Assembly: GCA_945859605.1 (NCBI GenBank)
Contig: OX243811.1
Location: 58,253,766-58,317,765 of the forward strand
Source of the DNA: Lumbricus rubellus
Lineage: Eukaryota > Annelida > Clitellata > Crassiclitellata > Lumbricidae
Reading direction: 5' to 3'
Length of the DNA: 64,000 nucleotides
Under the pieces are notes generated by a model. The model had not been told where the DNA came from. It saw only the letters and a program-made list of their open reading frames with translations, and did no database searches. Made by a program: the position numbers and the translations under genes. Numbering within the stretch: position 1 is the first letter of the stretch; each line of letters starts with the position of its first letter. Shown in pieces: positions 1 through 64,000 of this stretch.

Positions 1-2789
1 GGAGCGGTCGTTGGGTCAGTCTGCGGTGTCTTGGTCATTCTGGCCATCATCATAGCCGTAGTTTGCTATCGGTGAGTCAACTTGTTCATCAATATAGTAA
101 TTATTATATTGTTTATAACAATAGGCCTAAAGTTTGGCTACTTTCTTCATTGTATGTCTAAATTGTCTATCAAAAGCGATTGGTAACAATTTCACCTGAG
201 TGTTAGGTAACTGACAGGAAATCTAGTTGAATGCTTTGTGCTGCCACGGTTTGGTGGTAAAGACAAGACCTTTAACATGGGAGCCAGAATTTTGGATTCA
301 AATTTCCTGTGATGCCTTACACCAGGAAGCAGCTTAAGTGGGAAACTATTGAACTTTCAGTAAAATGTATCTCTGCTGTTTCATCAATCCAGCCTATTAG
401 CAAGAATCATTTTTCACAAAATCCAACTTCCATTTGACAGACACCATTGTAACCAATCCATTTCTTTTGAAGCAAGAATTATTTCCATCAGTTCAATTTC
501 TATTTGAGCAGCAATTGCTTCCATAAATCCAACTTCTACTGAAGCAATGATTTTTCACCAATCCAACCTATATAGGCTAATAATTTTAGTCAACAATATT
601 TATATCAAGTCAAGTTCTATTGAAACAAAAATTATTTAAGCAATCCCACTTCATTTTAAGCGACAATAATATTATCGCCAATCCAACTTATAGGCTAGCT
701 AAGTCCGCTCCGAAGTTGTCTGCCCCGTTTACTTGATTAGGCTACTTTGCTGTCTAAATCCAGGATTAGGTCTTGTTTACGTGTGAACCCAAGATTGCGA
801 TGTAGGCCCCCTACATACAGATAAATGCCATCGCTATTTTACTGTAGGCCTACTATACATAGATATAATATATAGCATTATCACATGTCAAATGTTTTGT
901 TTTATTTTTCAGACGAAAACGGCGTCAAACACCTCCGACAGGTTTGAAATTCTTGTACTAATACTAATTAATAGGCTAGGGGAGAGTTGCCTAGAATGGA
1001 CCGTTGCCTTAATTGGACCGCAGCCATTTAACACACTAGATGCATATTTTTGTCTCGTTTTCAAATGTTGTAATCTTGCGCGATTGAATATTGATCGTAT
1101 CGGTGCAATCAGTTTTACGGAATTCTAAACATTTAAATTTTGCTATGGTAAAAACTCTATTTCACGTAGTTTTGATCTAATTTTTGACCTACCTGACAAT
1201 GTGTGTACACAATTTAGGCATTTTTCAAAAATTGCAGTCACGTTTGTTGTAATCATAGCTAGGTTTCGTGTTTAAGCAACAATACTCGATTTTGCGCTAA
1301 GACTGACACCTGTTAAATTATAACGGTGTGAGTAGAAGTAGTCCGTGTTGCCTGAAATGGACCACATAAAGTCTCCTTAATTGGACCGATAATTTGAGTG
1401 TGGTCCATTTAAGGACACCAGTACTTGCAATGTTATTGGGTGTGGCCAACTTTACACTGCTACATGAGGTGTGTTCCTCTTTGCGAACTGCGCGTAATTC
1501 TTCTCAAATAGATTCAACTGAGTACTAATGTAAGACTTCACAATCATTTATTCCACTATAGTCTATATTCAGACTTGCACTGGTCATTGTGACAAAGTAG
1601 GCTACTTCTAATTAGTCTGCAGGCAGAGGTTATGCCACTCATGTATTCAATTGATTTCAGCTAGGCCTACTCCAATTGTGTATGATACTTTTAACTGTAT
1701 GGCTAGACACTAAGTGTTTTAAAAGCGATTCCCTTGCTTTTTGGGTAAGATTACCTTTTAAAAACGACTTTAAATGAATGTGTTCCATTCAGGGCAACTG
1801 GTCCAATCAAGGATACCATGCGGTCCATTCAAGGAAACAGTTGCCTTGATAGACTTTTTAGAGCTGTTGCTTTGTTTAGTTATTTCTCATAAATCCACGA
1901 ATATTTTCAGTCCTTTGCTTATTAATTACATAGATGAATAATCAACCAAGCATATGGCACACTTTCCTTTTAGAAATTCAGTAGCATTTATGCAGCACAC
2001 ATAAGTTTGCCTTAAGTGGTCCATTCATAGCAACTCTCCCCTACATTGAACACATCATTAAGGCCTATAATATTCCGCAGTGTTTGATACATCCTGTCAT
2101 GAGCTCTGGTGATTTAAATTAGATAGGCCTTATCTTTTATGTGCGCGTGTAATGTGCAGGCGGAGACGAAACTTCGATACAAATTAATTTTCTGCTATGA
2201 CTGGTATAAAAAAAAGCTTTTAGAGCCCAAAATAAAGCGCTAAATGAACTGATAGAGTTTTAATTGGATAACTTGTAGAAGGCCTAGTTCTAAGAATGAA
2301 CCAGCATAAGCTGACCAGAATTCTGTACTATAGTCTATCACAAGTTCACAAAATAGAGTTCTTTTGCACTAGGACATACAGTGAATGTCTAAAGCGGAAA
2401 GAGAAATGGAATTAACCTTCTTTTACTTCTTCTGCAATGGCGCTCTCTTTTACTTACCGTCTTGCCCCAAAACCTTTCAGGACTTCACGAATTTTCTTGT
2501 TTGTGGAACAATTGATTTTCTGAATTTCAGCCTTAGAATTGAAATTCAAAGCTTAGTTGATAATAAAACTGCCCCTTCATCAATGCTGAATTCAATATTA
2601 TTTAGCCTAAATAATCATATAATTCATATTGCAGAAGTTTCGAGCAGTCAACCGAATGTGAAAGGAATCGAACCTGAATTACAATATTCTTCACTTGGCC
2701 AAAGAAACGATCAGCCGAACACAGACTACGACAAATTAGACGTCAACCCATACGAGGCGGTGGACATCCAAGAGCAACCAGAATCTTAA
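1..2789 (+). CDS. Receptor gene 1, 3' end: transmembrane exon and ITAM-like tail
   Basis: Three coding exons of a gene that begins left of the window: 1-71, 913-941 and 2635-2789 (TAA at 2787-2789). All junctions are GT-AG and the phases agree (phase 2, then phase 1). Exon 1 encodes a single-pass transmembrane segment without charged residues ([15 protein letters not shown] through VVCYR). A basic stop-transfer stretch (RRKRRQTPPT) follows, then a tail of about 53 residues. The tail contains ELQYSSL, ten residues, then DYDKL, fitting the ITAM pattern (D/E)xxYxxL-x(6-12)-YxxL, and further on VNPYEAV. ITAM tails are known to be phosphorylated by Src-family kinases and to bind Syk/ZAP70-type SH2 kinases. 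The transmembrane exon is nearly identical to that of gene 2 (33422-33542), so the missing ectodomain was probably of the WSC-EGF type; that part is inference. No kinase or phosphatase domain is present before the stop. Confidence 0.8.
370..690. repeat. Degenerate array of ATCCA-type units in the gene 1 intron
   Basis: Several diverged copies of a short unit reading roughly AATCCAACTTCYATTTGA recur every 35-70 bases. The wording resembles the better preserved array at 34290-34850 in the gene 2 intron downstream of the homologous transmembrane exon, and a short remnant near 22740-22800. The intron just after the transmembrane exon (about 185-245) also matches gene 2 (about 33640-33690), so part of this may be a shared duplication rather than a separate insertion. 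Confidence 0.4.
979..2041. mobile_element. Non-autonomous inverted-repeat element flanked by TA
   Basis: Ends are inverted repeats: GGGGAGAGTTGCCTAGAATG at the left and the complement of GGGGAGAGTTGCTATGAATG at the right, each bordered by TA (977-978 and 2042-2043). This suggests a Tc1/mariner-type target. The interior carries many copies of a short word built on TGGACC or its complement GGTCCA followed by TTNAAGG, at both ends and in the middle. No credible transposase frame is present. It lies in the last intron of receptor gene 1. Confidence 0.55.
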
Positions 2790-4308
2790 AATACAGAATG
2801 AACCCAAATAATCGCTAGTGACACATGCGGGCAATTAAACTCAATACTGGTGGTTAAATTCATTCATCTTCTGCATTATAGCCTACATGTATGCCTCAAT
2901 GAGCACGTGAGTGACGGGATCAGCAGGATTTAAGTCTTTTGGCTGTAAGATGATACCCTCCGGACATTAGACCCCGGACAAAGTTCACTCTTTTGCGTAC
3001 GACATCTTTCACCGGAAATTCCAGCTCTGCTCAGTTGGCATATTTTGTGAATTTAATTGAGAGAGCTTATTATTGTCCTGCTTTTGTTCTCTGTGTCAAC
3101 TCGTTACTGCCGTCACGGTAAATACCTGCTATGGTCATTAAGATGTAAACTTAAGACTTGGTAGTGTAATTAATTTATAAGGCTAGGACATGTCAGTGCC
3201 ATTATGTTAGATATAGCGTACATTTAAGACTTGTTAATGCCACTACGACTTAAGTTACATTCTTGTTAGTGTCGTTCACATTTAAAATTGTATTTACAGT
3301 ATTTACAGTAAACGACAGCCATGTTGAGCTTTGGGCAACCATGCAGTGTAATAAGCTAATCTTATAGATGTTGTATGTAGGCCTATAGTTTTAATGTCTA
3401 GCTTTTAGCCTACTTATACACACGTTGACATATTCTTATAGATGTTTTGGATGTATAGTTTTAATGTCTAACCTAATTATACACACGTTAACATTATTCT
3501 TATAGATGCACAATTGCACATGCGCTTGATTGCGACTGTGCCCTTGTGTGGAAATGAGGACTTCCATCGATTAGTTATCCAGCTCAAAATTAATTTGCAT
3601 TTGTTTTAATAGCCGAGGTCACATGTGTAACCATGCACCAAAACATACACTATTATGGGTTTCAGAATAGGTCCCACTCTCCGGATAGAGCCGCACTCTA
3701 TTTTGAAAGACAACCGGCGAGTCTTTAAATTTGTTTCAAACTTTCTACTGTGGTCGTGATACATTATACGTCAAGTTTCTGCCTGTATAGATAGAATGCC
3801 ATCTCCATTCAGACTAATACTCAGGCAGCATCTTCTACCATAATTATGTGAGAACTACTGTGGTGTTGAGATGCGTGAGTTGCGGAATATTTTGCCCATC
3901 GTCGCTCCTTTTCGTAGACTCCTTGTTCAGGAACTCCTAACATAGAGTGTCACTGCCATCTACACTCTACAGTGTATGTATGGGAATACGTCGGTGTGTC
4001 TGCGTAGCTCGCAAGGGGTCACTCTCCTAATATTACCCAGAGCTACTGTTGCCTATTCAGAGATTGACGGTTTCGCTTTTGAGAAATAAAAGGTGCTATG
4101 GTATCTTCTGTCTAATTACATAGGCCTACACCCAGATATATTTCAGCGTTAGTTTATGTCGCCACAAAGAAGCAGGCAATGCAGCTTTAACTTTAAGAAT
4201 GCTAACTCATTAGGCCTAATCAGTTACAATCTGTTCTTGAGAACGCGATTGGCACACCAAAGTTCAGGCATATTATTATGAAGAATATTATTATACGGGA
4301 TGAAGGGA
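2790..4308. other. Intergenic stretch downstream of receptor gene 1
   Basis: No open frame, exon or element end is recognised apart from the small tandem repeat at 3361-3510. Several copies of the TAGGCCTA palindrome occur. Confidence 0.4.
3361..3510. repeat. Two-copy tandem repeat of about 70 bases
   Basis: The block running from CTTATAGATG through TATAGTTTTAATGTCTA to ACACACGTT occurs twice in tandem with minor differences, and a third copy starts at about 3500. No coding potential is seen. Confidence 0.6.
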
Positions 4309-4620
4309 AAAGAAGAAGAACTGCACTGGCTGCCCATGCAAAAATGCATTGGGTTCAAGATTCTAATGTTCACGCGTAATTGCCTGACAGGCCAAACCCC
4401 GATTGATCTTATGGAGCTATATGTGGGTCAATGTGTCATTGCAATGGTCCAGGTCGTAGAATTCTTCGAACCTGGCTGACCTCTACGGATTGAACTTCCA
4501 CAGTGCTGCATGAAAGTTTCGCTGTAACAGTCGTCGTTCCATCTTTCTGGAATACTTATATGGCGCCACATTTATTAAAAAAATCAGAGTCGCTCCCTTC
4601 GCCAGCCGACATGATGACTA
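4309..4620 (+). mobile_element. Decayed non-LTR retrotransposon (CR1/Jockey-like) reverse transcriptase C-terminus
   Basis: From 4321 the frame reads LHWLPMQKCIGFKILMFTRN and continues with a recognisable TGQTP block. This is the LHWLP-x(5)-I-x-FKIL signature at the 3' part of CR1/L2/Jockey-type ORF2. In a shifted frame about 180 bases later there is a block resembling the APxLWN motif (VVPSFWN). At least one frameshift and stops separate the blocks, so this is a dead 3' fragment. Family assignment is from motif memory; I could not search. Confidence 0.6.
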
Positions 4621-4639
4621 ATATTAAGAATAGAAGTTC

Positions 4640-7600
4640 GTCTGTAAGAAAAGCAATGCACAGAAACTAAGAGAATCACTTGTTATTAGTGCAATCACGC
4701 ACAACGTCGCACATCGAACCAATCCACAGTTGACAGAGAGTATGATGTTTAGAGTCTATGGACAAAGTGCAAGAAGCGACGTTGAACGATAGCATCCACG
4801 GCATACGACACGTCACCCCCTCCCCATACGTTCCTCAGTCCTCACTGGCCTGAACTCTGAACTTCTGAAGATGACGCACATCCGGTTATCTATCGAGTCC
4901 CCGGATATTTGTCGTCTTTTCGGTTGTTTGCAGATAGAATAGCTACCAGTAGCTATAACTGTCCAAGTCACTTGCTTCGCCACGAAGAAACATTACCTCG
5001 CTTCATGGTAGGCTTGTTGCTATTTAACGACACTATGTCATATCCAAGATGATTAGTGTCGCCCTCCTCCTTTATCCATACTTGGGCCTGGTATTGTAAA
5101 AAATACAAACAGCGGCAGTTTGAGCAAGTATAGGCCTATACACCATTTTTATACGACCCTTGAATACCGGTATCTAAAGATACCTTCCCCTGCTTGCTTT
5201 CGTTTATACAAACAAGACATTATTGAACTACGCCTCAGGTAACATGCACAAAACCATGCGGCATGGCCAGATTAATATTATTCTTCCACTTCCTGTTACT
5301 TCTGTCAGCATTCCAATTTCAAACACCATCCACCTCGACTGTATTGTCTAGTAGCCTAATCTTAAACTGATTCCGACTCTACAATGTACATGCAAATGGA
5401 TTTGGTTTTGACTCTAAGCCAGGGATTAAGCTTAGGTTGGTTACCGACACTAAGCCTTTTGAATGCTGTAGACTACGATAGTACGATTACGAATAGGCCT
5501 AGGCCTACAGTTAAGGGCGTTTGCTATTATCTGAGCAATCGACTATAACGCACCATAGGCCTACAATTATTGCTCAAGCGTAGCCTATAGCCTACACAAA
5601 ACACACACTGCTACCCTGACAGTGCTCTGACGGTAGTTGTGTTTTTCTCAAGCGTGAATTCCGATTTCCGTCATAGGACAGCTGTAGCCTGACAATTCGG
5701 CGATGCACGATGCATAATAGACCTAAATATAGTATGCATGAAAATTGAACAGCGCCTCGCAGCGCTGGAAGTTTCTTGGATTTACCCAAGTCACTGTTGA
5801 CATTACAAACGGTTTGTAGGTCTACAGGGTGACCCAGGTAGGACCATAGACCTACAGTGTGTTCAGAAAAGCTGAATTCTCAATTATTATTAAGATATTA
5901 GACCTACCCAAAAAATTTAAATGCAGTAAACTGTACACATTACAAACGGGTTGTAGGCCTCCACAATAAGGAATGAAGCTAATAATTATTGTAAACCCGT
6001 TTTAAGCAAAATTGGAGTTATGGTCTGGTATTAGCCTATGCCATGATTCTTGAAACAATATTAAACCACTATAAAACTACGACTTCTGTCACAGAATAAA
6101 ACGTACGGAACGTAGTCTAATTGGACTGTTAAAACACAAATTTACATAATGGGAAATTACTATAAGCTTAGTAATCCTGAACATATAGGTTACTAAATAA
6201 AACTTAAGAAATAAGAATGAAGGCTTATCTAAGTTTATTGTGTGATTTTTAAAGTGAAATACACCTATAATAAAAAAATGACAACTCGTATGAAGAAAAC
6301 AGAAAACGAGTAGACCTAGGTTAGGAAATCTTTTTTTAAATAAAGGCGAAAAAGGTTACAACAACTATGGTTAAGCGGTCCAAATAATCATTCATAATAA
6401 TTTACTAAGTTTGATATAAACTTGAATAATAATTTTCAAAAGTTTTAGGAATAGGCCTAATTCGTAGCACATGCTCTTTTTTTTAAAGCTCACTGTAGGC
6501 CTATAATGATTGTCATTATTCGGCCCAATGACTTTCCTCAGGCTGTAGGCCTATTCTGCGGAACTTCGGAAGCCCTCGAGTCATGCCTCATGAATAGAAA
6601 TGCACTCAGTGAATTAGCTGCGCCTAGGTCTATTCATCAGGCTTACATTCTTGAATCGTATTTTTATTAGGCAATGTGAATCATGTTTACCAGATACACG
6701 GAAGTAATGTTGAAAATTATTCTCTCCTGCTGTCGGTAACCTAACTGGCATTCGCAGGTGACCAGAAAGCGGATTTCTTCAGAGTTATGATGCAGGTTTA
6801 AAGCCCGTGAATTAGCAGCATTGAAAAATGAACGTGCATGAACATACGAGAATGGTTTTGAGATGCTACCAGAGACATTTGCTAATAAAGTTAACTTTAG
6901 TCGTCGTCTTGGCGAATATTGTGATAACTGAAGGTAGGTTTCATTGCCTCTGATTCTCATAACATTTTCACTGCGCAGTCTATCCTATAGGCCTATAATT
7001 ATGATCAATATTTCAATGCTGTTGTCGGACATTGCGAATAGCAAAAATGAAGGTTTTAGAAATAATGAGCCTTTCATGCAGCAGTTTGCGTATATGATTG
7101 CACGGCAGAGGTGTACAATTATGTGTGTTACTTTTAGCTGAATTAGAAAATCACTGGATAGATAATCATAATTATAAATAGTATGCTTTTCAATTTTCTA
7201 TATTAGGACTATAGAAAATTAAAAAGCATATTGTTTCTAATTTTGCCCCGAAGTATAACTAAGCTTATGCCGCAATATGGCGTATAGGCAACTAACAGAG
7301 GCCACGGATAATACAATTTATTATTTTTGTTATGTCGCGGCATTGTTGATGCATATGCGATAGGGGGACATTCACTTATGGGTTGGATTGACCTCAATGA
7401 GCAATTGAGCAATGGGGGGGAGAAAGCTAGTTCGATGATGAATTGGTTGTCGTCTGCTTAAAGATGGTGCTTAGGCCTACTGTAACAGAATGGAATTTCA
7501 TGAGAGTATGGTTGGAGGCGTGAACAGTCACGCGGTTCTCCGAACCAGATGGAATAGGTAGAAATGTAAGACTGTGACCAGAGTAGCGTAGTGCAAGAGA

Positions 7601-7670
7601 CGCCAAAACAGGAGGACAGCAGAAGAAGAAACAGGTCGCGATCGATGCTGACGAAAACCTTAGAGATGTA
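4640..7670. other. Intergenic stretch with no recognised gene
   Basis: Only short chance frames (under 100 codons, no domain, no supporting splice pattern) are seen. A methionine-led hydrophobic stretch near 5050 is discussed and rejected as the leader exon of gene 2 because its splice phase does not fit. Confidence 0.4.
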
Positions 7671-7678
7671 GAGGATAC

Positions 7679-7730
7679 AAAGACAGAGACAGAGACTTCA
7701 TGAGAGAGAGACAGACAGAGACAGAGAGAC

Positions 7731-7776
<46 letters not shown>
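7679..7776. repeat. GA-rich simple repeat
   Basis: An (AGACAG)n block passes into a pure (AG)n run of about 45 bases at its right end. Confidence 0.95.
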
Positions 7777-7778
<2 letters not shown>

Positions 7779-9003
7779 GCAAGTGATGTAGTGGTTCAGA
7801 TGATAAAAGATAAGTGTTCGATTAGTTTAAAAAGAAGAAAAATTGGTGATGAGATAATACGCAAGATGTCCTTGTCGCAATTAATCTTTTTGATTAAATG
7901 GCTGACACGATTGAAGACTAGGCCTACTTATATGGGTGCTCGCCCAAAGGGGTAAGAGGAGGTAGACTACTTCCTCTCTGGAAAATTGGCAGTACTACTT
8001 TGTGGGTTTTAAGAAATTTCTTGGCACTAAAGCACTAATGATACCAATGATACAAAGAGTGAAACTGAGAAATTTGTATTTAGAAAACTCTAAGAAAAAT
8101 ACCGACATTCTTAATTTCCTGCATTTTAATTTGCAAGCTCTTGCTAGAAAGTTTAACCGTGACCTTAAATTTTTTTGTTTTGTCCTCTCATGTGAAAAAT
8201 AATAACTACGGGCGCTCGTACATATTGCATACCTATTATATCATAACTGTGGTAAAGTGATAGGTTGAGCAAGAGTTTTATTTTGTTCTTATCACAGAGA
8301 ACAGGAAACATAGTAGGTAAAACAGGATATTATCACATTGTCTTTGGCGAGAAGATAATATTATTATTTAGGCGTGAAACGTCTGATTCGGTGGCCACAG
8401 AAAGATTTCGGAAAAGTCTGCGAGACAGAAGATGTGCCGCATACGTGCTAGAGGAAAATGCAGAGGGAGGGGTAGGCCTATGTGAATCAGATTATAGATT
8501 TCAAAAACAAGCGAAGGGAAGAAATCTTACAAGAGACAAATGAGTTTTTATCACAGAAAAAGACCTAATAACCTACTTAACCAAGAATTACAATAACGCT
8601 AAGCCACATCTCTGTCTGATAATCCCTTACTTGTAACTTGTCACAACACAGCCAGCCCCAACTAAGAATTCAATTGCTTTTTAAATCGAGGGTGCTACCT
8701 TCGAAACAAATGCCTCACAATTACATGACTTTTGTACACGCAATGCATGTATAATTTTTTTTATTGTATACACTCGCACACACTTACACAAACACGCATA
8801 ACACAAACAGGCTAGCGAACCGAAAAACCCTATCATCCACTTTTCCGTAGTGTCATCAGGGTGTGTCAATAGCTGAGCTTACTTATGTCTAGGACTCTAG
8901 GCCTACCAGTGTGATGTCAATTCGGCTCATGTGATTTCTCACGCAGGTTAGGATCTAGATCAGCGTGGAGTACGTTCGGTGAGTTGTTTGATGGGCTCCC
9001 ATG
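7777..9003. other. Intergenic stretch, nothing recognised
   Basis: Short frames such as 8002-8202 and 8265-8543 have no recognisable domain and no consistent splice neighbours. I treat them as chance. Confidence 0.4.
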
Positions 9004-9011
9004 AGGGAGGG

Positions 9012-9252
9012 CATAGGCGTACGAGGCGGGGTGCAGGGGAAGGGGTGGGCAAATGCCCCCAACTTTCGGGCAAGTGTGGTTTTTCGGGCAAAAGAGACAC
9101 CCAAACGACTAAAAAAAAGGTCGTCAACTTTCGGGCAAGTCTGGTTTTTCGGGCAAACACAGCCCCGAACGACTAAAAAAAGGTCATCAACTTTTTTCGG
9201 GATAAATTTTTCGGGTCCCCCCCACTGGTGAAAACTCCCGTACGCCTATATG
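9012..9252. mobile_element. Short hAT-like MITE (CATAGGCG family), 8-bp target duplication
   Basis: The left end is CATAGGCGTACG and the right end CGTACGCCTATATG, flanked by the direct repeat AGGGAGGG (9004-9011 and 9253-9260). The inside holds two diverged copies of a unit containing TTTCGGGCAA and ACGACTAAAAAAA. The CATAGGCG termini with 8-bp duplications recur at 27456-27601 and 33747-35764, which supports one family in this genome. Confidence 0.7.
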
Positions 9253-9260
9253 AGGGAGGG

Positions 9261-9869
9261 GCAGCAGTGTATAAAACGCTTTTAATGGATTTGATATTCT
9301 TTTCATGACGTATTGTAGGCTACCTTAATCCCACGATAATTTTGTAATGCCTGAATGATGCTTGAAAGATAAATACTGCTTCCTAGTAGCATTCAGATTG
9401 GATTGTTTGCGTTCCGGCGTGTGGTTGCAGCCCTGATGATTGTTAGAGTGTTGGTTTAACATCGGTTTTCTACTCGAGTGTTAAGCTCCTCGGCCTTTCT
9501 CTTGCAGTTTATAGCGTCTTAAGTCTTTTTAGTTCGTTGATGTTTGTAAAATCTCAGGATAACATTGACTTCGGTTGGGCCGTCTATGTCAGGTGGCGCG
9601 TTTTAGCGGTTCGATTACATTATTTTTGCAATTGCAGTCAGTGTGAACATGGCCTCTCAACTTTATGATTCTTAAACAATGCATTTTCAAAATTCTACTT
9701 GATCCTAAAAAAGCTACGTCTCAAAGAATCCGAGTAGGCCTAAGCAATACTACTCAGTTTATAAATGCAAAATTGTGCAAGTTTCATTTTGTTAGAACGT
9801 GTGTAGGCTACAGGCCCAAATTAATAGTCGTTGCTTGTTGCGTGGCATTTAGTCACAACTGCGCGTTGA
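9261..9869. other. Intergenic stretch, nothing recognised
   Basis: No exon, RNA gene or element end is identified between the MITE and the LINE remnant that hosts the Polinton. Confidence 0.4.
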
Positions 9870-9932
9870 AAATCGCGAGGTTTACATTTCAAGATCTTCT
9901 TCGGTCTTCTCCTCCGTCATCGATATGACGAT

Positions 9933-9938
9933 GAGGCC
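9933..9938. repeat. Left copy of the Polinton target-site duplication
   Basis: GAGGCC lies immediately before the left terminal inverted repeat and is repeated exactly at 17838-17843 after the right one. Six bases is the length known for Polinton/Maverick insertions. Confidence 0.9.
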
Positions 9939-10022
9939 AGTAGTGTGATACAGCGGTGCACAAAACACCATTAAAAAGCCATTAAGAGAAGTCATTAAAA
10001 ACCCATTAGTTACTAAAACATG
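9939..10022 (+). repeat. Left terminal inverted repeat of the Polinton
   Basis: The first 28 bases match the inverted right end with one substitution (position 19). Homology then continues with small insertions and deletions through A-rich sequence (ATTAAAAA, TTAGTTA, TCAAAACA). The strong part is short compared with the 100-1000 bp known for classical Polintons. Confidence 0.85.
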
Positions 10023-10222
10023 TCGCGCTAATGACCTAAAAGCAATTAGGTATCAAAACACAATGGACTTACGAATCATTAAAAACCCATTAGTTACTAA
10101 AACATGTCGCCCTAAAAGCAATTAGGAATCAAAACACAATGGACTTACGAATCATTAAAAACCCATTAGGTACTAAAACATGTCACCCTAAAAGCAATTA
10201 GGAATCAAAACACAATGGACTT
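9993..10222 (+). repeat. Three subterminal tandem repeats of about 75 bases
   Basis: The unit runs from CATTAAAAACCCATTAG through AAAACATGTCGC and AAAGCAATTAGG to CAAAACACAATGGACTTA and occurs three times. Copy 1 has a small extra segment (GCTAATGA) and copy 3 has TCACC for TCGCC. The word ACACAATGGA reappears inverted near the right end (CCATTGTGTT, about 17690-17735), so the units may be subterminal recognition sites. Confidence 0.8.
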
Positions 10223-10386
10223 AATGTCAATAGGTGTATGTTCGGGTAATCTTTTGATGACTAAGCACTCCTCTGTAGTGTTCTAGGAGTTGTCATGCTT
10301 CATTGCACATTTCTTAATTACTTTCATCTAATTGTAAATATGCCTGACTAAGCACTTTTTATTTCTTCCTTCTATGCAACTAGCAA

Positions 10387-10394
10387 TATAAAAG
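10387..10394 (+). promoter_or_regulatory. TATA box ahead of the first Polinton ORF
   Basis: TATAAAAG stands 62 bases before the first ATG at 10449, in the only sizeable leader of the gene cluster. It probably drives the 5' end of the rightward gene block; a separate TATAAAG at 11424 precedes the third ORF by 40 bases. Confidence 0.55.
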
Positions 10395-10448
10395 TCTCCA
10401 GGCGTCATAAATCAATTCATTATTTTTATATTCTAAAGAACAGGTGAT

Positions 10449-10769
10449 ATGTGTCCGAATATTAGTAAATGTGAAATGGATGTGTGTGGAAACTACAAAT
10501 GCGACTGCTGCATGTGTCAAAGTGAAGATGAGGAAAGCATTGAAAGCGAGAATGAAAAACTTGTAAAGTATAACACTATGAAGCTGAAATTTGATAATGA
10601 AAATTTAAAGAAGTCTGTCATTTGCAAAGTCTGTAAAGAAAGACAAGTACAAATACTATCTCTTCCATGTGCACATATAAATATGTGTGAACCTTGTGCG
10701 GACATTGCAACCCACTGCCCCTCTTGCTGCGAACGCATCCTTGGAACTGTTAGAATATACATGGCATAA
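10449..10769 (+). CDS. RING-finger protein of IAP type (Polinton ORF1)
   Basis: 106 residues. The N-terminus is cysteine-rich (C2, C8, C13, C18, C20, C21, C23) and is followed by an acidic and lysine-rich linker. The C-terminus is a complete C3HC4 RING with ligands C59, C62, C74, H76, C80, C83, C90 and C93 and the compact spacing known from the last domain of IAP (BIR-RING) proteins. RINGs of this type act as E3 ubiquitin ligases. No BIR domain is present, so a role in blocking host cell death cannot be concluded. The start follows the TATA box at 10387; the next ORF begins 38 bases after the stop. I infer an accessory role in host interaction. Confidence 0.75.
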   Translation: MCPNISKCEMDVCGNYKCDCCMCQSEDEESIESENEKLVKYNTMKLKFDNENLKKSVICKVCKERQVQILSLPCAHINMCEPCADIATHCPSCCERILGTVRIYMA

Positions 10770-10807
10770 AAAGAAGAGAACAACACAGTACACATTTACT
10801 TTTCATT

Positions 10808-11422
10808 ATGGACCCAACTTGGTTACATCCATTCTCTGCTATAATCAGCGGTCCCAGTGGATGTGGAAAGACAAACTTCACTTTACGTTTTATAGATCAT
10901 TTAGACTACATGGTCAAACCAGGTATAGAAAAAATTATATGGTGTTATGGTATTTACCAAGAAATTTTCGACAAATACACACAAGTTCAATTTCACGAAG
11001 GATTGCCCGACTTGAATATTTTCGATGGCAAGCAAAAGACTCTACTCGTGCTAGACGACCTTATGAGCGAAACTGATCAGAGGGTTACAAACTTATTCAC
11101 CAAAGTTAGTCATCACAAGAACGTTTCCATACTATACCTGACGCAAAATCTTTTCTACAGCGGCAAGCATACAAGAACCATCAGCCTGAATGCCCACTAC
11201 TTTGTTCTTTTCAAAAATGTTAGAGACAGCACACAGGTTGCAATATTAGCACGACAGATGTTTCCAGGCAAATCCAATTTTATGATAGAAGCATTCCACG
11301 ACGCGACTATGGCACCTTTCGGCTATCTTCTGATCGATCTGAAGCCAGAAACTGACGAACGTTGTCGGCTGAGAACAAATATTTTTCCGGGCGAGGTGCA
11401 TTACGTATATATGAGGAAATGA
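10808..11422 (+). CDS. FtsK/HerA-type (A32-like) genome-packaging ATPase (Polinton ORF2)
   Basis: 204 residues. Walker A is GPSGCGKT at residues 15-22 and Walker B is LLVLDD at 79-84. A hydrophobic strand ending in polar residues, YLTQN near 110-114, fits the sensor position of this family. Such ATPases pump the double-stranded DNA genome into preformed capsids and are hallmark Polinton genes; about 200 residues is the usual size. The chosen ATG at 10808 gives a Walker A close to the N-terminus, as in relatives. It lies between the RING gene and a small basic protein gene. No disrupting mutation is seen. Confidence 0.92.
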   Translation: MDPTWLHPFSAIISGPSGCGKTNFTLRFIDHLDYMVKPGIEKIIWCYGIYQEIFDKYTQVQFHEGLPDLNIFDGKQKTLLVLDDLMSETDQRVTNLFTKVSHHKNVSILYLTQNLFYSGKHTRTISLNAHYFVLFKNVRDSTQVAILARQMFPGKSNFMIEAFHDATMAPFGYLLIDLKPETDERCRLRTNIFPGEVHYVYMRK

Positions 11423-11463
11423 ATATAAAGTCCCAACAGCCTCGTATATCTCATTCATTCAAA

Positions 11464-11793
11464 ATGTCTGCACCCATAGAGGAGAAGTTTGAGAAACTCA
11501 AACTGCTTAAAGAGTCTTCGCCTAAAGTAAGGAAACAGATTTTGAAAGACTGTAATTCTTCTCTGCTTTGCTGTCTTTGCGAGTGTGCAATCAACATTTT
11601 AAAAGGCACGGTACCTTTAAAAGAGGGTCAGAAGAAAAGACTTGCTCGCTTCAAACACAAGTTGAGAAAACTTGCATCGAAAAAGACTCGACGAAAAATT
11701 AAAAAGCGTATAGTACAGACTGGTGGATTCATAGGTGCATTACTGACTCCTGTGCTTTCTTTTCTGGGTACGCTGCTAAGTAATAAAATATAG
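11464..11793 (+). CDS. Small basic protein with glycine-rich hydrophobic C-terminus (Polinton ORF3)
   Basis: 109 residues from the ATG at 11464, preferred over upstream in-frame starts because those overlap the ATPase and because a TATAAAG lies at 11424-11430. The protein has a cysteine cluster (LLCCLCEC), a strongly basic middle (KK, RK and RR pairs) and a hydrophobic C-terminus, GGFIGALLTPVLSFLGTLL, able to enter or cross a membrane. Proteins of this layout recur in invertebrate Polinton-like elements as conserved unknowns; I do not know a tested function. A membrane-active or core-binding virion protein is an inference. The stop is separated from the next ATG by one base. Confidence 0.7.
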   Translation: MSAPIEEKFEKLKLLKESSPKVRKQILKDCNSSLLCCLCECAINILKGTVPLKEGQKKRLARFKHKLRKLASKKTRRKIKKRIVQTGGFIGALLTPVLSFLGTLLSNKI

Positions 11794-11794
11794 T

Positions 11795-12469
11795 ATGGAA
11801 CACACGAAGAAGATGGTTTTAGTGGAACCCAGACAGATAGAAAAATGGAAAGAGACTATGCTAGACAAAACATTATCTAGATTGGATACACAGATGTACG
11901 ACATTCTGCATAGGAATATTGCAGACGATGATAAAGCCAAACTGTACACCAACAGTTTGAGTCGATACTTACACATTGACAAACCCAGCGTAGTTACCAA
12001 GTTCGATTCCAAAGAAGACGCAGCGGAAGCGGCGGCGGCGGCGGCGGCGGCGGGCGACCCCAACAAATCTAGCAGCAGCAGCAGCAGCAGCAGTATAGAG
12101 TCGCAAGTCTTGGAAACGGTGCCAAAGAAATGGAAAACTCAAGCTGCTAGACTCTTGTCACACATGAAGAGCAATCCCGACGTGTCTTGGACTTCTAAAG
12201 GCGAACTTATTTTAAAGGATGCAACTATTCCGAAAACTCACATGGTCGATTTGGTCAACGATCTTATGAGAAAACGTACGACGGCCTCCCCACCCACCGG
12301 TTGGCGACTCTTGGCAGAAGCTCTGAAAGACTCAAACATACCTCGTGAGTTGATTGGAAATCAAGAACGTTGGACGTATATTAATAACCCAATCGAAGAA
12401 TCCTCATCACTTACACCAAAGAACATTCTTGGAAAGCAGCAAAGTCTGGCGAGTTGGATAACTTACTGA
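11795..12469 (+). CDS. Conserved Polinton protein of unknown function with Ala and Ser runs (ORF4)
   Basis: 224 residues. The N-terminal part (about 1-75) is charged and probably helical. Residues about 77-100 are a low-complexity spacer made of an alanine run from (GCG)n and a serine run from (AGC)n, both prone to slippage. The C-terminal part (about 105-224) looks folded: a GELILKD element, a MVDLVNDLMRKR helix, then an LLAEALKDSNIPRELI segment that resembles a DNA-binding helical domain in outline only. It is placed directly before the integrase with four bases between stop and start. I do not recognise the function; similar proteins accompany integrases in related elements. Confidence 0.7.
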   Translation: MEHTKKMVLVEPRQIEKWKETMLDKTLSRLDTQMYDILHRNIADDDKAKLYTNSLSRYLHIDKPSVVTKFDSKEDAAEAAAAAAAAGDPNKSSSSSSSSSIESQVLETVPKKWKTQAARLLSHMKSNPDVSWTSKGELILKDATIPKTHMVDLVNDLMRKRTTASPPTGWRLLAEALKDSNIPRELIGNQERWTYINNPIEESSSLTPKNILGKQQSLASWITY

Positions 12470-12473
12470 TCGC

Positions 12474-13508
12474 ATGGAGTCGTACTTTGATCCAAAGACA
12501 CCTGGTAGTTTTGCAGGCGTGTCATCCTTTCAAAGACATCTTAGTGGTACATTTAAAAATAAAGACGTTAAAAATTGGTTGACCAAACAAGATGCGTACA
12601 CGTTACATAAACCCGTTAGATTGAACTTTAGGCGACGAAAGACTTTCTCTGTTGGTATTTGCGATCTTTGGCAGGCCGATCTGGCCGATCTTTCAGCACT
12701 GTCGAAATATAATGATAAAAATAAATATATTTTAACCTGCATAGACGTCTTTTCTAAATATGCTTGGGCGGTACCCCTTAAATCAAAGTCCGGTGCGGAC
12801 CTGACCGAGGCATTTTCAAACATTCTTACAGACAAACAGCCGGCCAATCTACAAACTGACAAGGGAACAGAGTTCCTTAATAAAACCTTTCAAAATCTGC
12901 TACGCAAAAATGCCATTCGCTTTTACACATCTGAAAATAGCGACATAAAGGCCTCTGTAGTCGAACGATTCAATAGAACCCTCAAGACGAAGATGTGGAA
13001 ATACTTTACTTATAAGAATACTTATAGGTACATGGACATTTTACAAGATCTCGTACATTCATATAACCACACATACCATAGAAGTATAGGTATGGCGCCC
13101 ATTGAGGTTTCTAAGGAAAATGAAAATAGTATTATAAAACGTTTGTATGGTGAAAAGAAACGACCACACAATTGGAAATATGAGGTGAACGACAAGGTAA
13201 GAATAGTAAAGGCTAGGATAGCTTTTCAAAAGGGATATTTACCAACCTGGTCGACAGAAATTTTTAAAATTATAAGACGTGTGCCTACCGATCCAGTACC
13301 ATACGAAGTGGAAGATTTGGCTGGCGAACAGATAAAGGGCAAATTCTACGAATTTGAGTTGCAGAGAATTTTAAAGGAGGACGATGTTTACACGGTTGAA
13401 AAATTTTTGAAAAGTCGTAAGCGGGGCGGCAAGACTGAATACTTTGTAAAGTGGAAAGGCTATGACACTAAATTCAACTCTTGGACACACGATATATTCA
13501 AAGTTTAG
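12474..13508 (+). CDS. Retroviral-type integrase with chromodomain (Polinton ORF5)
   Basis: 344 residues. The rve catalytic core carries the DDE triad: D69 in WQADLADLS, D129 in LQTDKGTEF and E164 in SVVERFNRT, with 34 residues between the second Asp and the Glu. The C-terminus (about 302-344) is a chromodomain-like segment with EYFVKWKGY and NSW. Integrases of this class make the 6-bp staggered insertion seen at the element ends. The chromodomain presumably steers integration to chromatin marks, as known for chromoviral and Polinton integrases. The frame is intact and all three acidic residues are present. Confidence 0.95.
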   Translation: MESYFDPKTPGSFAGVSSFQRHLSGTFKNKDVKNWLTKQDAYTLHKPVRLNFRRRKTFSVGICDLWQADLADLSALSKYNDKNKYILTCIDVFSKYAWAVPLKSKSGADLTEAFSNILTDKQPANLQTDKGTEFLNKTFQNLLRKNAIRFYTSENSDIKASVVERFNRTLKTKMWKYFTYKNTYRYMDILQDLVHSYNHTYHRSIGMAPIEVSKENENSIIKRLYGEKKRPHNWKYEVNDKVRIVKARIAFQKGYLPTWSTEIFKIIRRVPTDPVPYEVEDLAGEQIKGKFYEFELQRILKEDDVYTVEKFLKSRKRGGKTEYFVKWKGYDTKFNSWTHDIFKV

Positions 13509-13548
13509 CTTCACATTCTTGCAGTCTGACACACAAGCAGTAACGACA

Positions 13549-14409
13549 ATGTCGCACTTCTATCTTACTCTTCCAAGCAATTCTTCAATGTCCCATTTCC
13601 CCGACAATACAACCACACACTTTACAACGAAATTGGAAAATGCAATTTCCCTCTCCGGACGCTGGGAAGCTGCTTTGACAGAGCTGCAATATCCATATAC
13701 ATGGTACAATGTGCAAGGCGAGCAGGGCAACTTTATCTATAACCAAATTCCTAAAAGAACAGACCCCAATGCTGAGTGGTATTCTGTACATGAATTGTGT
13801 CATGTCCCTGCCGGCTATTACGAAAGCGTGGAAGATATAGTTCATACAGTGAACGAGAAAATAGAGTCTGCGGCCAAATTGCATTCGCTCGTCCGACATC
13901 CAAAATTTGAATACGACAAAGTAACGAAAAGACTTACGGGTAAAATAAGTCTCGCTACAAGCGTAGGATTCTCTTCGCACCTGTGCGATATTTTTGGCAT
14001 AGGAGAAAATCAGAAAGTTATCGAAAATTTCGATTACGGTCGCTATGTATACGAAAGTAGATACGAAGATTATATCAAAGCATGGGACGAGATGCCCGAC
14101 AAGGAATGGATTTCCCAGAAGACCTGCAATATAAATCCAGCATTTTCATACGTGTACGTGTATTGTAATATTTTGGAAACTGTGGCTCTTGGTGATGCGA
14201 AAGCGCCTTTGCTACGCATAGTTGATATAACTGGTAAAAGCGGTGACACTGTGCATGTCATGTACAAAAATGCAATATACGTACCGCTTCAGCAAAAGTC
14301 TTTCGATTCTATAGAGATATATATGAGAGGTGACAATGACAAGTCTATACCATTCGAGTCTGGGAAGTCGCTCGTTATACTTCATTTCAGACAGTGCGCC
14401 AATATATAA
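13549..14409 (+). CDS. Virion-type protein, first of two tandem paralogues (Polinton ORF6)
   Basis: 286 residues from the ATG at 13549, chosen because the N-terminus then aligns with the next gene: both begin with M-(S/A)-HFYLTLPSNSSM. Both also share HFTT(K/R)LENAISLSG, the TW turn, a PAGYYE motif and a C-terminal KAPLLRIV block followed by YVPLQQK. No transmembrane segment is seen and the protein is beta-rich in appearance. Homologues occur as unnamed proteins in invertebrate Polinton-like elements. From position between integrase and capsid genes and from size, a minor capsid, penton or vertex role is likely, but this is inference. The next ATG is two bases after the stop. Confidence 0.65.
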   Translation: MSHFYLTLPSNSSMSHFPDNTTTHFTTKLENAISLSGRWEAALTELQYPYTWYNVQGEQGNFIYNQIPKRTDPNAEWYSVHELCHVPAGYYESVEDIVHTVNEKIESAAKLHSLVRHPKFEYDKVTKRLTGKISLATSVGFSSHLCDIFGIGENQKVIENFDYGRYVYESRYEDYIKAWDEMPDKEWISQKTCNINPAFSYVYVYCNILETVALGDAKAPLLRIVDITGKSGDTVHVMYKNAIYVPLQQKSFDSIEIYMRGDNDKSIPFESGKSLVILHFRQCANI

Positions 14410-14411
14410 AA

Positions 14412-15236
14412 ATGGCACATTTCTATCTCACCTTACCAAGCAACAGTTCGATGAATTTTTACGCAGACAATACTGTAACACACTTTACCACCCGGTTGGA
14501 GAATGCCATTTCTCTAAGTGGTGACTGGGAAGTTGGTTTACTCGAAGTCCAATACCCTCATACGTGGAACAATTTAGGTAGAAACGAAGGTAGAATATCG
14601 TATATGCACGTCAAGTTTAACGGCAATGGTGCCATGCGTCCCGATCCCATGCATAAAAGAACGCGTTTGCCGGCCGGCTACTATGAAACGCCGCTTCACC
14701 TTATCGATTCCATAAACAATTTTATAAGTCTTGCTGCCGACGAAATGAAGTTGGAGAAATTTCCAAAATTCAAATACGATGCTGTAACTAAAAAAGTCGA
14801 GGGTGTTATAAATAAAGGTACAAACATACAATTTTCGCAAGCAATATCTTCGATGCTTGGCATCGATGTGCACCAAACACCCATTCTCAATTACCACGAG
14901 GACAACAATCACATTCTTGAATTCGTAGGCGACAACGCCTGCGATATAAATAGAGGCTTTTCTTCTCTGTACATTTATTGTAACGTACTTGAACAAGTGC
15001 CTGTTGGAGATACGAAGGCTCCATTGTTGAGAATTGTAAACGTTAGTGGGAAAAGTGGTGACAGCGTGCGTACGACTTACGAAAAGCCCATCTACGTACC
15101 ACTACAGCAGAAGAATTTCGACTCTATCGAAGTAGATATAAGGACCGACACGGGCCTTCCTGTCCCATTCGAAAGCGGAAAGTGCATACTCACACTACAC
15201 TTCCGCCATTGCAAGATACCTTACCTTTTACAATGA
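14412..15236 (+). CDS. Virion-type protein, second tandem paralogue (Polinton ORF7)
   Basis: 274 residues. It is clearly homologous to the preceding gene end to end, with stronger conservation at the N-terminus and in the final 90 residues and a divergent middle. It lacks about a dozen residues of the ORF6 middle region (around 14050-14100). The start is fixed by alignment with ORF6 and lies next to an A/T-rich TATATAAAA stretch. The stop overlaps the start of the pVI-like gene by four bases. Duplication then divergence suggests two related subunits of one virion structure, for example a heteromeric vertex or spike; that role is inference. Confidence 0.65.
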   Translation: MAHFYLTLPSNSSMNFYADNTVTHFTTRLENAISLSGDWEVGLLEVQYPHTWNNLGRNEGRISYMHVKFNGNGAMRPDPMHKRTRLPAGYYETPLHLIDSINNFISLAADEMKLEKFPKFKYDAVTKKVEGVINKGTNIQFSQAISSMLGIDVHQTPILNYHEDNNHILEFVGDNACDINRGFSSLYIYCNVLEQVPVGDTKAPLLRIVNVSGKSGDSVRTTYEKPIYVPLQQKNFDSIEVDIRTDTGLPVPFESGKCILTLHFRHCKIPYLLQ

Positions 15237-15637
15237 AAAAACCATTTTGCTGCGATGCGAGCCGTTCGGCATACGAAGACTATTATATGCAACAGAGTGG
15301 CAATGGCATGTCTGTATTTCAAGGCGCTCGTCTTCAGCGCGGCCACGGCTTGGGTAGTATTCTTGGCGGACTCTTTAGAAATGCCTGGTCACTTATACAG
15401 ACTGGCGCTAAAGCGCTTGGCAAGCAGGTGCTGAGAACGGGACTCCAGATTGCCAACGATGTCGCCGACGGCGATCAGATCATGGACGCAGCCAAGCGCC
15501 GAGTCCCAGAAGGTATAAAGGCGTTTACAAGTTCAAACAATTTTAATACGCAGAGTGGCAGCGGACGAAAAAGACGTAAGAGATCGCTGAGAAGAAATAA
15601 GAAAAGAATCAAGGAAGACGTATTTGGCATAATTTAA
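15233..15637 (+). CDS. Adenovirus pVI/pX-like virion protein (Polinton ORF8)
   Basis: 134 residues from the ATG at 15233, preferred over an upstream in-frame start that overlaps ORF7. An N-terminal cysteine pair (FCCD) and a QSG-rich segment are followed by RGHGLGSILGGLFRN, an amphipathic glycine-rich helix, then AKALGKQVLRTG and a highly basic C-terminus (RKRRKRSLRRNKKR). This is the pattern of pVI/pX-type proteins of Polintons and adenoviruses: membrane-active and DNA-condensing, and commonly processed by the adenain-like protease. GLGSILGG and similar Gly sites are plausible cleavage points. The stop is one base before the capsid candidate. Confidence 0.7.
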   Translation: MKKPFCCDASRSAYEDYYMQQSGNGMSVFQGARLQRGHGLGSILGGLFRNAWSLIQTGAKALGKQVLRTGLQIANDVADGDQIMDAAKRRVPEGIKAFTSSNNFNTQSGSGRKRRKRSLRRNKKRIKEDVFGII

Positions 15638-15638
15638 A

Positions 15639-16961
15639 ATGGCGTTCGTTCATCCTCAGTCTTGCGAGTGTGCAAAAAGCGAATTGGACCTCTTTAGCGT
15701 GCCTGCTACGCAGACAAGCATAGAAGCCGGGTCGTACGTGGAATATAATCCAATAGCAACCATTTCGCAGGGTACACCTATAGAATTTAGCATTACTGGC
15801 ACTGGGCAAGATTATTTAGATCTGTCAAACACTCAGCTGTACGTAAGAGCCTCTATCGTACGAGCGAATAATGATGCTACAGATGCTGGCGACCACGTTG
15901 GACCTGTCAACCTTTTCTTACACAGCCTATTTTCAGAAGTAGACATAACTTTAAACGACACATTGGTTACGGCTTCAAACAACACGTATGCGTATCGCAG
16001 CTACTTGGAAACTCTACTCAGTTACGGCAGTTCAAGCAAAAATTCTCAACTCACCTCTGCATTATTTTACAAGGACACTGCCAGACGCTTTGAGGAAGCC
16101 AATCCCCACGACGATGCTGGTACAAACGTTGGATTCAAGAAGCGCAGTGCTCTGACCGACGAAGGACGTGTGGTCGATATGTTGGGCGGTATTCACAGCG
16201 ACCTCTTCTTTCAGGAACGCTTCTTGCCAAATGACATTAATATAAAAATTCGATTCGTGCGTAATAAGGACGCATTCTGTCTTATGTCTTTGGCTGTAGG
16301 GCCCACATACAAAGTAAAAATACTGGAATGCAAATTGTATGTCAGAAAAGTTAGACTAAGTCCCTCTGTCTTCCTTGCCCATGCTAAAGCATTGGAAATT
16401 GGAAATCTGAAATTTCCCATTCGCAGGGTTGTTTGCAAGACTTTTACAGTTCCTAGAGGCAATTTGGACGTGACACAGGAAAGCCTCTTCTCCGGTCAGC
16501 TCCCTACACGTATCGTATTTGGATGCATTGACAACGACGCATTCAACGGCACCTACACAAAAAGCCCATACAATTTCAAACACATGAACTTGTCTCAATT
16601 AAAAGTATATTTGGATGGGCAGCAGCAAAGTATAAAACCCCTGGAAACTAATTTTGCAACTGGTCAGTTTGTGAATGCCTATGCCTCACTCTTCATGGGC
16701 ACTGGTAAATGGCAGAGAAACGACGATAACGACATCTCCAGAGAAGATTACGCGAACGGGTATTGTCTGTACGCATTCGATTTAACGCCTGATCTGGCAG
16801 AAGGTGACCATTTCAATTTGGTCAAATCGGGCAATGTGCGTGTGGATATTAAGTTCTCTCAGGCTTTGGAAAGTACAATAAATGTCATCGCCTTTGCAGA
16901 ATTTGAAAATATTCTCGAGATTGACAGATCCCGAAACGTGATATTCGACTACAACAATTAG
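15639..16961 (+). CDS. Major capsid protein candidate, double-jelly-roll size class (Polinton ORF9)
   Basis: 440 residues, the largest ORF of the element. It begins MAFVHPQSCECAKSELDLF, contains a beta-rich N-terminal half (TISQGTPIEFSITGTG, LYVRASIV, VDITLNDTLV) and a second beta-rich half with DLFFQERFLPNDI and LYVRKVRLS. I recall this protein type as frequent unnamed predicted proteins in cnidarian and other invertebrate genomes, always near Polinton genes. Length, position and strand-rich halves agree with a double jelly-roll major capsid protein, but no alignment could be run. An alternative is a penton or other structural protein. Confidence 0.65.
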   Translation: MAFVHPQSCECAKSELDLFSVPATQTSIEAGSYVEYNPIATISQGTPIEFSITGTGQDYLDLSNTQLYVRASIVRANNDATDAGDHVGPVNLFLHSLFSEVDITLNDTLVTASNNTYAYRSYLETLLSYGSSSKNSQLTSALFYKDTARRFEEANPHDDAGTNVGFKKRSALTDEGRVVDMLGGIHSDLFFQERFLPNDINIKIRFVRNKDAFCLMSLAVGPTYKVKILECKLYVRKVRLSPSVFLAHAKALEIGNLKFPIRRVVCKTFTVPRGNLDVTQESLFSGQLPTRIVFGCIDNDAFNGTYTKSPYNFKHMNLSQLKVYLDGQQQSIKPLETNFATGQFVNAYASLFMGTGKWQRNDDNDISREDYANGYCLYAFDLTPDLAEGDHFNLVKSGNVRVDIKFSQALESTINVIAFAEFENILEIDRSRNVIFDYNN

Positions 16962-16968
16962 AGAAAAG

Positions 16969-17421
16969 ATGGACGGTATTACGATAGAAAATATTCTACG
17001 AAGAGATCCGAGATGCGCAGCCATGTTCGTGGGAGTTTTTGCGTGCAATCGTCTACCCAAGTGGATTAATACAAACAGACCTTCTATTTTTGTGTGCAAC
17101 ACAGATACGTACGGGCAGCCCGGTATCCACTGGGTTGTGTTGTATATCGAAAGCCCAAATTATGGAGAATTTTTCGATAGTTTGGGAAAACCGCCAGATG
17201 CACCATTCAGAACATTTTTACACAGGCATTGCACTCGTTGGATTTACACAAATAATCAAATTCAGAGTTTAATCAGTAGGCTGTGTGGACATTATTGTAT
17301 TTTTTATGCATTACATAGAAGTAGAGGACTAAATATAAATGCTGTTTGCAACAATTTCACAAGAGATACAGGCTTAAACGATTTTTTAGTTCATAGGTTT
17401 TTGCACGATATTAATAAATAA
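16969..17421 (+). CDS. Adenain-like cysteine protease (Polinton ORF10)
   Basis: 150 residues. Catalytic positions can be assigned: His54 in GIHWVVLY, Asp70 in FFDSLG, Gln99 seven residues before the nucleophile, and Cys106 in LCGHYC. This order and spacing match C5/Ulp1-type maturation proteases of adenoviruses and Polintons, which cut virion precursor proteins. The size is close to the minimum for the family. It is the last gene of the block; its stop overlaps two AATAAA signals (17413 and 17417). The frame is intact. Confidence 0.93.
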   Translation: MDGITIENILRRDPRCAAMFVGVFACNRLPKWINTNRPSIFVCNTDTYGQPGIHWVVLYIESPNYGEFFDSLGKPPDAPFRTFLHRHCTRWIYTNNQIQSLISRLCGHYCIFYALHRSRGLNINAVCNNFTRDTGLNDFLVHRFLHDINK

Positions 17422-17422
17422 A
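17413..17422 (+). terminator. Polyadenylation signal at the end of the Polinton gene block
   Basis: Overlapping AATAAATAAA supplies two AATAAA hexamers across the stop codon of the protease gene. No further ORF follows before the right end. Confidence 0.6.
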
Positions 17423-17568
17423 TGTGATTCAATTTTAAAGACTTGTGTTCTTTTCATGGTGTGTGTGTGAATGAAATTGCTACAATGATTTTAAAAGAGA
17501 GACTAAGAATGCGAATAAGAGTATTTGGTGGAAGAGAAGGACTATAATTATAGGGTTCCTAGAACAAT

Positions 17569-17679
17569 GCCCCACTCCAGTTAAGTGTTCCGTCCGCCGC
17601 GGTGTTTTGAAATGACAGTTATAGGGTAGTTCATACCCCCACTCCAGTTAAGTGTTCCGTCCGCCGCGGTGTTTTGAAA
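17569..17679 (+). repeat. Two direct copies of a 43-base unit near the Polinton right end
   Basis: CCCCACTCCAGTTAAGTGTT plus CCGTCCGCCGCGGTGTTTTGAAA occurs at about 17569-17612 and 17637-17679. It is far more G+C-rich than the surroundings and has no partner at the left end, so the two ends are not symmetrical here. Confidence 0.8.
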
Positions 17680-17753
17680 AGCCCAGTCCATTGTGTTCTG
17701 TGAGGTCCGGGGTTTTGGAACATCTTTCCATTGTGTTCTGGCAGTGGATGACG

Positions 17754-17837
17754 TCATTATTCCTTTGTGTTTTGATAACTAATTGCCGTTTTTAATGTCT
17801 TTTTAACGAGTTTTGTGCGCCGCTGTATCACACTACT
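17754..17837 (-). repeat. Right terminal inverted repeat of the Polinton
   Basis: Inverted relative to 9939-10022: the terminal 28 bases match with one substitution, then TTAACGAG, TTTTTAATG and TTGATAACTAATTG segments match with gaps. The duplicated target GAGGCC follows at 17838-17843. Confidence 0.85.
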
Positions 17838-17843
17838 GAGGCC

Positions 17844-18030
17844 TTTATGAAATTTCTCCAAACTTCTCTGCTTCTGATTGTTTCTCCGATCTCGGCTAAG
17901 CTGGCGCCCTTCTCTTTCAGGTCTTCTTTGATGTTATCTATCCATTTCAAGATACAAACCATCAAATGTTGTCTGTGCATTTGACATTGAGACAGCGTGT
18001 CTGCTAATGTCGTGTGTGTGTTTGAAACCA
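17844..18030 (-). mobile_element. LINE ORF2 C-terminal remnant split by the Polinton
   Basis: On the minus strand an open frame runs with WIDNIKEDLKEKG and SREVWRNFI, the typical end of CR1/L2/RTE-like ORF2 (W-I/M-D-x-I/V-KEDL, then R-x-x-WR). The frame reaches the Polinton border, and the matching downstream piece, with a stop and an arginine-rich and GA-rich trailer, lies left of the Polinton at about 9870-9938. The LINE was therefore present before the Polinton inserted. It is a 5'-truncated copy. Confidence 0.6.
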
Positions 18031-18216
18031 ATATTCAACCATACAGACAATGGATTTGCACCTGAAATCACGTCTGTTTCACATTTCGTTTATAACGTGT
18101 AGGCTACCTCAATAATATTTAAACTGTCAGTAAACCTAAGTGAATTGTGTCTCATCGCTATTATATTAATTCATTCGCTTTAAGTAGAGTCTATAGGCTG
18201 TGGTCTGTTGATTTAG

Positions 18217-21200
18217 GTTCAATACAGGACCAGTACGTGGGTTGTTTTTATGAAAATAGCAGTCAGTTACTGCAATGGGAAGATACTTTTAATATGAGTT
18301 CAATGACCATTGAACTTTGCATCAAACGCTGTCGAACGGGCGGAGGAAGGACTTACGCCAAACTTCAGGTAGACCTACACCGAGTGCTCTTTCTGCCACA
18401 ATAGGCCTACTATGATATACGGGGTCAACAGCTGACCTACATTGTTTTCGATAGGGTACAAGCATCTCATGTTCATTTGAAATGTCTTTGGAATTGCATT
18501 TAAAAAATAAGTTTACGACTTGTAAAGCTATTCTTGACAATGTATGACAATGTTAACCTATTGACCTAAGCATTATTAGGCTAAGCCTACTGAGAAGCAG
18601 GGGCAGAGGAGACCTAATTGACGCCTATAGCCTAGTTTTTATATTGCTAATTGAAACCAAGCAACGCAGTGAGAAAGATTCTTTGCATTAGCATACAAGC
18701 AAAGCGAGTTGAGGATAGCGCTCGTGAATAAGCTGGTGTCCTGCGTTTGGCTCTCGAGTGGCGCTAAAGAAATTTCACATTACGATTACGATTGCGAGGA
18801 CATAGCACTACTGCCTTGGACCAGAAGGGCAAAGATTCTGTGGATTTGCGGAATGGTTGGACTTATAATTTTCTTGACTCAATGGACACAGGACATAATT
18901 GACGCTTACAAAGGGAAATTTCAGTTTCTGAAATAGGCCTACATTACCGTTACACGTCTTATGCCTCTCTTGAAATCCATAGTTATAATAATATTTTCAC
19001 GACTATACGATATTTGTTTGTATGTTTGCTTGCTTGTATGCGCACTTGTTATAGCACCCCTTCAAGCTCCTTAGGTCTACTCAGAGGCGCTCCCGACTAC
19101 AGAGCGGACACTGCATCAAAGTTTCCCGCCGAAGCGCTGAGCAATTGAGAATGAAGGACATGCCCAAGGTCCCTACGCGGCGAATTAAAGGTAGATTCGA
19201 GCCTACAACCCTTCGACTGCAAGGCGACGAACATACCCAGTAGGCCTACACCACCACGCCCCACAATCATTATAGGCTATATTATAAATATTATCGGATT
19301 GATATGGGTGAAATATGTATGTTCAAAATATCTGTTCTCGGTTTGTCTGAGTAGGCCTATGTTTCGTTGCTGCTCCAGAGGAGGAAGGTGTTACGAAAGT
19401 AGGCCTACACAATTGGACTATAACAAAGGTTAAATGAATTACATCGCATAGCCAACTGATATTAATTTGATAGTTTAGAATACTTTTTATTACAAACTTA
19501 TATTGAATGGGCCATATTTTAGAATGGAACCGTTTGTCAATGTGGGGACGAATACGGAACACAGGCGTTAGACACAGAATGCAATTCAACATGCTCTGGA
19601 AATCAGTCGGAATACTGTGGTGGAGTAACCACTGAATTACTGATGACGTATGCTCTTTATACCGGTAAATGAAATTTTCTGCTGTCAAAATAGTTGAACT
19701 GTCATCATCGTATTAGCAAATAGGGGAAGAACCCTGAAGTTATCTATGTAGGCCCTACTTGCCCAAGGTCCCTACGCGGCGATAGTCTATAGATAGCCTA
19801 CGCGGAATCTTAAATGAGCAACTGAACAGTTTTTTGCTTTGCTGCAGTTAGGGCCTACAGAATAACAGGGCTGAAAGTGACCCGGCATTCTTTCTTTGGC
19901 ACTTGAATAAATACTGATAAAAAGCAGCCTTTGGCCTAAAGAGACCCGACAATTTTTTCAAACCACTTTCAGCCCTGCAGAATAATTAGCATTCCCAATT
20001 AGGCCTCTGAGCTCTTTACACGTCGTTGTCTATAATTAATTATAATTATTTGTGCAATTTAATGAACTGCTTAAATTTATTCTCTCCTTTGTTTGGACTT
20101 TGAGTGAAGACAAAATAGCTCTCGGCCTACCACAAAAAGGCCTAGGCCCTAAAATTAATGGTGATTTCCACATTTACGTTAAAATAATTAGTTTCTTTCG
20201 CTTTAAATTCAAACAGTACGAGTTTCTAATTCTTCATTGGACCTAGGCCTAGATATTTTTCAATAACAAACGCACTTGTGCACAAATGAAAACCTGTGGA
20301 TATTTTAGAAGGCCTATGTGAGAAGATCTCTCCTCGTTTTTATTAATAGGCCTATTGTCGTAGGCTATAGTTTATAAACTTTAGAGTCATCGGCTATGTG
20401 CGGCAGTGCGATTTTCTAATTTAGATTGACTTAAATTTCGCATTCGCGTATTAGTCTATAATATTATGAATTAAGTTGTGAACGTTTATAGTCTGTCCGA
20501 TTGGCAATTACTCCACACTATGTGATCGCGTGTGTCACTGTGATCGACAATTTCCATGTAATCGAACGACAGGAAAATGTCCAAATGGATGTGACGGAAA
20601 TTACACTGGATCGACTTGCAACACAAGTAGGCAACTGCTTGTTATTCACAGAGATTCCTGTAAACAATTCAGATGTTTTTTAAGGTGTCATTCAACAGCA
20701 AACACATCTGTGCAATTTGCACAAATGAAACTTTGTGGATATTTAGTAGGCCTAGATTATAAGAAGAACTCTTTGTTTTATTAAAATTACCGTAAGCTCA
20801 AGAGGCGTTGCCTATTGTGGCAGAGCGATTTTATAATTTAGATTGCCTTAAATTTCGTATTCGCAAATTTCGCATGATAATAGTCTAGGCCAGGGGTTCT
20901 CAAACTTTATTTTTATTGTACCCCCAAGTAAAAAAATTGAATGGTGGCGTACCCCCCAGAAAAAACAGATCAGAAACAAAATGCCATTGCTCAGTCTCCA
21001 TTGCAGTGCCAACTAAAAAGTCTTTTTAATAATTGTATGGTGTGGCCTATTCGAGCCGTAGAGCCTACATGGAGCAAAATTGAAAATATGCAAAGTTTTA
21101 TTCATGCAATCATATCAACAAAAAGGGGAAATTGGTCTATAATCCCTACGAAAGAACTAACATATAGCGTTATATTGCCGTGTGCTTGTTTCGACTAGCA

Positions 21201-24200
21201 CAGAAATGCCACATATTTAAAATAAAAATGACCTGGTTTAATATTTGTCATTTTCAAACTCAAATTTATCCCATATTTATTGTTGATAGCAAGATATTTA
21301 AAAACTAGTTTCAAACAGATATATAATTATACGAGGTGCTGAAAGGAATCACAAATTTATTTTAAGGCTCGACCAGAAATTAATCCATAGAACAATTCAG
21401 CTATCCTTTCTGAGCTTTATAATAGCCTACCTGAGAATTTCTGACTTTGGTTCTTTCAGCCATTTATACATTATTTTGTTTCAAATTTATATGGCAGGCC
21501 TAAATACAAACATGCTGCATGACCTATAATATAAGCTTAGTATGTGAGTCCAATCACATGTTCACAAAAAGTGCATAAGCTCAAAGAAAAATTTGTATTT
21601 CCGGAAATTTTCGCGTACCCCTTAACGGCGCCTGGCGTACCCCTAGGGGTACGCGTACCACAGTTTGAGAACCCCTGGTCTAGGCCTATATCATAGATGT
21701 AAAAAACGATGAAAGGAAAATAAAAAACGGTAAAAAACGACTTTTTTTCAAAATAATAAAAAAACGACAAAAAAACGATAAAAAACGGAAACGGAAAATA
21801 ATTTGACTTTGCTACATCTAAAACCGCATTTTAACCATGAAAATCTTGATTAGGAACCTACTACACGTAGGCTATCTCTTAACATCATCATTTAAACGAT
21901 GAAATAATGACTTTAGTTAGCTGGATCTTTAAGAGTTGGCGGAAAACATAAGAAATATCAGAAAAAATAAAATTAAGGAAAATAATAATAGAAAGTAAAT
22001 GCATAAATAAAGATAAAGAAAAACTAAAAAACGATAAAAAAACGATGGGAAAAATAAAAAAACGAAAAAACGAGGTTTTTTGGGAGAGAATAAAAAACGG
22101 AAAAAAACCGTTTTTTACAACTATGGCCTATATGAATTAAGTTGTTGTGAACGTTCATAGTGTGTCCGATTGGCAACTACTCCTTACAATGTGAATGTGA
22201 TCGTGTGTGTCATTGCAAACATCCCTTGTGATCGAGTGACAGGAAAACGATTTTGATGCTGAAATAGAAACTTGTCTGATGAAAAACCGTTTGAGAGATA
22301 GACGCTGGATTGATCAAAGAAACGCTATATAAATCAAGCGATCTTTTGATCGATCCATCTACTGCAGTGTTTCTTAGCCAGTGTTCGAACGAACCCCTCG
22401 GGTTCGATGAGCCAGTGCCATTGGTTCGGCAGAGGTCCTTTGAAATATATACATATTCAGGGTCAGTGAGTGTGAGTGAAAAATCTCACATTGTACCCAA
22501 ACGGTAAAAACAAAGGACACATCAAGATGCAATATAGGTAACTGTTAGTAGTTCATGTAGCCTAGTGAATGTAATAATATTGTATCACATTTTGGTACAA
22601 TTTTTTCCCTTTTGTTCCCATTAGTTAAAAATGTTTTGTGCAAACTTGAGGGGTTCGGTGAGTGGTCATGGATTTATCTTGGGGTTCGGCTTCCTTGAAA
22701 AGGTTAGGAACCACTGATCTACTGTTTCAGCAACAAACACAAATCCAGCTTCCATGTCTCAATCATTCCTCTCATCAACCCAGCTGCTGACTGAACCATG
22801 TTACCAAACAACTTATGGTCAAGTCCTATGATTAATGATCCGTGTGATTAATGGTCCGTGTGATCAAACGTCCTATGATAAATAGTTCTATGACCAACAG
22901 TCCTATATGATCAAACGTAAGCTTACCGTCAAGTATTGGTTATTAATAGGATCATGGCTGAATTGTTCCTAAAATCAAGTAACATGATAAGCCTAAGTTT
23001 TTTTCCTTGAAGCAACAACGTCTTCAAAGTACATCGGATGTTTTCAAGACGACAGTAGTAAGCCTTTGGCAGAACGTGCATTGCCAAATAGAGTGCATTA
23101 TGACGACTGGAGCAAGTTGACAATCGATTCGTGCATTGGCTGGTGTAGTGATGTCTTTTCTACGTTCGCAGGAGCTCAGGTAATCGCATAGTTTAGACTT
23201 AGAGTTTATGTTCTTAACCAACAATGGTACAGTGCAATCCAAATTACAAGGACAATATCCTTTAAGTAGCATAATAATTGTGTCATGCAGTCTTCATATT
23301 AGAAATCCGTGACGGTGTGACCTCATTGGCAAAAATATCATATTGCATGGGAGTCTTATTAATGGGTTCAAAGTTTTCTACAGTTCAACAGAATCTTCAC
23401 TGGCAGTATTATAATGTCTGTCAAAGTCACTAACTTTGGTCAAAATCTTAAGTATGCGTCAACCATGGTTTTTATTTCGCATAATGTTTTTAGTTCCAAT
23501 AGGCTACTATTAGCATCATGTTAACCTAATAACTAGCATAGTCCGACACGTTTTCTTACAGTAAGTTAAAGACGAGTAACAGTTAAATGTAAGTAGGCTA
23601 CAAAAGAAAAGTGAAAAGTTGATATAAAAGACAATCATGCAGTTGGTTCAAAAACGACAATCATGCACAATACGTTACAATGCTGCATGATAAGGTAACA
23701 CCAAATAGCAGCTAAGCAAATTGTTGTAGGCTACAAAACATTTTAAACAATGAGAAAGTCCTCACAGTTAAGTAGTTTTCTTGGATAGTTGTGGAGTGCC
23801 GTATTAATGGTCACTGCAAGTAGGAGATGCGTATTCGCGTCGCGGTATACCGTTAGGCCTACGTCAATGAAACACGCAATGATAATCGATTTGACTGGTT
23901 GGTGAGAATTTAATGAATCAATGATGTGTTTGAGGACTGCATACTGATGCAGAGGACTGTGACAACTACGACGATTTATTATTTCAGACAGCTTCGCTGC
24001 TACGCAATGTTTTTCATAAGTTACTAGCTGTACCCGGCCACGCGTTGCTGTGGCAGAAAAGACCGACATCTGCCTCCTCCCCCTCCTCCCCCGTCCCCTC
24101 TCCCGTCCCCTCCCCCGTCTTCTTCCCCTCCCCTTCCCCTCCCCTCCTCTCCCCTCCTCCTCCCACTCTCCCTCCCCTGGTTATTTTAGTTCAGCGCAGC

Positions 24201-27200
24201 AACACGTAGGCCTACAGCGTCTTAGATCTTTCATCAACTTCAGTCTCGTCGACGAAATTAAGAAATTCCTTCATTAATGTCCAGTGTTTAAACGGACGAC
24301 GTTTCTATGTCTACAGTACAATTTGTTTGCAAAGGTCTAAGCTTATACATTTTATGTAAATTGTTTCCCCAAGGTAAGCTTATGCCTTATTAGTGCAAGA
24401 GCAATGCGCGACATCCTCTGGAATTGACAATCAAGTACACAATAGAATACTTGGCACCCACAGTAATAATCGCTGCATTATGCATAGTCTATAGACCTTA
24501 AATTTTGGCGATGCCAGAATACCGTTCCAACATGAGGTGCCTAACTTAAGAAGTAGGCTACTAGCCTACAAACGTAAAAAGTGTTTGAAGGTGAATTTGC
24601 GTTTTGTTGCACTATTAATTAATTGTAGTAGGCCTACATACAACTATTTTGACGCAACTATTTTGACGCTGTAGCCTAAACTTGAAATTTGTTAATGTTT
24701 CTAGTATGGCTCAGAATGCTACTGTGGGGAGAATTACAATAAATTTGGCCAACTGAACGAGAGTGCATGCTCCTCTGATTGCGCAGGGAATAAAACCGAG
24801 AAATGTGGAACAGCAAATATCAACAGCGTCTATTCTAGTAAGTGCATCTTTTGTAGGCCTATTCGACATTGGCATTATACAGACAATGCCAATATAAGTT
24901 TACCGTCTGTAGCTCTTGCCAAATTAATCAACGTGATTAGGTTATAAGCTTATAAAAAGTTCTTTTTTAGGCATCATATGTATGTATACAAGAAGCTAGT
25001 GGTCCATTTCTGCAGAATTATTTCTTGATGCATGAAGTAATCACGGTGAATAATCGTCTGATCTAAAACACAGGCTACTTTGGTGAACTGGGATGTCAGC
25101 TTTGCATATAGGGCCTAGGCTACAATATCGTTAGTCGTTTCGTCTTTGGACTCGATATAGCTCTATGAGATTCGATCCATATCGACCCCTAAATTATAAT
25201 TTGTATAGAAGCGCCTTAACGTTTTTTTATGCAAAAGTGTTTTCAGCTCCAGGTAGCACTTTCATAGAAATGTGTATAAATCGCATAAAATCCGAAAAAT
25301 GGTTTGATAACAGTTACTATTGAGTAGCCTAATGGCTATTGGACTTGTTTTGCAATCTCTCTCGAGCAGAAATACGTAGTGTTCCACGGCCAATTGCTTT
25401 TGAAATTGGGCAGTACTAATTTAATTTACAGATATAGGCTGCTGTAGAACTTGTGTTAAGAACTGATCAGGTTGGCAAAGACGGTAAGACGTTGATATAA
25501 TAAGCTTAGAGTCCGCAATCTATTGATAGCCAAAGGCAGCTATCAAATAGCAGTATTGTCAAGTAGCTGATATCCGCCTTCTAATTGAAGTATGGGATAA
25601 CTGTGCACTAGCACTTTTCCATCTAAATACAAGACTGCTCAGTTCCTCCAAAGGTCTCACTAGTTATTCGAGAAAGCATTGTATAAATTTCGTCAGTTTG
25701 AAATGTTTCAAAAATCTTTTGATCCAACATCTCCTTCAAAATATCGATGTAGCTTTGTCCAATTGTCCATCTACATTCTAGGCTACACATTCTACTGTTC
25801 TGCACTAATCATTTTATAGTATTCGAAATAAGAATGCAATAAGTGTATTATGGGACAGCTTATCCGTATAGGTCTAGCCTGCATGGCTAAAGAGGATTCA
25901 AACTTTACACCAACGATCAGCATTGTCTAAAAGCTTTCTGTTTATAGTCTGTCCAGCTGGAAATTACGGAAATGGCTGCTCAGGAAGATGTAATTGTGCG
26001 GACAGTGGCAGATGCGTTTATCTAAATGGCTCATGTATCTCATCTTTGTGTAAATCTGGTTGGACAGGCAACAGTTGCAATTACAGAGGTGAGAACGATC
26101 AAATGTTTATTAACTCAAAGCTATAGAATAGTTTTTAACTTTTAATTAACGTCTGTGTTTAGGTCGTCATAAATGCTTCTCATCCAAAACAATGCAATTT
26201 TTTACAAATAAGAGTCTAAAAGTTTTAATTTCTTTTATTTTAGGGTTATTTTTAAAGTTTAATCTCTCGGTAGCCTATATAATGAGCGTTTGCTGATTCT
26301 CTTATCACGTGTCATTGTATAGAAAAATGTAGGACCATGATAATCGATATTAGTAACTTCCTTTTCTGTAGATTGTGCAGTGGCTAATGGCGACTGCTCT
26401 ACAAACGAGACTTGTTTAAGCGTTGACCTAAAGTTTACAAATATCAATGTGTGTCGATGCTCAGTTGGATACCAACGAGACCAGCTATGGCAAAACTGCA
26501 CCGGTAAGTTAGTGCGCCAATAAGTTAATGGCAATTTTAATGACAGGTAGGCCTAAATACATGTTGCACTATGTGTAAAGAACAGTAACGACTCCATGGA
26601 ATTCCTGCCACAAATGCTAAGGAAGTAACATTAAATAGGTGATTAATTGTCCAATTAATAACAATGAATGGGGTGCACTTCAATCATGTGATATAAATTA
26701 GCCTACTTCTGAAGATACAATAGAGCCATTCATAAAATAAAAAAAGCATAATTGAAGATAAAGACAAGGGTGAAAATAAGTGCAGGGAATTATAATGCGA
26801 TAGTCTTTTTTTAATTCATGAAGGTTATAATTAAGGAACCCTTCGTTTGATCATGTATCCATCCAATTTCCCCAACATACTTTTGTCAGGCGCAGATATT
26901 TCCCAATGTCGCACAGTGAAACCTTTATGAGCACAAAGTAGGCCAAATAAAATTAAATAAGCAAGAATAAATAAGTACTAGGCCTTAAGTATGCCAAAGT
27001 TGAGTAGTAAGCGTAAAAAGGGCCTAGGCCTAAATTGGTCAACCGTCAACGTCTCAACTTACATGTATAGCCTAACGGTTAACTATGTCAGTTGAGTTTA
27101 GCAAAGCTTCTGACTAGATGTGTATTGTACAAAAACATCTAAGTTGATGCAGTGGTTATTATAATTTCAAGTAAAGTTTCAAACTAGAATTTTGCTGATT

Positions 27201-28075
27201 CAATTAAAAGTTTTACTAGAGACTCATTCTGAACGCTATATCCGAGTAGCATCAACCAGTGGTGTAGAGTGTAGACAAGGGGTTTAGGGGTTACAAAACC
27301 CATTGGCTTAGGAATTTTTTAAAGGTTATTTATCTACTTAAATAAGAAAAAACCCAAAATAATTGCTTGTAGGACAAGTGTTTTTCCTACTTTATTCTCT
27401 TTGTTACTTTATTCCCGTTTCCAGTTTTATTTACTGTGATAGGCCTACTGTTGGGCATAGGCGCAACCACACTATGGGACCCACGGGACGCGTCTCCCCA
27501 ACTTTTGAGTGGTCCCCTAACTTTATTATTATGGTTCTCTCCAACTTTTAGGACGTGATTCATTATGGTCCCCCAACTTTTAGGACGCGATTGCACCTAT
27601 GCTGTTGGGTTTGTGTCAGGAAGGGCATACGGCCAAGCCATAACCCCCCAACCCCATCATAAATTTCTGGCAACGCCACTGGCATCAACATTCAGCTAAT
27701 TTCAGTTGGACAAATCTCTCCTCAAACAAGTTTAGAGCGAATGAGTCACTGATTATAATGCATAGATTGCAAGCGAATATGTCAAGTAGTAAAACAAAAA
27801 TGCTGCAAGCCTATTTATATTCATGTTATGGATTGATAAACATGCAGCATTAAATACATGTCTAACATTGCGCATCAACATGATAGCGTCATTACTTATT
27901 GCTGCTGCTGCTGCACTACTCTTGCATTGTTTAAACTGATTTTCAGATATAGACGAATGTACCATGACTCCGTCAGTGTGTGGAGAAGGTTCAGTGAACT
28001 GTACAAACACCGTTGGTGGTTATAGATGTCTTTGCGGAAACGGTCATACGATTGACAACCAGACCTGTGCCATAG
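18217..28075 (+). CDS. Gene 2 ectodomain exons (WSC-EGF-WSC-EGF-EGF-EGF_CA)
   Basis: WSC 1 is split over 18217-18368 (QYVGCF to YAKLQ) and 19523-19664 ([19 protein letters not shown]). A laminin/MEGF-like EGF follows at 20492-20626 ([16 protein letters not shown]). WSC 2 is split over 23013-23179 ([11 protein letters not shown]) and 24705-24837 ([11 protein letters not shown], ending [12 protein letters not shown]). Then come 25948-26088 ([16 protein letters not shown]), 26372-26503 (a six-cysteine EGF) and 27947-28075 (DIDECTM and NTVGGYRC, a calcium-binding EGF with the D-I-D-E start and aromatic hydroxylation-type consensus). WSC modules are known carbohydrate-binding-type extracellular domains; EGF repeats form the stalk. 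The first exon starts in phase 1, so a leader exon ending in phase 1 must lie upstream, perhaps left of the Polinton. Confidence 0.88.
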
Positions 28076-31000
28076 GTGATTTTTTAAATCTCAGATTCTA
28101 AATATATTACCTAAATATTTGTCACGTATCACCGTCGTGCACGTGGACCGTTTATGCCGCCGCTCCTTGACCACTCCTCGTGCTGATCATCATGCTGACA
28201 CACCTTCGGTTGCTGGCGCCCTCTGGTGATCACGGAAGGTAGCTAGGGAGGCGTCAGCGACAGTCAGTCGAGTGACCACCGCCGACCTGTCTAGTCGAAC
28301 TGTACTTTGGTGTCTGGAGAGAGAGGGGAGGAACCCGGATGGAGAACTGTGTCGGAAAGAACTGCGACGACATTAAACTTCTTGAAAGATGTTAATTTAG
28401 ATGCCTACAGAAAGGCTATTTGTGTTGAATAATAATAAGAGTTTATTCTGAAAGAAGTGTTATCTTTAAGAAGTGTAAAAGAACCTGGTTGCATCGACGC
28501 AGTAGAAGGGTCGATGTCACATTTGGCGCAGCCGTACAGACACGCAGTCGTCACGTTCTCTTCATTCGAGGGTGAGTCACTTCATTCCGCCATTATCTGG
28601 GTTTAATCTGGCTCCAGCCGAGAATAGGGGTAGGCCTATTTATAATTTCTGTGCATTGCAGTTTTGCTGGGTGTGTTCTGCCGCTGTTCGGGTTTGTTGT
28701 CGCCGAATTACTTAATTTGTGGGGTCCGTTTGAAATGGAGAAATTGACTTTGGTGCAGTGGGAGAAGGTTCAGAAGATGGCCACGCACACTTTGCAGGTG
28801 TTGTTGATTGCGCTTGGTGGTGAGGAGGAGTTGGTTTGGGAAATGGTTCGAGAGGAACTGTTGGATAGTTGGGCGGAACGTGTGGCGTCCGGGACGGATA
28901 GGCCTGTTTCCGTGGGTAAGTCTGCAGCGGACTTTGCGAGGGAGAAGTCGACGTTTGAGAGAGCCGAGTTTGAAGAGGAGAGACGTCTATGGTTGATAGA
29001 AAAGAAACGTCGGGACCAAGAGAATGAACGACAGGACCGAGAATTCGCACTGCAGAGGCTAGAATGGGACCAGAAGATGGAGCTTCGGGCAGCAGACGGA
29101 GTTCAACGAGCAGCTAAATTGCAAGAGAGAGAATTATTCCTTGAGACGGAACGAGTTAGGGTAGCCGTTCAGCAAGCAGCTAAAGTGCAAGAGATGGAAT
29201 TATTCAGGGAGTCAGAACGAGTTAGGTTAGCGGACGAGAGAAATAAACGAGAGGCTGCTATGAAAGAAAGAGAAATACAGTTTATGGCTGAATTTAGGGC
29301 CCGAGAGTTATTATTTGAGACGGAACGAGTTCGGATCGCAGAGGAAAGAAATAGACGCGAGGCTGAATTGAAAGAGAGAGAAATACAGCTAGCTGCAGAA
29401 ATTGCTAAGGCGGAGGAAGAAGACAAGAGGGAGACTGAGTTGCAAGAAAGAGCATTAGTGCGAATAGCAGAGTTGAGAGACAGAGAATTTAAGCAGAATG
29501 AGGATGAGTCTAGGATATACAGTGACGTGATGGGGAGAGAGATAGATAGGTCTCAAATTGGGGCAAATTTTGTCGGGGGCCGACCCAAGGGTGATTATTT
29601 TGGACGACCAGTCCAGCGCTTTGAGGGCAATTGTGGTAGGGGTGGAAATAATTCTTTTCGCCCGTATCCCCCGAAATTTCAGGGGGGACATTCGAGCCCA
29701 GCACCCAGGGGTGGGGCTGGTAGAAAACCTAAGAGGTGTCGCATTTGCGGCAGCATGTTTCTGTTATGTTACTTGTTCCATTCGAACCCAGCTTCCAGGG
29801 GTGGGTCTTGTAGAAAACCTAAGAGGTGTCGCATTTGTGGCAGCATTTTTCATTTACAGGCTTCTTGCGATCAGGTTAGAAACGAAGGACAGAGGTCTGA
29901 GGGGTTACAATATGTGCGACGTATTCATGCATGTACCACTGACAGGGGCTGGCAGGGAAAGCCATTTCATTCTTCTAGTGTGGGGATTAATGATGGGATT
30001 CAAAATTCCCAACTGGAGCAGGCAAATGAGCCACACGGGGCATTGCAGTACGTTGACCCAGTTTCTGCTGAAAGAGAAATTGATTGTTTACCTGTGGGAG
30101 TGGGTGTAATCAAAGCATACGATGTTCCCAGGTTAAACTATGTAAATGTTCATGTTGCTGGCGAAACAGGGTGTGGTTTTCAAGTTGTATCTGCATTGGT
30201 TGATGGTGGGGCAGAGGTGGCAGTTGCAAAACTTAGCACCATAGAAAACCTTGGACATGTAGAGCACATTGGTTCTACTGCATTGTGTGGCATAGAATGT
30301 GCACCTGTTACTGCAGATCGGGATAGATTGTACATTGGTGTTGATCATAAGTGTGATATGGCGATGAATGGTGATTTTTGTGAGCAGTGGCTACCAGTCA
30401 CATGTGCTGTGTGTGCAGAAGCCGATGATTCTTTGGTACTTACTGCGAGTAATGTTGAACAATTGCATTCGTGTTCTTATCAGTGTAATGCTGTAATGCA
30501 GAAGGTAGGCCTAACTGGTGAACTCGATCTTGATCATGATCGAACTAATCCAGTCTGTGCCAACACAGTGGTTGATGATTACGGGGATGGTGAACTGTTA
30601 ACAACTAACATTGTTGACATTAAGCATGATGATCGAAATGATAATAGCATTGTTGTAATGGATCATGTTGATACTAACTCTGTAATGAATGATCAGACTA
30701 AGTTGGATGATACGCACACGTTTGCCATTGATCCTGGTGATCTGAGCAGTGTTACGTTTAGTCATGTGAAGTCATCTATAGCCAAGATGGATGCAGGCTA
30801 TACTCAGCCATGGTCTCCGTGTGGGGCTTTTGTCATGTGGGATTTGAGGGAAATTCCCAATGAAACCAGTGGGGTAGCACCTTGGTTACTCGTAATTGGT
30901 CGATTGCCTCGTGAACCTTTAGCAGTGCTAAATGAAACGTGGTGTGGTGTACGTGATTTTCCACTAGACTTAGACAAACCACCTTGGGAATACCTGAAAG

Positions 31001-34000
31001 ATTTACATGCACGAAATGGCGAGGGTGGTGTACATGTACCTTTGGCCATGATGTCTTGTTGCTTCAGTGTCTTGTGGCTGTTGCATATGTTACACATGCA
31101 AGATATGATTCGTCGTATTGTTGGGACGATTTGCAACCGAGTGTTTGATGCTTGCAGTAGATATTGGCAAACAGCCATCAAGGCATCTGAACAATGGTGT
31201 TTTGATTCATCATGCATGACGCTGACCCAGTTGGTCGATTAAGTAGTAATGCATTTATGTGTACAGTACATTTTAGTTGGCTGACAGTAGTCAAGTCACG
31301 AGTTGTATTAGCGACTACCTGTGGTTTCATTTAAGGTTTTTGTTAGTGATTTATTATAGGGTTGTATGATGTTCTTGCGAGATCATAGTTAAGTTACAAG
31401 ATTTGCTAGATCATAGTTAAGTTACAAGACTTTAGATACAGTTTATTATTTAGAGGGACGATGCATGTTATTGTTTACACTTTACCGGATGGGGCCAGAT
31501 TAGGCTAATGGCCGGATGGAGTGTACTCTGTAGGGCTTAGTTATTAGTATATTAGTTAACTTAATGTGTTTATGTTTGGTTTCTGTTGCATCTTCCGGTG
31601 TACTCGTGGTCAATGGTCGGTTGGTTCGGAGGATGTTCTGTCCGTTCCAGCCAGAAGCATCCTCTTGTGATGGGAGGTGTCACGTATCACCGTCGTGCAC
31701 GTGGACCGTTTATGCCGCCGCTCCTTGACCACTCCTCGTGCTGATCATCATGCTGACACACCTTCGGTTGCTGGCGCCCTCTGGTGATCACGGAAGGTAG
31801 CTAGGGAGGCGTCAGCGACAGTCAGTCGAGTGACCACCGCCGACCTGTCTAGTCGAACTGTACTTTGGTGTCTGGAGAGAGAGGGGAGGAACCCGGATGG
31901 AGAACTGTGTCGGAAAGAACTGCGACGACATTAAACTTCTTGAAAGATGTTAATTTAGATGCCTACAGAAAGGCTATTTGTGTTGAATAATAATAAGAGT
32001 TTATTCTGAAAGAAGTGTTATCTTTAAGAAGTGTAAAAGAACCTGGTTGCATCGACGCAGTAGAAGGGTCGATGTCACAATATTACATTATCAATTAGAG
32101 CCTATGACAATGTGTAGGACTGTAGGTCTATGATAAGAGTTTTTATTTTTTTTCAAGCTGTAAATTTATAATTGTGTGCGTGCACGACATTGCACGTGTG
32201 CATACGTTTATATGATTAATTGATTATGTAGCCTATTATATCTGCAATTGAGTATAGCCTATGAATGCTATTTCAGTTTGCTTTCAATACCATAGCTCGA
32301 GGGTACGCGTACCCTAAAATAGAATACGTTAAAATACGTACGTACCTTTCAAAAAATAGAATACGCGTATGGTACGTACCGTACACGAAAACATTTTTCA
32401 TGGTTTACTCGGCGACCCAAAGCCTACGTATAATCTGACGTCAACTGTAGGCCTATGCGTCACTGAAACCGGTACTTCAGGTAGCGTAGCAGTAAATTTA
32501 ATTCGATAAATTCTTCAGTTATAATTAATTTAATGCAAATTGTACTGTCTTTCTGGTGAGAGCTAAGCACACGTCACTGGTTTGCAAATTGCTGTAACTC
32601 GAAAGTTGCACTAACTAGGCCTATGTCTTATAACTTACGCGTCAGCGATTCAGCGATGCCTAGAGAACATGGGAAGGAATATAGCCTAGGTCGGGCCTAC
32701 GCACGCGAAAGTTTTGAAAAATGCGAAAAACAATAATTATTTATTTGGTTGAATGCAATATTTCGACAAACAGTTCTGGGTTGGATCAGGCAACCGCACA
32801 AGAACACACCTTTGAAGTGCCGCAGCAGAACTGAGCCGGCTGACTGACATTAGTGCATTAAGTGCAATGTATGCTGGATATACATAGACCTACAATTATA
32901 GGCCTATAGCATTGCAGCAATTTACTACGCAGTAGGCCTATACTGGGTTGTGATTAATTGCTTAAATTAAATTGAACATTCTTATAATGAGCAATGACAT
33001 GGTTAACGTATTTTATTTCTTGTTTACGTACCCTAAAATAGGGTACGTTAAAATACGTACGTAGGCTACCTTTCAAAAAATAGAATAGGGCCTACGTATG
33101 GTACGTACCCTCGAGCTTTGTTCAATACAATGCATTTAAATTGTTCAAAGACCAGTTAGAAAAATAAAATGATTAACGATCAATAAGTAAGCACAAGTGG
33201 ATTAGAGCAGACATAGACGAAAGATCCGAGGCGTCGTCTGTGTGTGGCGCAAAGGCTGCCAACTGTTCGAACACATTGTGCAGTTAAATCTAGTAGGCTA
33301 TACGCCTGCTGTAAGAATGGCGCCATCATAAGCAATGGAACATGTAGTTTAAATTGTAAACGGTGGATCTAACATTATGTCGTTCTTTGACTTACATCTA
33401 ATGAATTTTGTATTAAACCAGCGAATGAAAAATATGGTGTCACAAATGGTGAGAAGACGGCTACAATAATTGGAGCGGTCGTGGGGTCAGTCTGCGGTGT
33501 CTTGGTCATTCTGGCTATCATCATAGCCGTAGTGTGCTATCGGTGAGTCGACTGTCGACATTTTTATCGAAATATATCATATAGAATAGCTATAGATCTT
33601 TTAGCTGTTTTCTTCTTTTATTTTTATCGATGCGATTGGCAAAAGTTGTCTCAGTGTTAGGTAACTGACAGGAAATCTAATTGAATGCTATGTGATACCA
33701 TGGTCGTTAGATGTTTGGATTCAAATAAGCAGTTGTGCCCTACATGCATGGGCGCCGACTCTGCGAGGCCCATGAGTGCTCAGCACCGCCAGAAATTGGC
33801 CATGCGAGGCCCGCCTATGCTTGGGCACCACCAGAAATCAGCCACCAAGATTTGCGTTTTAGGGATTATTTCTCTGCTGGCATTGCTTATCTATAAAAAT
33901 CATTCCGTCTTTTATAATTTTTTTAATCTCAGTTAGTCTACCTTACTAATTTACTTCAGTTTTACCCCATGCAGTAGTCTGAACTCTGAACTCCATTGGT

Positions 34001-37000
34001 CTGCAGCCAATCAGCGAATACGAAGAAACACCGAAATCCTGCTTATAGATATATTTATTCGATCCGCTTCCATATATTTTTTTATTCCGCACGATGGCCA
34101 CGATTTTAATAACACTGATTCCTTTATTGTAGGCCTACGTGCTCAATATAATGTTCCTCACTGCGAGAGTCATCTCCCAGCATCACAAAAGGGTATCCGG
34201 TCAAAACCGCGCACACAAAACCGCGATTCACAAAACCGCACACCCTCAGAACCGCGCACAATCACTACCGCGCACGATCATAACCACATTCAAGTATTTT
34301 AACAAGCATCCAGCTTCTATTTCGTATATAAATACCTTCATCCAACTTCCATTTCTTAAGCGTTTTTCATCAATCCAGATTCTATTTCACATCTAAAAAT
34401 AGCTTGATCCAGCTTCCGTTTCTCATGCGTTATTTTCGTCAATCCAGCTTCTATTTCATATCTAAAAATAGTTCCATCCAGCTTCCATTTATCGTGCGTT
34501 ATTTTCGTTAATCCAGCTTCCATTTCATATCTAAAAATAGCTTCATCCAGCTTCCGTTTCTCATGCGTTATTTTCGTCAATCCAGCTTCTATTTCATATC
34601 TAAAAATACCTCCATCCAGTTTCCATTTATCGTGCCTCATTTTCGTTAATCCAGCTTCTATTTCATATCAAAAATACCTCCATCCAGCTTCCATTTTTTT
34701 CGTGCGTTATTTTCGTTAATCCAGCTTCTATTTTACCTGTAAAGAACCTTCATTCAGCCTCAATTTCTCTTGCGTTTTTTATCAACCCAGCCTCCATGTC
34801 ACCTCTTTATAATTTAATCCAGCTTCCATTTCTCACGCACTGGACCAGTTGTATTAAGACCAGTTGTCGTTAGACCAGTTGTCTGTAGACAAGTTGTCGT
34901 GACACCATGATAGTGCGCGGTAATGATCGTGCGCGGTTATGAGGGTGCGCGGTTTTGGGAATCGCGGTTTTGTGTGCGCGGTTTTGTGTGCGCGGTTTTG
35001 ATAGTAAACCCACAAAAGCGGGATATTGTTTTGTCTGCATTAACAAATCAGCCTTCACTAAGTTGTCTAAACTTTTTGAAAGACTATATGAAAAACTATT
35101 TCCACAGTGTTAAGATTCGCTCACTAAAATAATAGTGGCTAATATAGACAGAATTGTTTGATTTCTTGTGCAAAGTTGAGTCTGTTGACCTAATTATAGG
35201 CCTAGCCTATTAGGGAAGAGTGCTTCAAGATGCCTATGCCAACGAAGATTGTATTTTTCTTCCGTGTGGATTCCAAGAAAAGTACATGTTGATCCAAAAA
35301 GTGTTCAAAAATTTTTAAACAATTGGGAAGAACATTAATTTTGTTGAAGTCTTTAAATCATGTCTTTAAGCAATGAAGTAATAAGAAACTTTCATGAGAT
35401 AACATCTTAAAATGTCGCTATATCAGTGTGGATTTTTTTAAACAACGGCAAGGATGCTTTTCAAGTATTAAATCATGACTATGATCATCAATTTCGTCAA
35501 AATGACAGTCTAAGATGCTACCATCACAGTGTGAAAAAAAATCGAAATTTGGAGCAGCACATCCTTCCTCTAAACAGGCGCTGGGCGCTTCGGCGATTGT
35601 CCTTAGACCGCGAATTCGTCTCCTAAAACCAGGACCAGAGGTAATTTCAATAACTCTCCTATCCAAAAAGGGTAAAAAAAATTTTCCGCGCTCACGCGCG
35701 GATTTTTCACCCATTCAAGGGTTTTTTGGGCACCCCCACTCTTCGGGTCAACTCGGCGCCTATGCCTACATGTATTTTAATGCATCAAGAAGCAGTTACA
35801 GCGGGAAACTATAGGGCGCCCAGTTAATGCAGGCCTGCTTCTGTTTTATAATACTGTCCAGAAAACAGTACGTAGGTTCATCATTAAATAATGAACCAAA
35901 ATACTGGTTTTTTGTTTTCTTCAAAGCTATCTGAAAATGAAATGCTTTGCACAATAAGTAGGCTATGTAGTTCGCTATTTGTAAAAAAGAATTCTTGAAG
36001 ATTTGACTGTGTTGTCTCATTAGTAGTCAATTCCTTGACCGCTTAGCTATTTAAATAAGTAGGTTATACAAAAGGTAAATTGTTATTCAGGTGCTATTAT
36101 TAAACATCAGTTATGACAAATCAACTATTACATTGATAAGGCCTTTTGTGTTTAAGGGATGGAGTCTAATAATTATGCTTATTGTTCTTTGACTATGCAT
36201 AACGAAATTTGGGCCAATTCATTCATATGTTTTTTTCTTCAGAAAACTAGAGTAGCAATATATATCGATGCTGTTATTTGTCCATAGCAGCCTACTATGT
36301 TTCTTATTTCCTGCGTCTATTATATAATATTGACCTATGGTTGACATTATATTCATGTGTCCGTTAATAAAGACGAAGACAGCAAGGATCACCTCCGAAA
36401 TCTAAAGCGAGAGATGCTGAAGTTTCAGTTGCAAGCGAACGTCCTATTTCTCCAAGTGAGTAGAAGATAATATTATGTGATCTATAACTAAATTAATTAA
36501 TTCACCGTGCTGTCCAAGAAATCTTCAATTTCGTTCGTTTAATTAAACCAGCACCGTGTTCTGCATTTTGGTTTTGCTGTGTTACCGACGCGTCTCAGTC
36601 GGTAGGCCTAACACATGGGGCGCGGTGGTGCAGTGGGTATGTTCGTCACCTTGCAGCCAAAGGGTTGCAGGTTCGAATCCCTCTGAAGTCGCCGCGTAAG
36701 GACCTTTGGCATGTCCTTCACTCGCAATTGCTCAGCGCTTCGGCGTGAAACTCCGATGCATTGTCTGCTATAGTCTGTAGCGCCTCTGAGTAGGGAGCTT
36801 GAAGGGGCGCTATAACAAGTGCACATACAAATAAACAAACATTTACTGCATCTTCGATTTCTTCTTTAGCCTACTGTGACATTATAATCCTAATCAGGCC
36901 GTTTTACGTCATAATTTATCAGAGATATTATTCTGTAAAATGATGTTGCACAGAATTTCTGGGTCCAATTAATTTTATTGATAATTCCTTTACTGGACGC

Positions 37001-40000
37001 GCTCTGTTGAAATGGGATTGTAAGCTAATTAGCAGAGTGAGAACAGCTTTTAGTTAGAAGTTTATATAATCTTATCATGGTAAATATTGTCTAAACGGTT
37101 TTCTTGCAGATGATGTTTCCGCAAATGATGTTTACTACGTTCCAATTAAAACTGCACCGAAGAAACTGTCCATTAAGGAACTTGCAGAAATCTTGCAGGA
37201 CAATGCCAGGGCATCAAGACGTTTCCAACAAGAATTTTCGGTAGGCCGACATAAATAATATTAAGCAGGTTCAAAACATTTTTCGCAGGTTATTAAGTGC
37301 CTTGCATTCCATGACAAGAATTTCTCTTCAGTTACTGTTAGGCAAGTCATGTTCGGCAGCAAAGTTATTTTAAAATATTGGATTTTTAAGCTACATTTTT
37401 AGTTTGTGTGATTCGACGTTATGACCTCTAGCGGCGTATTTTGGAAGTACAGCATTTTTAACATACCTCTTTAAAAACTCAGAAAAATGTTATTATTGTC
37501 TTTTAACGACGTATTGTATTGTTTTCCAGTCAGGTTTAGTAGGTCCTTACACTCAATATTATGGCTTTTAATTATAAAATCCTAAACAAAGCCCGATTGA
37601 GATGTTGCTTTAATGACACAGTATGGCGACTATTTGGTAGGCCTAACTGGCTTAGTCTTGAGGTTCCTTGTTTGGTCGTTAGCTTCGTCTTCGTCAATCT
37701 AGCAAACACTATTGGATGACAAAGATTGTGTCTATGAAACCAGGTTTGTTATTTAAACAAAAGTCACTCATTCGGCTTCTAGGTTAGGCTACTTGTGCAT
37801 AGGTCTAATAGCAAACCATTTGCATTTTCAAAGGTCTGCTATAGATTAATCATTAATCATTAGTTGTGAACGAAGTTAATCAGCAATAAAAAATTGACTA
37901 GAAAATTATTATAGTGCAAAACATTCACTGTTCAGCTTCATTGTTGTCTTGTCAGAGCGTGGCTGTGGATTGTAAGGCGCCTTGCGTTGCTGGTAAAGGA
38001 AAGGAAGTGAAAAAGAAGAATCGCTTTAAAAACATCATACCTTGTAAGATTAACTACATTCTGTGTACAGTGTAGAAGCTATCAGAATTGTTTGCATGCG
38101 AAAACTTTAAAAGAGACGTGAGTAGAGCAAATTTAAACAATTATTAAGTCTTCTGCCTTCGGGGCCGTCCATAAAGTACGTCACGCCATTTTTGACCATT
38201 TTTGACCCCCCTCTTCCTGTCACAAACTGTCAGAAATCTCGGACCACCCCCCCCCCCTAAAGTACGTCACACTTTCGAATTTTCAAAAAAATTAACACCT
38301 TAAGGCTATACATAGTGCCTAAAGCAAGGCTTTGCAACAGCATTACTAGCGCTCTTAACGAGAGGAATCGTGAACAACACATTCAGGGATACGCATTTCA
38401 CGCTCTTTTGACATAAAACTAATTCAACAGTTTAAAAAAAAATTTGAAAATTATTTTTAAAGCTATTAAATTCAACTAAAAAATATAAAAAAAAGAATTA
38501 GAATTAAAATTTAAAAAAAAATAAATGTGTGACGTTACACATGGCTTGACCCGCCCTCCCCTGTCACAAACTGTCACACTTTCTTACACCTCCTCCTCCC
38601 CTGGAGCGTGAAATACTTTATGGACGGCCCCTTCAGGAAATTGTCCCAATGTCCCAGTTAGCTTCATTGCACGTAGATGTAAATGTAAAGGTTTTTATGT
38701 AGCGATAGCATGGCCTCGACATTGTTTTTGGTAATATCTCATTGCAAGAGTTTGTTTTGAAGCCACGTAGATTGGATCCATTTGTTGCGCCTATAGGCTA
38801 TCTTTACTCAACATAGCCTAGTTAAGCCTGGAACTCAACTGCAGTGCCGAATGTGTTCCAAAACGCATGCTCATGCAGGAAAACGGACTCACATAATACT
38901 TGCCGTCTGGTCTTTGTAAAGGCTTAACATGCGCAATGTGCAAGTTCATGATTTAGTTACACTATAGTGACTACCGTAACAGATGCGCACAACTATTATA
39001 TATATAGACCTTTTCATAAGGCTTATAATAATGTATGTCTCCATATATATAGGTCCCCCTATATAAAAAAATTATGCTCAATATTTCCAATGCCTATCTA
39101 TTTATCTCAGACAATTAAAGTAGCCTAAATATTAAGACAGTAACAATAGTATCAATATTAAATAATACTATTAAATATTAATGTCTTAAGACCATAAGAC
39201 AGGTATGTGCTTTACTGCAATGCTTATTGAATCAATTATTTTTGCACGAGTGTCACGTCGTCTATGTTACATGGGAACCATAAAGGACGAGGAACCGAAT
39301 AACAAAATATTATTAATGATGCAACGGTTGTCAAAGATCTTACCAGATCATATAGTAAGTAGAGTTGAAGCCACGCGGCCGTCAGAGGAAATAGGAAAGC
39401 CGACATATACATTATACAGTTAGGTTAGGCATGCCTAAAAAGTATTGAAAATATGATTTGTTTTCTCCATAGATGACCACTCTCGAGTCACTCTAACGAC
39501 TACTAATAATGCGCCCGGTTCTGATTACATCAACGCAAGTTTTATACAGGTGACGAATGCACTCCTTTTTTTAATTGCTGTAACAACTGTATTATTTTTC
39601 ACTTAAAATACTTGGTTTCTTGCCATATTCCAAGAACGACTCTTTAACTAGACTATTCCATGGTAAATCTTTCATTTATATGACTTATGAGTTCGACTTT
39701 AAAAGTTTTTATATGTAAAATAAAACATGTGATAGAATGCAACAGTAAATTTATGCATGAAAGAAGTTGCCTAGGAGACTAGAGAACAAAACAAAAGCCT
39801 CAGAGATCAGAATAAAACAGCAATAGAGATTAAAAGGAGCAAAATACATGTACATGTATATTGGCAATAACTAAATAAAAAATAAAAAGGATGCAATAAA
39901 TAAATTCCGACCTAGAGCTGCTATCCTTAGGATTGTAAATTTATAAGACGCTTCACTTGAAACCATAGTCTGTTGCCTTGTGACCTATTTTGTAAATATG

Positions 40001-43000
40001 GCTTATCCGTACTTTTCAGAGGAGATAATATGACTATGATTGCATAAGTTGAAGGCCATATTCGAATTAATTGTTTGCATACTTTTCACAGGGTTACTAC
40101 GATTCGGACAAACTGATAGCAACACAAGGTAAGAAGATATTGTACAAGCAAATAGGCCTTTATCCTAACGTGGTCCATCTTTGGCAACTTTCCTCTATTT
40201 TCACTTAAAATACTGAGCTTTTGGTCATGTTCCAAGAACGACTCTTTAACGACAGTATTCCATGGTGAATCATGAAGATATCGCAAAGCAAATAGGCCTT
40301 TCATTCACTTTGCTGGTAGAAACGTGAATTTTTAGAATATCTCAACTCTATTAAATGGCCTGCTATCTGCTGCTCTAAGTAAGCACAACTTATCTATGTA
40401 TGTTACTCTAAACTACAGTTTTTGTATCTTGTTGACTTTGTGTGAGCGATAGGCCTACTGTATAATGGAGAACTAAAAGTAGTAGCCTATAGCAATAGTT
40501 TATTACACGAATATCGTGTGTCTTTTAGGACCTCGAGTTGAAACAATTGACGATTTCTGGCGAATGATCTGGGAATATAAAGTGGAAACTATCGTCATGG
40601 TTGCTCAGCTTGTTGAAAACCAAAAGGTTTGTAAACAGGAAATGCTTATGAGGAGTTGGGTAAACTTTTGTTAAAGCTAGATATGTAGGCTAGCGGCTAG
40701 CCTATAATCTTCCTCTATCCGCAGAAAACTAGATCATCGTCTTGTTGGGTTCTTCTGGTTTTTTTCTCATCCAGTTAGGTGATCTGCAACTTCTGGTAAT
40801 TTGTCTAGATCCTCTTTTCAGGTTCCAGCTTAAAAAATTTAGGCCTAATCGTTAGGGTAGTCCCAAAATCACGGTCAAAAAGTGAAAAAATCACGGCCTA
40901 CTTTTGCAAAAATCAAAAAATTCACGGCACCGTGATTCACGGTGCCGCAAAAAAATTTCAGTCACAATTTCTATATTAAGTCGATTTTTATTTTGCAATT
41001 TAGCATAAACGAGTATTTATGAATGAATATTCACTTGTCAGCGACGTAATTCACTCCCCAAAACATAAATTCATACATTAGTTTAATGGTTCCGCACAGA
41101 AAATCTTAGGCCCTATATGAATTTAATGGTTCCGCGCTGTTTTTGGTCGTGGGCGCCATTTTTGACGTGTTTTTGTAAAAAAAGTGCTGAAAATGTGAAA
41201 AATCACGGAAAATCACGGAAAAAGGCAAAATTCACGGAAATCACGGCAAACGGCGAAATTCACGGTTTCCGTGATTTCCGTGAATTCGTGATTTTGGGAC
41301 TACCCTACTAATCGTCGTAATCGATATTTTGTCACGACATAAACATGCGGAAATGTTTAATTTAGGCCTAATTATTTAATTGACAATGAAGCTTGCAAAC
41401 TGATTAATTTTTATCTAGTGTTTAATTGCTCGCTCTTCGTGATTGCCGGTTTAAATGCACACCTCTGAACTATCAGGACCTCAGAGGGCTTTATCATTAG
41501 CCTATATTTATACGGTTATATTGCATCGTACTGTGCTCAGAGATTTTCTTGCATCTGAGTCTTCGAAGTATCTGCTCATTATACAGCCAATTATTTATAG
41601 CCTACAATTATTTGAATTAATGCTTGTTTTTGTTGTTCGCAGTCAAAGTGTGAAAAGTATTGGCCGGAACGTGGACAGAGCAGCAAATGTGGTTCGGTCA
41701 AAATAACATCAAATAAAGAAGATATTTACTCGGAATTTGTGATAAGAGATTTTCTAGTTTCCAAGGTAACAGATAGAGCGTCAAGCACCTTAAAAAATAA
41801 TGGTAGTCTACATTTTAATCTCGGCAATAGCCTACTCAAATAATGCATAGGCTAATAACGATGCTTTAATTCCTTCGTAATTATTGATCTGTTATAGATC
41901 ATTTCTTAGAATTTAATAATACCTTGACATACATACTTCATAGTATTATCAAACTCGACTCTAGTAATCTTCAGATGCAGACATATACTTTGGAAGTAAT
42001 TTAATTAGACTATAGCACATTTAGGCCGAATGTGATCACTTTTTTTACTGAATCCGTACGATTCTTTGATGCCAGAGACGTTAAGGAAGAATTCCAATGC
42101 AGCCAGATATATAAAATATAATATGTGACCGTTGCGTTTGTCTTTGAAGGGTTCAGAAACAGTTGAAGTCAAACAGTGGCAGCTGCTTTCTTGGGAAGAC
42201 TGCAAAACACCGCTAGACGTCAAGTGCTTTTTGACATTTCGCAGAAAAATACGTCAAACCATTTCACCTGAAAAGTACACCGTTGTCCACTGCAGGTATG
42301 AAGACTCTACCTTTGCTGCTGTTCTAAATGTGAATACAGAAAATGCATTTAGCGCAACTCACTCGAAATAGGCCTACTGATTCATCACAGAATTTATATG
42401 TTGACTTCATTTTAGCGTTTCTGCAAATATTGTTGTTTGTTTGCTATTAACGTGTAGTGGCGCATAATTAATAGGCTACGTACATGTATAAGATATTTTT
42501 GACCAGCGTGTGTCAGTAATAGTGCGTATCGCCTAGACATGGTTCAACTTGGGTCCAAATTTTAATATGTTGCTTTTTCAATATTATTGATGGGCTTCCT
42601 TGGTGGGTTCGAACCTTGACACTTGCAGAAACTTTGGACATCCATGGTGTTCAAGCAAGAGCGTTGTCATTAATTGTAACCTTTAACTTTAGGCCTGTAG
42701 GCCTAGGCTAATGACTTGGATTTTGCGTGTGTTGTAGCCGAATTATTGTAAAATATGACAGAGTAAGTTTACTGAAAGTTCTGTTTGAATACAGCGCCGG
42801 AGTTGGTAGAACGGGAACATTCATAGCTGTCGATAACTTAATAGAAGAAGGTAAAGCTGAAGGAACAGTTTGCATTCTCGGTTGTCTTCAAAAACTGCGA
42901 CAACAAAGATCACAGATGGTTCAGACACAGGTGAATAAACGAAATTTAAAGCAATCAATAGTAATTAATGTAGCATAACCTATTAAAATTTTTGAGACCC

Positions 43001-46000
43001 ACAATAGAATCAGCTCACTTAGATCTAGGCCTACTTTCGCTCGCTGTTAACCCCTTGGAATTATATGACATTCTACATAATTTGTCTGAGTATTAACTTT
43101 TGCTATGCCTGAGATCATAACGAGAGTCTCGTCCTCATTTCATTGGATGCAGCGGGAATCTAGTTTGATAATTCACTGTTAATTTTAATCTTCTTTCACG
43201 TTCTCTGCGCTCAGGCAGGTTCGTATGTCCTATGACGCCATTTTAAATTTTAATACGTGGCGCCAATTCTTTGTTGAAAATAATCATCACTTTTGCTCTG
43301 CCCCATTATAAAATCATGATAGCATTCAATGCGTTTGTTATCTGCTATTTTTACGAAGAGTTGGATGCGGATAAGTCCACAAGCCTAGTTCGCCACTTTC
43401 GTTAAGTAGACCTAAGTGACCCTTGAAATCAATAAACAAATGCAAGTGATTTGGCAAGACATGTCCTTTCATGATTTTAGAAACAGTATGAATTTATCTA
43501 CGCTGCTTTGCTGACTGAGTTTACACTTGGAGACACTACAATCCAAGGCGAGGATCTTACTTTGGCCTACAACGCATTGCGAAAGAAGAATCCTGACACA
43601 GGAAAAACAAAATTGGAAATACAATTCAATGTAAGGAAATTTAATACGGAAAGTTATTTGCAAAGGATATTTAGTTTTTTCAGTATGACTGTCATTAAAT
43701 TAGCGCTGCTGACTCGATCACGCTAATTTCGAATAATTATAGGGGGCCTATGTTTCAAAGGAAGCAATTTGAATAATTTAGGCCTAAATGAATTATTGAA
43801 AATCTCTTGAGGAACTTCTACAATAGGTCGACCTTAATTCACGTCGCTAAACTCTAAATCAATGGTAGGCCTATCATGCAGTATGCATATTAATTTAAAT
43901 ATATATTGCTTATTATTTCTAGATGTTGGAAGAAACAAGACACCAGATCTCCGAGTATGGTAAATTTCTATAGTCATTCATGATTAAAAACCGAATATCA
44001 TCATGAACCACATTCAAGCAAGGAACAGATCTCTGTTTACATAGACCTACAAGTACTTTTTTATTATTAACGGCACGCCATCGTGACGTAGGTCCCTAGC
44101 CTACAATTACAGTTGTCTAGCTGTGATCGTTCAGTTCATCTATTTGATGCAGGACGTGAAAAATCTCTTGACATGTTCTTGTTAGTAATTATGACCGATG
44201 CTAGTTGCATCAAAGGACAAAGGTTGTACTTAACTGACCTTAAGCCAAACTTATGGAAACCATATCATTCATCTTTTAAAAGAATGTCGTGTATAAGATG
44301 ATGCAGAATATGAATGATTACCCGTTACTCATTCTTACAATTGTTCTGCAAACGAATTTTACGAAGTTCTTCTGCAATTCTGCACCCTTGGCCTAGTTGA
44401 CAATTATCAATGGCGGCGCTATCACATGTCCCGGCAAGTATATAGCCTACTCCTGAATTGCTTTACAACCTGCCAAAAAATTTTTGGAAGTCTAAATATC
44501 TTTCTTACAATTAGTTTCTCTGACCTGCTGAAGTAAGCTGACTCCAATGACCCTGGGGAAATTGTATAGCTGACAATTATTATCTACAAATAATTTTTAT
44601 TTCCCTTCTTCTCAACATCTATAATTCTATATTATAAGCCTAGAACTGAGAAATATTAAAAACTTTGTCGGTTAGCATAAAGTTATCTAGGCGTTTAAAT
44701 AACCCTTCTCAAGCGTCTCGGCGTACGTTAGGTGCAGGATATATATTGTGAGGCACTAACCATGTCTTTACATTGCAGAACCTCAGTTTCGCCTGACATC
44801 AAAATCACTTAGAAATAACAAGATTGCCCAAGTGGATGGAATACTTGTGCAGGTAAAATTTAAATCAACCGTTTATTCTTTATTATCTAATAATCTTTAT
44901 TTCTAATCGCATTTTGGTGTAGGCCTACATGTACATAGAGACATCTAGGCCACTATTAATTAAGTGAGTAAGTAGGCCTATAATCGTTTTGTACCAGCTG
45001 CAATTTGCTCTCCGGTTTACATGAATATATATAAAAAACACGAGAAGTAAAAGACAAAATTACAAGCCAAATCTGACAGCCAAACCACGGCGCCCATCCC
45101 GTGTAACTCTATCGGTATATAAATTTGGTTCAAAGCAATATTTTGTGCTTAGGTGTGCAACACAGCCCACATTATAAAAACATCTTGTGCATGTCTACAG
45201 GGTTGGAAGAAGCCTGGTTGTTACATATCAGTGAAGCAACCGTCTCTCAACACAATTCCGGACTTTTGGACAATTTGCTTAGAAAACGGATGTCGCACGA
45301 TTTTATTCGTAGACGACAAAAGGGTAAACTGAAATGTTTCGATCTACAGGCTCTTAAATGACTCGATATGAAACTATTAATTTGATAATTTTGCTTACGT
45401 AAGCTTACTGAACATAGGCTAATTATTTCTTACTAACCTAATAGCGTAGTCTTATTCAGAATAATACATGTATATCGGAATATATGTATAATTGTATACA
45501 TTACTTGCTGTAAGTTATATATTTTAATCAGACATATTGGATTCTAATTGCCTTCAAACTCATTTTAAAGTAACCGCCTGATATTTTAAATTATTGTTCA
45601 AATAGTTTACGTGAGATAGGTCTAAATGGCTACAGTTTTGTAGGTTATAGCCCTCCGAACTGTAGCCTAGGATTATACGGTACACAACTTCGATTTCCAA
45701 TTACACGGGAATGTTGTCAATGTGAGTCGTGTGTTGCGTTTTTCTTTCAGAACGAAGACGTTTCATTTCTTCCGACCAAAGAGAAACCGGTTTCAATTAG
45801 TTCGACCACTTTACTGCTGCAGAGTGAATCCGAAGAAGATTACGGATTGAGTTACAAGATTTCTCAACAGGTTGAGGCAACATATGAAAACAGAGCCATT
45901 TATGAAAACTGCGTGAGTTTGAAATCGGCGAATATAGCCTAATATGTTTCTTACATCAAAACTTTCTGTAACTTGGTGAATTTGACTATGCTCAATTGCT

Positions 46001-47643
46001 CATGTACAATAGACTACTTGTCAGTGCGGTAGTAATAGTCAATCATTGATCTTAATCATTTTCACTTCTAAAATTAACATAGAAGTAAGCTTATGTTTAA
46101 TGTAATTTTGGCCATTTGACCATTAGGTCTACACAGTACTTTAATAAAATAAATGCAGAACGAGAACTTCAGAAGCATTCATTATTGGGATTAGTGTTCT
46201 TATAGCAGGGCTTCATTCAGCTTTAGCAACAGCTTCTATTGTAATTGTAATTGTAATTAAACATTTATATAGCGCCGCTCACAGATTCAGTAGCGCTCTA
46301 TAGGCTACTTGACATTCTCTTATTGTGTAATCAGGAAATCAATAGGCCTGCCCAATCTATTTTTCAAAAAACACTTAAAAGTGCACCTGCTCTCGAGCGG
46401 TGTGCGTTACCTCTGACAGTTGACAATACGTGTGTAAAGCATCCTAGAAGTACATGTAGCTTGCTTCTGACGATGCTATAGGAATTGTCTTAATTACATG
46501 ACATAACATTTGTCTTGCAGAAAGGTGTTGGAGAACATTTCGACATATCTGTAATGCACATGACTGAGTTTCTGCAGACTCACTCAATTGAGTTGGAGGG
46601 ACTTCTTTCAGTTCACAATGCACTTCGAAAACTCAGCACCGCTGGTCCAGTCCTCGTTGTCTCATCGTAAGATGAATGTTGTCATTCTTTAAAGATAAGC
46701 AATCAAAACACGCAGCTATCAATAATGTATAAGAACATTAATATTCGTCCCATCAGTCCGTAGCGTAATGCATTGCAGCGGCCACAGTTAGACCTACGCT
46801 GCATGTAGATTGCATCTGGAGTTCGAGTATACCAGGAATGTCGCTAGTCAGCGGCTTGAAGATGTGACACGCCGGTCGACTACGATTCACATCGTAAGCC
46901 GATGGGTAAATGACCTGCTTCTGTCTTTTCGAACTCCATGTCCACACATCGATCCCTCCGATCCGATCGAGATATATTTTGCTTGTACAACGATTTTGAT
47001 GAGTAGCGACTATCGACTAATGCCTTAAGATACGCTGGCGCTAGAAAAATTCAAATTATTATATTTATTACTCTAAAGAAGATTATTATGGTAACTCTAA
47101 TTAACCCTGCTATTTATTTTACTTTGTCATTGAAGGTCTGACTATGAACTGACAGGTTTCTGTCTGGCGGCTTTAAACGGTTTCGACATGTTGACAGAAG
47201 TCAACGAAATTGACGTCTATCAGATCGTACAAGATATCAGAAAATCAAAATCTTCGTTCATTTCATCATTGGTATGCTTAGAGGCTTAAACTATTATTTT
47301 CATTAAAGGCATAATTATGAATAAACTGTTGTAGTTTTCTCTACACATGCTTTCTGATTAAAAAAAATGCAAAATTGAATGGACGATAGGCTATTTCAAC
47401 ACACTGCCATAGGCCCATAACTGCATTATTAACGCAAGGACATTATTCTTCCGACACTTTGCAGATGTTTCCAATTACGCTACAGAATTCGTTTGAGATG
47501 TCGGGTACACTGTACACGTACAGTTATGTTGATTTTGATTTTGGGATTGCTTTCAATTGTAGGCGGCTTATGACGAGCTGTACAAAGTCTTCAGCAGATT
47601 CATCAGCGTTGTCTCGCAGGGAGAAGCTGAAGCAGATGAATAG
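18217..47643 (+). CDS. Receptor gene 2: WSC/EGF receptor-type tyrosine phosphatase
   Basis: Twenty-six exons with GT-AG borders and consistent phases: 18217-18368, 19523-19664, 20492-20626, 23013-23179, 24705-24837, 25948-26088, 26372-26503, 27947-28075, 33422-33542, 36373-36455, 37110-37240, 37956-38043, 39473-39549, 40092-40128, 40529-40626, 41643-41765, 42150-42295, 42795-42930, 43481-43630, 43923-43959, 44779-44852, 45153-45323, 45751-45912, 46521-46666, 47136-47271, 47563-47643 (TAG). About 1,042 residues; the leader exon was not found. Order: WSC, EGF, WSC, EGF, EGF, EGF_CA, one transmembrane segment, phosphatase D1 (active-looking) and D2 (degenerate). It would dephosphorylate phosphotyrosine at the plasma membrane in response to an unknown ligand. 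Introns carry the mobile elements listed separately; between those I recognise nothing. Confidence 0.85.
18673..18936 (+). other. Open frame with one hydrophobic helix, origin uncertain
   Basis: An uninterrupted frame of 87 codons (no ATG at its head) contains a [11 protein letters not shown] segment, then [20 protein letters not shown] and a short tail. The layout, a short N-terminal motif before a single membrane helix, faintly resembles the first membrane segment of DEG/ENaC channels. It lies in the first visible intron of gene 2 and has no paired exons. It may be a pseudogene fragment or chance. Confidence 0.2.
19022..19255 (-). mobile_element. tRNA-derived SINE, diverged, inverted copy
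   Basis: The reverse complement of this stretch matches the SINE at 36617-36840 over most of its length: the GTAGGTTCGAATC-like internal promoter region (damaged here), CAATTGCTCAGCGCTTCGGC and the tail word GGAGCTTGAAGGGGTGCTATAACAAG. A further short piece (AAGGTCCCTACGCGGCG) recurs at about 19765. It lies in an intron of gene 2. Confidence 0.65.
19866..19977. mobile_element. 112-bp hAT-like MITE, 8-bp target duplication
   Basis: Ends are CAGGGCTGAAAGTG and its complement, flanked by CAGAATAA at 19858-19865 and 19978-19985. Terminal CAG and 8-bp duplications are the hAT hallmark. No coding capacity. Confidence 0.85.
20891..21677. mobile_element. hAT-like MITE with CAGGGGTTCTCAAACT ends
   Basis: Terminal inverted repeats CAGGGGTTCTCAAACT and AGTTTGAGAACCCCTG are flanked by GTCTAGGC (20883-20890 and 21678-21685), which also fits the hAT preference for nTCTAGAn-like sites. 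GTACCCCC and its complement recur near both ends. 787 bp, no transposase frame. Confidence 0.9.
21692..22125. mobile_element. hAT-like MITE (CATAGATGTAAAAAACG family), copy 1
   Basis: Ends CATAGATGTAAAAAACG and CGGTTTTTTACAACTATG are flanked by GCCTATAT (21684-21691 and 22126-22133). The interior has an AAAAACG-rich margin on both sides and a unique core (ACACGTAGGCTATCTCTTA). The left duplication overlaps the right duplication of the preceding MITE by two bases, so the two elements lie back to back. A second copy is at 63502-63932. Confidence 0.9.
22150..22260 (+). pseudogene. Decayed duplicate of the gene 2 EGF exon
   Basis: This copies 20473-20600, including the intron lead-in AATTAAGTTG-TGAACGTT and the exon start TGTCCGATTGGCAACTACTC, but frame-breaking changes follow (an extra GTGAAT block, lost spacing around the cysteines). 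The 3' splice site is no longer followed by a usable EGF frame. It belongs to the second unit of a tandem duplication of about 20256-20690, which was then split by the two MITEs at 20891-22125. Confidence 0.75.
22365..22716. mobile_element. hAT-like MITE with CAGTGTTTCTTAGCC ends
   Basis: Ends CAGTGTTTCTTAGCC and GGTTAGGAACCACTG are flanked by ATCTACTG (22357-22364 and 22717-22724). GGGTTCG words occur near both ends. 352 bp, no frame. Confidence 0.88.
22740..22920. repeat. Short ATCCAGC and GTCCTATGAT repeat cluster
   Basis: Remnant AATCCAGCTTCCATGTCTC and ATCAACCCAGC units like those of 34290-34850 are followed by repeats of GTCCTATGAT, TGATTAATGGTCCGTG and related words. Probably a decayed piece of the same repeat family. 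Confidence 0.4.
24073..24179. repeat. CCCCTCCC-rich simple repeat
   Basis: A pyrimidine-only tract of CTCC, CCCTCC and CCGTCCCC words. Strong strand asymmetry could favour triplex formation. Confidence 0.9.
27257..27681. mobile_element. hAT-like MITE with CAGTGGTGTAG ends, containing a second MITE
   Basis: Ends CAGTGGTGTAG and CAACGCCACTG are flanked by GCATCAAC (27249-27256 and 27682-27689). A younger element, 27456-27601, is inserted inside. Confidence 0.82.
27456..27601. mobile_element. Nested 146-bp hAT-like MITE (CATAGGCG family)
   Basis: Ends CATAGGCGCAA and TTGCACCTATG are flanked by CTGTTGGG (27448-27455 and 27602-27609). The inside has three copies of CCAACTTTTAGGACG or a variant. 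It is younger than its host MITE. Confidence 0.82.
28120..28521 (+). repeat. Left LTR
   Basis: 402 bp, TG...CA borders, preceded by ATATT. The sequence is the same as the right LTR by eye. Confidence 0.95.
28735..31242 (+). CDS. Gag-protease remnant fused in frame to an integrase tail (LTR element ORF)
   Basis: 835 residues from the ATG at 28735 (the frame is open from 28651 without ATG). Order: a Gag-like N-terminus ([12 protein letters not shown]); a long charged coiled-coil stretch with repeats of the type ELQERELxxETERVRxAEERN; an arginine/glycine-rich segment; a duplicated zinc-knuckle unit of which only the second copy keeps [14 protein letters not shown] (CX2CX4HX4C); a retropepsin-like motif with DGGA in place of D-S/T-G-A; an Asp-rich low-complexity part; then about 30874-31010 a segment matching the far end of Gypsy integrases ([19 protein letters not shown]). 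The frame passes from protease to integrase tail without a stop, so the deletion kept the frame. Confidence 0.75.
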   Translation: MEKLTLVQWEKVQKMATHTLQVLLIALGGEEELVWEMVREELLDSWAERVASGTDRPVSVGKSAADFAREKSTFERAEFEEERRLWLIEKKRRDQENERQDREFALQRLEWDQKMELRAADGVQRAAKLQERELFLETERVRVAVQQAAKVQEMELFRESERVRLADERNKREAAMKEREIQFMAEFRARELLFETERVRIAEERNRREAELKEREIQLAAEIAKAEEEDKRETELQERALVRIAELRDREFKQNEDESRIYSDVMGREIDRSQIGANFVGGRPKGDYFGRPVQRFEGNCGRGGNNSFRPYPPKFQGGHSSPAPRGGAGRKPKRCRICGSMFLLCYLFHSNPASRGGSCRKPKRCRICGSIFHLQASCDQVRNEGQRSEGLQYVRRIHACTTDRGWQGKPFHSSSVGINDGIQNSQLEQANEPHGALQYVDPVSAEREIDCLPVGVGVIKAYDVPRLNYVNVHVAGETGCGFQVVSALVDGGAEVAVAKLSTIENLGHVEHIGSTALCGIECAPVTADRDRLYIGVDHKCDMAMNGDFCEQWLPVTCAVCAEADDSLVLTASNVEQLHSCSYQCNAVMQKVGLTGELDLDHDRTNPVCANTVVDDYGDGELLTTNIVDIKHDDRNDNSIVVMDHVDTNSVMNDQTKLDDTHTFAIDPGDLSSVTFSHVKSSIAKMDAGYTQPWSPCGAFVMWDLREIPNETSGVAPWLLVIGRLPREPLAVLNETWCGVRDFPLDLDKPPWEYLKDLHARNGEGGVHVPLAMMSCCFSVLWLLHMLHMQDMIRRIVGTICNRVFDACSRYWQTAIKASEQWCFDSSCMTLTQLVD
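31678..32079 (+). repeat. Right LTR
   Basis: 402 bp, preceded by the purine tract GATGGGAGG and followed by ATATT. Confidence 0.95.
32291..33120. mobile_element. hAT-like MITE with CATAGCTCGAGGGTACG ends
   Basis: Ends CATAGCTCGAGGGTACG and CGTACCCTCGAGCTTTG are flanked by TTCAATAC (32283-32290 and 33121-33128). Both margins contain ACGTTAAAATACGTACGTA and CTTTCAAAAAATAGAATA. 830 bp, no frame. Confidence 0.88.
33211..33290 (+). pseudogene. Decayed calcium-binding EGF exon of gene 2
   Basis: An AG acceptor at 33209-33210 is followed by D-I-D-E-R instead of D-I-D-E-C, then [13 protein letters not shown] and an in-frame stop soon after. It corresponds to the second EGF_CA exon of gene 3 (57477-57605). 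Skipping it keeps the phase from 28075 to 33422, so loss was tolerated. Confidence 0.75.
33422..33542 (+). CDS. Gene 2 transmembrane exon
   Basis: 121 nt. It encodes a short juxtamembrane stalk ([17 protein letters not shown]) and then the same 23-residue membrane segment as gene 1. Against gene 1 exon 1 the 71 shared bases differ at only three positions, all synonymous (GTT/GTG, GCC/GCT, GTT/GTG). The size equals that of the gene 3 transmembrane exon (59220-59340, 121 nt). It accepts phase 1 from 28075 and ends in phase 2. Confidence 0.9.
33747..35764. mobile_element. 2-kb hAT-like element (CATAGGCG family), nested host
   Basis: Ends CATGGGCGCCGACT and ACTCGGCGCCTATG are flanked by CCTACATG (33739-33746 and 35765-35772). 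The element contains a second element, 34192-35010. No intact transposase is seen. It lies directly after the gene 2 transmembrane exon. Confidence 0.75.
34192..35010. mobile_element. Foldback element with CCGCGCACA-rich ends and a tandem core
   Basis: Ends GGTATCCGGTCAAAACCGCG and the complement of GGTTTACTATCAAAACCGCG are flanked by CACAAAAG (34184-34191 and 35011-35018). Each margin has several copies of AAAACCGCGCACA or its complement in inverse order. The core (34290-34850) is a tandem array with a 69-bp period made of two half-units around ATCCAGCTTCYRTTT. Confidence 0.75.
36617..36840 (+). mobile_element. tRNA-derived SINE
   Basis: The head is tRNA-like: A-box TGGTGCAGTGGG at 36626-36637 and B-box GGTTCGAATCC at 36670-36680, 33 bases apart as in tRNA genes. 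The body contains AATTGCTCAGCGCTTCGGCG and ends GCGCTATAACAAGTGCACAT before an A-rich tail. It is not a functional tRNA: there is no cloverleaf acceptor pairing. Diverged relatives lie at 19022-19255 and 52380-52440. Confidence 0.8.
37110..43630 (+). CDS. Gene 2 phosphatase domain D1 (predicted active)
   Basis: Exons from 37110 to 43630 rebuild a full PTP domain. The pTyr loop is [10 protein letters not shown] joined to YDHSRV. The substrate strand is [10 protein letters not shown], then a shortened ATQGP block and the DFWRMIWE helix. The WPD loop reads SWEDCKTP, so the Pro is Glu but the general-acid Asp stays. The P-loop [12 protein letters not shown] is complete with catalytic Cys and Arg, with the junction inside the Ser codon (42295/42795). 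The Q-loop is QRSQMVQTQ and the final helix [10 protein letters not shown]. All residues needed for cysteine phosphatase chemistry are present, although the altered WPD loop may change rate or specificity. Confidence 0.9.
38161..38631. mobile_element. MITE with GGGGCCGTCCATAAAGTA ends
   Basis: Inverted ends GGGGCCGTCCATAAAGTA and TACTTTATGGACGGCCCC are flanked by TTC (38158-38160 and 38632-38634). A 3-bp duplication with GGG ends suggests PIF/Harbinger, but the class is not certain. The margins repeat TGTCACAAACTGTCA. Confidence 0.75.
39598..40300 (+). repeat. Duplicated intron segment around a gene 2 phosphatase exon
   Basis: The word series CACTTAAAATAC, TTCCAAGAACGACTCTTTAA and TATTCCATGGT occurs at about 39598-39665 and again at 40200-40266. 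A second word, AAGCAAATAGGCCTTT, occurs at 40146 and 40284. The copies flank exon 40092-40128. Confidence 0.6.
40855..41305. mobile_element. MITE with GGGTAGTCCCAAAATCACG ends
   Basis: Inverted ends GGGTAGTCCCAAAATCACG and CGTGATTTTGGGACTACCC are bordered by TA on both sides, consistent with a Tc1/mariner-like target. AATCACGG words fill both margins. Confidence 0.75.
43923..47643 (+). CDS. Gene 2 phosphatase domain D2 (pseudophosphatase) and C-terminus
   Basis: Exons 43923-43959 to 47563-47643. The D2 substrate-loop and helix region is recognisable ([16 protein letters not shown], then [16 protein letters not shown]). The exon pair holding the P-loop has exactly the D1 lengths (146 and 136 nt), proving common descent. 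Where D1 has [11 protein letters not shown]2 reads VSSSDYELTG: the catalytic Cys is Ser and the Arg is Leu. The second exon of the pair needs the acceptor at 47135; the next AG downstream puts stops in frame. D2 domains without activity are known to regulate D1 or bind partners. The gene ends with TAG at 47641-47643 after an acidic GEAEADE tail. Confidence 0.85.
46235..46310. repeat. (TTGTAA)n and SINE-tail-like fragment
   Basis: Short TTGTAA repeats are followed by TTATATAGCGCCGCTCACAG, similar to the tail side of inverted SINE copies in this window. Confidence 0.35.
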
Positions 47644-49279
47644 GCCTAGCATGTTGTGTGGAAGCATAGCTAAGGCTGAAGCGTAGTAGCCTCTCGTACT
47701 TTCATTCGAGGCTTTGAAACCAGCATTTTCTTTCGATGGATAGATAACGAGTTTTTAAAAATAATTTTGTGCTTTAAATGCCCTGTTTGACAATCATGAT
47801 CGTAAGTGACAGTTTGGCTGGTATATTATCAGCGTTATTTGTGAATCTCATTGATGTAAACTGAAGATGTGAAAATGCTCTGTTCAAAATATCAGTATGA
47901 TTTGTAGTCTAAACAGTGTTTTATACTGTTAAGTTGAAATGCATGCTTTATTCTACAGCTCGCACAGATATAATTAAATCAGAAGCACAAGATTATATTG
48001 AAATTGTTCTCCAAAGCATAATTATTTGGTTACAAAGTTTTATGCCTTCCATTTACTTGTATCAGGTGTCATGAAAAGTTTTAGAAGTAACTTAACTTTA
48101 ACTAAATTAACTTAACTTTAACTAAATTTGGGATAATTTTATAAAACTTTGAATGTTAACAGTTAGAAAACGCGTGTCGAAACATTGAAAATAGAGCTAA
48201 ACTGATAAAAGGTCAAAAAGTTTAATTTCGGTTTAAAACTACAATATTCATTTCGAACAATTCATACGTACGCTTCTCATCGATTTAATGACAGACAGCA
48301 CTGCATCAAGTTTCATAATTTCATTTTGTGACATGATGATTAGAAAGAATCACTATGAAACGCATGGCATTCCAGTTAACCGTTGCTAAGCACTGTTAGC
48401 TTAAATATGCAATAGGCAATGTTAGGCACCGTGTAAATGTGTGACTACTTAGTTTAGGTCTGAGCCAACTCCTTGATAACGAAACATAGACTACTGGTCT
48501 TAAATAAAGGGAAATGCTAACTAATTATTACTAAGCGATTGTGACGATTGCTGGATAAAACGGTATTAATAATTACTATTGTGTATTTGTAAATGCAAAT
48601 CTACCTATTCTGGAGTTAGTGTTCTGTTTACATTTGTAATTATATTGCAGTTGCGTTGATTTAAATGATTGATGCCTGATGGATAAAAACTTGGCAATAG
48701 AAACTGCTCGCGAGCTGTTTCCTTATTGTAGACCTATTATACTGTGATACACCTGCAATGTCCTGCAGACTATGAAAGTCTATTTATTCTGTCAACTGTC
48801 GACTGGATAATTCTGCTGATCATACAATACAGATTCACATAGATTATTATTTTCCACTCATTACTTTGCTACTTAATTGCAGTAGACTAATTCTAGTTAG
48901 TAGTTAGTTACGGCATCATGTACATGTAGCCTACATTAGCGCAGAAAGCAGCTTCGATTGGCATTGTTCGTTGAATAGCGCTGCATAAATGTTTAATTAC
49001 AAGTAGCCCAACAATTGCAATAGCAACACTTAAAAGTGAATTTGCGTGACATTATACTCCACAGCACACACAGTATTGCCTTTTTATAATGGTTTCATAA
49101 ATGTAGCATTGTGCGTAAGAATTTATAGTTATAGGTAACCGTGCAAACTACTTCGAAGTTAACAATCATATTACATGTAGGACTTTCAACCCCATGACTA
49201 TTTTATGCAACAGTTTTATACATGCATAAGTGTCTGTATCCATGTTGAGTTGTTGACGTGAAGCAAATACTGTGTTTAA

Positions 49280-49350
49280 TCCCTTCCCTGGGGGGTTATA
49301 TGCTTTAAGCCTGTTTTGGACGTATATATACGGCTTCCCCAAGGAAGGGG
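49280..49350. mobile_element. 71-bp piggyBac-like mini-element flanked by TTAA
   Basis: Ends TCCCTTCCCTGGGG and CCCCAAGGAAGGGG are inverted matches, with TTAA on both sides (49276-49279 and 49351-49354). TTAA duplication with CCCTT ends is typical of piggyBac-type non-autonomous elements. Confidence 0.6.
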
Positions 49351-50529
49351 TTAAAACGTTCTGTCTTGAGGCACCATCCTCTGGTCGACGAAGAATCTAA
49401 GACTCTAAGTCAACTGAACAATCTGATCTCATTTAATCGCACTAAACGTTAGTCTGCTGTAAAGCCTATTTTCAGTGTAGAATTATGCAAAATATTGCAC
49501 CATTTAAGATTTTGCTTCGCCACCAGAAGCAGCTGTGGAAATAGGCTCCCGAGCACTCTCTGAAACCTCGGCCCTATTAGCGTAGGCGTCTTCTTCCCTC
49601 TGCTTCATCTCCAAACCAGTTTGGCAAGCCCGAATGTCAATTGGTGCTGGAAATATTTACACTGGCCCAACATTTGGTTTCGACCCTTCCTATGCATTGG
49701 AATTGTAATCAGGAATGTAATGCGTGTGGCCGATTTCTTCGCCTCTCAACATTAACTGTCATATTTTGGACTGTGTTGAGTCATAAAGATAATTAATTAC
49801 TGCAGGCTTACACCAATAAAACCTAAGTCGAAAACGCTAGCCTGCTCTTTTAGAGCCTACACGACCGCCTAAATCCTGCTTTATCTCTATATCATGGACA
49901 ATTCTACGTAGGCTATTAGTAGGCATACATGTAATATGGTGAATTCCTGCCCAGGAAGTTTCTCGCGATGCATCCAGAGCCTATCCTTGTAGAAGTAAGC
50001 CTAGCCTTCCCATTCCTGTGAAGATAATGCAAGCCTACATGTATATGCGCTCTGTGGTTATTCCCCACTCTGCCTATCGCTATTAATTATTTAAGCTTAC
50101 TCATCAACCGAAGCGAACGCGTTAATTTGTCTGCGTAATTACTTAGCCGGCGTAGGATAGCCTACTAACCACAACGTTTCTAGGTTAGCTCAATCTGCTA
50201 CTGCTGCTATAGGAATGTCTTCGTCATTTCTATCATGCATATTGCTAGTTTGCGCCACTTTATCAGTAGGCCTATGTTTTAGCAATAGCGTGCAGTGCGT
50301 GCACTATTAATAATATTGTTGTCGCATATTCAGTCAATGCTATCAATAGAATTAGGCCTACGCATGAAATGGATTGATAAATAGGCCTACAGACCCATGA
50401 TGACATTTTAGCTGCGGCTATCAGACATTACACGCTATTGTTGCCCAGCGTTTGCAATGCTTGATATCATTGCCACATTGCCAGCAACAGCTTCTCATTT
50501 ATGATCAAAAGTAGATAATAATCGTCTAT

Positions 50530-50591
50530 TCAGAATAACAAGGACGTATACCCGGCACTTTTAGTGTTGGGATCCGTCCTTGTTATTCTGA
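50530..50591. repeat. Perfect 17-bp inverted repeat (hairpin)
   Basis: TCAGAATAACAAGGACG at 50530-50546 pairs exactly with 50575-50591; the loop is 28 bases. It lies about 430 bases before the ATG of gene 3 and could be a foldback MITE or a structured element. Confidence 0.7.
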
Positions 50592-51022
50592 TTATGCAGC
50601 CTCACATGCATTGGGTTTAGGTCTACTAGTGCGGTTAAAGCTGAAGCTCAATGCGATGCATAGGCCAATTATAACAGGCCTGAAAACTATAGGCCTCCAA
50701 TATACTCTAATTGACGTCATGGCCTATGGTGTATCAAAAAGTGAGGCCTCATTAAGCCTGCGAATCCGGTTATTAAACACTACAACTGCAATTATGTTAC
50801 TCAATAATTGGAACGCAAATGCTGGCAATTAACAAACCGGAAGAAAAGCATGATTCATACTTTGGCTCAGTAGGCTACCGACCTCGTATTGATAGGACAT
50901 TGACATTGTATTGTATTGTTAGGACTACGTTTGCACTGGATTTAATCTAAAATGAACATCACCCACAATCAAATGGAATGAAGTTTACTTCATAATATGT
51001 AAATTATCCATTTATCCTTAAA

Positions 51023-52328
51023 ATGAATAAAAAGGGACTCTGCTGGATTACATGGTTCATACGAACCTCATTGGTATACTTTACACTGGACATAATATCA
51101 CACACTCGAGGTTAGTAACATTTGAGTCACGCTGAACGATTCAGATTTACAGCTTAGGTGGGTTGACTTAAGAAGAATTGAAGCAGGCTACTAAAAAGTC
51201 AATATGAATTAAAATTACGAAATCGCAATTTATAATATCTACCATAATATCGGTAGGCATACGCATAAAACACTCTCCTCCAGTGTTTTATCCAGAGGGG
51301 TCTCTGAAAGGGAGTTCTCACAGGAATGAGATTGTGAGAATTTCCCTCCAAAAATAAATAATCCAGAAATAATCCCGTGTAGGCCTATGTTTAAGTACCA
51401 TTCCCCCTAGAAAAATTATATAGGCCTACTCAACATCCCCAACTGAGAAATTCATTCGACAGCTCTTCAAGTTTCCCGCGCAAAGTATAATTCGATTGCG
51501 AAGCATTGAAGTTGCCTACTAATAAAAGTCAGTACCAATTAAACCTATGGAATTTACTGCATGTTTCTCGAAAATTGGAAAATTGTAACGAAAATACTTT
51601 CAAAAGTCATATTTGGGGTAAGCACAAAACGTATCACAGTCATGTTTATTCGAGGTAGTTTTGGCGAAAAGACTAGATAAAGGGCGCCAGAATTTTTTCT
51701 TTCAAAAGGGGTTTCTTGATGTCTGGCTGAGCAATTGTCGTCCGCCCCCCAAAACACCCGTTTTACCCACCCCAAAAACCTGAATACTTCCTTCGCAGGA
51801 AAGGCTGGGAGATCAAACACTGATTCTCTTCAAGCATTCAAATCTACGAGGGCGCTAAGTATAACTCTCCATGCATAGGCCTACAACATTAATTTTATCA
51901 TTCGATATTATATGTTATGGAGTCCTAGGTCTCAGTTCACTTCCAAGCAATTAAGCACAGTAAGTCAACTTTCGTTCTTGATGATGTAGCACAGCAAATA
52001 TAATTATTTCATTGCACCTTCCAAGATCTTTCCGGAATCATTAATCGCAGTAGGCTCGGCCTACACAATGAACAAGACAATTTAGATGCATGTTAACATA
52101 TCCATGATAGCCTACCATAAAATGCCACGTAATGCACGTCCCCTAAACTTGCCTGAAATGTATCTTCTTAAACCTGTAGGGTTGCTGCAAAACCAGTACA
52201 TTGGATGCTTTAAATTGACATCATCAAATACAGAGCACAACTCAAAGGACTATCAACTGACGATACAAAAGTGCATATCAAAATGTGTGATTCAAAGCGG
52301 AACGTACGCGGCTCTTCAGGTAAGTTCT

Positions 52329-52377
<49 letters not shown>

Positions 52378-55300
52378 AATAATTATTTATATAGCACCCC
52401 TCAAGGTACCTACTCAGTGTCGCCCCCGGCCGAGAGCAAGCGAAAGAAACAATTTTCGACAGTTTGTGAAATTGAGAACAGCTTTGGAGGTGTCGCATAG
52501 TCAAGGGAAGTCCAGGTTCTAAAACTCAGTTCATCTTGCTCGACTGTTTAAAAATATGAAACATAATTTATAGGCCTAAACATGTTAGATAACGCTAAGC
52601 CTCAAAGATGTTTATCGTTCTCAACAGGCCTATAAAATGGTCACACATGTACATGTAGGTTGAAAATTTACACCTTTAATCTCGATCCCCACTCATACGC
52701 TGTCCATTAGACTATTCAATCCGTGTCCATACAAATAAAATTTAACAGTTTACTTTATCATTTTAATTTGCTATTTTTTCACTTTTCTCATCCTTCAAGA
52801 AACTTTGTTGATGTGCATATTAACACGAACAAACTAACTAACGAATTTTTTCTTGAAAATAGAACGGGACAATTTGTCAATGTGTCGATGACTACGGTGC
52901 TCAACTATCCGATGAGTCGTGTAACATAACGTGCTCTGAAAATCAATTTGAATTTTGTGGAGGTGCAGCCATTGATGCCGCGAAATCATCAATATACTCT
53001 GTGTCTGTGGTGTATACTGGTAAAGTATTTTACACTGTATTCCTATAACTTACTTAGGCCTACACGAATTCTTGTATGATATAAAAAAGCCACGCAACTG
53101 AGATTAGGCCTATTAAGTAAGTAAGTAAGTGAGCTTATCTTTTATTATTTCATATGCAAAAGCACACTGGAATAATCTAAGTAGGCCCTATCTAACGATG
53201 TAACCATATGCTAGCTTCCTCATTTCCATTAAAAATCAACTTAAGATTTCATTCAAAATCTCTTCCTGACTTCACGGCCCCTTTCAAAGCAAGTATAGAA
53301 TCTAGGCATTATGCTTATGCATAATTATAGCATAATTTTCAAATAAATAATTAAATTAAATGAATAGACAAATCTTCATCCAAATAATTTTTATGGTAAA
53401 AGCATTCTCTAATTTTTACACTGTGTCACAACTTAATAAAATTTAATAGTTTATAATGACGACTAAAATTAAGCAATTCTTGTTTCTTTTTCTGCTGGTA
53501 GCCTACTTCTTTCACTTAATTAACGCCATGTCGTTATCATGTCTTTATCATGTTTTTAGTGTGTCCAATTGGAAACTACGGACCTGCCTGCGATGAATTG
53601 TGTCACTGTAAGCGACAGATTCCTTGCGATCGTATAATCGGACATTGTCCAGATGATTGTGATGGACAATACACCGGACCATCATGCAACACAAGTAAGC
53701 AGACACGCTTTTAAAACTCGGTTGTATCAAACCAGAAATCTGATGAATGTTTATAACACACACTAGTATGGCGCATTGGTGCTTGTATGCGTCACACATT
53801 GAATATGACATGTAAACTAAAAAAGTAGCTTTTTTAGACAAACCATGAGTGGACTCAAGGGGACTGGAATAGATGTTCAGCAAGACACTGTTAATACACA
53901 ATGTTATTATACATGTCCAGGACATTCCTTCAACTTCTTTCGGAAAGACCATGAAAATAATTAAAGATTTTACATTAGGCCTACATCCGAGTGCTTTTCA
54001 ACAGAGTTTACTTTGCCGTCGTCATTATATTTAGGCCTGCCTATAGCCTTTTTTGAATATAATTTAAACAAATAGTGTTTGGCTATTATAGCAACAACCA
54101 TATCTCAAACATAAGCTATGCCTCTATATAATTAGCCTTAATTATGCACAGTAGACGTAGATCAGCAATTAAGCATGCATGATGTAAAATTGTTAAAAGG
54201 ATGTAGGATTGTAGGTCCTATGTAGCCTACTTAGGCTATTGCTTTCCTCGCTAGCAAGAGATTTTTATTTAGGCTTGTTCAGACGCATGTTTGGCTGTGA
54301 TTTTAATTGGTTAATGAATGGAAGGAGGCTGCACAGTGCACATAGTTGGTATGGGATCGTCAACCTTAATAATTATAGGCGTTGCTCTAAGGCATATTCT
54401 GACCATGTAGGTCTAATCAAGATCATGATGATTCTGACATATTGGATTAAGATATTTATTGCGAACATGCCCATCTGGCTCCAGCAGACGTGTTTGGCCA
54501 AATGCAATACGACAGGCCCTATCTAAATTGAAGAAGCGAGGTCAGTTTACTAGGCTATAATGTAATGTTATAATGGACTAAAATGATGCTATATCAAAGC
54601 TTGAATAGGTCTATCTGAAGTAGATAAAGATTTGACATTTTGAAAGAAGACATAAAGACCTGTTTTGTAGGTCACAGCACACTGGTTGTAATCTTAGTGC
54701 TACCAATAGCCTACTCACTAACACTCGGACGTCAATGAACTAGTCTACAGTAATAATATAATAATATGAGGATTTGCAATACCCTTGCTCTTATTGCGCG
54801 GATATAAAACGTAGTTAGTTGACTTTTTTCTTTGTTTTTATTTCAACAAAGTACCGTTGCGTGAACAACACATCGGATGCTTCAAAGATAAAAGTAACAG
54901 CCATGCTTTGACGCATGTGGTATACCTCTGGATGTTGCGGAACACTATAGAAATGTGCACGAATGCTTGCACTAATGCGAGCTACTCATATGCAGGACTC
55001 CAGGTAGGGCCTACTTGGATTGTGTATCTTGGTTGAATCACAGGTAGCAGAACATCGAGGCAATAATATACATATTATTTTGTAATTAAATATGGTAGGC
55101 TATGTGTTTTGAAGTTGAAGTGTCAACCGGGCAAACAAAGTTAGACTTGTTAGATTCAGAGTCGTCTTCTTTAATTTAAAGACTTGAGAGTTTGATGAAA
55201 ACAAAGCAACAAAACAATATTAAAAACAGTTCTACCACACCAACTATTGAACAGTGTCTTCATAGTCACAGTCATTCAACACGTAGCCTAAACTAGACAG

Positions 55301-56642
55301 GAGTTACGCTGATGTAAGCTTATATTATAGTTTATGATTAAGACTGAAATTAAACAAGTTCTTTATTTGCTGGCATTTCTTGCCTTTCTTCCTCACTAGT
55401 CATCTAATTAAATGACATCAGACCAATCACGTTGCATATTTCAGTTTGCGCGGCAATGCTATTGCGGAGAAAGTTACGACAATCACGGTGTCTTGCCAGA
55501 AACGAAATGTTCGTCTAAATGCACCGGTAATAAAGACACGTTTTGTGGCGGATGGAATGCAAACACCGTTTATTCAGGTCAGTAATGTTCCATTGCTTGG
55601 AACTTATGTTGAATTCGGCTTCATGTTCATATAATTTTTTATATCGGATATAATTATAACCTATATAAATAGCTGGCCTATAGCCTAGTTATAGGCCTAT
55701 GTATGCACACAGGGATGTTTTGAAGATCTTACAAAGCGCTTGAAAAATCTGTAAAAACCTTTGGAAATCTAAAATAGGGCCTAACTTTTGCAGATTTTAT
55801 CTTAGACTAATTTAATGTGTGGACTAAAATGGTCATTTAATCAAGTAGGCTAACATCACATTCAATTGGTGACGAGAATCCAACGGTGACGCCAGTCTAA
55901 AAACCAATAGGCACGGGGGGGATACCATAAGTGGGTCATGTCAGATATAGGCCTACACCTTCAAAGAGGTGATAGTGCACTCTTAATTCACAACCTTGTT
56001 TGATTCCATCGCTTTCATGATATGATTTTGATTACCATAAGCAACATTTTTTCTTGTCATAGGCCTATAGACTATTTAAAATCTTATTTTCGCTGTCATC
56101 ATAGAATTTTTATGATTAGTATAATTATTAATTTTGCAACTACAATTAGGGCCTACCTCGTGCGTGATCGCCACGTTAGGGCTAGAGGGACTAGAGTCCG
56201 TAAGGTGCCATGCTGCTTTGACGGTCGGCAATTGTTTTCGCCAGCTCCGTCTCATCAGGAGCTGTGTTAAATTCTTGACTCTCGAGGCTAGAGCAGCCGT
56301 CGGTTCTTTCGTCATTTCTCAAGTGGACCGCTGTAGCTGAATGTGATAAGTTTTTGAAAATAACCTAAAAGCAGATCTAATAAATAATTATTCTTGTCTG
56401 CAGTCTGTCCAGTTGGTCGCTATGGAAACGGATGCAGGGAAAAATGCAATTGTCGGAACGATGCAAGATGTGTTTATCGAACCGGTTCCTGTCCGTTGTC
56501 TCAATGCAAACCTGGATGGACTGGTGACAGTTGCAATATCAGAGGTAAAACACTTCACAGAGACATGACCAGACAACAGTTACTACCATTGCTTTTATTT
56601 AAACGCACAATAAATTATTATGCTTTATGAACACCACTACTA

Positions 56643-56681
<39 letters not shown>

Positions 56682-59600
56682 CTAGAGGGTCCAAATTTGT
56701 AGATTCAGCTCAGCTAGGCTAACTACCGTTCTTTCTACCGTTTCTTTTGGGTTGGTGTAGACAAGCGTCCATAAATAACATAAAAGGTTTACTGATAACA
56801 GACCATTATTTTTTCCATATGCGTTCTTATAATTTTATCGATTCATATTGGTCAGTAAAACAAGTTTCAAATTTATATTCCTACTGAATCTTTTATGATA
56901 ATTGTTGAATTCAAAGTTAACCAAATTTAATTAGGATCTATGTGGTTTTTTATACAGATTGTACGTCATATAATGGAGACTGCAGCCAGAACGAGATATG
57001 CTCTGCAGTTGATCTGAAGTTCTCTAAGTTGTCTATGTGTCGGTGTTCGGATGGATTCCAGAGACGAAAGATATGGGAGAACTGCATTGGTAAATTGCTT
57101 TACATTAGGCTCATCTCATTATCTACTGGCTATTTCCGTAAATTGATAAACATATACAATACAAGTGTATTAATACGGTGTAGGAATGCAGTCATTTGTA
57201 TCTACTTCAGACAAAGACGAATGCTCCGAGGACCAGTCAGTGTGTGGACAAGATGCGCTCAACTGCGTTAATACAATTGGCGGTTATCAATGCTTTTGTC
57301 CTAATGGTCCGACGATGTTCAACACGGCTTGTTCGACCGGTTGGTGTTCCTTAATTAAAGTTGTAATGACATTCAATTTAATTCCGAATTTTTGCTGTCA
57401 CTGTAAATTCACAGATGACGAAATTATGATGACAAGTGTACGTAGCAATGTATGGAAGCATTTGTATGTATTGCAGATATGGATCCATGCTCCAAATTGT
57501 CGTCAGTGTGTGGACAAAATGCGCTCAACTGTACAAATACAATTGGTGGTTATCAATGCTTGTGCGCTGACGGTAACACGAGTTTCAACGCAGGCTGTGT
57601 CATCGGTGAGCAATTTTTATGCTGTCATTTTCATTGATGAAATAGATTGTTTTAAAAGGTTGGCTACAAATAACAGCTCTATCAATGCACATTTATTTAC
57701 AAATCGCATTTATTACATACAATGCCATTCATACATGTACATGATACAGTACATCGCAATCCTCTAACACTCAACAGCTATTCACCTAACAAAATGGTTT
57801 AGTGTAGGCCCTACCTCTTTTTCATTGTAATCAATCCTATCCGGACCGCCGAACTTCCTAATCCACATTGCACCAGTTCGTTCAAACGGATTCTGAAAAG
57901 ATCGCCGTCAGTTCGCTCCTCCTCCTCCTCCTCCTCCTCCTCCTCCTCCTCCTCCTCCTCCTCCTCCTCCTCTTTCGTCTGTCATTTTCACCTCACCTGC
58001 TCTTACTCTTTCTTCTTCAGCCTTCCACCGACGAATGAAAACCGAAAACTCTTCAAAAGACTCCACCCTGGTTATAGCCTACTCCTGAATCACCCCACAA
58101 CTTCATTTACCAACAATTTCTATAAAGTAGCACATTGTGCTGTCTCATCGGCTTTAGCTTCCTTGGATTCTGACCTGTACTGAGACATGACAAAAAACCT
58201 TTTTGTGGAAATAAATCTTAATTATCGCTCGTAGGCTAATGAGCGGTTCTCCGTGACACGGCCTTGTGAACGGTGAGACACTTCGGAGATTAGCTTATTG
58301 CATGTTATTAGGGCCTACTTGTGGTTAAAAGCAAATGCTCCAAAATACCGCCGATGCGTTATCGAAAATTAATGCGCTCAACTACACAGGTTATAATTAA
58401 TAGTCCTACAAGAATTTATTGGCGGTTATTATCAGTGCCCTTGCTCCAACGGTCAAACGAGGTTCCACACAGAATCTATGACTGGCAGAGGAGTTTTCTA
58501 GTCAACACTAATGGATTACTTTGAATCTGGGTAATTATTTCTAACGCATAAATTTTGCAGATTTGACAATAGGTCTACAAGTCTATAAATATGCGAATGC
58601 AACGAATTGTGTAATACATGTATGTTGCAGAGAAAGACGAACCATTTGGTGAGTAGCCAATATTTAAATCTTAATTGTTTCTCACTTATCGCCTACGCAT
58701 GATAAAACATTGCATCACAGTTCTTGCTTAAAATGACGTGTTCAAATTTTTCCTCTCCAATGTCTCGCCTATCATTGATTTATGCTGAAAAAAGTTTATT
58801 TTCCGTTTGTGTTTTTCGTGTAGTAGAATTAATGACGAAACAGAGCACAGAGTTCTTATTTCAGTGCAAATTTTCTCTTTCTGTCGGAATTAATGCTCCA
58901 GTGCCCGTTTGTGTTTTCTTATAATTTTATCGTCTTCTTTAAAATAAACATCCGTCATTGACCATGCAGGACTCTCAAGGTCTGAACAAGCGTCAAATAA
59001 GCTTATCTTAGATAAGGAATTAAATATCCATGTATAATTGTGTAGGCCTAGTAACATTTGGATTTGAGGATGTGCTAATATTTTCGCACAGTGTTTATAG
59101 TGGCTTTATTCAGCACAGTTTTAGACAAGAAGTTGCAATGTGCGTGCATCTGCTATCTAGAATTTCGACCTTGCTGTTGTGATTTGCTACTTTACAGTTA
59201 TTTTACAATTTTGTGAAAGGTATTGAAGCAATGGAACCGAGCTACACGTGGATAATTGTGGGAACAGCTGGAGGAGTTTTACTTTGTGTGATTGCTATAA
59301 TAGGCCTACTTGCTGTCGGCCTAGTAGTTCGTATACAAAGGTAAATATTCTATGTGTCAAAATTTATCAAGGAAGTGTTTAAATGATGGTCTAACATTTC
59401 TGTAAGATACTGAACACAACATTTTTTTTGTTAAAATTATCAAGACACAGTTCAACTATTGTATAGGCTACAGCCTACACATATCGCACATCTTAGCCTA
59501 CTATAGCATCGGTTGGCCTACACTTGGCATGACATAATTATCAGCAAGGCGCCTTTGTGCCGTCTTTCCTTAAAGAGGTTGCAGATTACAAAACATGGAT

Positions 59601-60541
59601 CATTTAACATTTCTTCTAAATTCCAATTCTTCATACGGAGTAGAAGATCTATCAGAAACTATAAAATAGAACGTGAGGAAAGAAATTATTATTACTCTGC
59701 GGTGTAGGCTGTCACTTGGTCAGCGTCTATGACAACGTAAACTCCGAATAATCGAATATTGATTAATTAATTCTAGTAATAAAATAGGCTATCAATTGAA
59801 TGATTAAACACATTTTGTGTGCATGATATGTTTCAGACGCAAGCAACGAAATATTCCGCCAACTTCTCCAGGTAACGTTATTAATAATTCACCTGCCGTT
59901 CAAAGCGAATAAAGTATTGTTTTCGTAAATGGGTTAAATTGCTATGGGCCAGTTGGACACTTAAGACTATTTCAACTATAATAATTGTTCTAGTGATTTA
60001 TCACTGGTGGGTAGAATTTTTGTATAAGATGTGTGCAATCTAAAGTATGCTAATAATGGGTCTGTTTGACACTTACAGTAGACGTTTGCTAGTTGCTTAG
60101 GCCTATTCCTTTATGAACAGACATAGGCCTACATGTAACGCACGAAATCCGTGAAATACGCTTTAATCTGAAATAATTATGACGTGCACTAATTTTTAAT
60201 GTGTCTAATGACTGTAAACTGATTTTAAAAATACCTGATATAGCCTAATCTTACCATCTTTACCGCACCTCTGAGTTATAATTCTTGATTCACCTTTGAT
60301 GTAGGCCTTTAAAACGATAATAGACTATTAGGCTATGCAAGTTTATTGAAAGTTTTGCTTCTTCAACATAACTTCAGACTCGTTTGAATTTCTGCTGAAA
60401 ATAAGTTTTCGCATTTTGCTGTTTTCAGAAAAAACGTATTGCGCTGCAACTATAATTGATGGGAGAACATATTACGAAACACTCGATGTGAACGCCTATA
60501 ATGCAGAAATATACGACCAGATACAAGAGCACGACGTATGA
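51023..60541 (+). CDS. Receptor gene 3: WSC/EGF receptor with ITAM-like tail (complete)
   Basis: Fourteen coding exons join in phase: 51023-51110, 52180-52319, 52863-53019, 53560-53694, 54852-55003, 55445-55577, 56404-56544, 56958-57089, 57211-57339, 57477-57605, 58631-58648, 59220-59340, 59837-59871, 60429-60541 (TGA). They total 1,623 nt, or 540 residues. Order: leader peptide (ends THTR), WSC (QYIGCF), EGF (CPIGNYGPACDELCHC), WSC (QHIGCF), EGF (CPVGRYGNGCREKCNC), EGF, two EGF_CA, short stalk, one membrane helix (WIIVGTAGGVLLCVI onward), basic anchor and a tail with YETL-x9-YDQI. Type I plasma-membrane receptor; the tail predicts Src/Syk-type signalling. The start is the only ATG giving a hydrophobic leader with a phase-1 donor that fits exon 2. 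Confidence 0.88.
52330..52376. repeat. (CAAT)n simple repeat
   Basis: A pure TCAA/CAAT tetranucleotide run of about 47 bases starts ten bases into the intron after gene 3 exon 2. Confidence 0.95.
52380..52440 (-). mobile_element. SINE 3' fragment, inverted
   Basis: TATATAGCACCCCTCAAGG and CTACTCAG match the complement of the tail of the SINE at 36617-36840. The rest is missing, and the tetranucleotide repeat adjoins it. Confidence 0.5.
56648..56679. repeat. (AT)n simple repeat
   Basis: A pure alternating AT run of about 32 bases in an intron of gene 3. Confidence 0.95.
57915..57971. repeat. (CTC)n simple repeat
   Basis: About 18 uninterrupted CTC units lie in the intron between gene 3 exons 57605 and 58631. 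Confidence 0.95.
58326..58500 (+). pseudogene. Decayed third calcium-binding EGF exon of gene 3
   Basis: It matches exon 57477-57605 in pieces: ATGCTCCAAA, then AATGCGCTCAACTACACA, an interruption of about 25 bases, then ATTGGCGGTTATTATCAGTGC and AACGGTCAAACGA. The frame is shifted and some cysteines are lost. Because EGF_CA exons are phase 1-1, skipping it leaves the reading frame of gene 3 intact. Confidence 0.7.
59220..60541 (+). CDS. Gene 3 membrane exon and ITAM-like tail exons
   Basis: Exon 59220-59340 (121 nt, the same length as in gene 2) encodes the stalk end and the membrane helix. 59837-59871 gives RRKQRNIPPTSP, similar to RRKRRQTPPT of gene 1. 60429-60541 gives the tail with YYETL, nine residues, YDQI and then QEHDV. 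Intron positions and phases equal those of gene 1 (phase 2 then phase 1), so the three-exon membrane-tail cassette is shared. An extra Tyr (NAYNAE) lies between the two motif tyrosines. Confidence 0.85.
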
Positions 60542-61232
60542 ATCCAACGATGGGAAAGCACTTAAAACATTGAACAAATTATTGCTTGTGTTAATGAAAT
60601 TATACTGATCGTATGCATTGCGCTGCTGAAACACGAAAGCGACGCATTGAACGCACTCTTGTTTTTATTGCACAGCGATTGTGAGCTGCAGGCTAATTAT
60701 GGAAATTTTGCTACTCTTGTCTTTGGCTCTTTGCATCTTACACTTCATATCACAGCTATTATCGACGCATAGCATCCTCGTTAGTGTAATTTCGTTTGCC
60801 TTCGGTAGGCTACTTTTTAACCGTTTTGGCTTTAAATACTAGATCATGCTGCAAATAGGATAAGTTTCACCTATGATAATGAAATGAAACCAAGACAGAC
60901 TCTTGATTGGCACGCGTAGACCTATACTTACTGAAATTGCATAATTTTTATAACTAATATCGTTGCTTACATGTCGAATATGACTGATCTTAATGCCCGG
61001 CAGCACAATACCACAAATTGCCTGGCAGGGAAAGGGATCTGCTATAATAGGTCTAACAATAGACTTATCTCGCCATACAAAGAATGGAGCAAATCGCAAT
61101 TTAGATCAACAAACGCCCGCTTCTTTCATCGAGCCCTATGATTGATTAGGTTACGTCTTAATCTTGTAGGCTATTCTTAATCGGATAAATACACAATATG
61201 CATTGTAGGTTAGTTATACAAAGTACAACTTC
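60542..61232. other. Gap between receptor gene 3 and the P450 gene (convergent ends)
   Basis: Both neighbouring genes end here on opposite strands. I see no exon, element end or RNA gene; it should contain the 3' untranslated regions of both. Confidence 0.45.
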
Positions 61233-63421
61233 TCATATTGGCTTGGCGGTCACCCACAAGTCATCTTTCATCTTGGTCACAAATCCAAACTTTGATTCTG
61301 CCACTTGATCAAATGCAAGTTCAATATTGAAGGAGCGAATAAGCAAGGCCAAGTACACAGTAGCTTCAGCATAAGCGAAGTTATATCCAGGACACTTTCT
61401 CTTTCCACTAAATCCGAAAGGTTCGAAGGCAAATGGAGGAAGATTTGCTTCATTCTCTGGGTTGAAACGATCTGGGTCGAATCTATGAAGAGAGCAAAAT
61501 TATGTTAAGCGAAAGCACATTAAGGCGCACAGAACAGATCCATTCTTGGGCCTGTGATGCAGTCGTCATAACTTCCAGCTCAATCCCCACAGTTTATTTT
61601 ATGTGAAGGATGTAGCCTACTTCCAGAATATAGGTTAATGCATAGCCTACATCTCATAGATACGCAACAAAAAGATTAAAAGATTGCAAAGAACATATTA
61701 GCCTATAGCATCTGTGAAACATAAGGCTTTAATCATGATTGCATTAGAAAAAAATGTAGTTTGAAAAAAATGGGAAACTACGCCATTATTACTGCAGCCC
61801 AAACCTTATCTTAAATTAAATTTAGGATAGACGTAGCATTGTGCGCCTTAAATGGTCAATTTAAACTTTGCGACGCGTTTTCCTCTTGAATCTTCAAGAA
61901 TATCTTCCGTCATTATCTGGGATTGAAATAACTCTGAAATCGTGAACTATAGGCCTACTGTTAAATATTATTTCACACACGCAGACACTAGAGTCAAGAT
62001 TACACAAAGTAAATACTAAGAAAACGTTTAGAAAACAGATTCACTAACTTGAGAGGATGAGGAAATACTTCTTCATCATGTAAACTCAGACCAAGTGCAT
62101 GAAGGATTGGCATCTAAAATCATTAACACCTTTAAATAACAATTAATGCATAGAAAATCTTTAGATGATACCTGGCAGAAAGTATTAGTCAATTCAAAAC
62201 AAGTGCATAACTGAAAGTCTCACAATTCCAAAACGGTGCAAAGTCGGAAACAGCATCTTCATAGGCTGTCCATGTCTGCAGTGTTTATTAATGTAGCCTA
62301 GGCTTAGGCCTACGTGAATTCACTCAGAAACATTAATTGTCAATAATGTAAAAAGTCTGAGATGTATATGAAGAAGTGCTAAAGCTTCTTAATAAGCAAT
62401 ACACTGACGACTCAAGAATAAGCTTATGCTAAAAGCGACTGGAAAATCACTAGGCCTACATCTCGTCGTTAGCATGCTCAGTCACACTAAGTTAAGGCAG
62501 TGAACAATGTACAACGTTGGTGGAGCAGCACACCGTTGTACCTTATTCACTGCCTTTAATGTGACTTATTAGAGTCTAATGTAAGAAAATCAGATTCCTC
62601 ATAGGCTCTCAGTATTTTTCGGGTTCAAACAGCGTTTTACGTGTTTACGATGATAGTGAATTTTGTTTGCTGTAACCAGCCATTGTTGCCTTGAAGCGTT
62701 CAACAAAACCTCAACATTCAAAAAGCACAATAATGTATACTATATATATAATATATTAATATATTCTTTATTCTCTTTACTGTAATCTATAACTAAATAT
62801 TCCAGATATATTGGAATATACTTAGTTGGATGAAATGGAGCAAGCAATGACTGCACCTCAGCTGGAATTCTATATCCACCAAGCAGGACATCAGAATGAT
62901 GGACACGAGCTGCGAACGTTCCAATTCTCGAGACTCTCAGAGTTTCCTTCAACACTTGATTCAGATATCTGCACAAACACAATATCACACAAACATGCTA
63001 TTTAAAGCTCAATGACAATAACTGAGTTTTACTCAATAGCCCTACAAATCTGAATATTAATTTTAGCAAGATACACATTAATTTGTATTAAGAACTTCAT
63101 GAGAAGGTTAGCGGAACAAATTGGAAATTGAAAATAGCAAAAGGAAAGAAAGTTACGACGATCAGTTGATGAACCATTTTCAAGTGTTTGAATTCGTCGC
63201 AAGTTCAAATGAACGAACATGTTACTCGTAAGATTAAAATTGTGCTAATAGCATAATATTAAAGTTGAATATCTCAGCAATTTTAACCAGCACATACTTC
63301 AGTTTGTTTGTCATCTCAGCAGTCATCTCAGTGCTTGTGCCAAGGACAGTGAGTAACTCTGTCCTTACTTTGTTCTGCACTTCTTGGTGAGTTGCGAGAA
63401 AATAGATGCACCATGTCAACA
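61233..63421 (-). CDS. CYP20A1: Cytochrome P450, CYP20A1-like (last four exons)
   Basis: Minus-strand exons in coding order: 63298-63421, 62857-62968, 62049-62113, 61233-61482 (stop TGA at 61233-61235). All junctions are GT-AG and phases join. Visible P450 parts: the end of helix I and helix J (TWCIYFLATHQEVQNKVRTE), the ExxR motif in LKETLR, the PERF-like region FDPDRF, and the heme-binding loop FGFSGKRKCPG with the cysteine ligand. The heme loop, the following FAY-x-TV helix and the WVTAKP C-terminus resemble CYP20A1, an orphan microsomal P450 conserved in deuterostomes. The 5' exons, including the membrane anchor, are beyond the window. Introns hold a hairpin (62495-62555) and, upstream of the first visible exon, a MITE (63502-63932). 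Confidence 0.8.
62495..62555. repeat. Inverted repeat in a P450 intron
   Basis: AGGCAGTGAACAATGTACAACG and the complement CGTTGTACCTTATTCACTGCCT form an imperfect long stem with a loop of about 17 bases. Likely a tiny foldback MITE. Confidence 0.6.
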
Positions 63422-63501
63422 CTGAAATACATTAAGTGAAATCTGTACACAGCACTTTATCATATTATTTTCATGGTAGATCTCGTGCGTTAAGATTAAA
63501 C

Positions 63502-63932
63502 CATAGATGTAAAAAACGATGAAAACAAAATAAAAAACGGTAAAAAACGACGTTTTTTTCAAAATAATAAAAAACGACAAAAAACGATAAAAAACGGAAA
63601 CGGAAAATAATTTGACTTTACTTCATCTAAAACCGCATTTTAACCATGAAAATCTTGATTAGGAACCTACTACACGTAGGCTATCTCTTAGAAGATGATA
63701 TTAAACGATGAAATAATGACTTTAGTTAGCTGGATCCTTGAGAGTTGGCGGAAAACATAAGAAATATCAGAAAAAATAAAAATTCAGGAAAATGATAATA
63801 GAAAGTAAATGTATAAATAAAGATAAAGAAAAAATAAAAAACCATAAAAAAGATGGGAAAAAGAAAAAAAGAAAAAAACGACGTTTTTTGGGAGAGAATA
63901 AAAAACGGAAAAAAACGTTTTTTACAACTATG
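63502..63932. mobile_element. hAT-like MITE (CATAGATGTAAAAAACG family), copy 2
   Basis: Same ends and core as 21692-22125, in the same orientation, 431 bp, flanked by GATTAAAC (63494-63501 and 63933-63940). The copies differ by scattered substitutions and small gaps (for example ATCATCATTT versus AGATGATATT). Confidence 0.92.
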
Positions 63933-64000
63933 GATTAAACCACTGTTTTATTGTACCGAATGACCCCTATACAATGTTACTGACCCATCGTATCTAATTT

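What the first reader, a model, noticed from the sequence alone, without database searches (positions are those of the whole stretch)
1..60541. Candidate paired receptor cluster: same membrane module, opposite signalling tails
Seen: three same-strand neighbouring genes share intron phases around the membrane exon. Gene 1 and gene 3 end in short tails with ITAM-like pairs of tyrosines, while gene 2 ends in a tandem tyrosine phosphatase. Known: in vertebrate immune and phagocytic systems, paired receptors with near-identical outer parts and activating versus inhibitory tails are a recurrent design, but inhibition usually uses ITIMs that recruit SHP phosphatases. Inference: here the phosphatase itself would be built into the inhibitory partner. 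I know of no described WSC-EGF system of this kind.
Basis: partly seen in the sequence, partly recalled or inferred. Interest (0 to 1): 0.88.

Follow-up and report, generated by a model that had tools for sequence, protein, structure and literature searches.

The report
Paired receptors with built-in phosphatase arm
An animal genome carries a long row of neighbouring cell-surface receptor genes that share the same outer design but end either in short tyrosine tails that look like "go" signals or in an enzyme that could erase them, a layout known from vertebrate immune "paired receptors" but with the brake built into the receptor itself.

Summary
Three same-strand genes splice in frame: gene 1 (partial) and gene 3 end in short tails with two spaced YxxL/I motifs; gene 2 is a WSC-EGF receptor with a tandem tyrosine phosphatase. 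It is separated from gene 1's membrane exon by 5,000 N. Neighbours follow suit: gene 0 (two-tyrosine tail), gene 4 (phosphatase), gene 5 (two-tyrosine tail). Outer parts group as {0,1,2} and {3,4}; the tree tested with both phosphatase genes together is rejected (p-AU 1.2e-5). The window lies near one end of a ~1.6 Mb one-strand array. Limits: signalling is inferred; gene 2's active domain has WED instead of WPD; gene 0 and 1 tails also fit an ITIM; one of two further members sought showed neither tail. Verdict: a real paired-receptor layout, new variant of a known kind; that the phosphatase arm inhibits is unproven.

The parts
1..71 (+). Gene 1, visible part of membrane exon ([24 protein letters not shown])
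   Evidence: 3 of 71 bases differ from gene 2, all synonymous; 5,000 N lie directly upstream
913..941 (+). Gene 1 juxtamembrane exon (RRKRRQTPPT), phase 2->1
2635..2789 (+). Gene 1 tail exon with YSSL-x10-YDKL, stop at 2789
6852..6933 (+). Gene 2 signal-peptide exon
   Evidence: signal peptide judged by eye
18217..19664 (+). Gene 2 WSC domain 1 (exons 18217-18368, 19523-19664)
20492..20626 (+). Gene 2 EGF-like exon
   Evidence: cysteine pattern read from sequence
23013..24837 (+). Gene 2 WSC domain 2 (exons 23013-23179, 24705-24837)
25948..28075 (+). Gene 2 three EGF-like exons (25948-26088, 26372-26503, 27947-28075; the last EGF_CA)
33422..33542 (+). Gene 2 membrane exon, phase 1->2
36373..37240 (+). 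Gene 2 juxtamembrane exons (36373-36455, 37110-37240; holds DVYYVPI)
37956..43630 (+). Gene 2 PTP domain 1 (exons 13-20); loop SWED in exon 42150-42295; [10 protein letters not shown] split over 42295/42795
43923..47289 (+). Gene 2 PTP domain 2 (exons 21-26), active-site motif degenerate (VSSSDYELTG, no Cys, no Arg; read from sequence)
47486..47686 (+). Gene 2 likely last exon ([15 protein letters not shown]..., stop) if exon 26 is spliced at 47286
   Evidence: gene 4 has a GTAAGT donor at the corresponding place
51023..51110 (+). Gene 3 signal-peptide exon
   Evidence: signal peptide judged by eye
52180..53019 (+). Gene 3 WSC domain 1 (2 exons)
53560..53694 (+). Gene 3 EGF-like exon
   Evidence: cysteine pattern read from sequence
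54852..55577 (+). Gene 3 WSC domain 2 (2 exons)
56404..57605 (+). Gene 3 four EGF-like exons
58631..58648 (+). Gene 3 possible 18-nt linker exon (weakest exon of the model)
59220..59340 (+). Gene 3 membrane exon, phase 1->2
59837..59871 (+). Gene 3 juxtamembrane exon (RKQRNIPPTSP), phase 2->1
60429..60541 (+). Gene 3 tail exon with YETL-x9-YDQI and stop

Best explanation
The window lies near one end of a large tandem array of single-pass receptors with one outer design (signal peptide, WSC, EGF, WSC, EGF, EGF, EGF-Ca). One set ends in a short tail with two YxxL/I motifs 9-11 residues apart (ITAM-like); the other ends in a receptor tyrosine phosphatase whose domain 1 keeps the catalytic Cys and Arg and whose domain 2 is degenerate. 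Most likely both see the same or related ligands. Src-family kinases would phosphorylate the two-tyrosine tails, which would recruit a tandem-SH2 kinase and trigger phagocytosis or another effector response. The phosphatase partner, brought to the same place by the shared ectodomain and perhaps by the shared GxxxG-type membrane helix, would remove those phosphates, doing in one molecule what an ITIM receptor plus SHP does in vertebrates. Shown: gene structure, ectodomain identity, tail classes, one-strand array. Inferred: ligand sharing, phosphorylation, direction of the signal, cell type.
For: Gene 1-gene 2 ectodomains 79.2% identical (259/327; dN 0.113, dS 0.337), gene 0-gene 2 75.2%, versus 51.4% for gene 2-gene 3. 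Ectodomain clades {g0,g1,g2} and {g3,g4} (bootstrap 100), each with both tail kinds; the one tree tested with the two phosphatase genes together is rejected, p-AU 1.2e-5 protein, 7.3e-5 DNA, although the PTP domains of g2 and g4 group together, bootstrap 99, 50% identical (several other sequences there were badly aligned). Two-tyrosine tails in g0, g1, g3, g5, g7; g0/g1 tail exons differ in 10 of 50 codons (11 of 150 bases, both tyrosine motifs kept) while the 3' flank aligns at 76-79%. An expectation that guided the choice of the next stretch (a two-tyrosine gene after another phosphatase gene; not noted beforehand) held at 58.80-58.81 Mb. 50 of the 84 WSC matches found in the genome lie at C1:58.22-59.86 Mb, all + strand, with 12 listed PTP matches to the exon that follows the catalytic Cys, all + strand (some could be second domains). 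10 of these 12 have a WSC match within 60 kb upstream with no other of the 12 between. Outside this genome: P0001 (WSC-EGF-PTP start) and P0137 (WSC-EGF, YAGL-x11-YTAL, no PTP in Pfam).
Against: Gene 2 domain 1 reads WED where the 241 active-site PTP motifs in the 221 listed database proteins read WPD (124) or WPE (117), so gene 2 may be weak or a trap; gene 4 reads WPD. The g0 and g1 tails contain LQYSSL, an ITIM consensus. The second expectation failed: the WSC-EGF gene at 59.19-59.21 Mb showed neither an ITAM-like tail nor a PTP before the next gene. Clade B is loose (g3-g4 56.4%). RPTPs can also activate Src kinases (CD45; recalled), so the sign of the effect is open. No transcript, expression or ligand data for this genome. 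Gene 1 crosses 5,000 N. The juxtamembrane exon of gene 0 was not found by a simple pattern, and genes 0, 4, 5 and 7 were not modelled to all splice sites.
Confidence: 0.6

Rival explanations
1. Ordinary tandem expansion of an adhesion/scavenger-type receptor family in which tails were shuffled, without a functional pairing: the members serve different ligands or cells and the phosphatase does not act on the two-tyrosine tails.
For: The two ectodomain clades are about 50% identical to each other and g3-g4 only 56.4%; at least one member has a third tail kind; WSC and PTP exon matches also cluster elsewhere in the genome.
Against: g1 and g0 carry two-tyrosine tails on ectodomains 79.2% and 75.2% identical to phosphatase gene 2, and both tail kinds recur in the looser second clade; g0/g1 tails are better conserved than their flanks.
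Confidence: 0.25
2. The phosphatase members are positive regulators, like CD45: they dephosphorylate the inhibitory site of Src-family kinases and license the two-tyrosine tails, so both arms promote signalling.
For: CD45 does this in T cells (recalled). CD45 is also listed as the 'eraser' of Fc-receptor and T-cell-receptor phosphorylation (PMC8092387, passages), so both signs are known for one RPTP.
Against: The shared ectodomain would co-recruit enzyme and tail at the same ligand, which fits direct tail dephosphorylation better (inference only).
Confidence: 0.15
3. Gene 2 is a pseudophosphatase or substrate trap: the WED loop removes most catalysis, and it holds phosphorylated tails or acts as a decoy receptor.
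For: WED in 0 of 241 other motifs; domain 2 lacks Cys and Arg (sequence).
Against: Catalytic Cys and Arg, the loop Asp and the Q-loop Gln are kept in domain 1 (alignments, read by eye); gene 4 keeps WPD.
Confidence: 0.2

Closest known systems
Vertebrate paired receptors (CEACAM1/CEACAM3, Siglec-11/16, FcR-like, CD300)
   Same: Similar outer parts and opposite kinds of tail, often in gene clusters (starts of abstracts in the listings: PMC3533184, PMC5112662, PMC2413239, PMC5701461, PMC2803305).
Draper / MEGF10 / CED-1 engulfment receptors
   Same: EGF-rich single-pass receptors with ITAM-like tails; Draper-II is a splice form with an ITIM bound by the phosphatase Corkscrew (PMC8092387, passages).
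   Different: No EMI domain among the Pfam hits here, WSC domains instead, no NPxY in the 6 tails looked at, opposite arms are separate genes, phosphatase is built in.
Botryllus fester co-receptors (FcoR)
   Same: Invertebrate receptor family in clusters with ITIM or hemITAM motifs; some loci swap the motif by splicing (PMC12065747, passages).
   Different: Ig/sushi ectodomains, sign changed by motif choice or splicing; CD45-like phosphatases are mentioned as separate proteins in the passages seen.
EGF-ectodomain receptor tyrosine phosphatase of a mollusc (Solemya velum P0018)
   Same: EGF-like ectodomain, membrane helix, several PTPs, a juxtamembrane YYNLP motif similar to gene 2's YYVPI (sequence, compared by eye).
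   Different: No WSC domain in its Pfam list, three PTP domains by eye, no partner examined.
P0001 and P0137 (unnamed WSC-EGF proteins, 'jgi' and 'lgn' sources)
   Same: Same ectodomain order; one runs into a PTP domain, the other ends in YxxL-x11-YxxL.
   Different: Species not named; P0001 leaves the PTP early, at a place matching a gene 2 exon end, perhaps a retained intron; P0137 has an extra WSC-EGF and a long tail of 329 residues.

Membership tests
Paired receptors | Very similar extracellular parts on both arms | tested here: met
   g1-g2 79.2% (259/327), g0-g2 75.2% (242/322); g3-g4 only 56.4%
Paired receptors | Opposite signalling tails (activating versus inhibitory) | tested here: inconclusive
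   Two tail classes at sequence level; sign of signal not testable; g0/g1 tails also fit ITIM
Paired receptors | Genes in one cluster | tested here: met
   Six neighbours g0-g5 on one strand, array to about 59.88 Mb
Paired receptors | Shared ligand or co-expression | not testable with these tools
   No expression or binding data
ITAM-bearing receptors | Two YxxL/I motifs 6-12 residues apart in the tail | tested here: met
   5 of the 6 array members without PTP whose tails were sought (g0, g1, g3, g5, g7; spacing 9-10); not in the member at 59.21 Mb. The tails of g5, g7 and P0137 were picked out by this pattern
ITAM-bearing receptors | Phosphorylation by Src kinase and binding of a tandem-SH2 kinase | not testable with these tools
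   Biochemistry needed
ITIM-bearing receptors | [SIVL]xYxx[ILV] | tested here: met
   LQYSSL in g0 and g1; two matches in g7; none in g3, g5, P0137
Tandem receptor tyrosine phosphatases | Two PTP domains after one membrane helix | tested here: met
   Gene 2: Pfam two stretches, RPTP alpha and LAR-type relatives in PDB
Tandem receptor tyrosine phosphatases | Active domain 1 with HCx5R and WPD | tested here: inconclusive
   [10 protein letters not shown] present, WPD is WED in gene 2; gene 4 has WPD
Draper/MEGF10/CED-1 | EMI domain plus EGF repeats | tested here: not met
   No EMI family among Pfam hits at E up to 1 for genes 2 and 3; that EMI defines the family is recalled
Draper/MEGF10/CED-1 | NPxY motif in the tail | tested here: not met
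   0 of 6 tails; of P0137 only the last 63 residues were given

The most novel reading that the evidence does not exclude
A megabase array of WSC-EGF paired receptors in an invertebrate in which the inhibitory arm is a transmembrane phosphatase with the same ectodomain, and in which ectodomains are exchanged or homogenised between activating and phosphatase genes, so that each recognition type is available with both signs.
Probability: 0.5. Interest if true: 0.88.

Novelty: new variant of a known kind. Interest (0 to 1): 0.74.

Why it matters
It would show that the paired-receptor layout arose on a non-Ig ectodomain, outside vertebrates if the source is the invertebrate it appears to be, with enzyme and recognition fused in one protein instead of ITIM plus SHP. 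It offers a natural test of how co-recruiting a phosphatase through the ectodomain silences a two-tyrosine receptor, which bears on phagocytosis control and on engineered receptors. My ten paper searches (open-access library, listings of at most 20 papers each) listed no paper on a WSC-EGF receptor phosphatase or such a pair. I recall sea urchin phosphatase surveys, not seen here, so a WSC-type RPTP may be in print.

Tried and rejected
Considered and rejected: (1) gene 1 as a receptor with an unrelated ectodomain: rejected, upstream exons found. (2) ITAM-like motif as chance: the bare pattern is common in DNA (3.0 per 10 kb in + frames), but exon context, homology of the g1/g3 tails and g0/g1 conservation argue against chance; the even spacing (9-11) is weaker evidence, since g5, g7 and P0137 were picked by the pattern. 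(3) Grouping of genes by tail type: rejected for the tree tested; the earlier four-protein test gave only p-AU 0.021. (4) Order within g0, g1, g2 is unresolved. (5) Expectation of a two-tyrosine gene downstream of the phosphatase gene at 59.177 Mb: failed. (6) Pfam ErbB/EphA2 membrane hits for gene 2 are far below cut-off and not used. (7) Structure prediction was not run: the spliced proteins are not read letter for letter from the window. (8) Species was not identified; the coelomocyte idea is untested. One starfish coelomocyte proteome lists an RPTP F-like protein and does not mention WSC (PMC13409769, passages).

Rows dropped: for the ectodomain tree only exons e2-e8 were used, because g1's e9 was not found. 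In the PTP tree the gene 4 piece lacks one small exon, and L001-L008 were cut crudely and several aligned badly, so only the g2/g4 grouping is used. One search was a script that failed; one search replaced it.


Full report
What was checked. I read the window except 12001-17399 and 28601-29400, both inside mobile elements, listed its open frames, and built exon models whose visible splice sites are GT-AG and whose frames stay open. Gene 1 shows its membrane exon (1-71), a juxtamembrane exon (913-941) and a tail exon (2635-2789). Gene 2 runs from a signal-peptide exon at 6852 through WSC, EGF, WSC, EGF, EGF, EGF-Ca, membrane and juxtamembrane exons into two PTP domains, ending at 47289 as modelled. 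A last exon at 47486-47686 is more likely, because gene 4 has a clear donor at the corresponding point. Gene 3 (51023-60541) repeats the ectodomain with one extra EGF. Pfam finds two WSC stretches and EGF_CA in both, and two Y_phosphatase stretches in gene 2. Phases match at every corresponding exon from signal peptide to juxtamembrane, and six of the ten exons from signal peptide to membrane have equal lengths. The g2-g3 ectodomain has dN 0.41 against a saturated dS of 2.27 (1.42 by a second method), as expected of constrained genes.

Membrane exon and tails. Gene 1 and gene 2 membrane exons differ at 3 of 71 bases, all silent; window 1-250, exon plus the start of the intron, aligns with gene 2 at 77%. 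The helix has a GxxxGxxxG pattern, read by eye also in g0, g5 and g7 and, as small-xxx-small, in P0001; I infer, without a test, that it may favour association of the two arms. Gene 1 and gene 3 tails align (TDYDKLDVNPYEA with TYYETLDVNAYNA; 4 of 5,000 shuffles as good) and hold YxxL/I pairs that shuffles give in 104 and 688 of 20,000 cases.

The test outside the window. The window lies at G000:C1:58253766-58317765 in an unnamed 787 Mb assembly. Upstream stretches show seven exons at window coordinates -19695 to -9181 that match gene 2's exons at 72-90% identity, 259 of 327 residues in all (79.2%). Between them and gene 1's membrane exon lie 5,000 N at -4999 to 0, so the join is inferred from order, strand and similarity. 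Further upstream, gene 0 has WSC-EGF exons, a membrane exon and a tail exon 88% identical to gene 1's; its juxtamembrane exon was not found by a simple pattern. The g0 and g1 tail exons differ in 10 of 50 codons (4 silent, 6 not; 11 of 150 bases), with both tyrosine motifs kept, while the 3' flank aligns at 76-79%.

Neighbours. Gene 4 (window coordinates 110629-148010) has WSC-EGF exons, then PTP exons with an ordinary WPD loop. Gene 5 (166980 to about 178020) has the same ectodomain order and a tail with YETL-x10-YSTI (21 of 20,000 shuffles). So the order is two-tyrosine, two-tyrosine, phosphatase, two-tyrosine, phosphatase, two-tyrosine. I then chose two further stretches in the expectation, not noted beforehand, of a two-tyrosine gene after a phosphatase gene. 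Downstream of the PTP match at 58.787 Mb a WSC-EGF gene with YDTL-x10-YTEL was found (79 of 20,000 shuffles; start of its tail exon not fixed). Downstream of the one at 59.177 Mb a WSC-EGF gene was found with neither tail before the next gene. One of two held; the array also contains something else.

Ectodomain history. With five genes, ectodomains form {g0, g1, g2} and {g3, g4} with bootstrap 100; the one tree tested with the two phosphatase genes together is rejected (p-AU 1.2e-5 protein, 7.3e-5 DNA). The PTP domains of g2 and g4 group together against other PTPs (bootstrap 99, with a rough alignment). Tail type and ectodomain thus seem to have different histories: exchange of parts or homogenisation of ectodomains, as reported for Siglec-11/16 (PMC5701461, start of abstract in the listing). 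Inside the first clade the order is not resolved, and the second clade is loose (56.4%).

Size of the array. Of 84 WSC matches found in the genome, 50 lie between 58.22 and 59.86 Mb of C1, all on the + strand. The PTP search lists 12 matches there to the exon that follows the catalytic Cys, all +; some could be second domains, one has stops in the matched stretch, and not every match of that search was listed. Ten of the 12 have a WSC match within 60 kb upstream with no other of the 12 between. Both searches score only part of their candidates (150 of 232 and 150 of 345), so counts are lower bounds. Tail kinds were seen only for g0-g5, g7 and the member at 59.21 Mb; the tail search of the whole genome did not complete.

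Other species. P0001 (686 aa, on a 2,892-base contig) joins an N-terminal hydrophobic stretch, WSC-EGF modules, membrane helix and the first 40 residues of a PTP; it leaves the PTP at a place matching the end of gene 2's exon 14, as a retained intron would (boundary by eye). P0137 (961 aa) has the WSC-EGF modules, no PTP in Pfam and a tail with YAGL-x11-YTAL (36 of 20,000 shuffles). Both ectodomains are about 44-51% identical to genes 2 and 3. Neither source is named.

Catalysis. In gene 2 domain 1 the catalytic Cys and Arg, the loop Asp and the Q-loop Gln are kept, but the loop reads WED. Among 241 active-site PTP motifs in the 221 database proteins listed by the three searches, 124 read WPD, 117 WPE and none WED. 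Domain 2 has lost Cys and Arg. Gene 4 keeps WPD. The simple view that gene 2 is a strong phosphatase is therefore uncertain.

Mechanism. I think it most likely (0.6) that two-tyrosine members activate through Src and tandem-SH2 kinases, and that phosphatase members, drawn to the same ligand by the shared ectodomain, erase the signal. Rivals are mere tail shuffling without pairing, a CD45-like positive role, and gene 2 as a trap. The g0/g1 tails also fit an ITIM (LQYSSL), so even their sign is not settled.

Known systems. The layout works like vertebrate paired receptors (PMC3533184, PMC5112662, PMC2413239: starts of abstracts in listings), like Draper-I/II with Corkscrew (PMC8092387, passages), and like Botryllus FcoR receptors (PMC12065747, passages). 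It differs in the WSC-EGF ectodomain and the built-in phosphatase. It is not a Draper/MEGF10 member by two tests (no EMI; no NPxY). Ten searches of the open-access library listed no paper on such a system. I recall, without a source here, that sea urchin surveys described novel RPTPs, so the RPTP half may have been listed before.

Noticed in passing
window 9951-17830 (approximate): Polinton/Maverick-like element inside gene 2's first intron: open frames matching an A32-type ATPase (at the cut-off), an integrase with chromodomain and an adenovirus-type C5 protease; ends judged by eye from inverted end repeats.
   Followed up: partly
window 28125-32070 (approximate): LTR-type element in a gene 2 intron: direct repeats at about 28.13 and 31.68 kb (by eye) and an 888-residue frame with no Pfam match.
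   Followed up: partly
window 22163-22216, 33216-33351, 58418-58483: Partial copies of EGF exons inside introns of genes 2 and 3, signs of exon gain and loss (tblastn).
   Followed up: partly
window 61200-63420, - strand: Exons that look like a cytochrome P450 gene (by eye, not searched).
   Followed up: no
G000 C1, C4, C5, C16 (L001-L008): PTP domains in single open frames of 884-948 residues, four of them in a 68 kb row at C5:9.51-9.58 Mb: RPTP genes without introns in that part, perhaps retrocopies.
   Followed up: no
G000:C1:6.75-7.10 Mb, C4:52.52-52.69 Mb, C9:13.24-13.30 Mb: Other clusters of WSC exon matches, on mixed strands in C1 and C4.
   Followed up: no
C1:59187747-59211100 (L028-L030): WSC-EGF gene with a further tail kind after the helix STATIGIILGTLLAISLLINVILIVSR; tail not identified.
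   Followed up: partly
window coordinates -39239 to -36493 (L021): Three extra EGF exons just upstream of gene 0's WSC exons with no membrane or tail exon detected between: gene 0 may have a longer, doubled ectodomain.
   Followed up: partly
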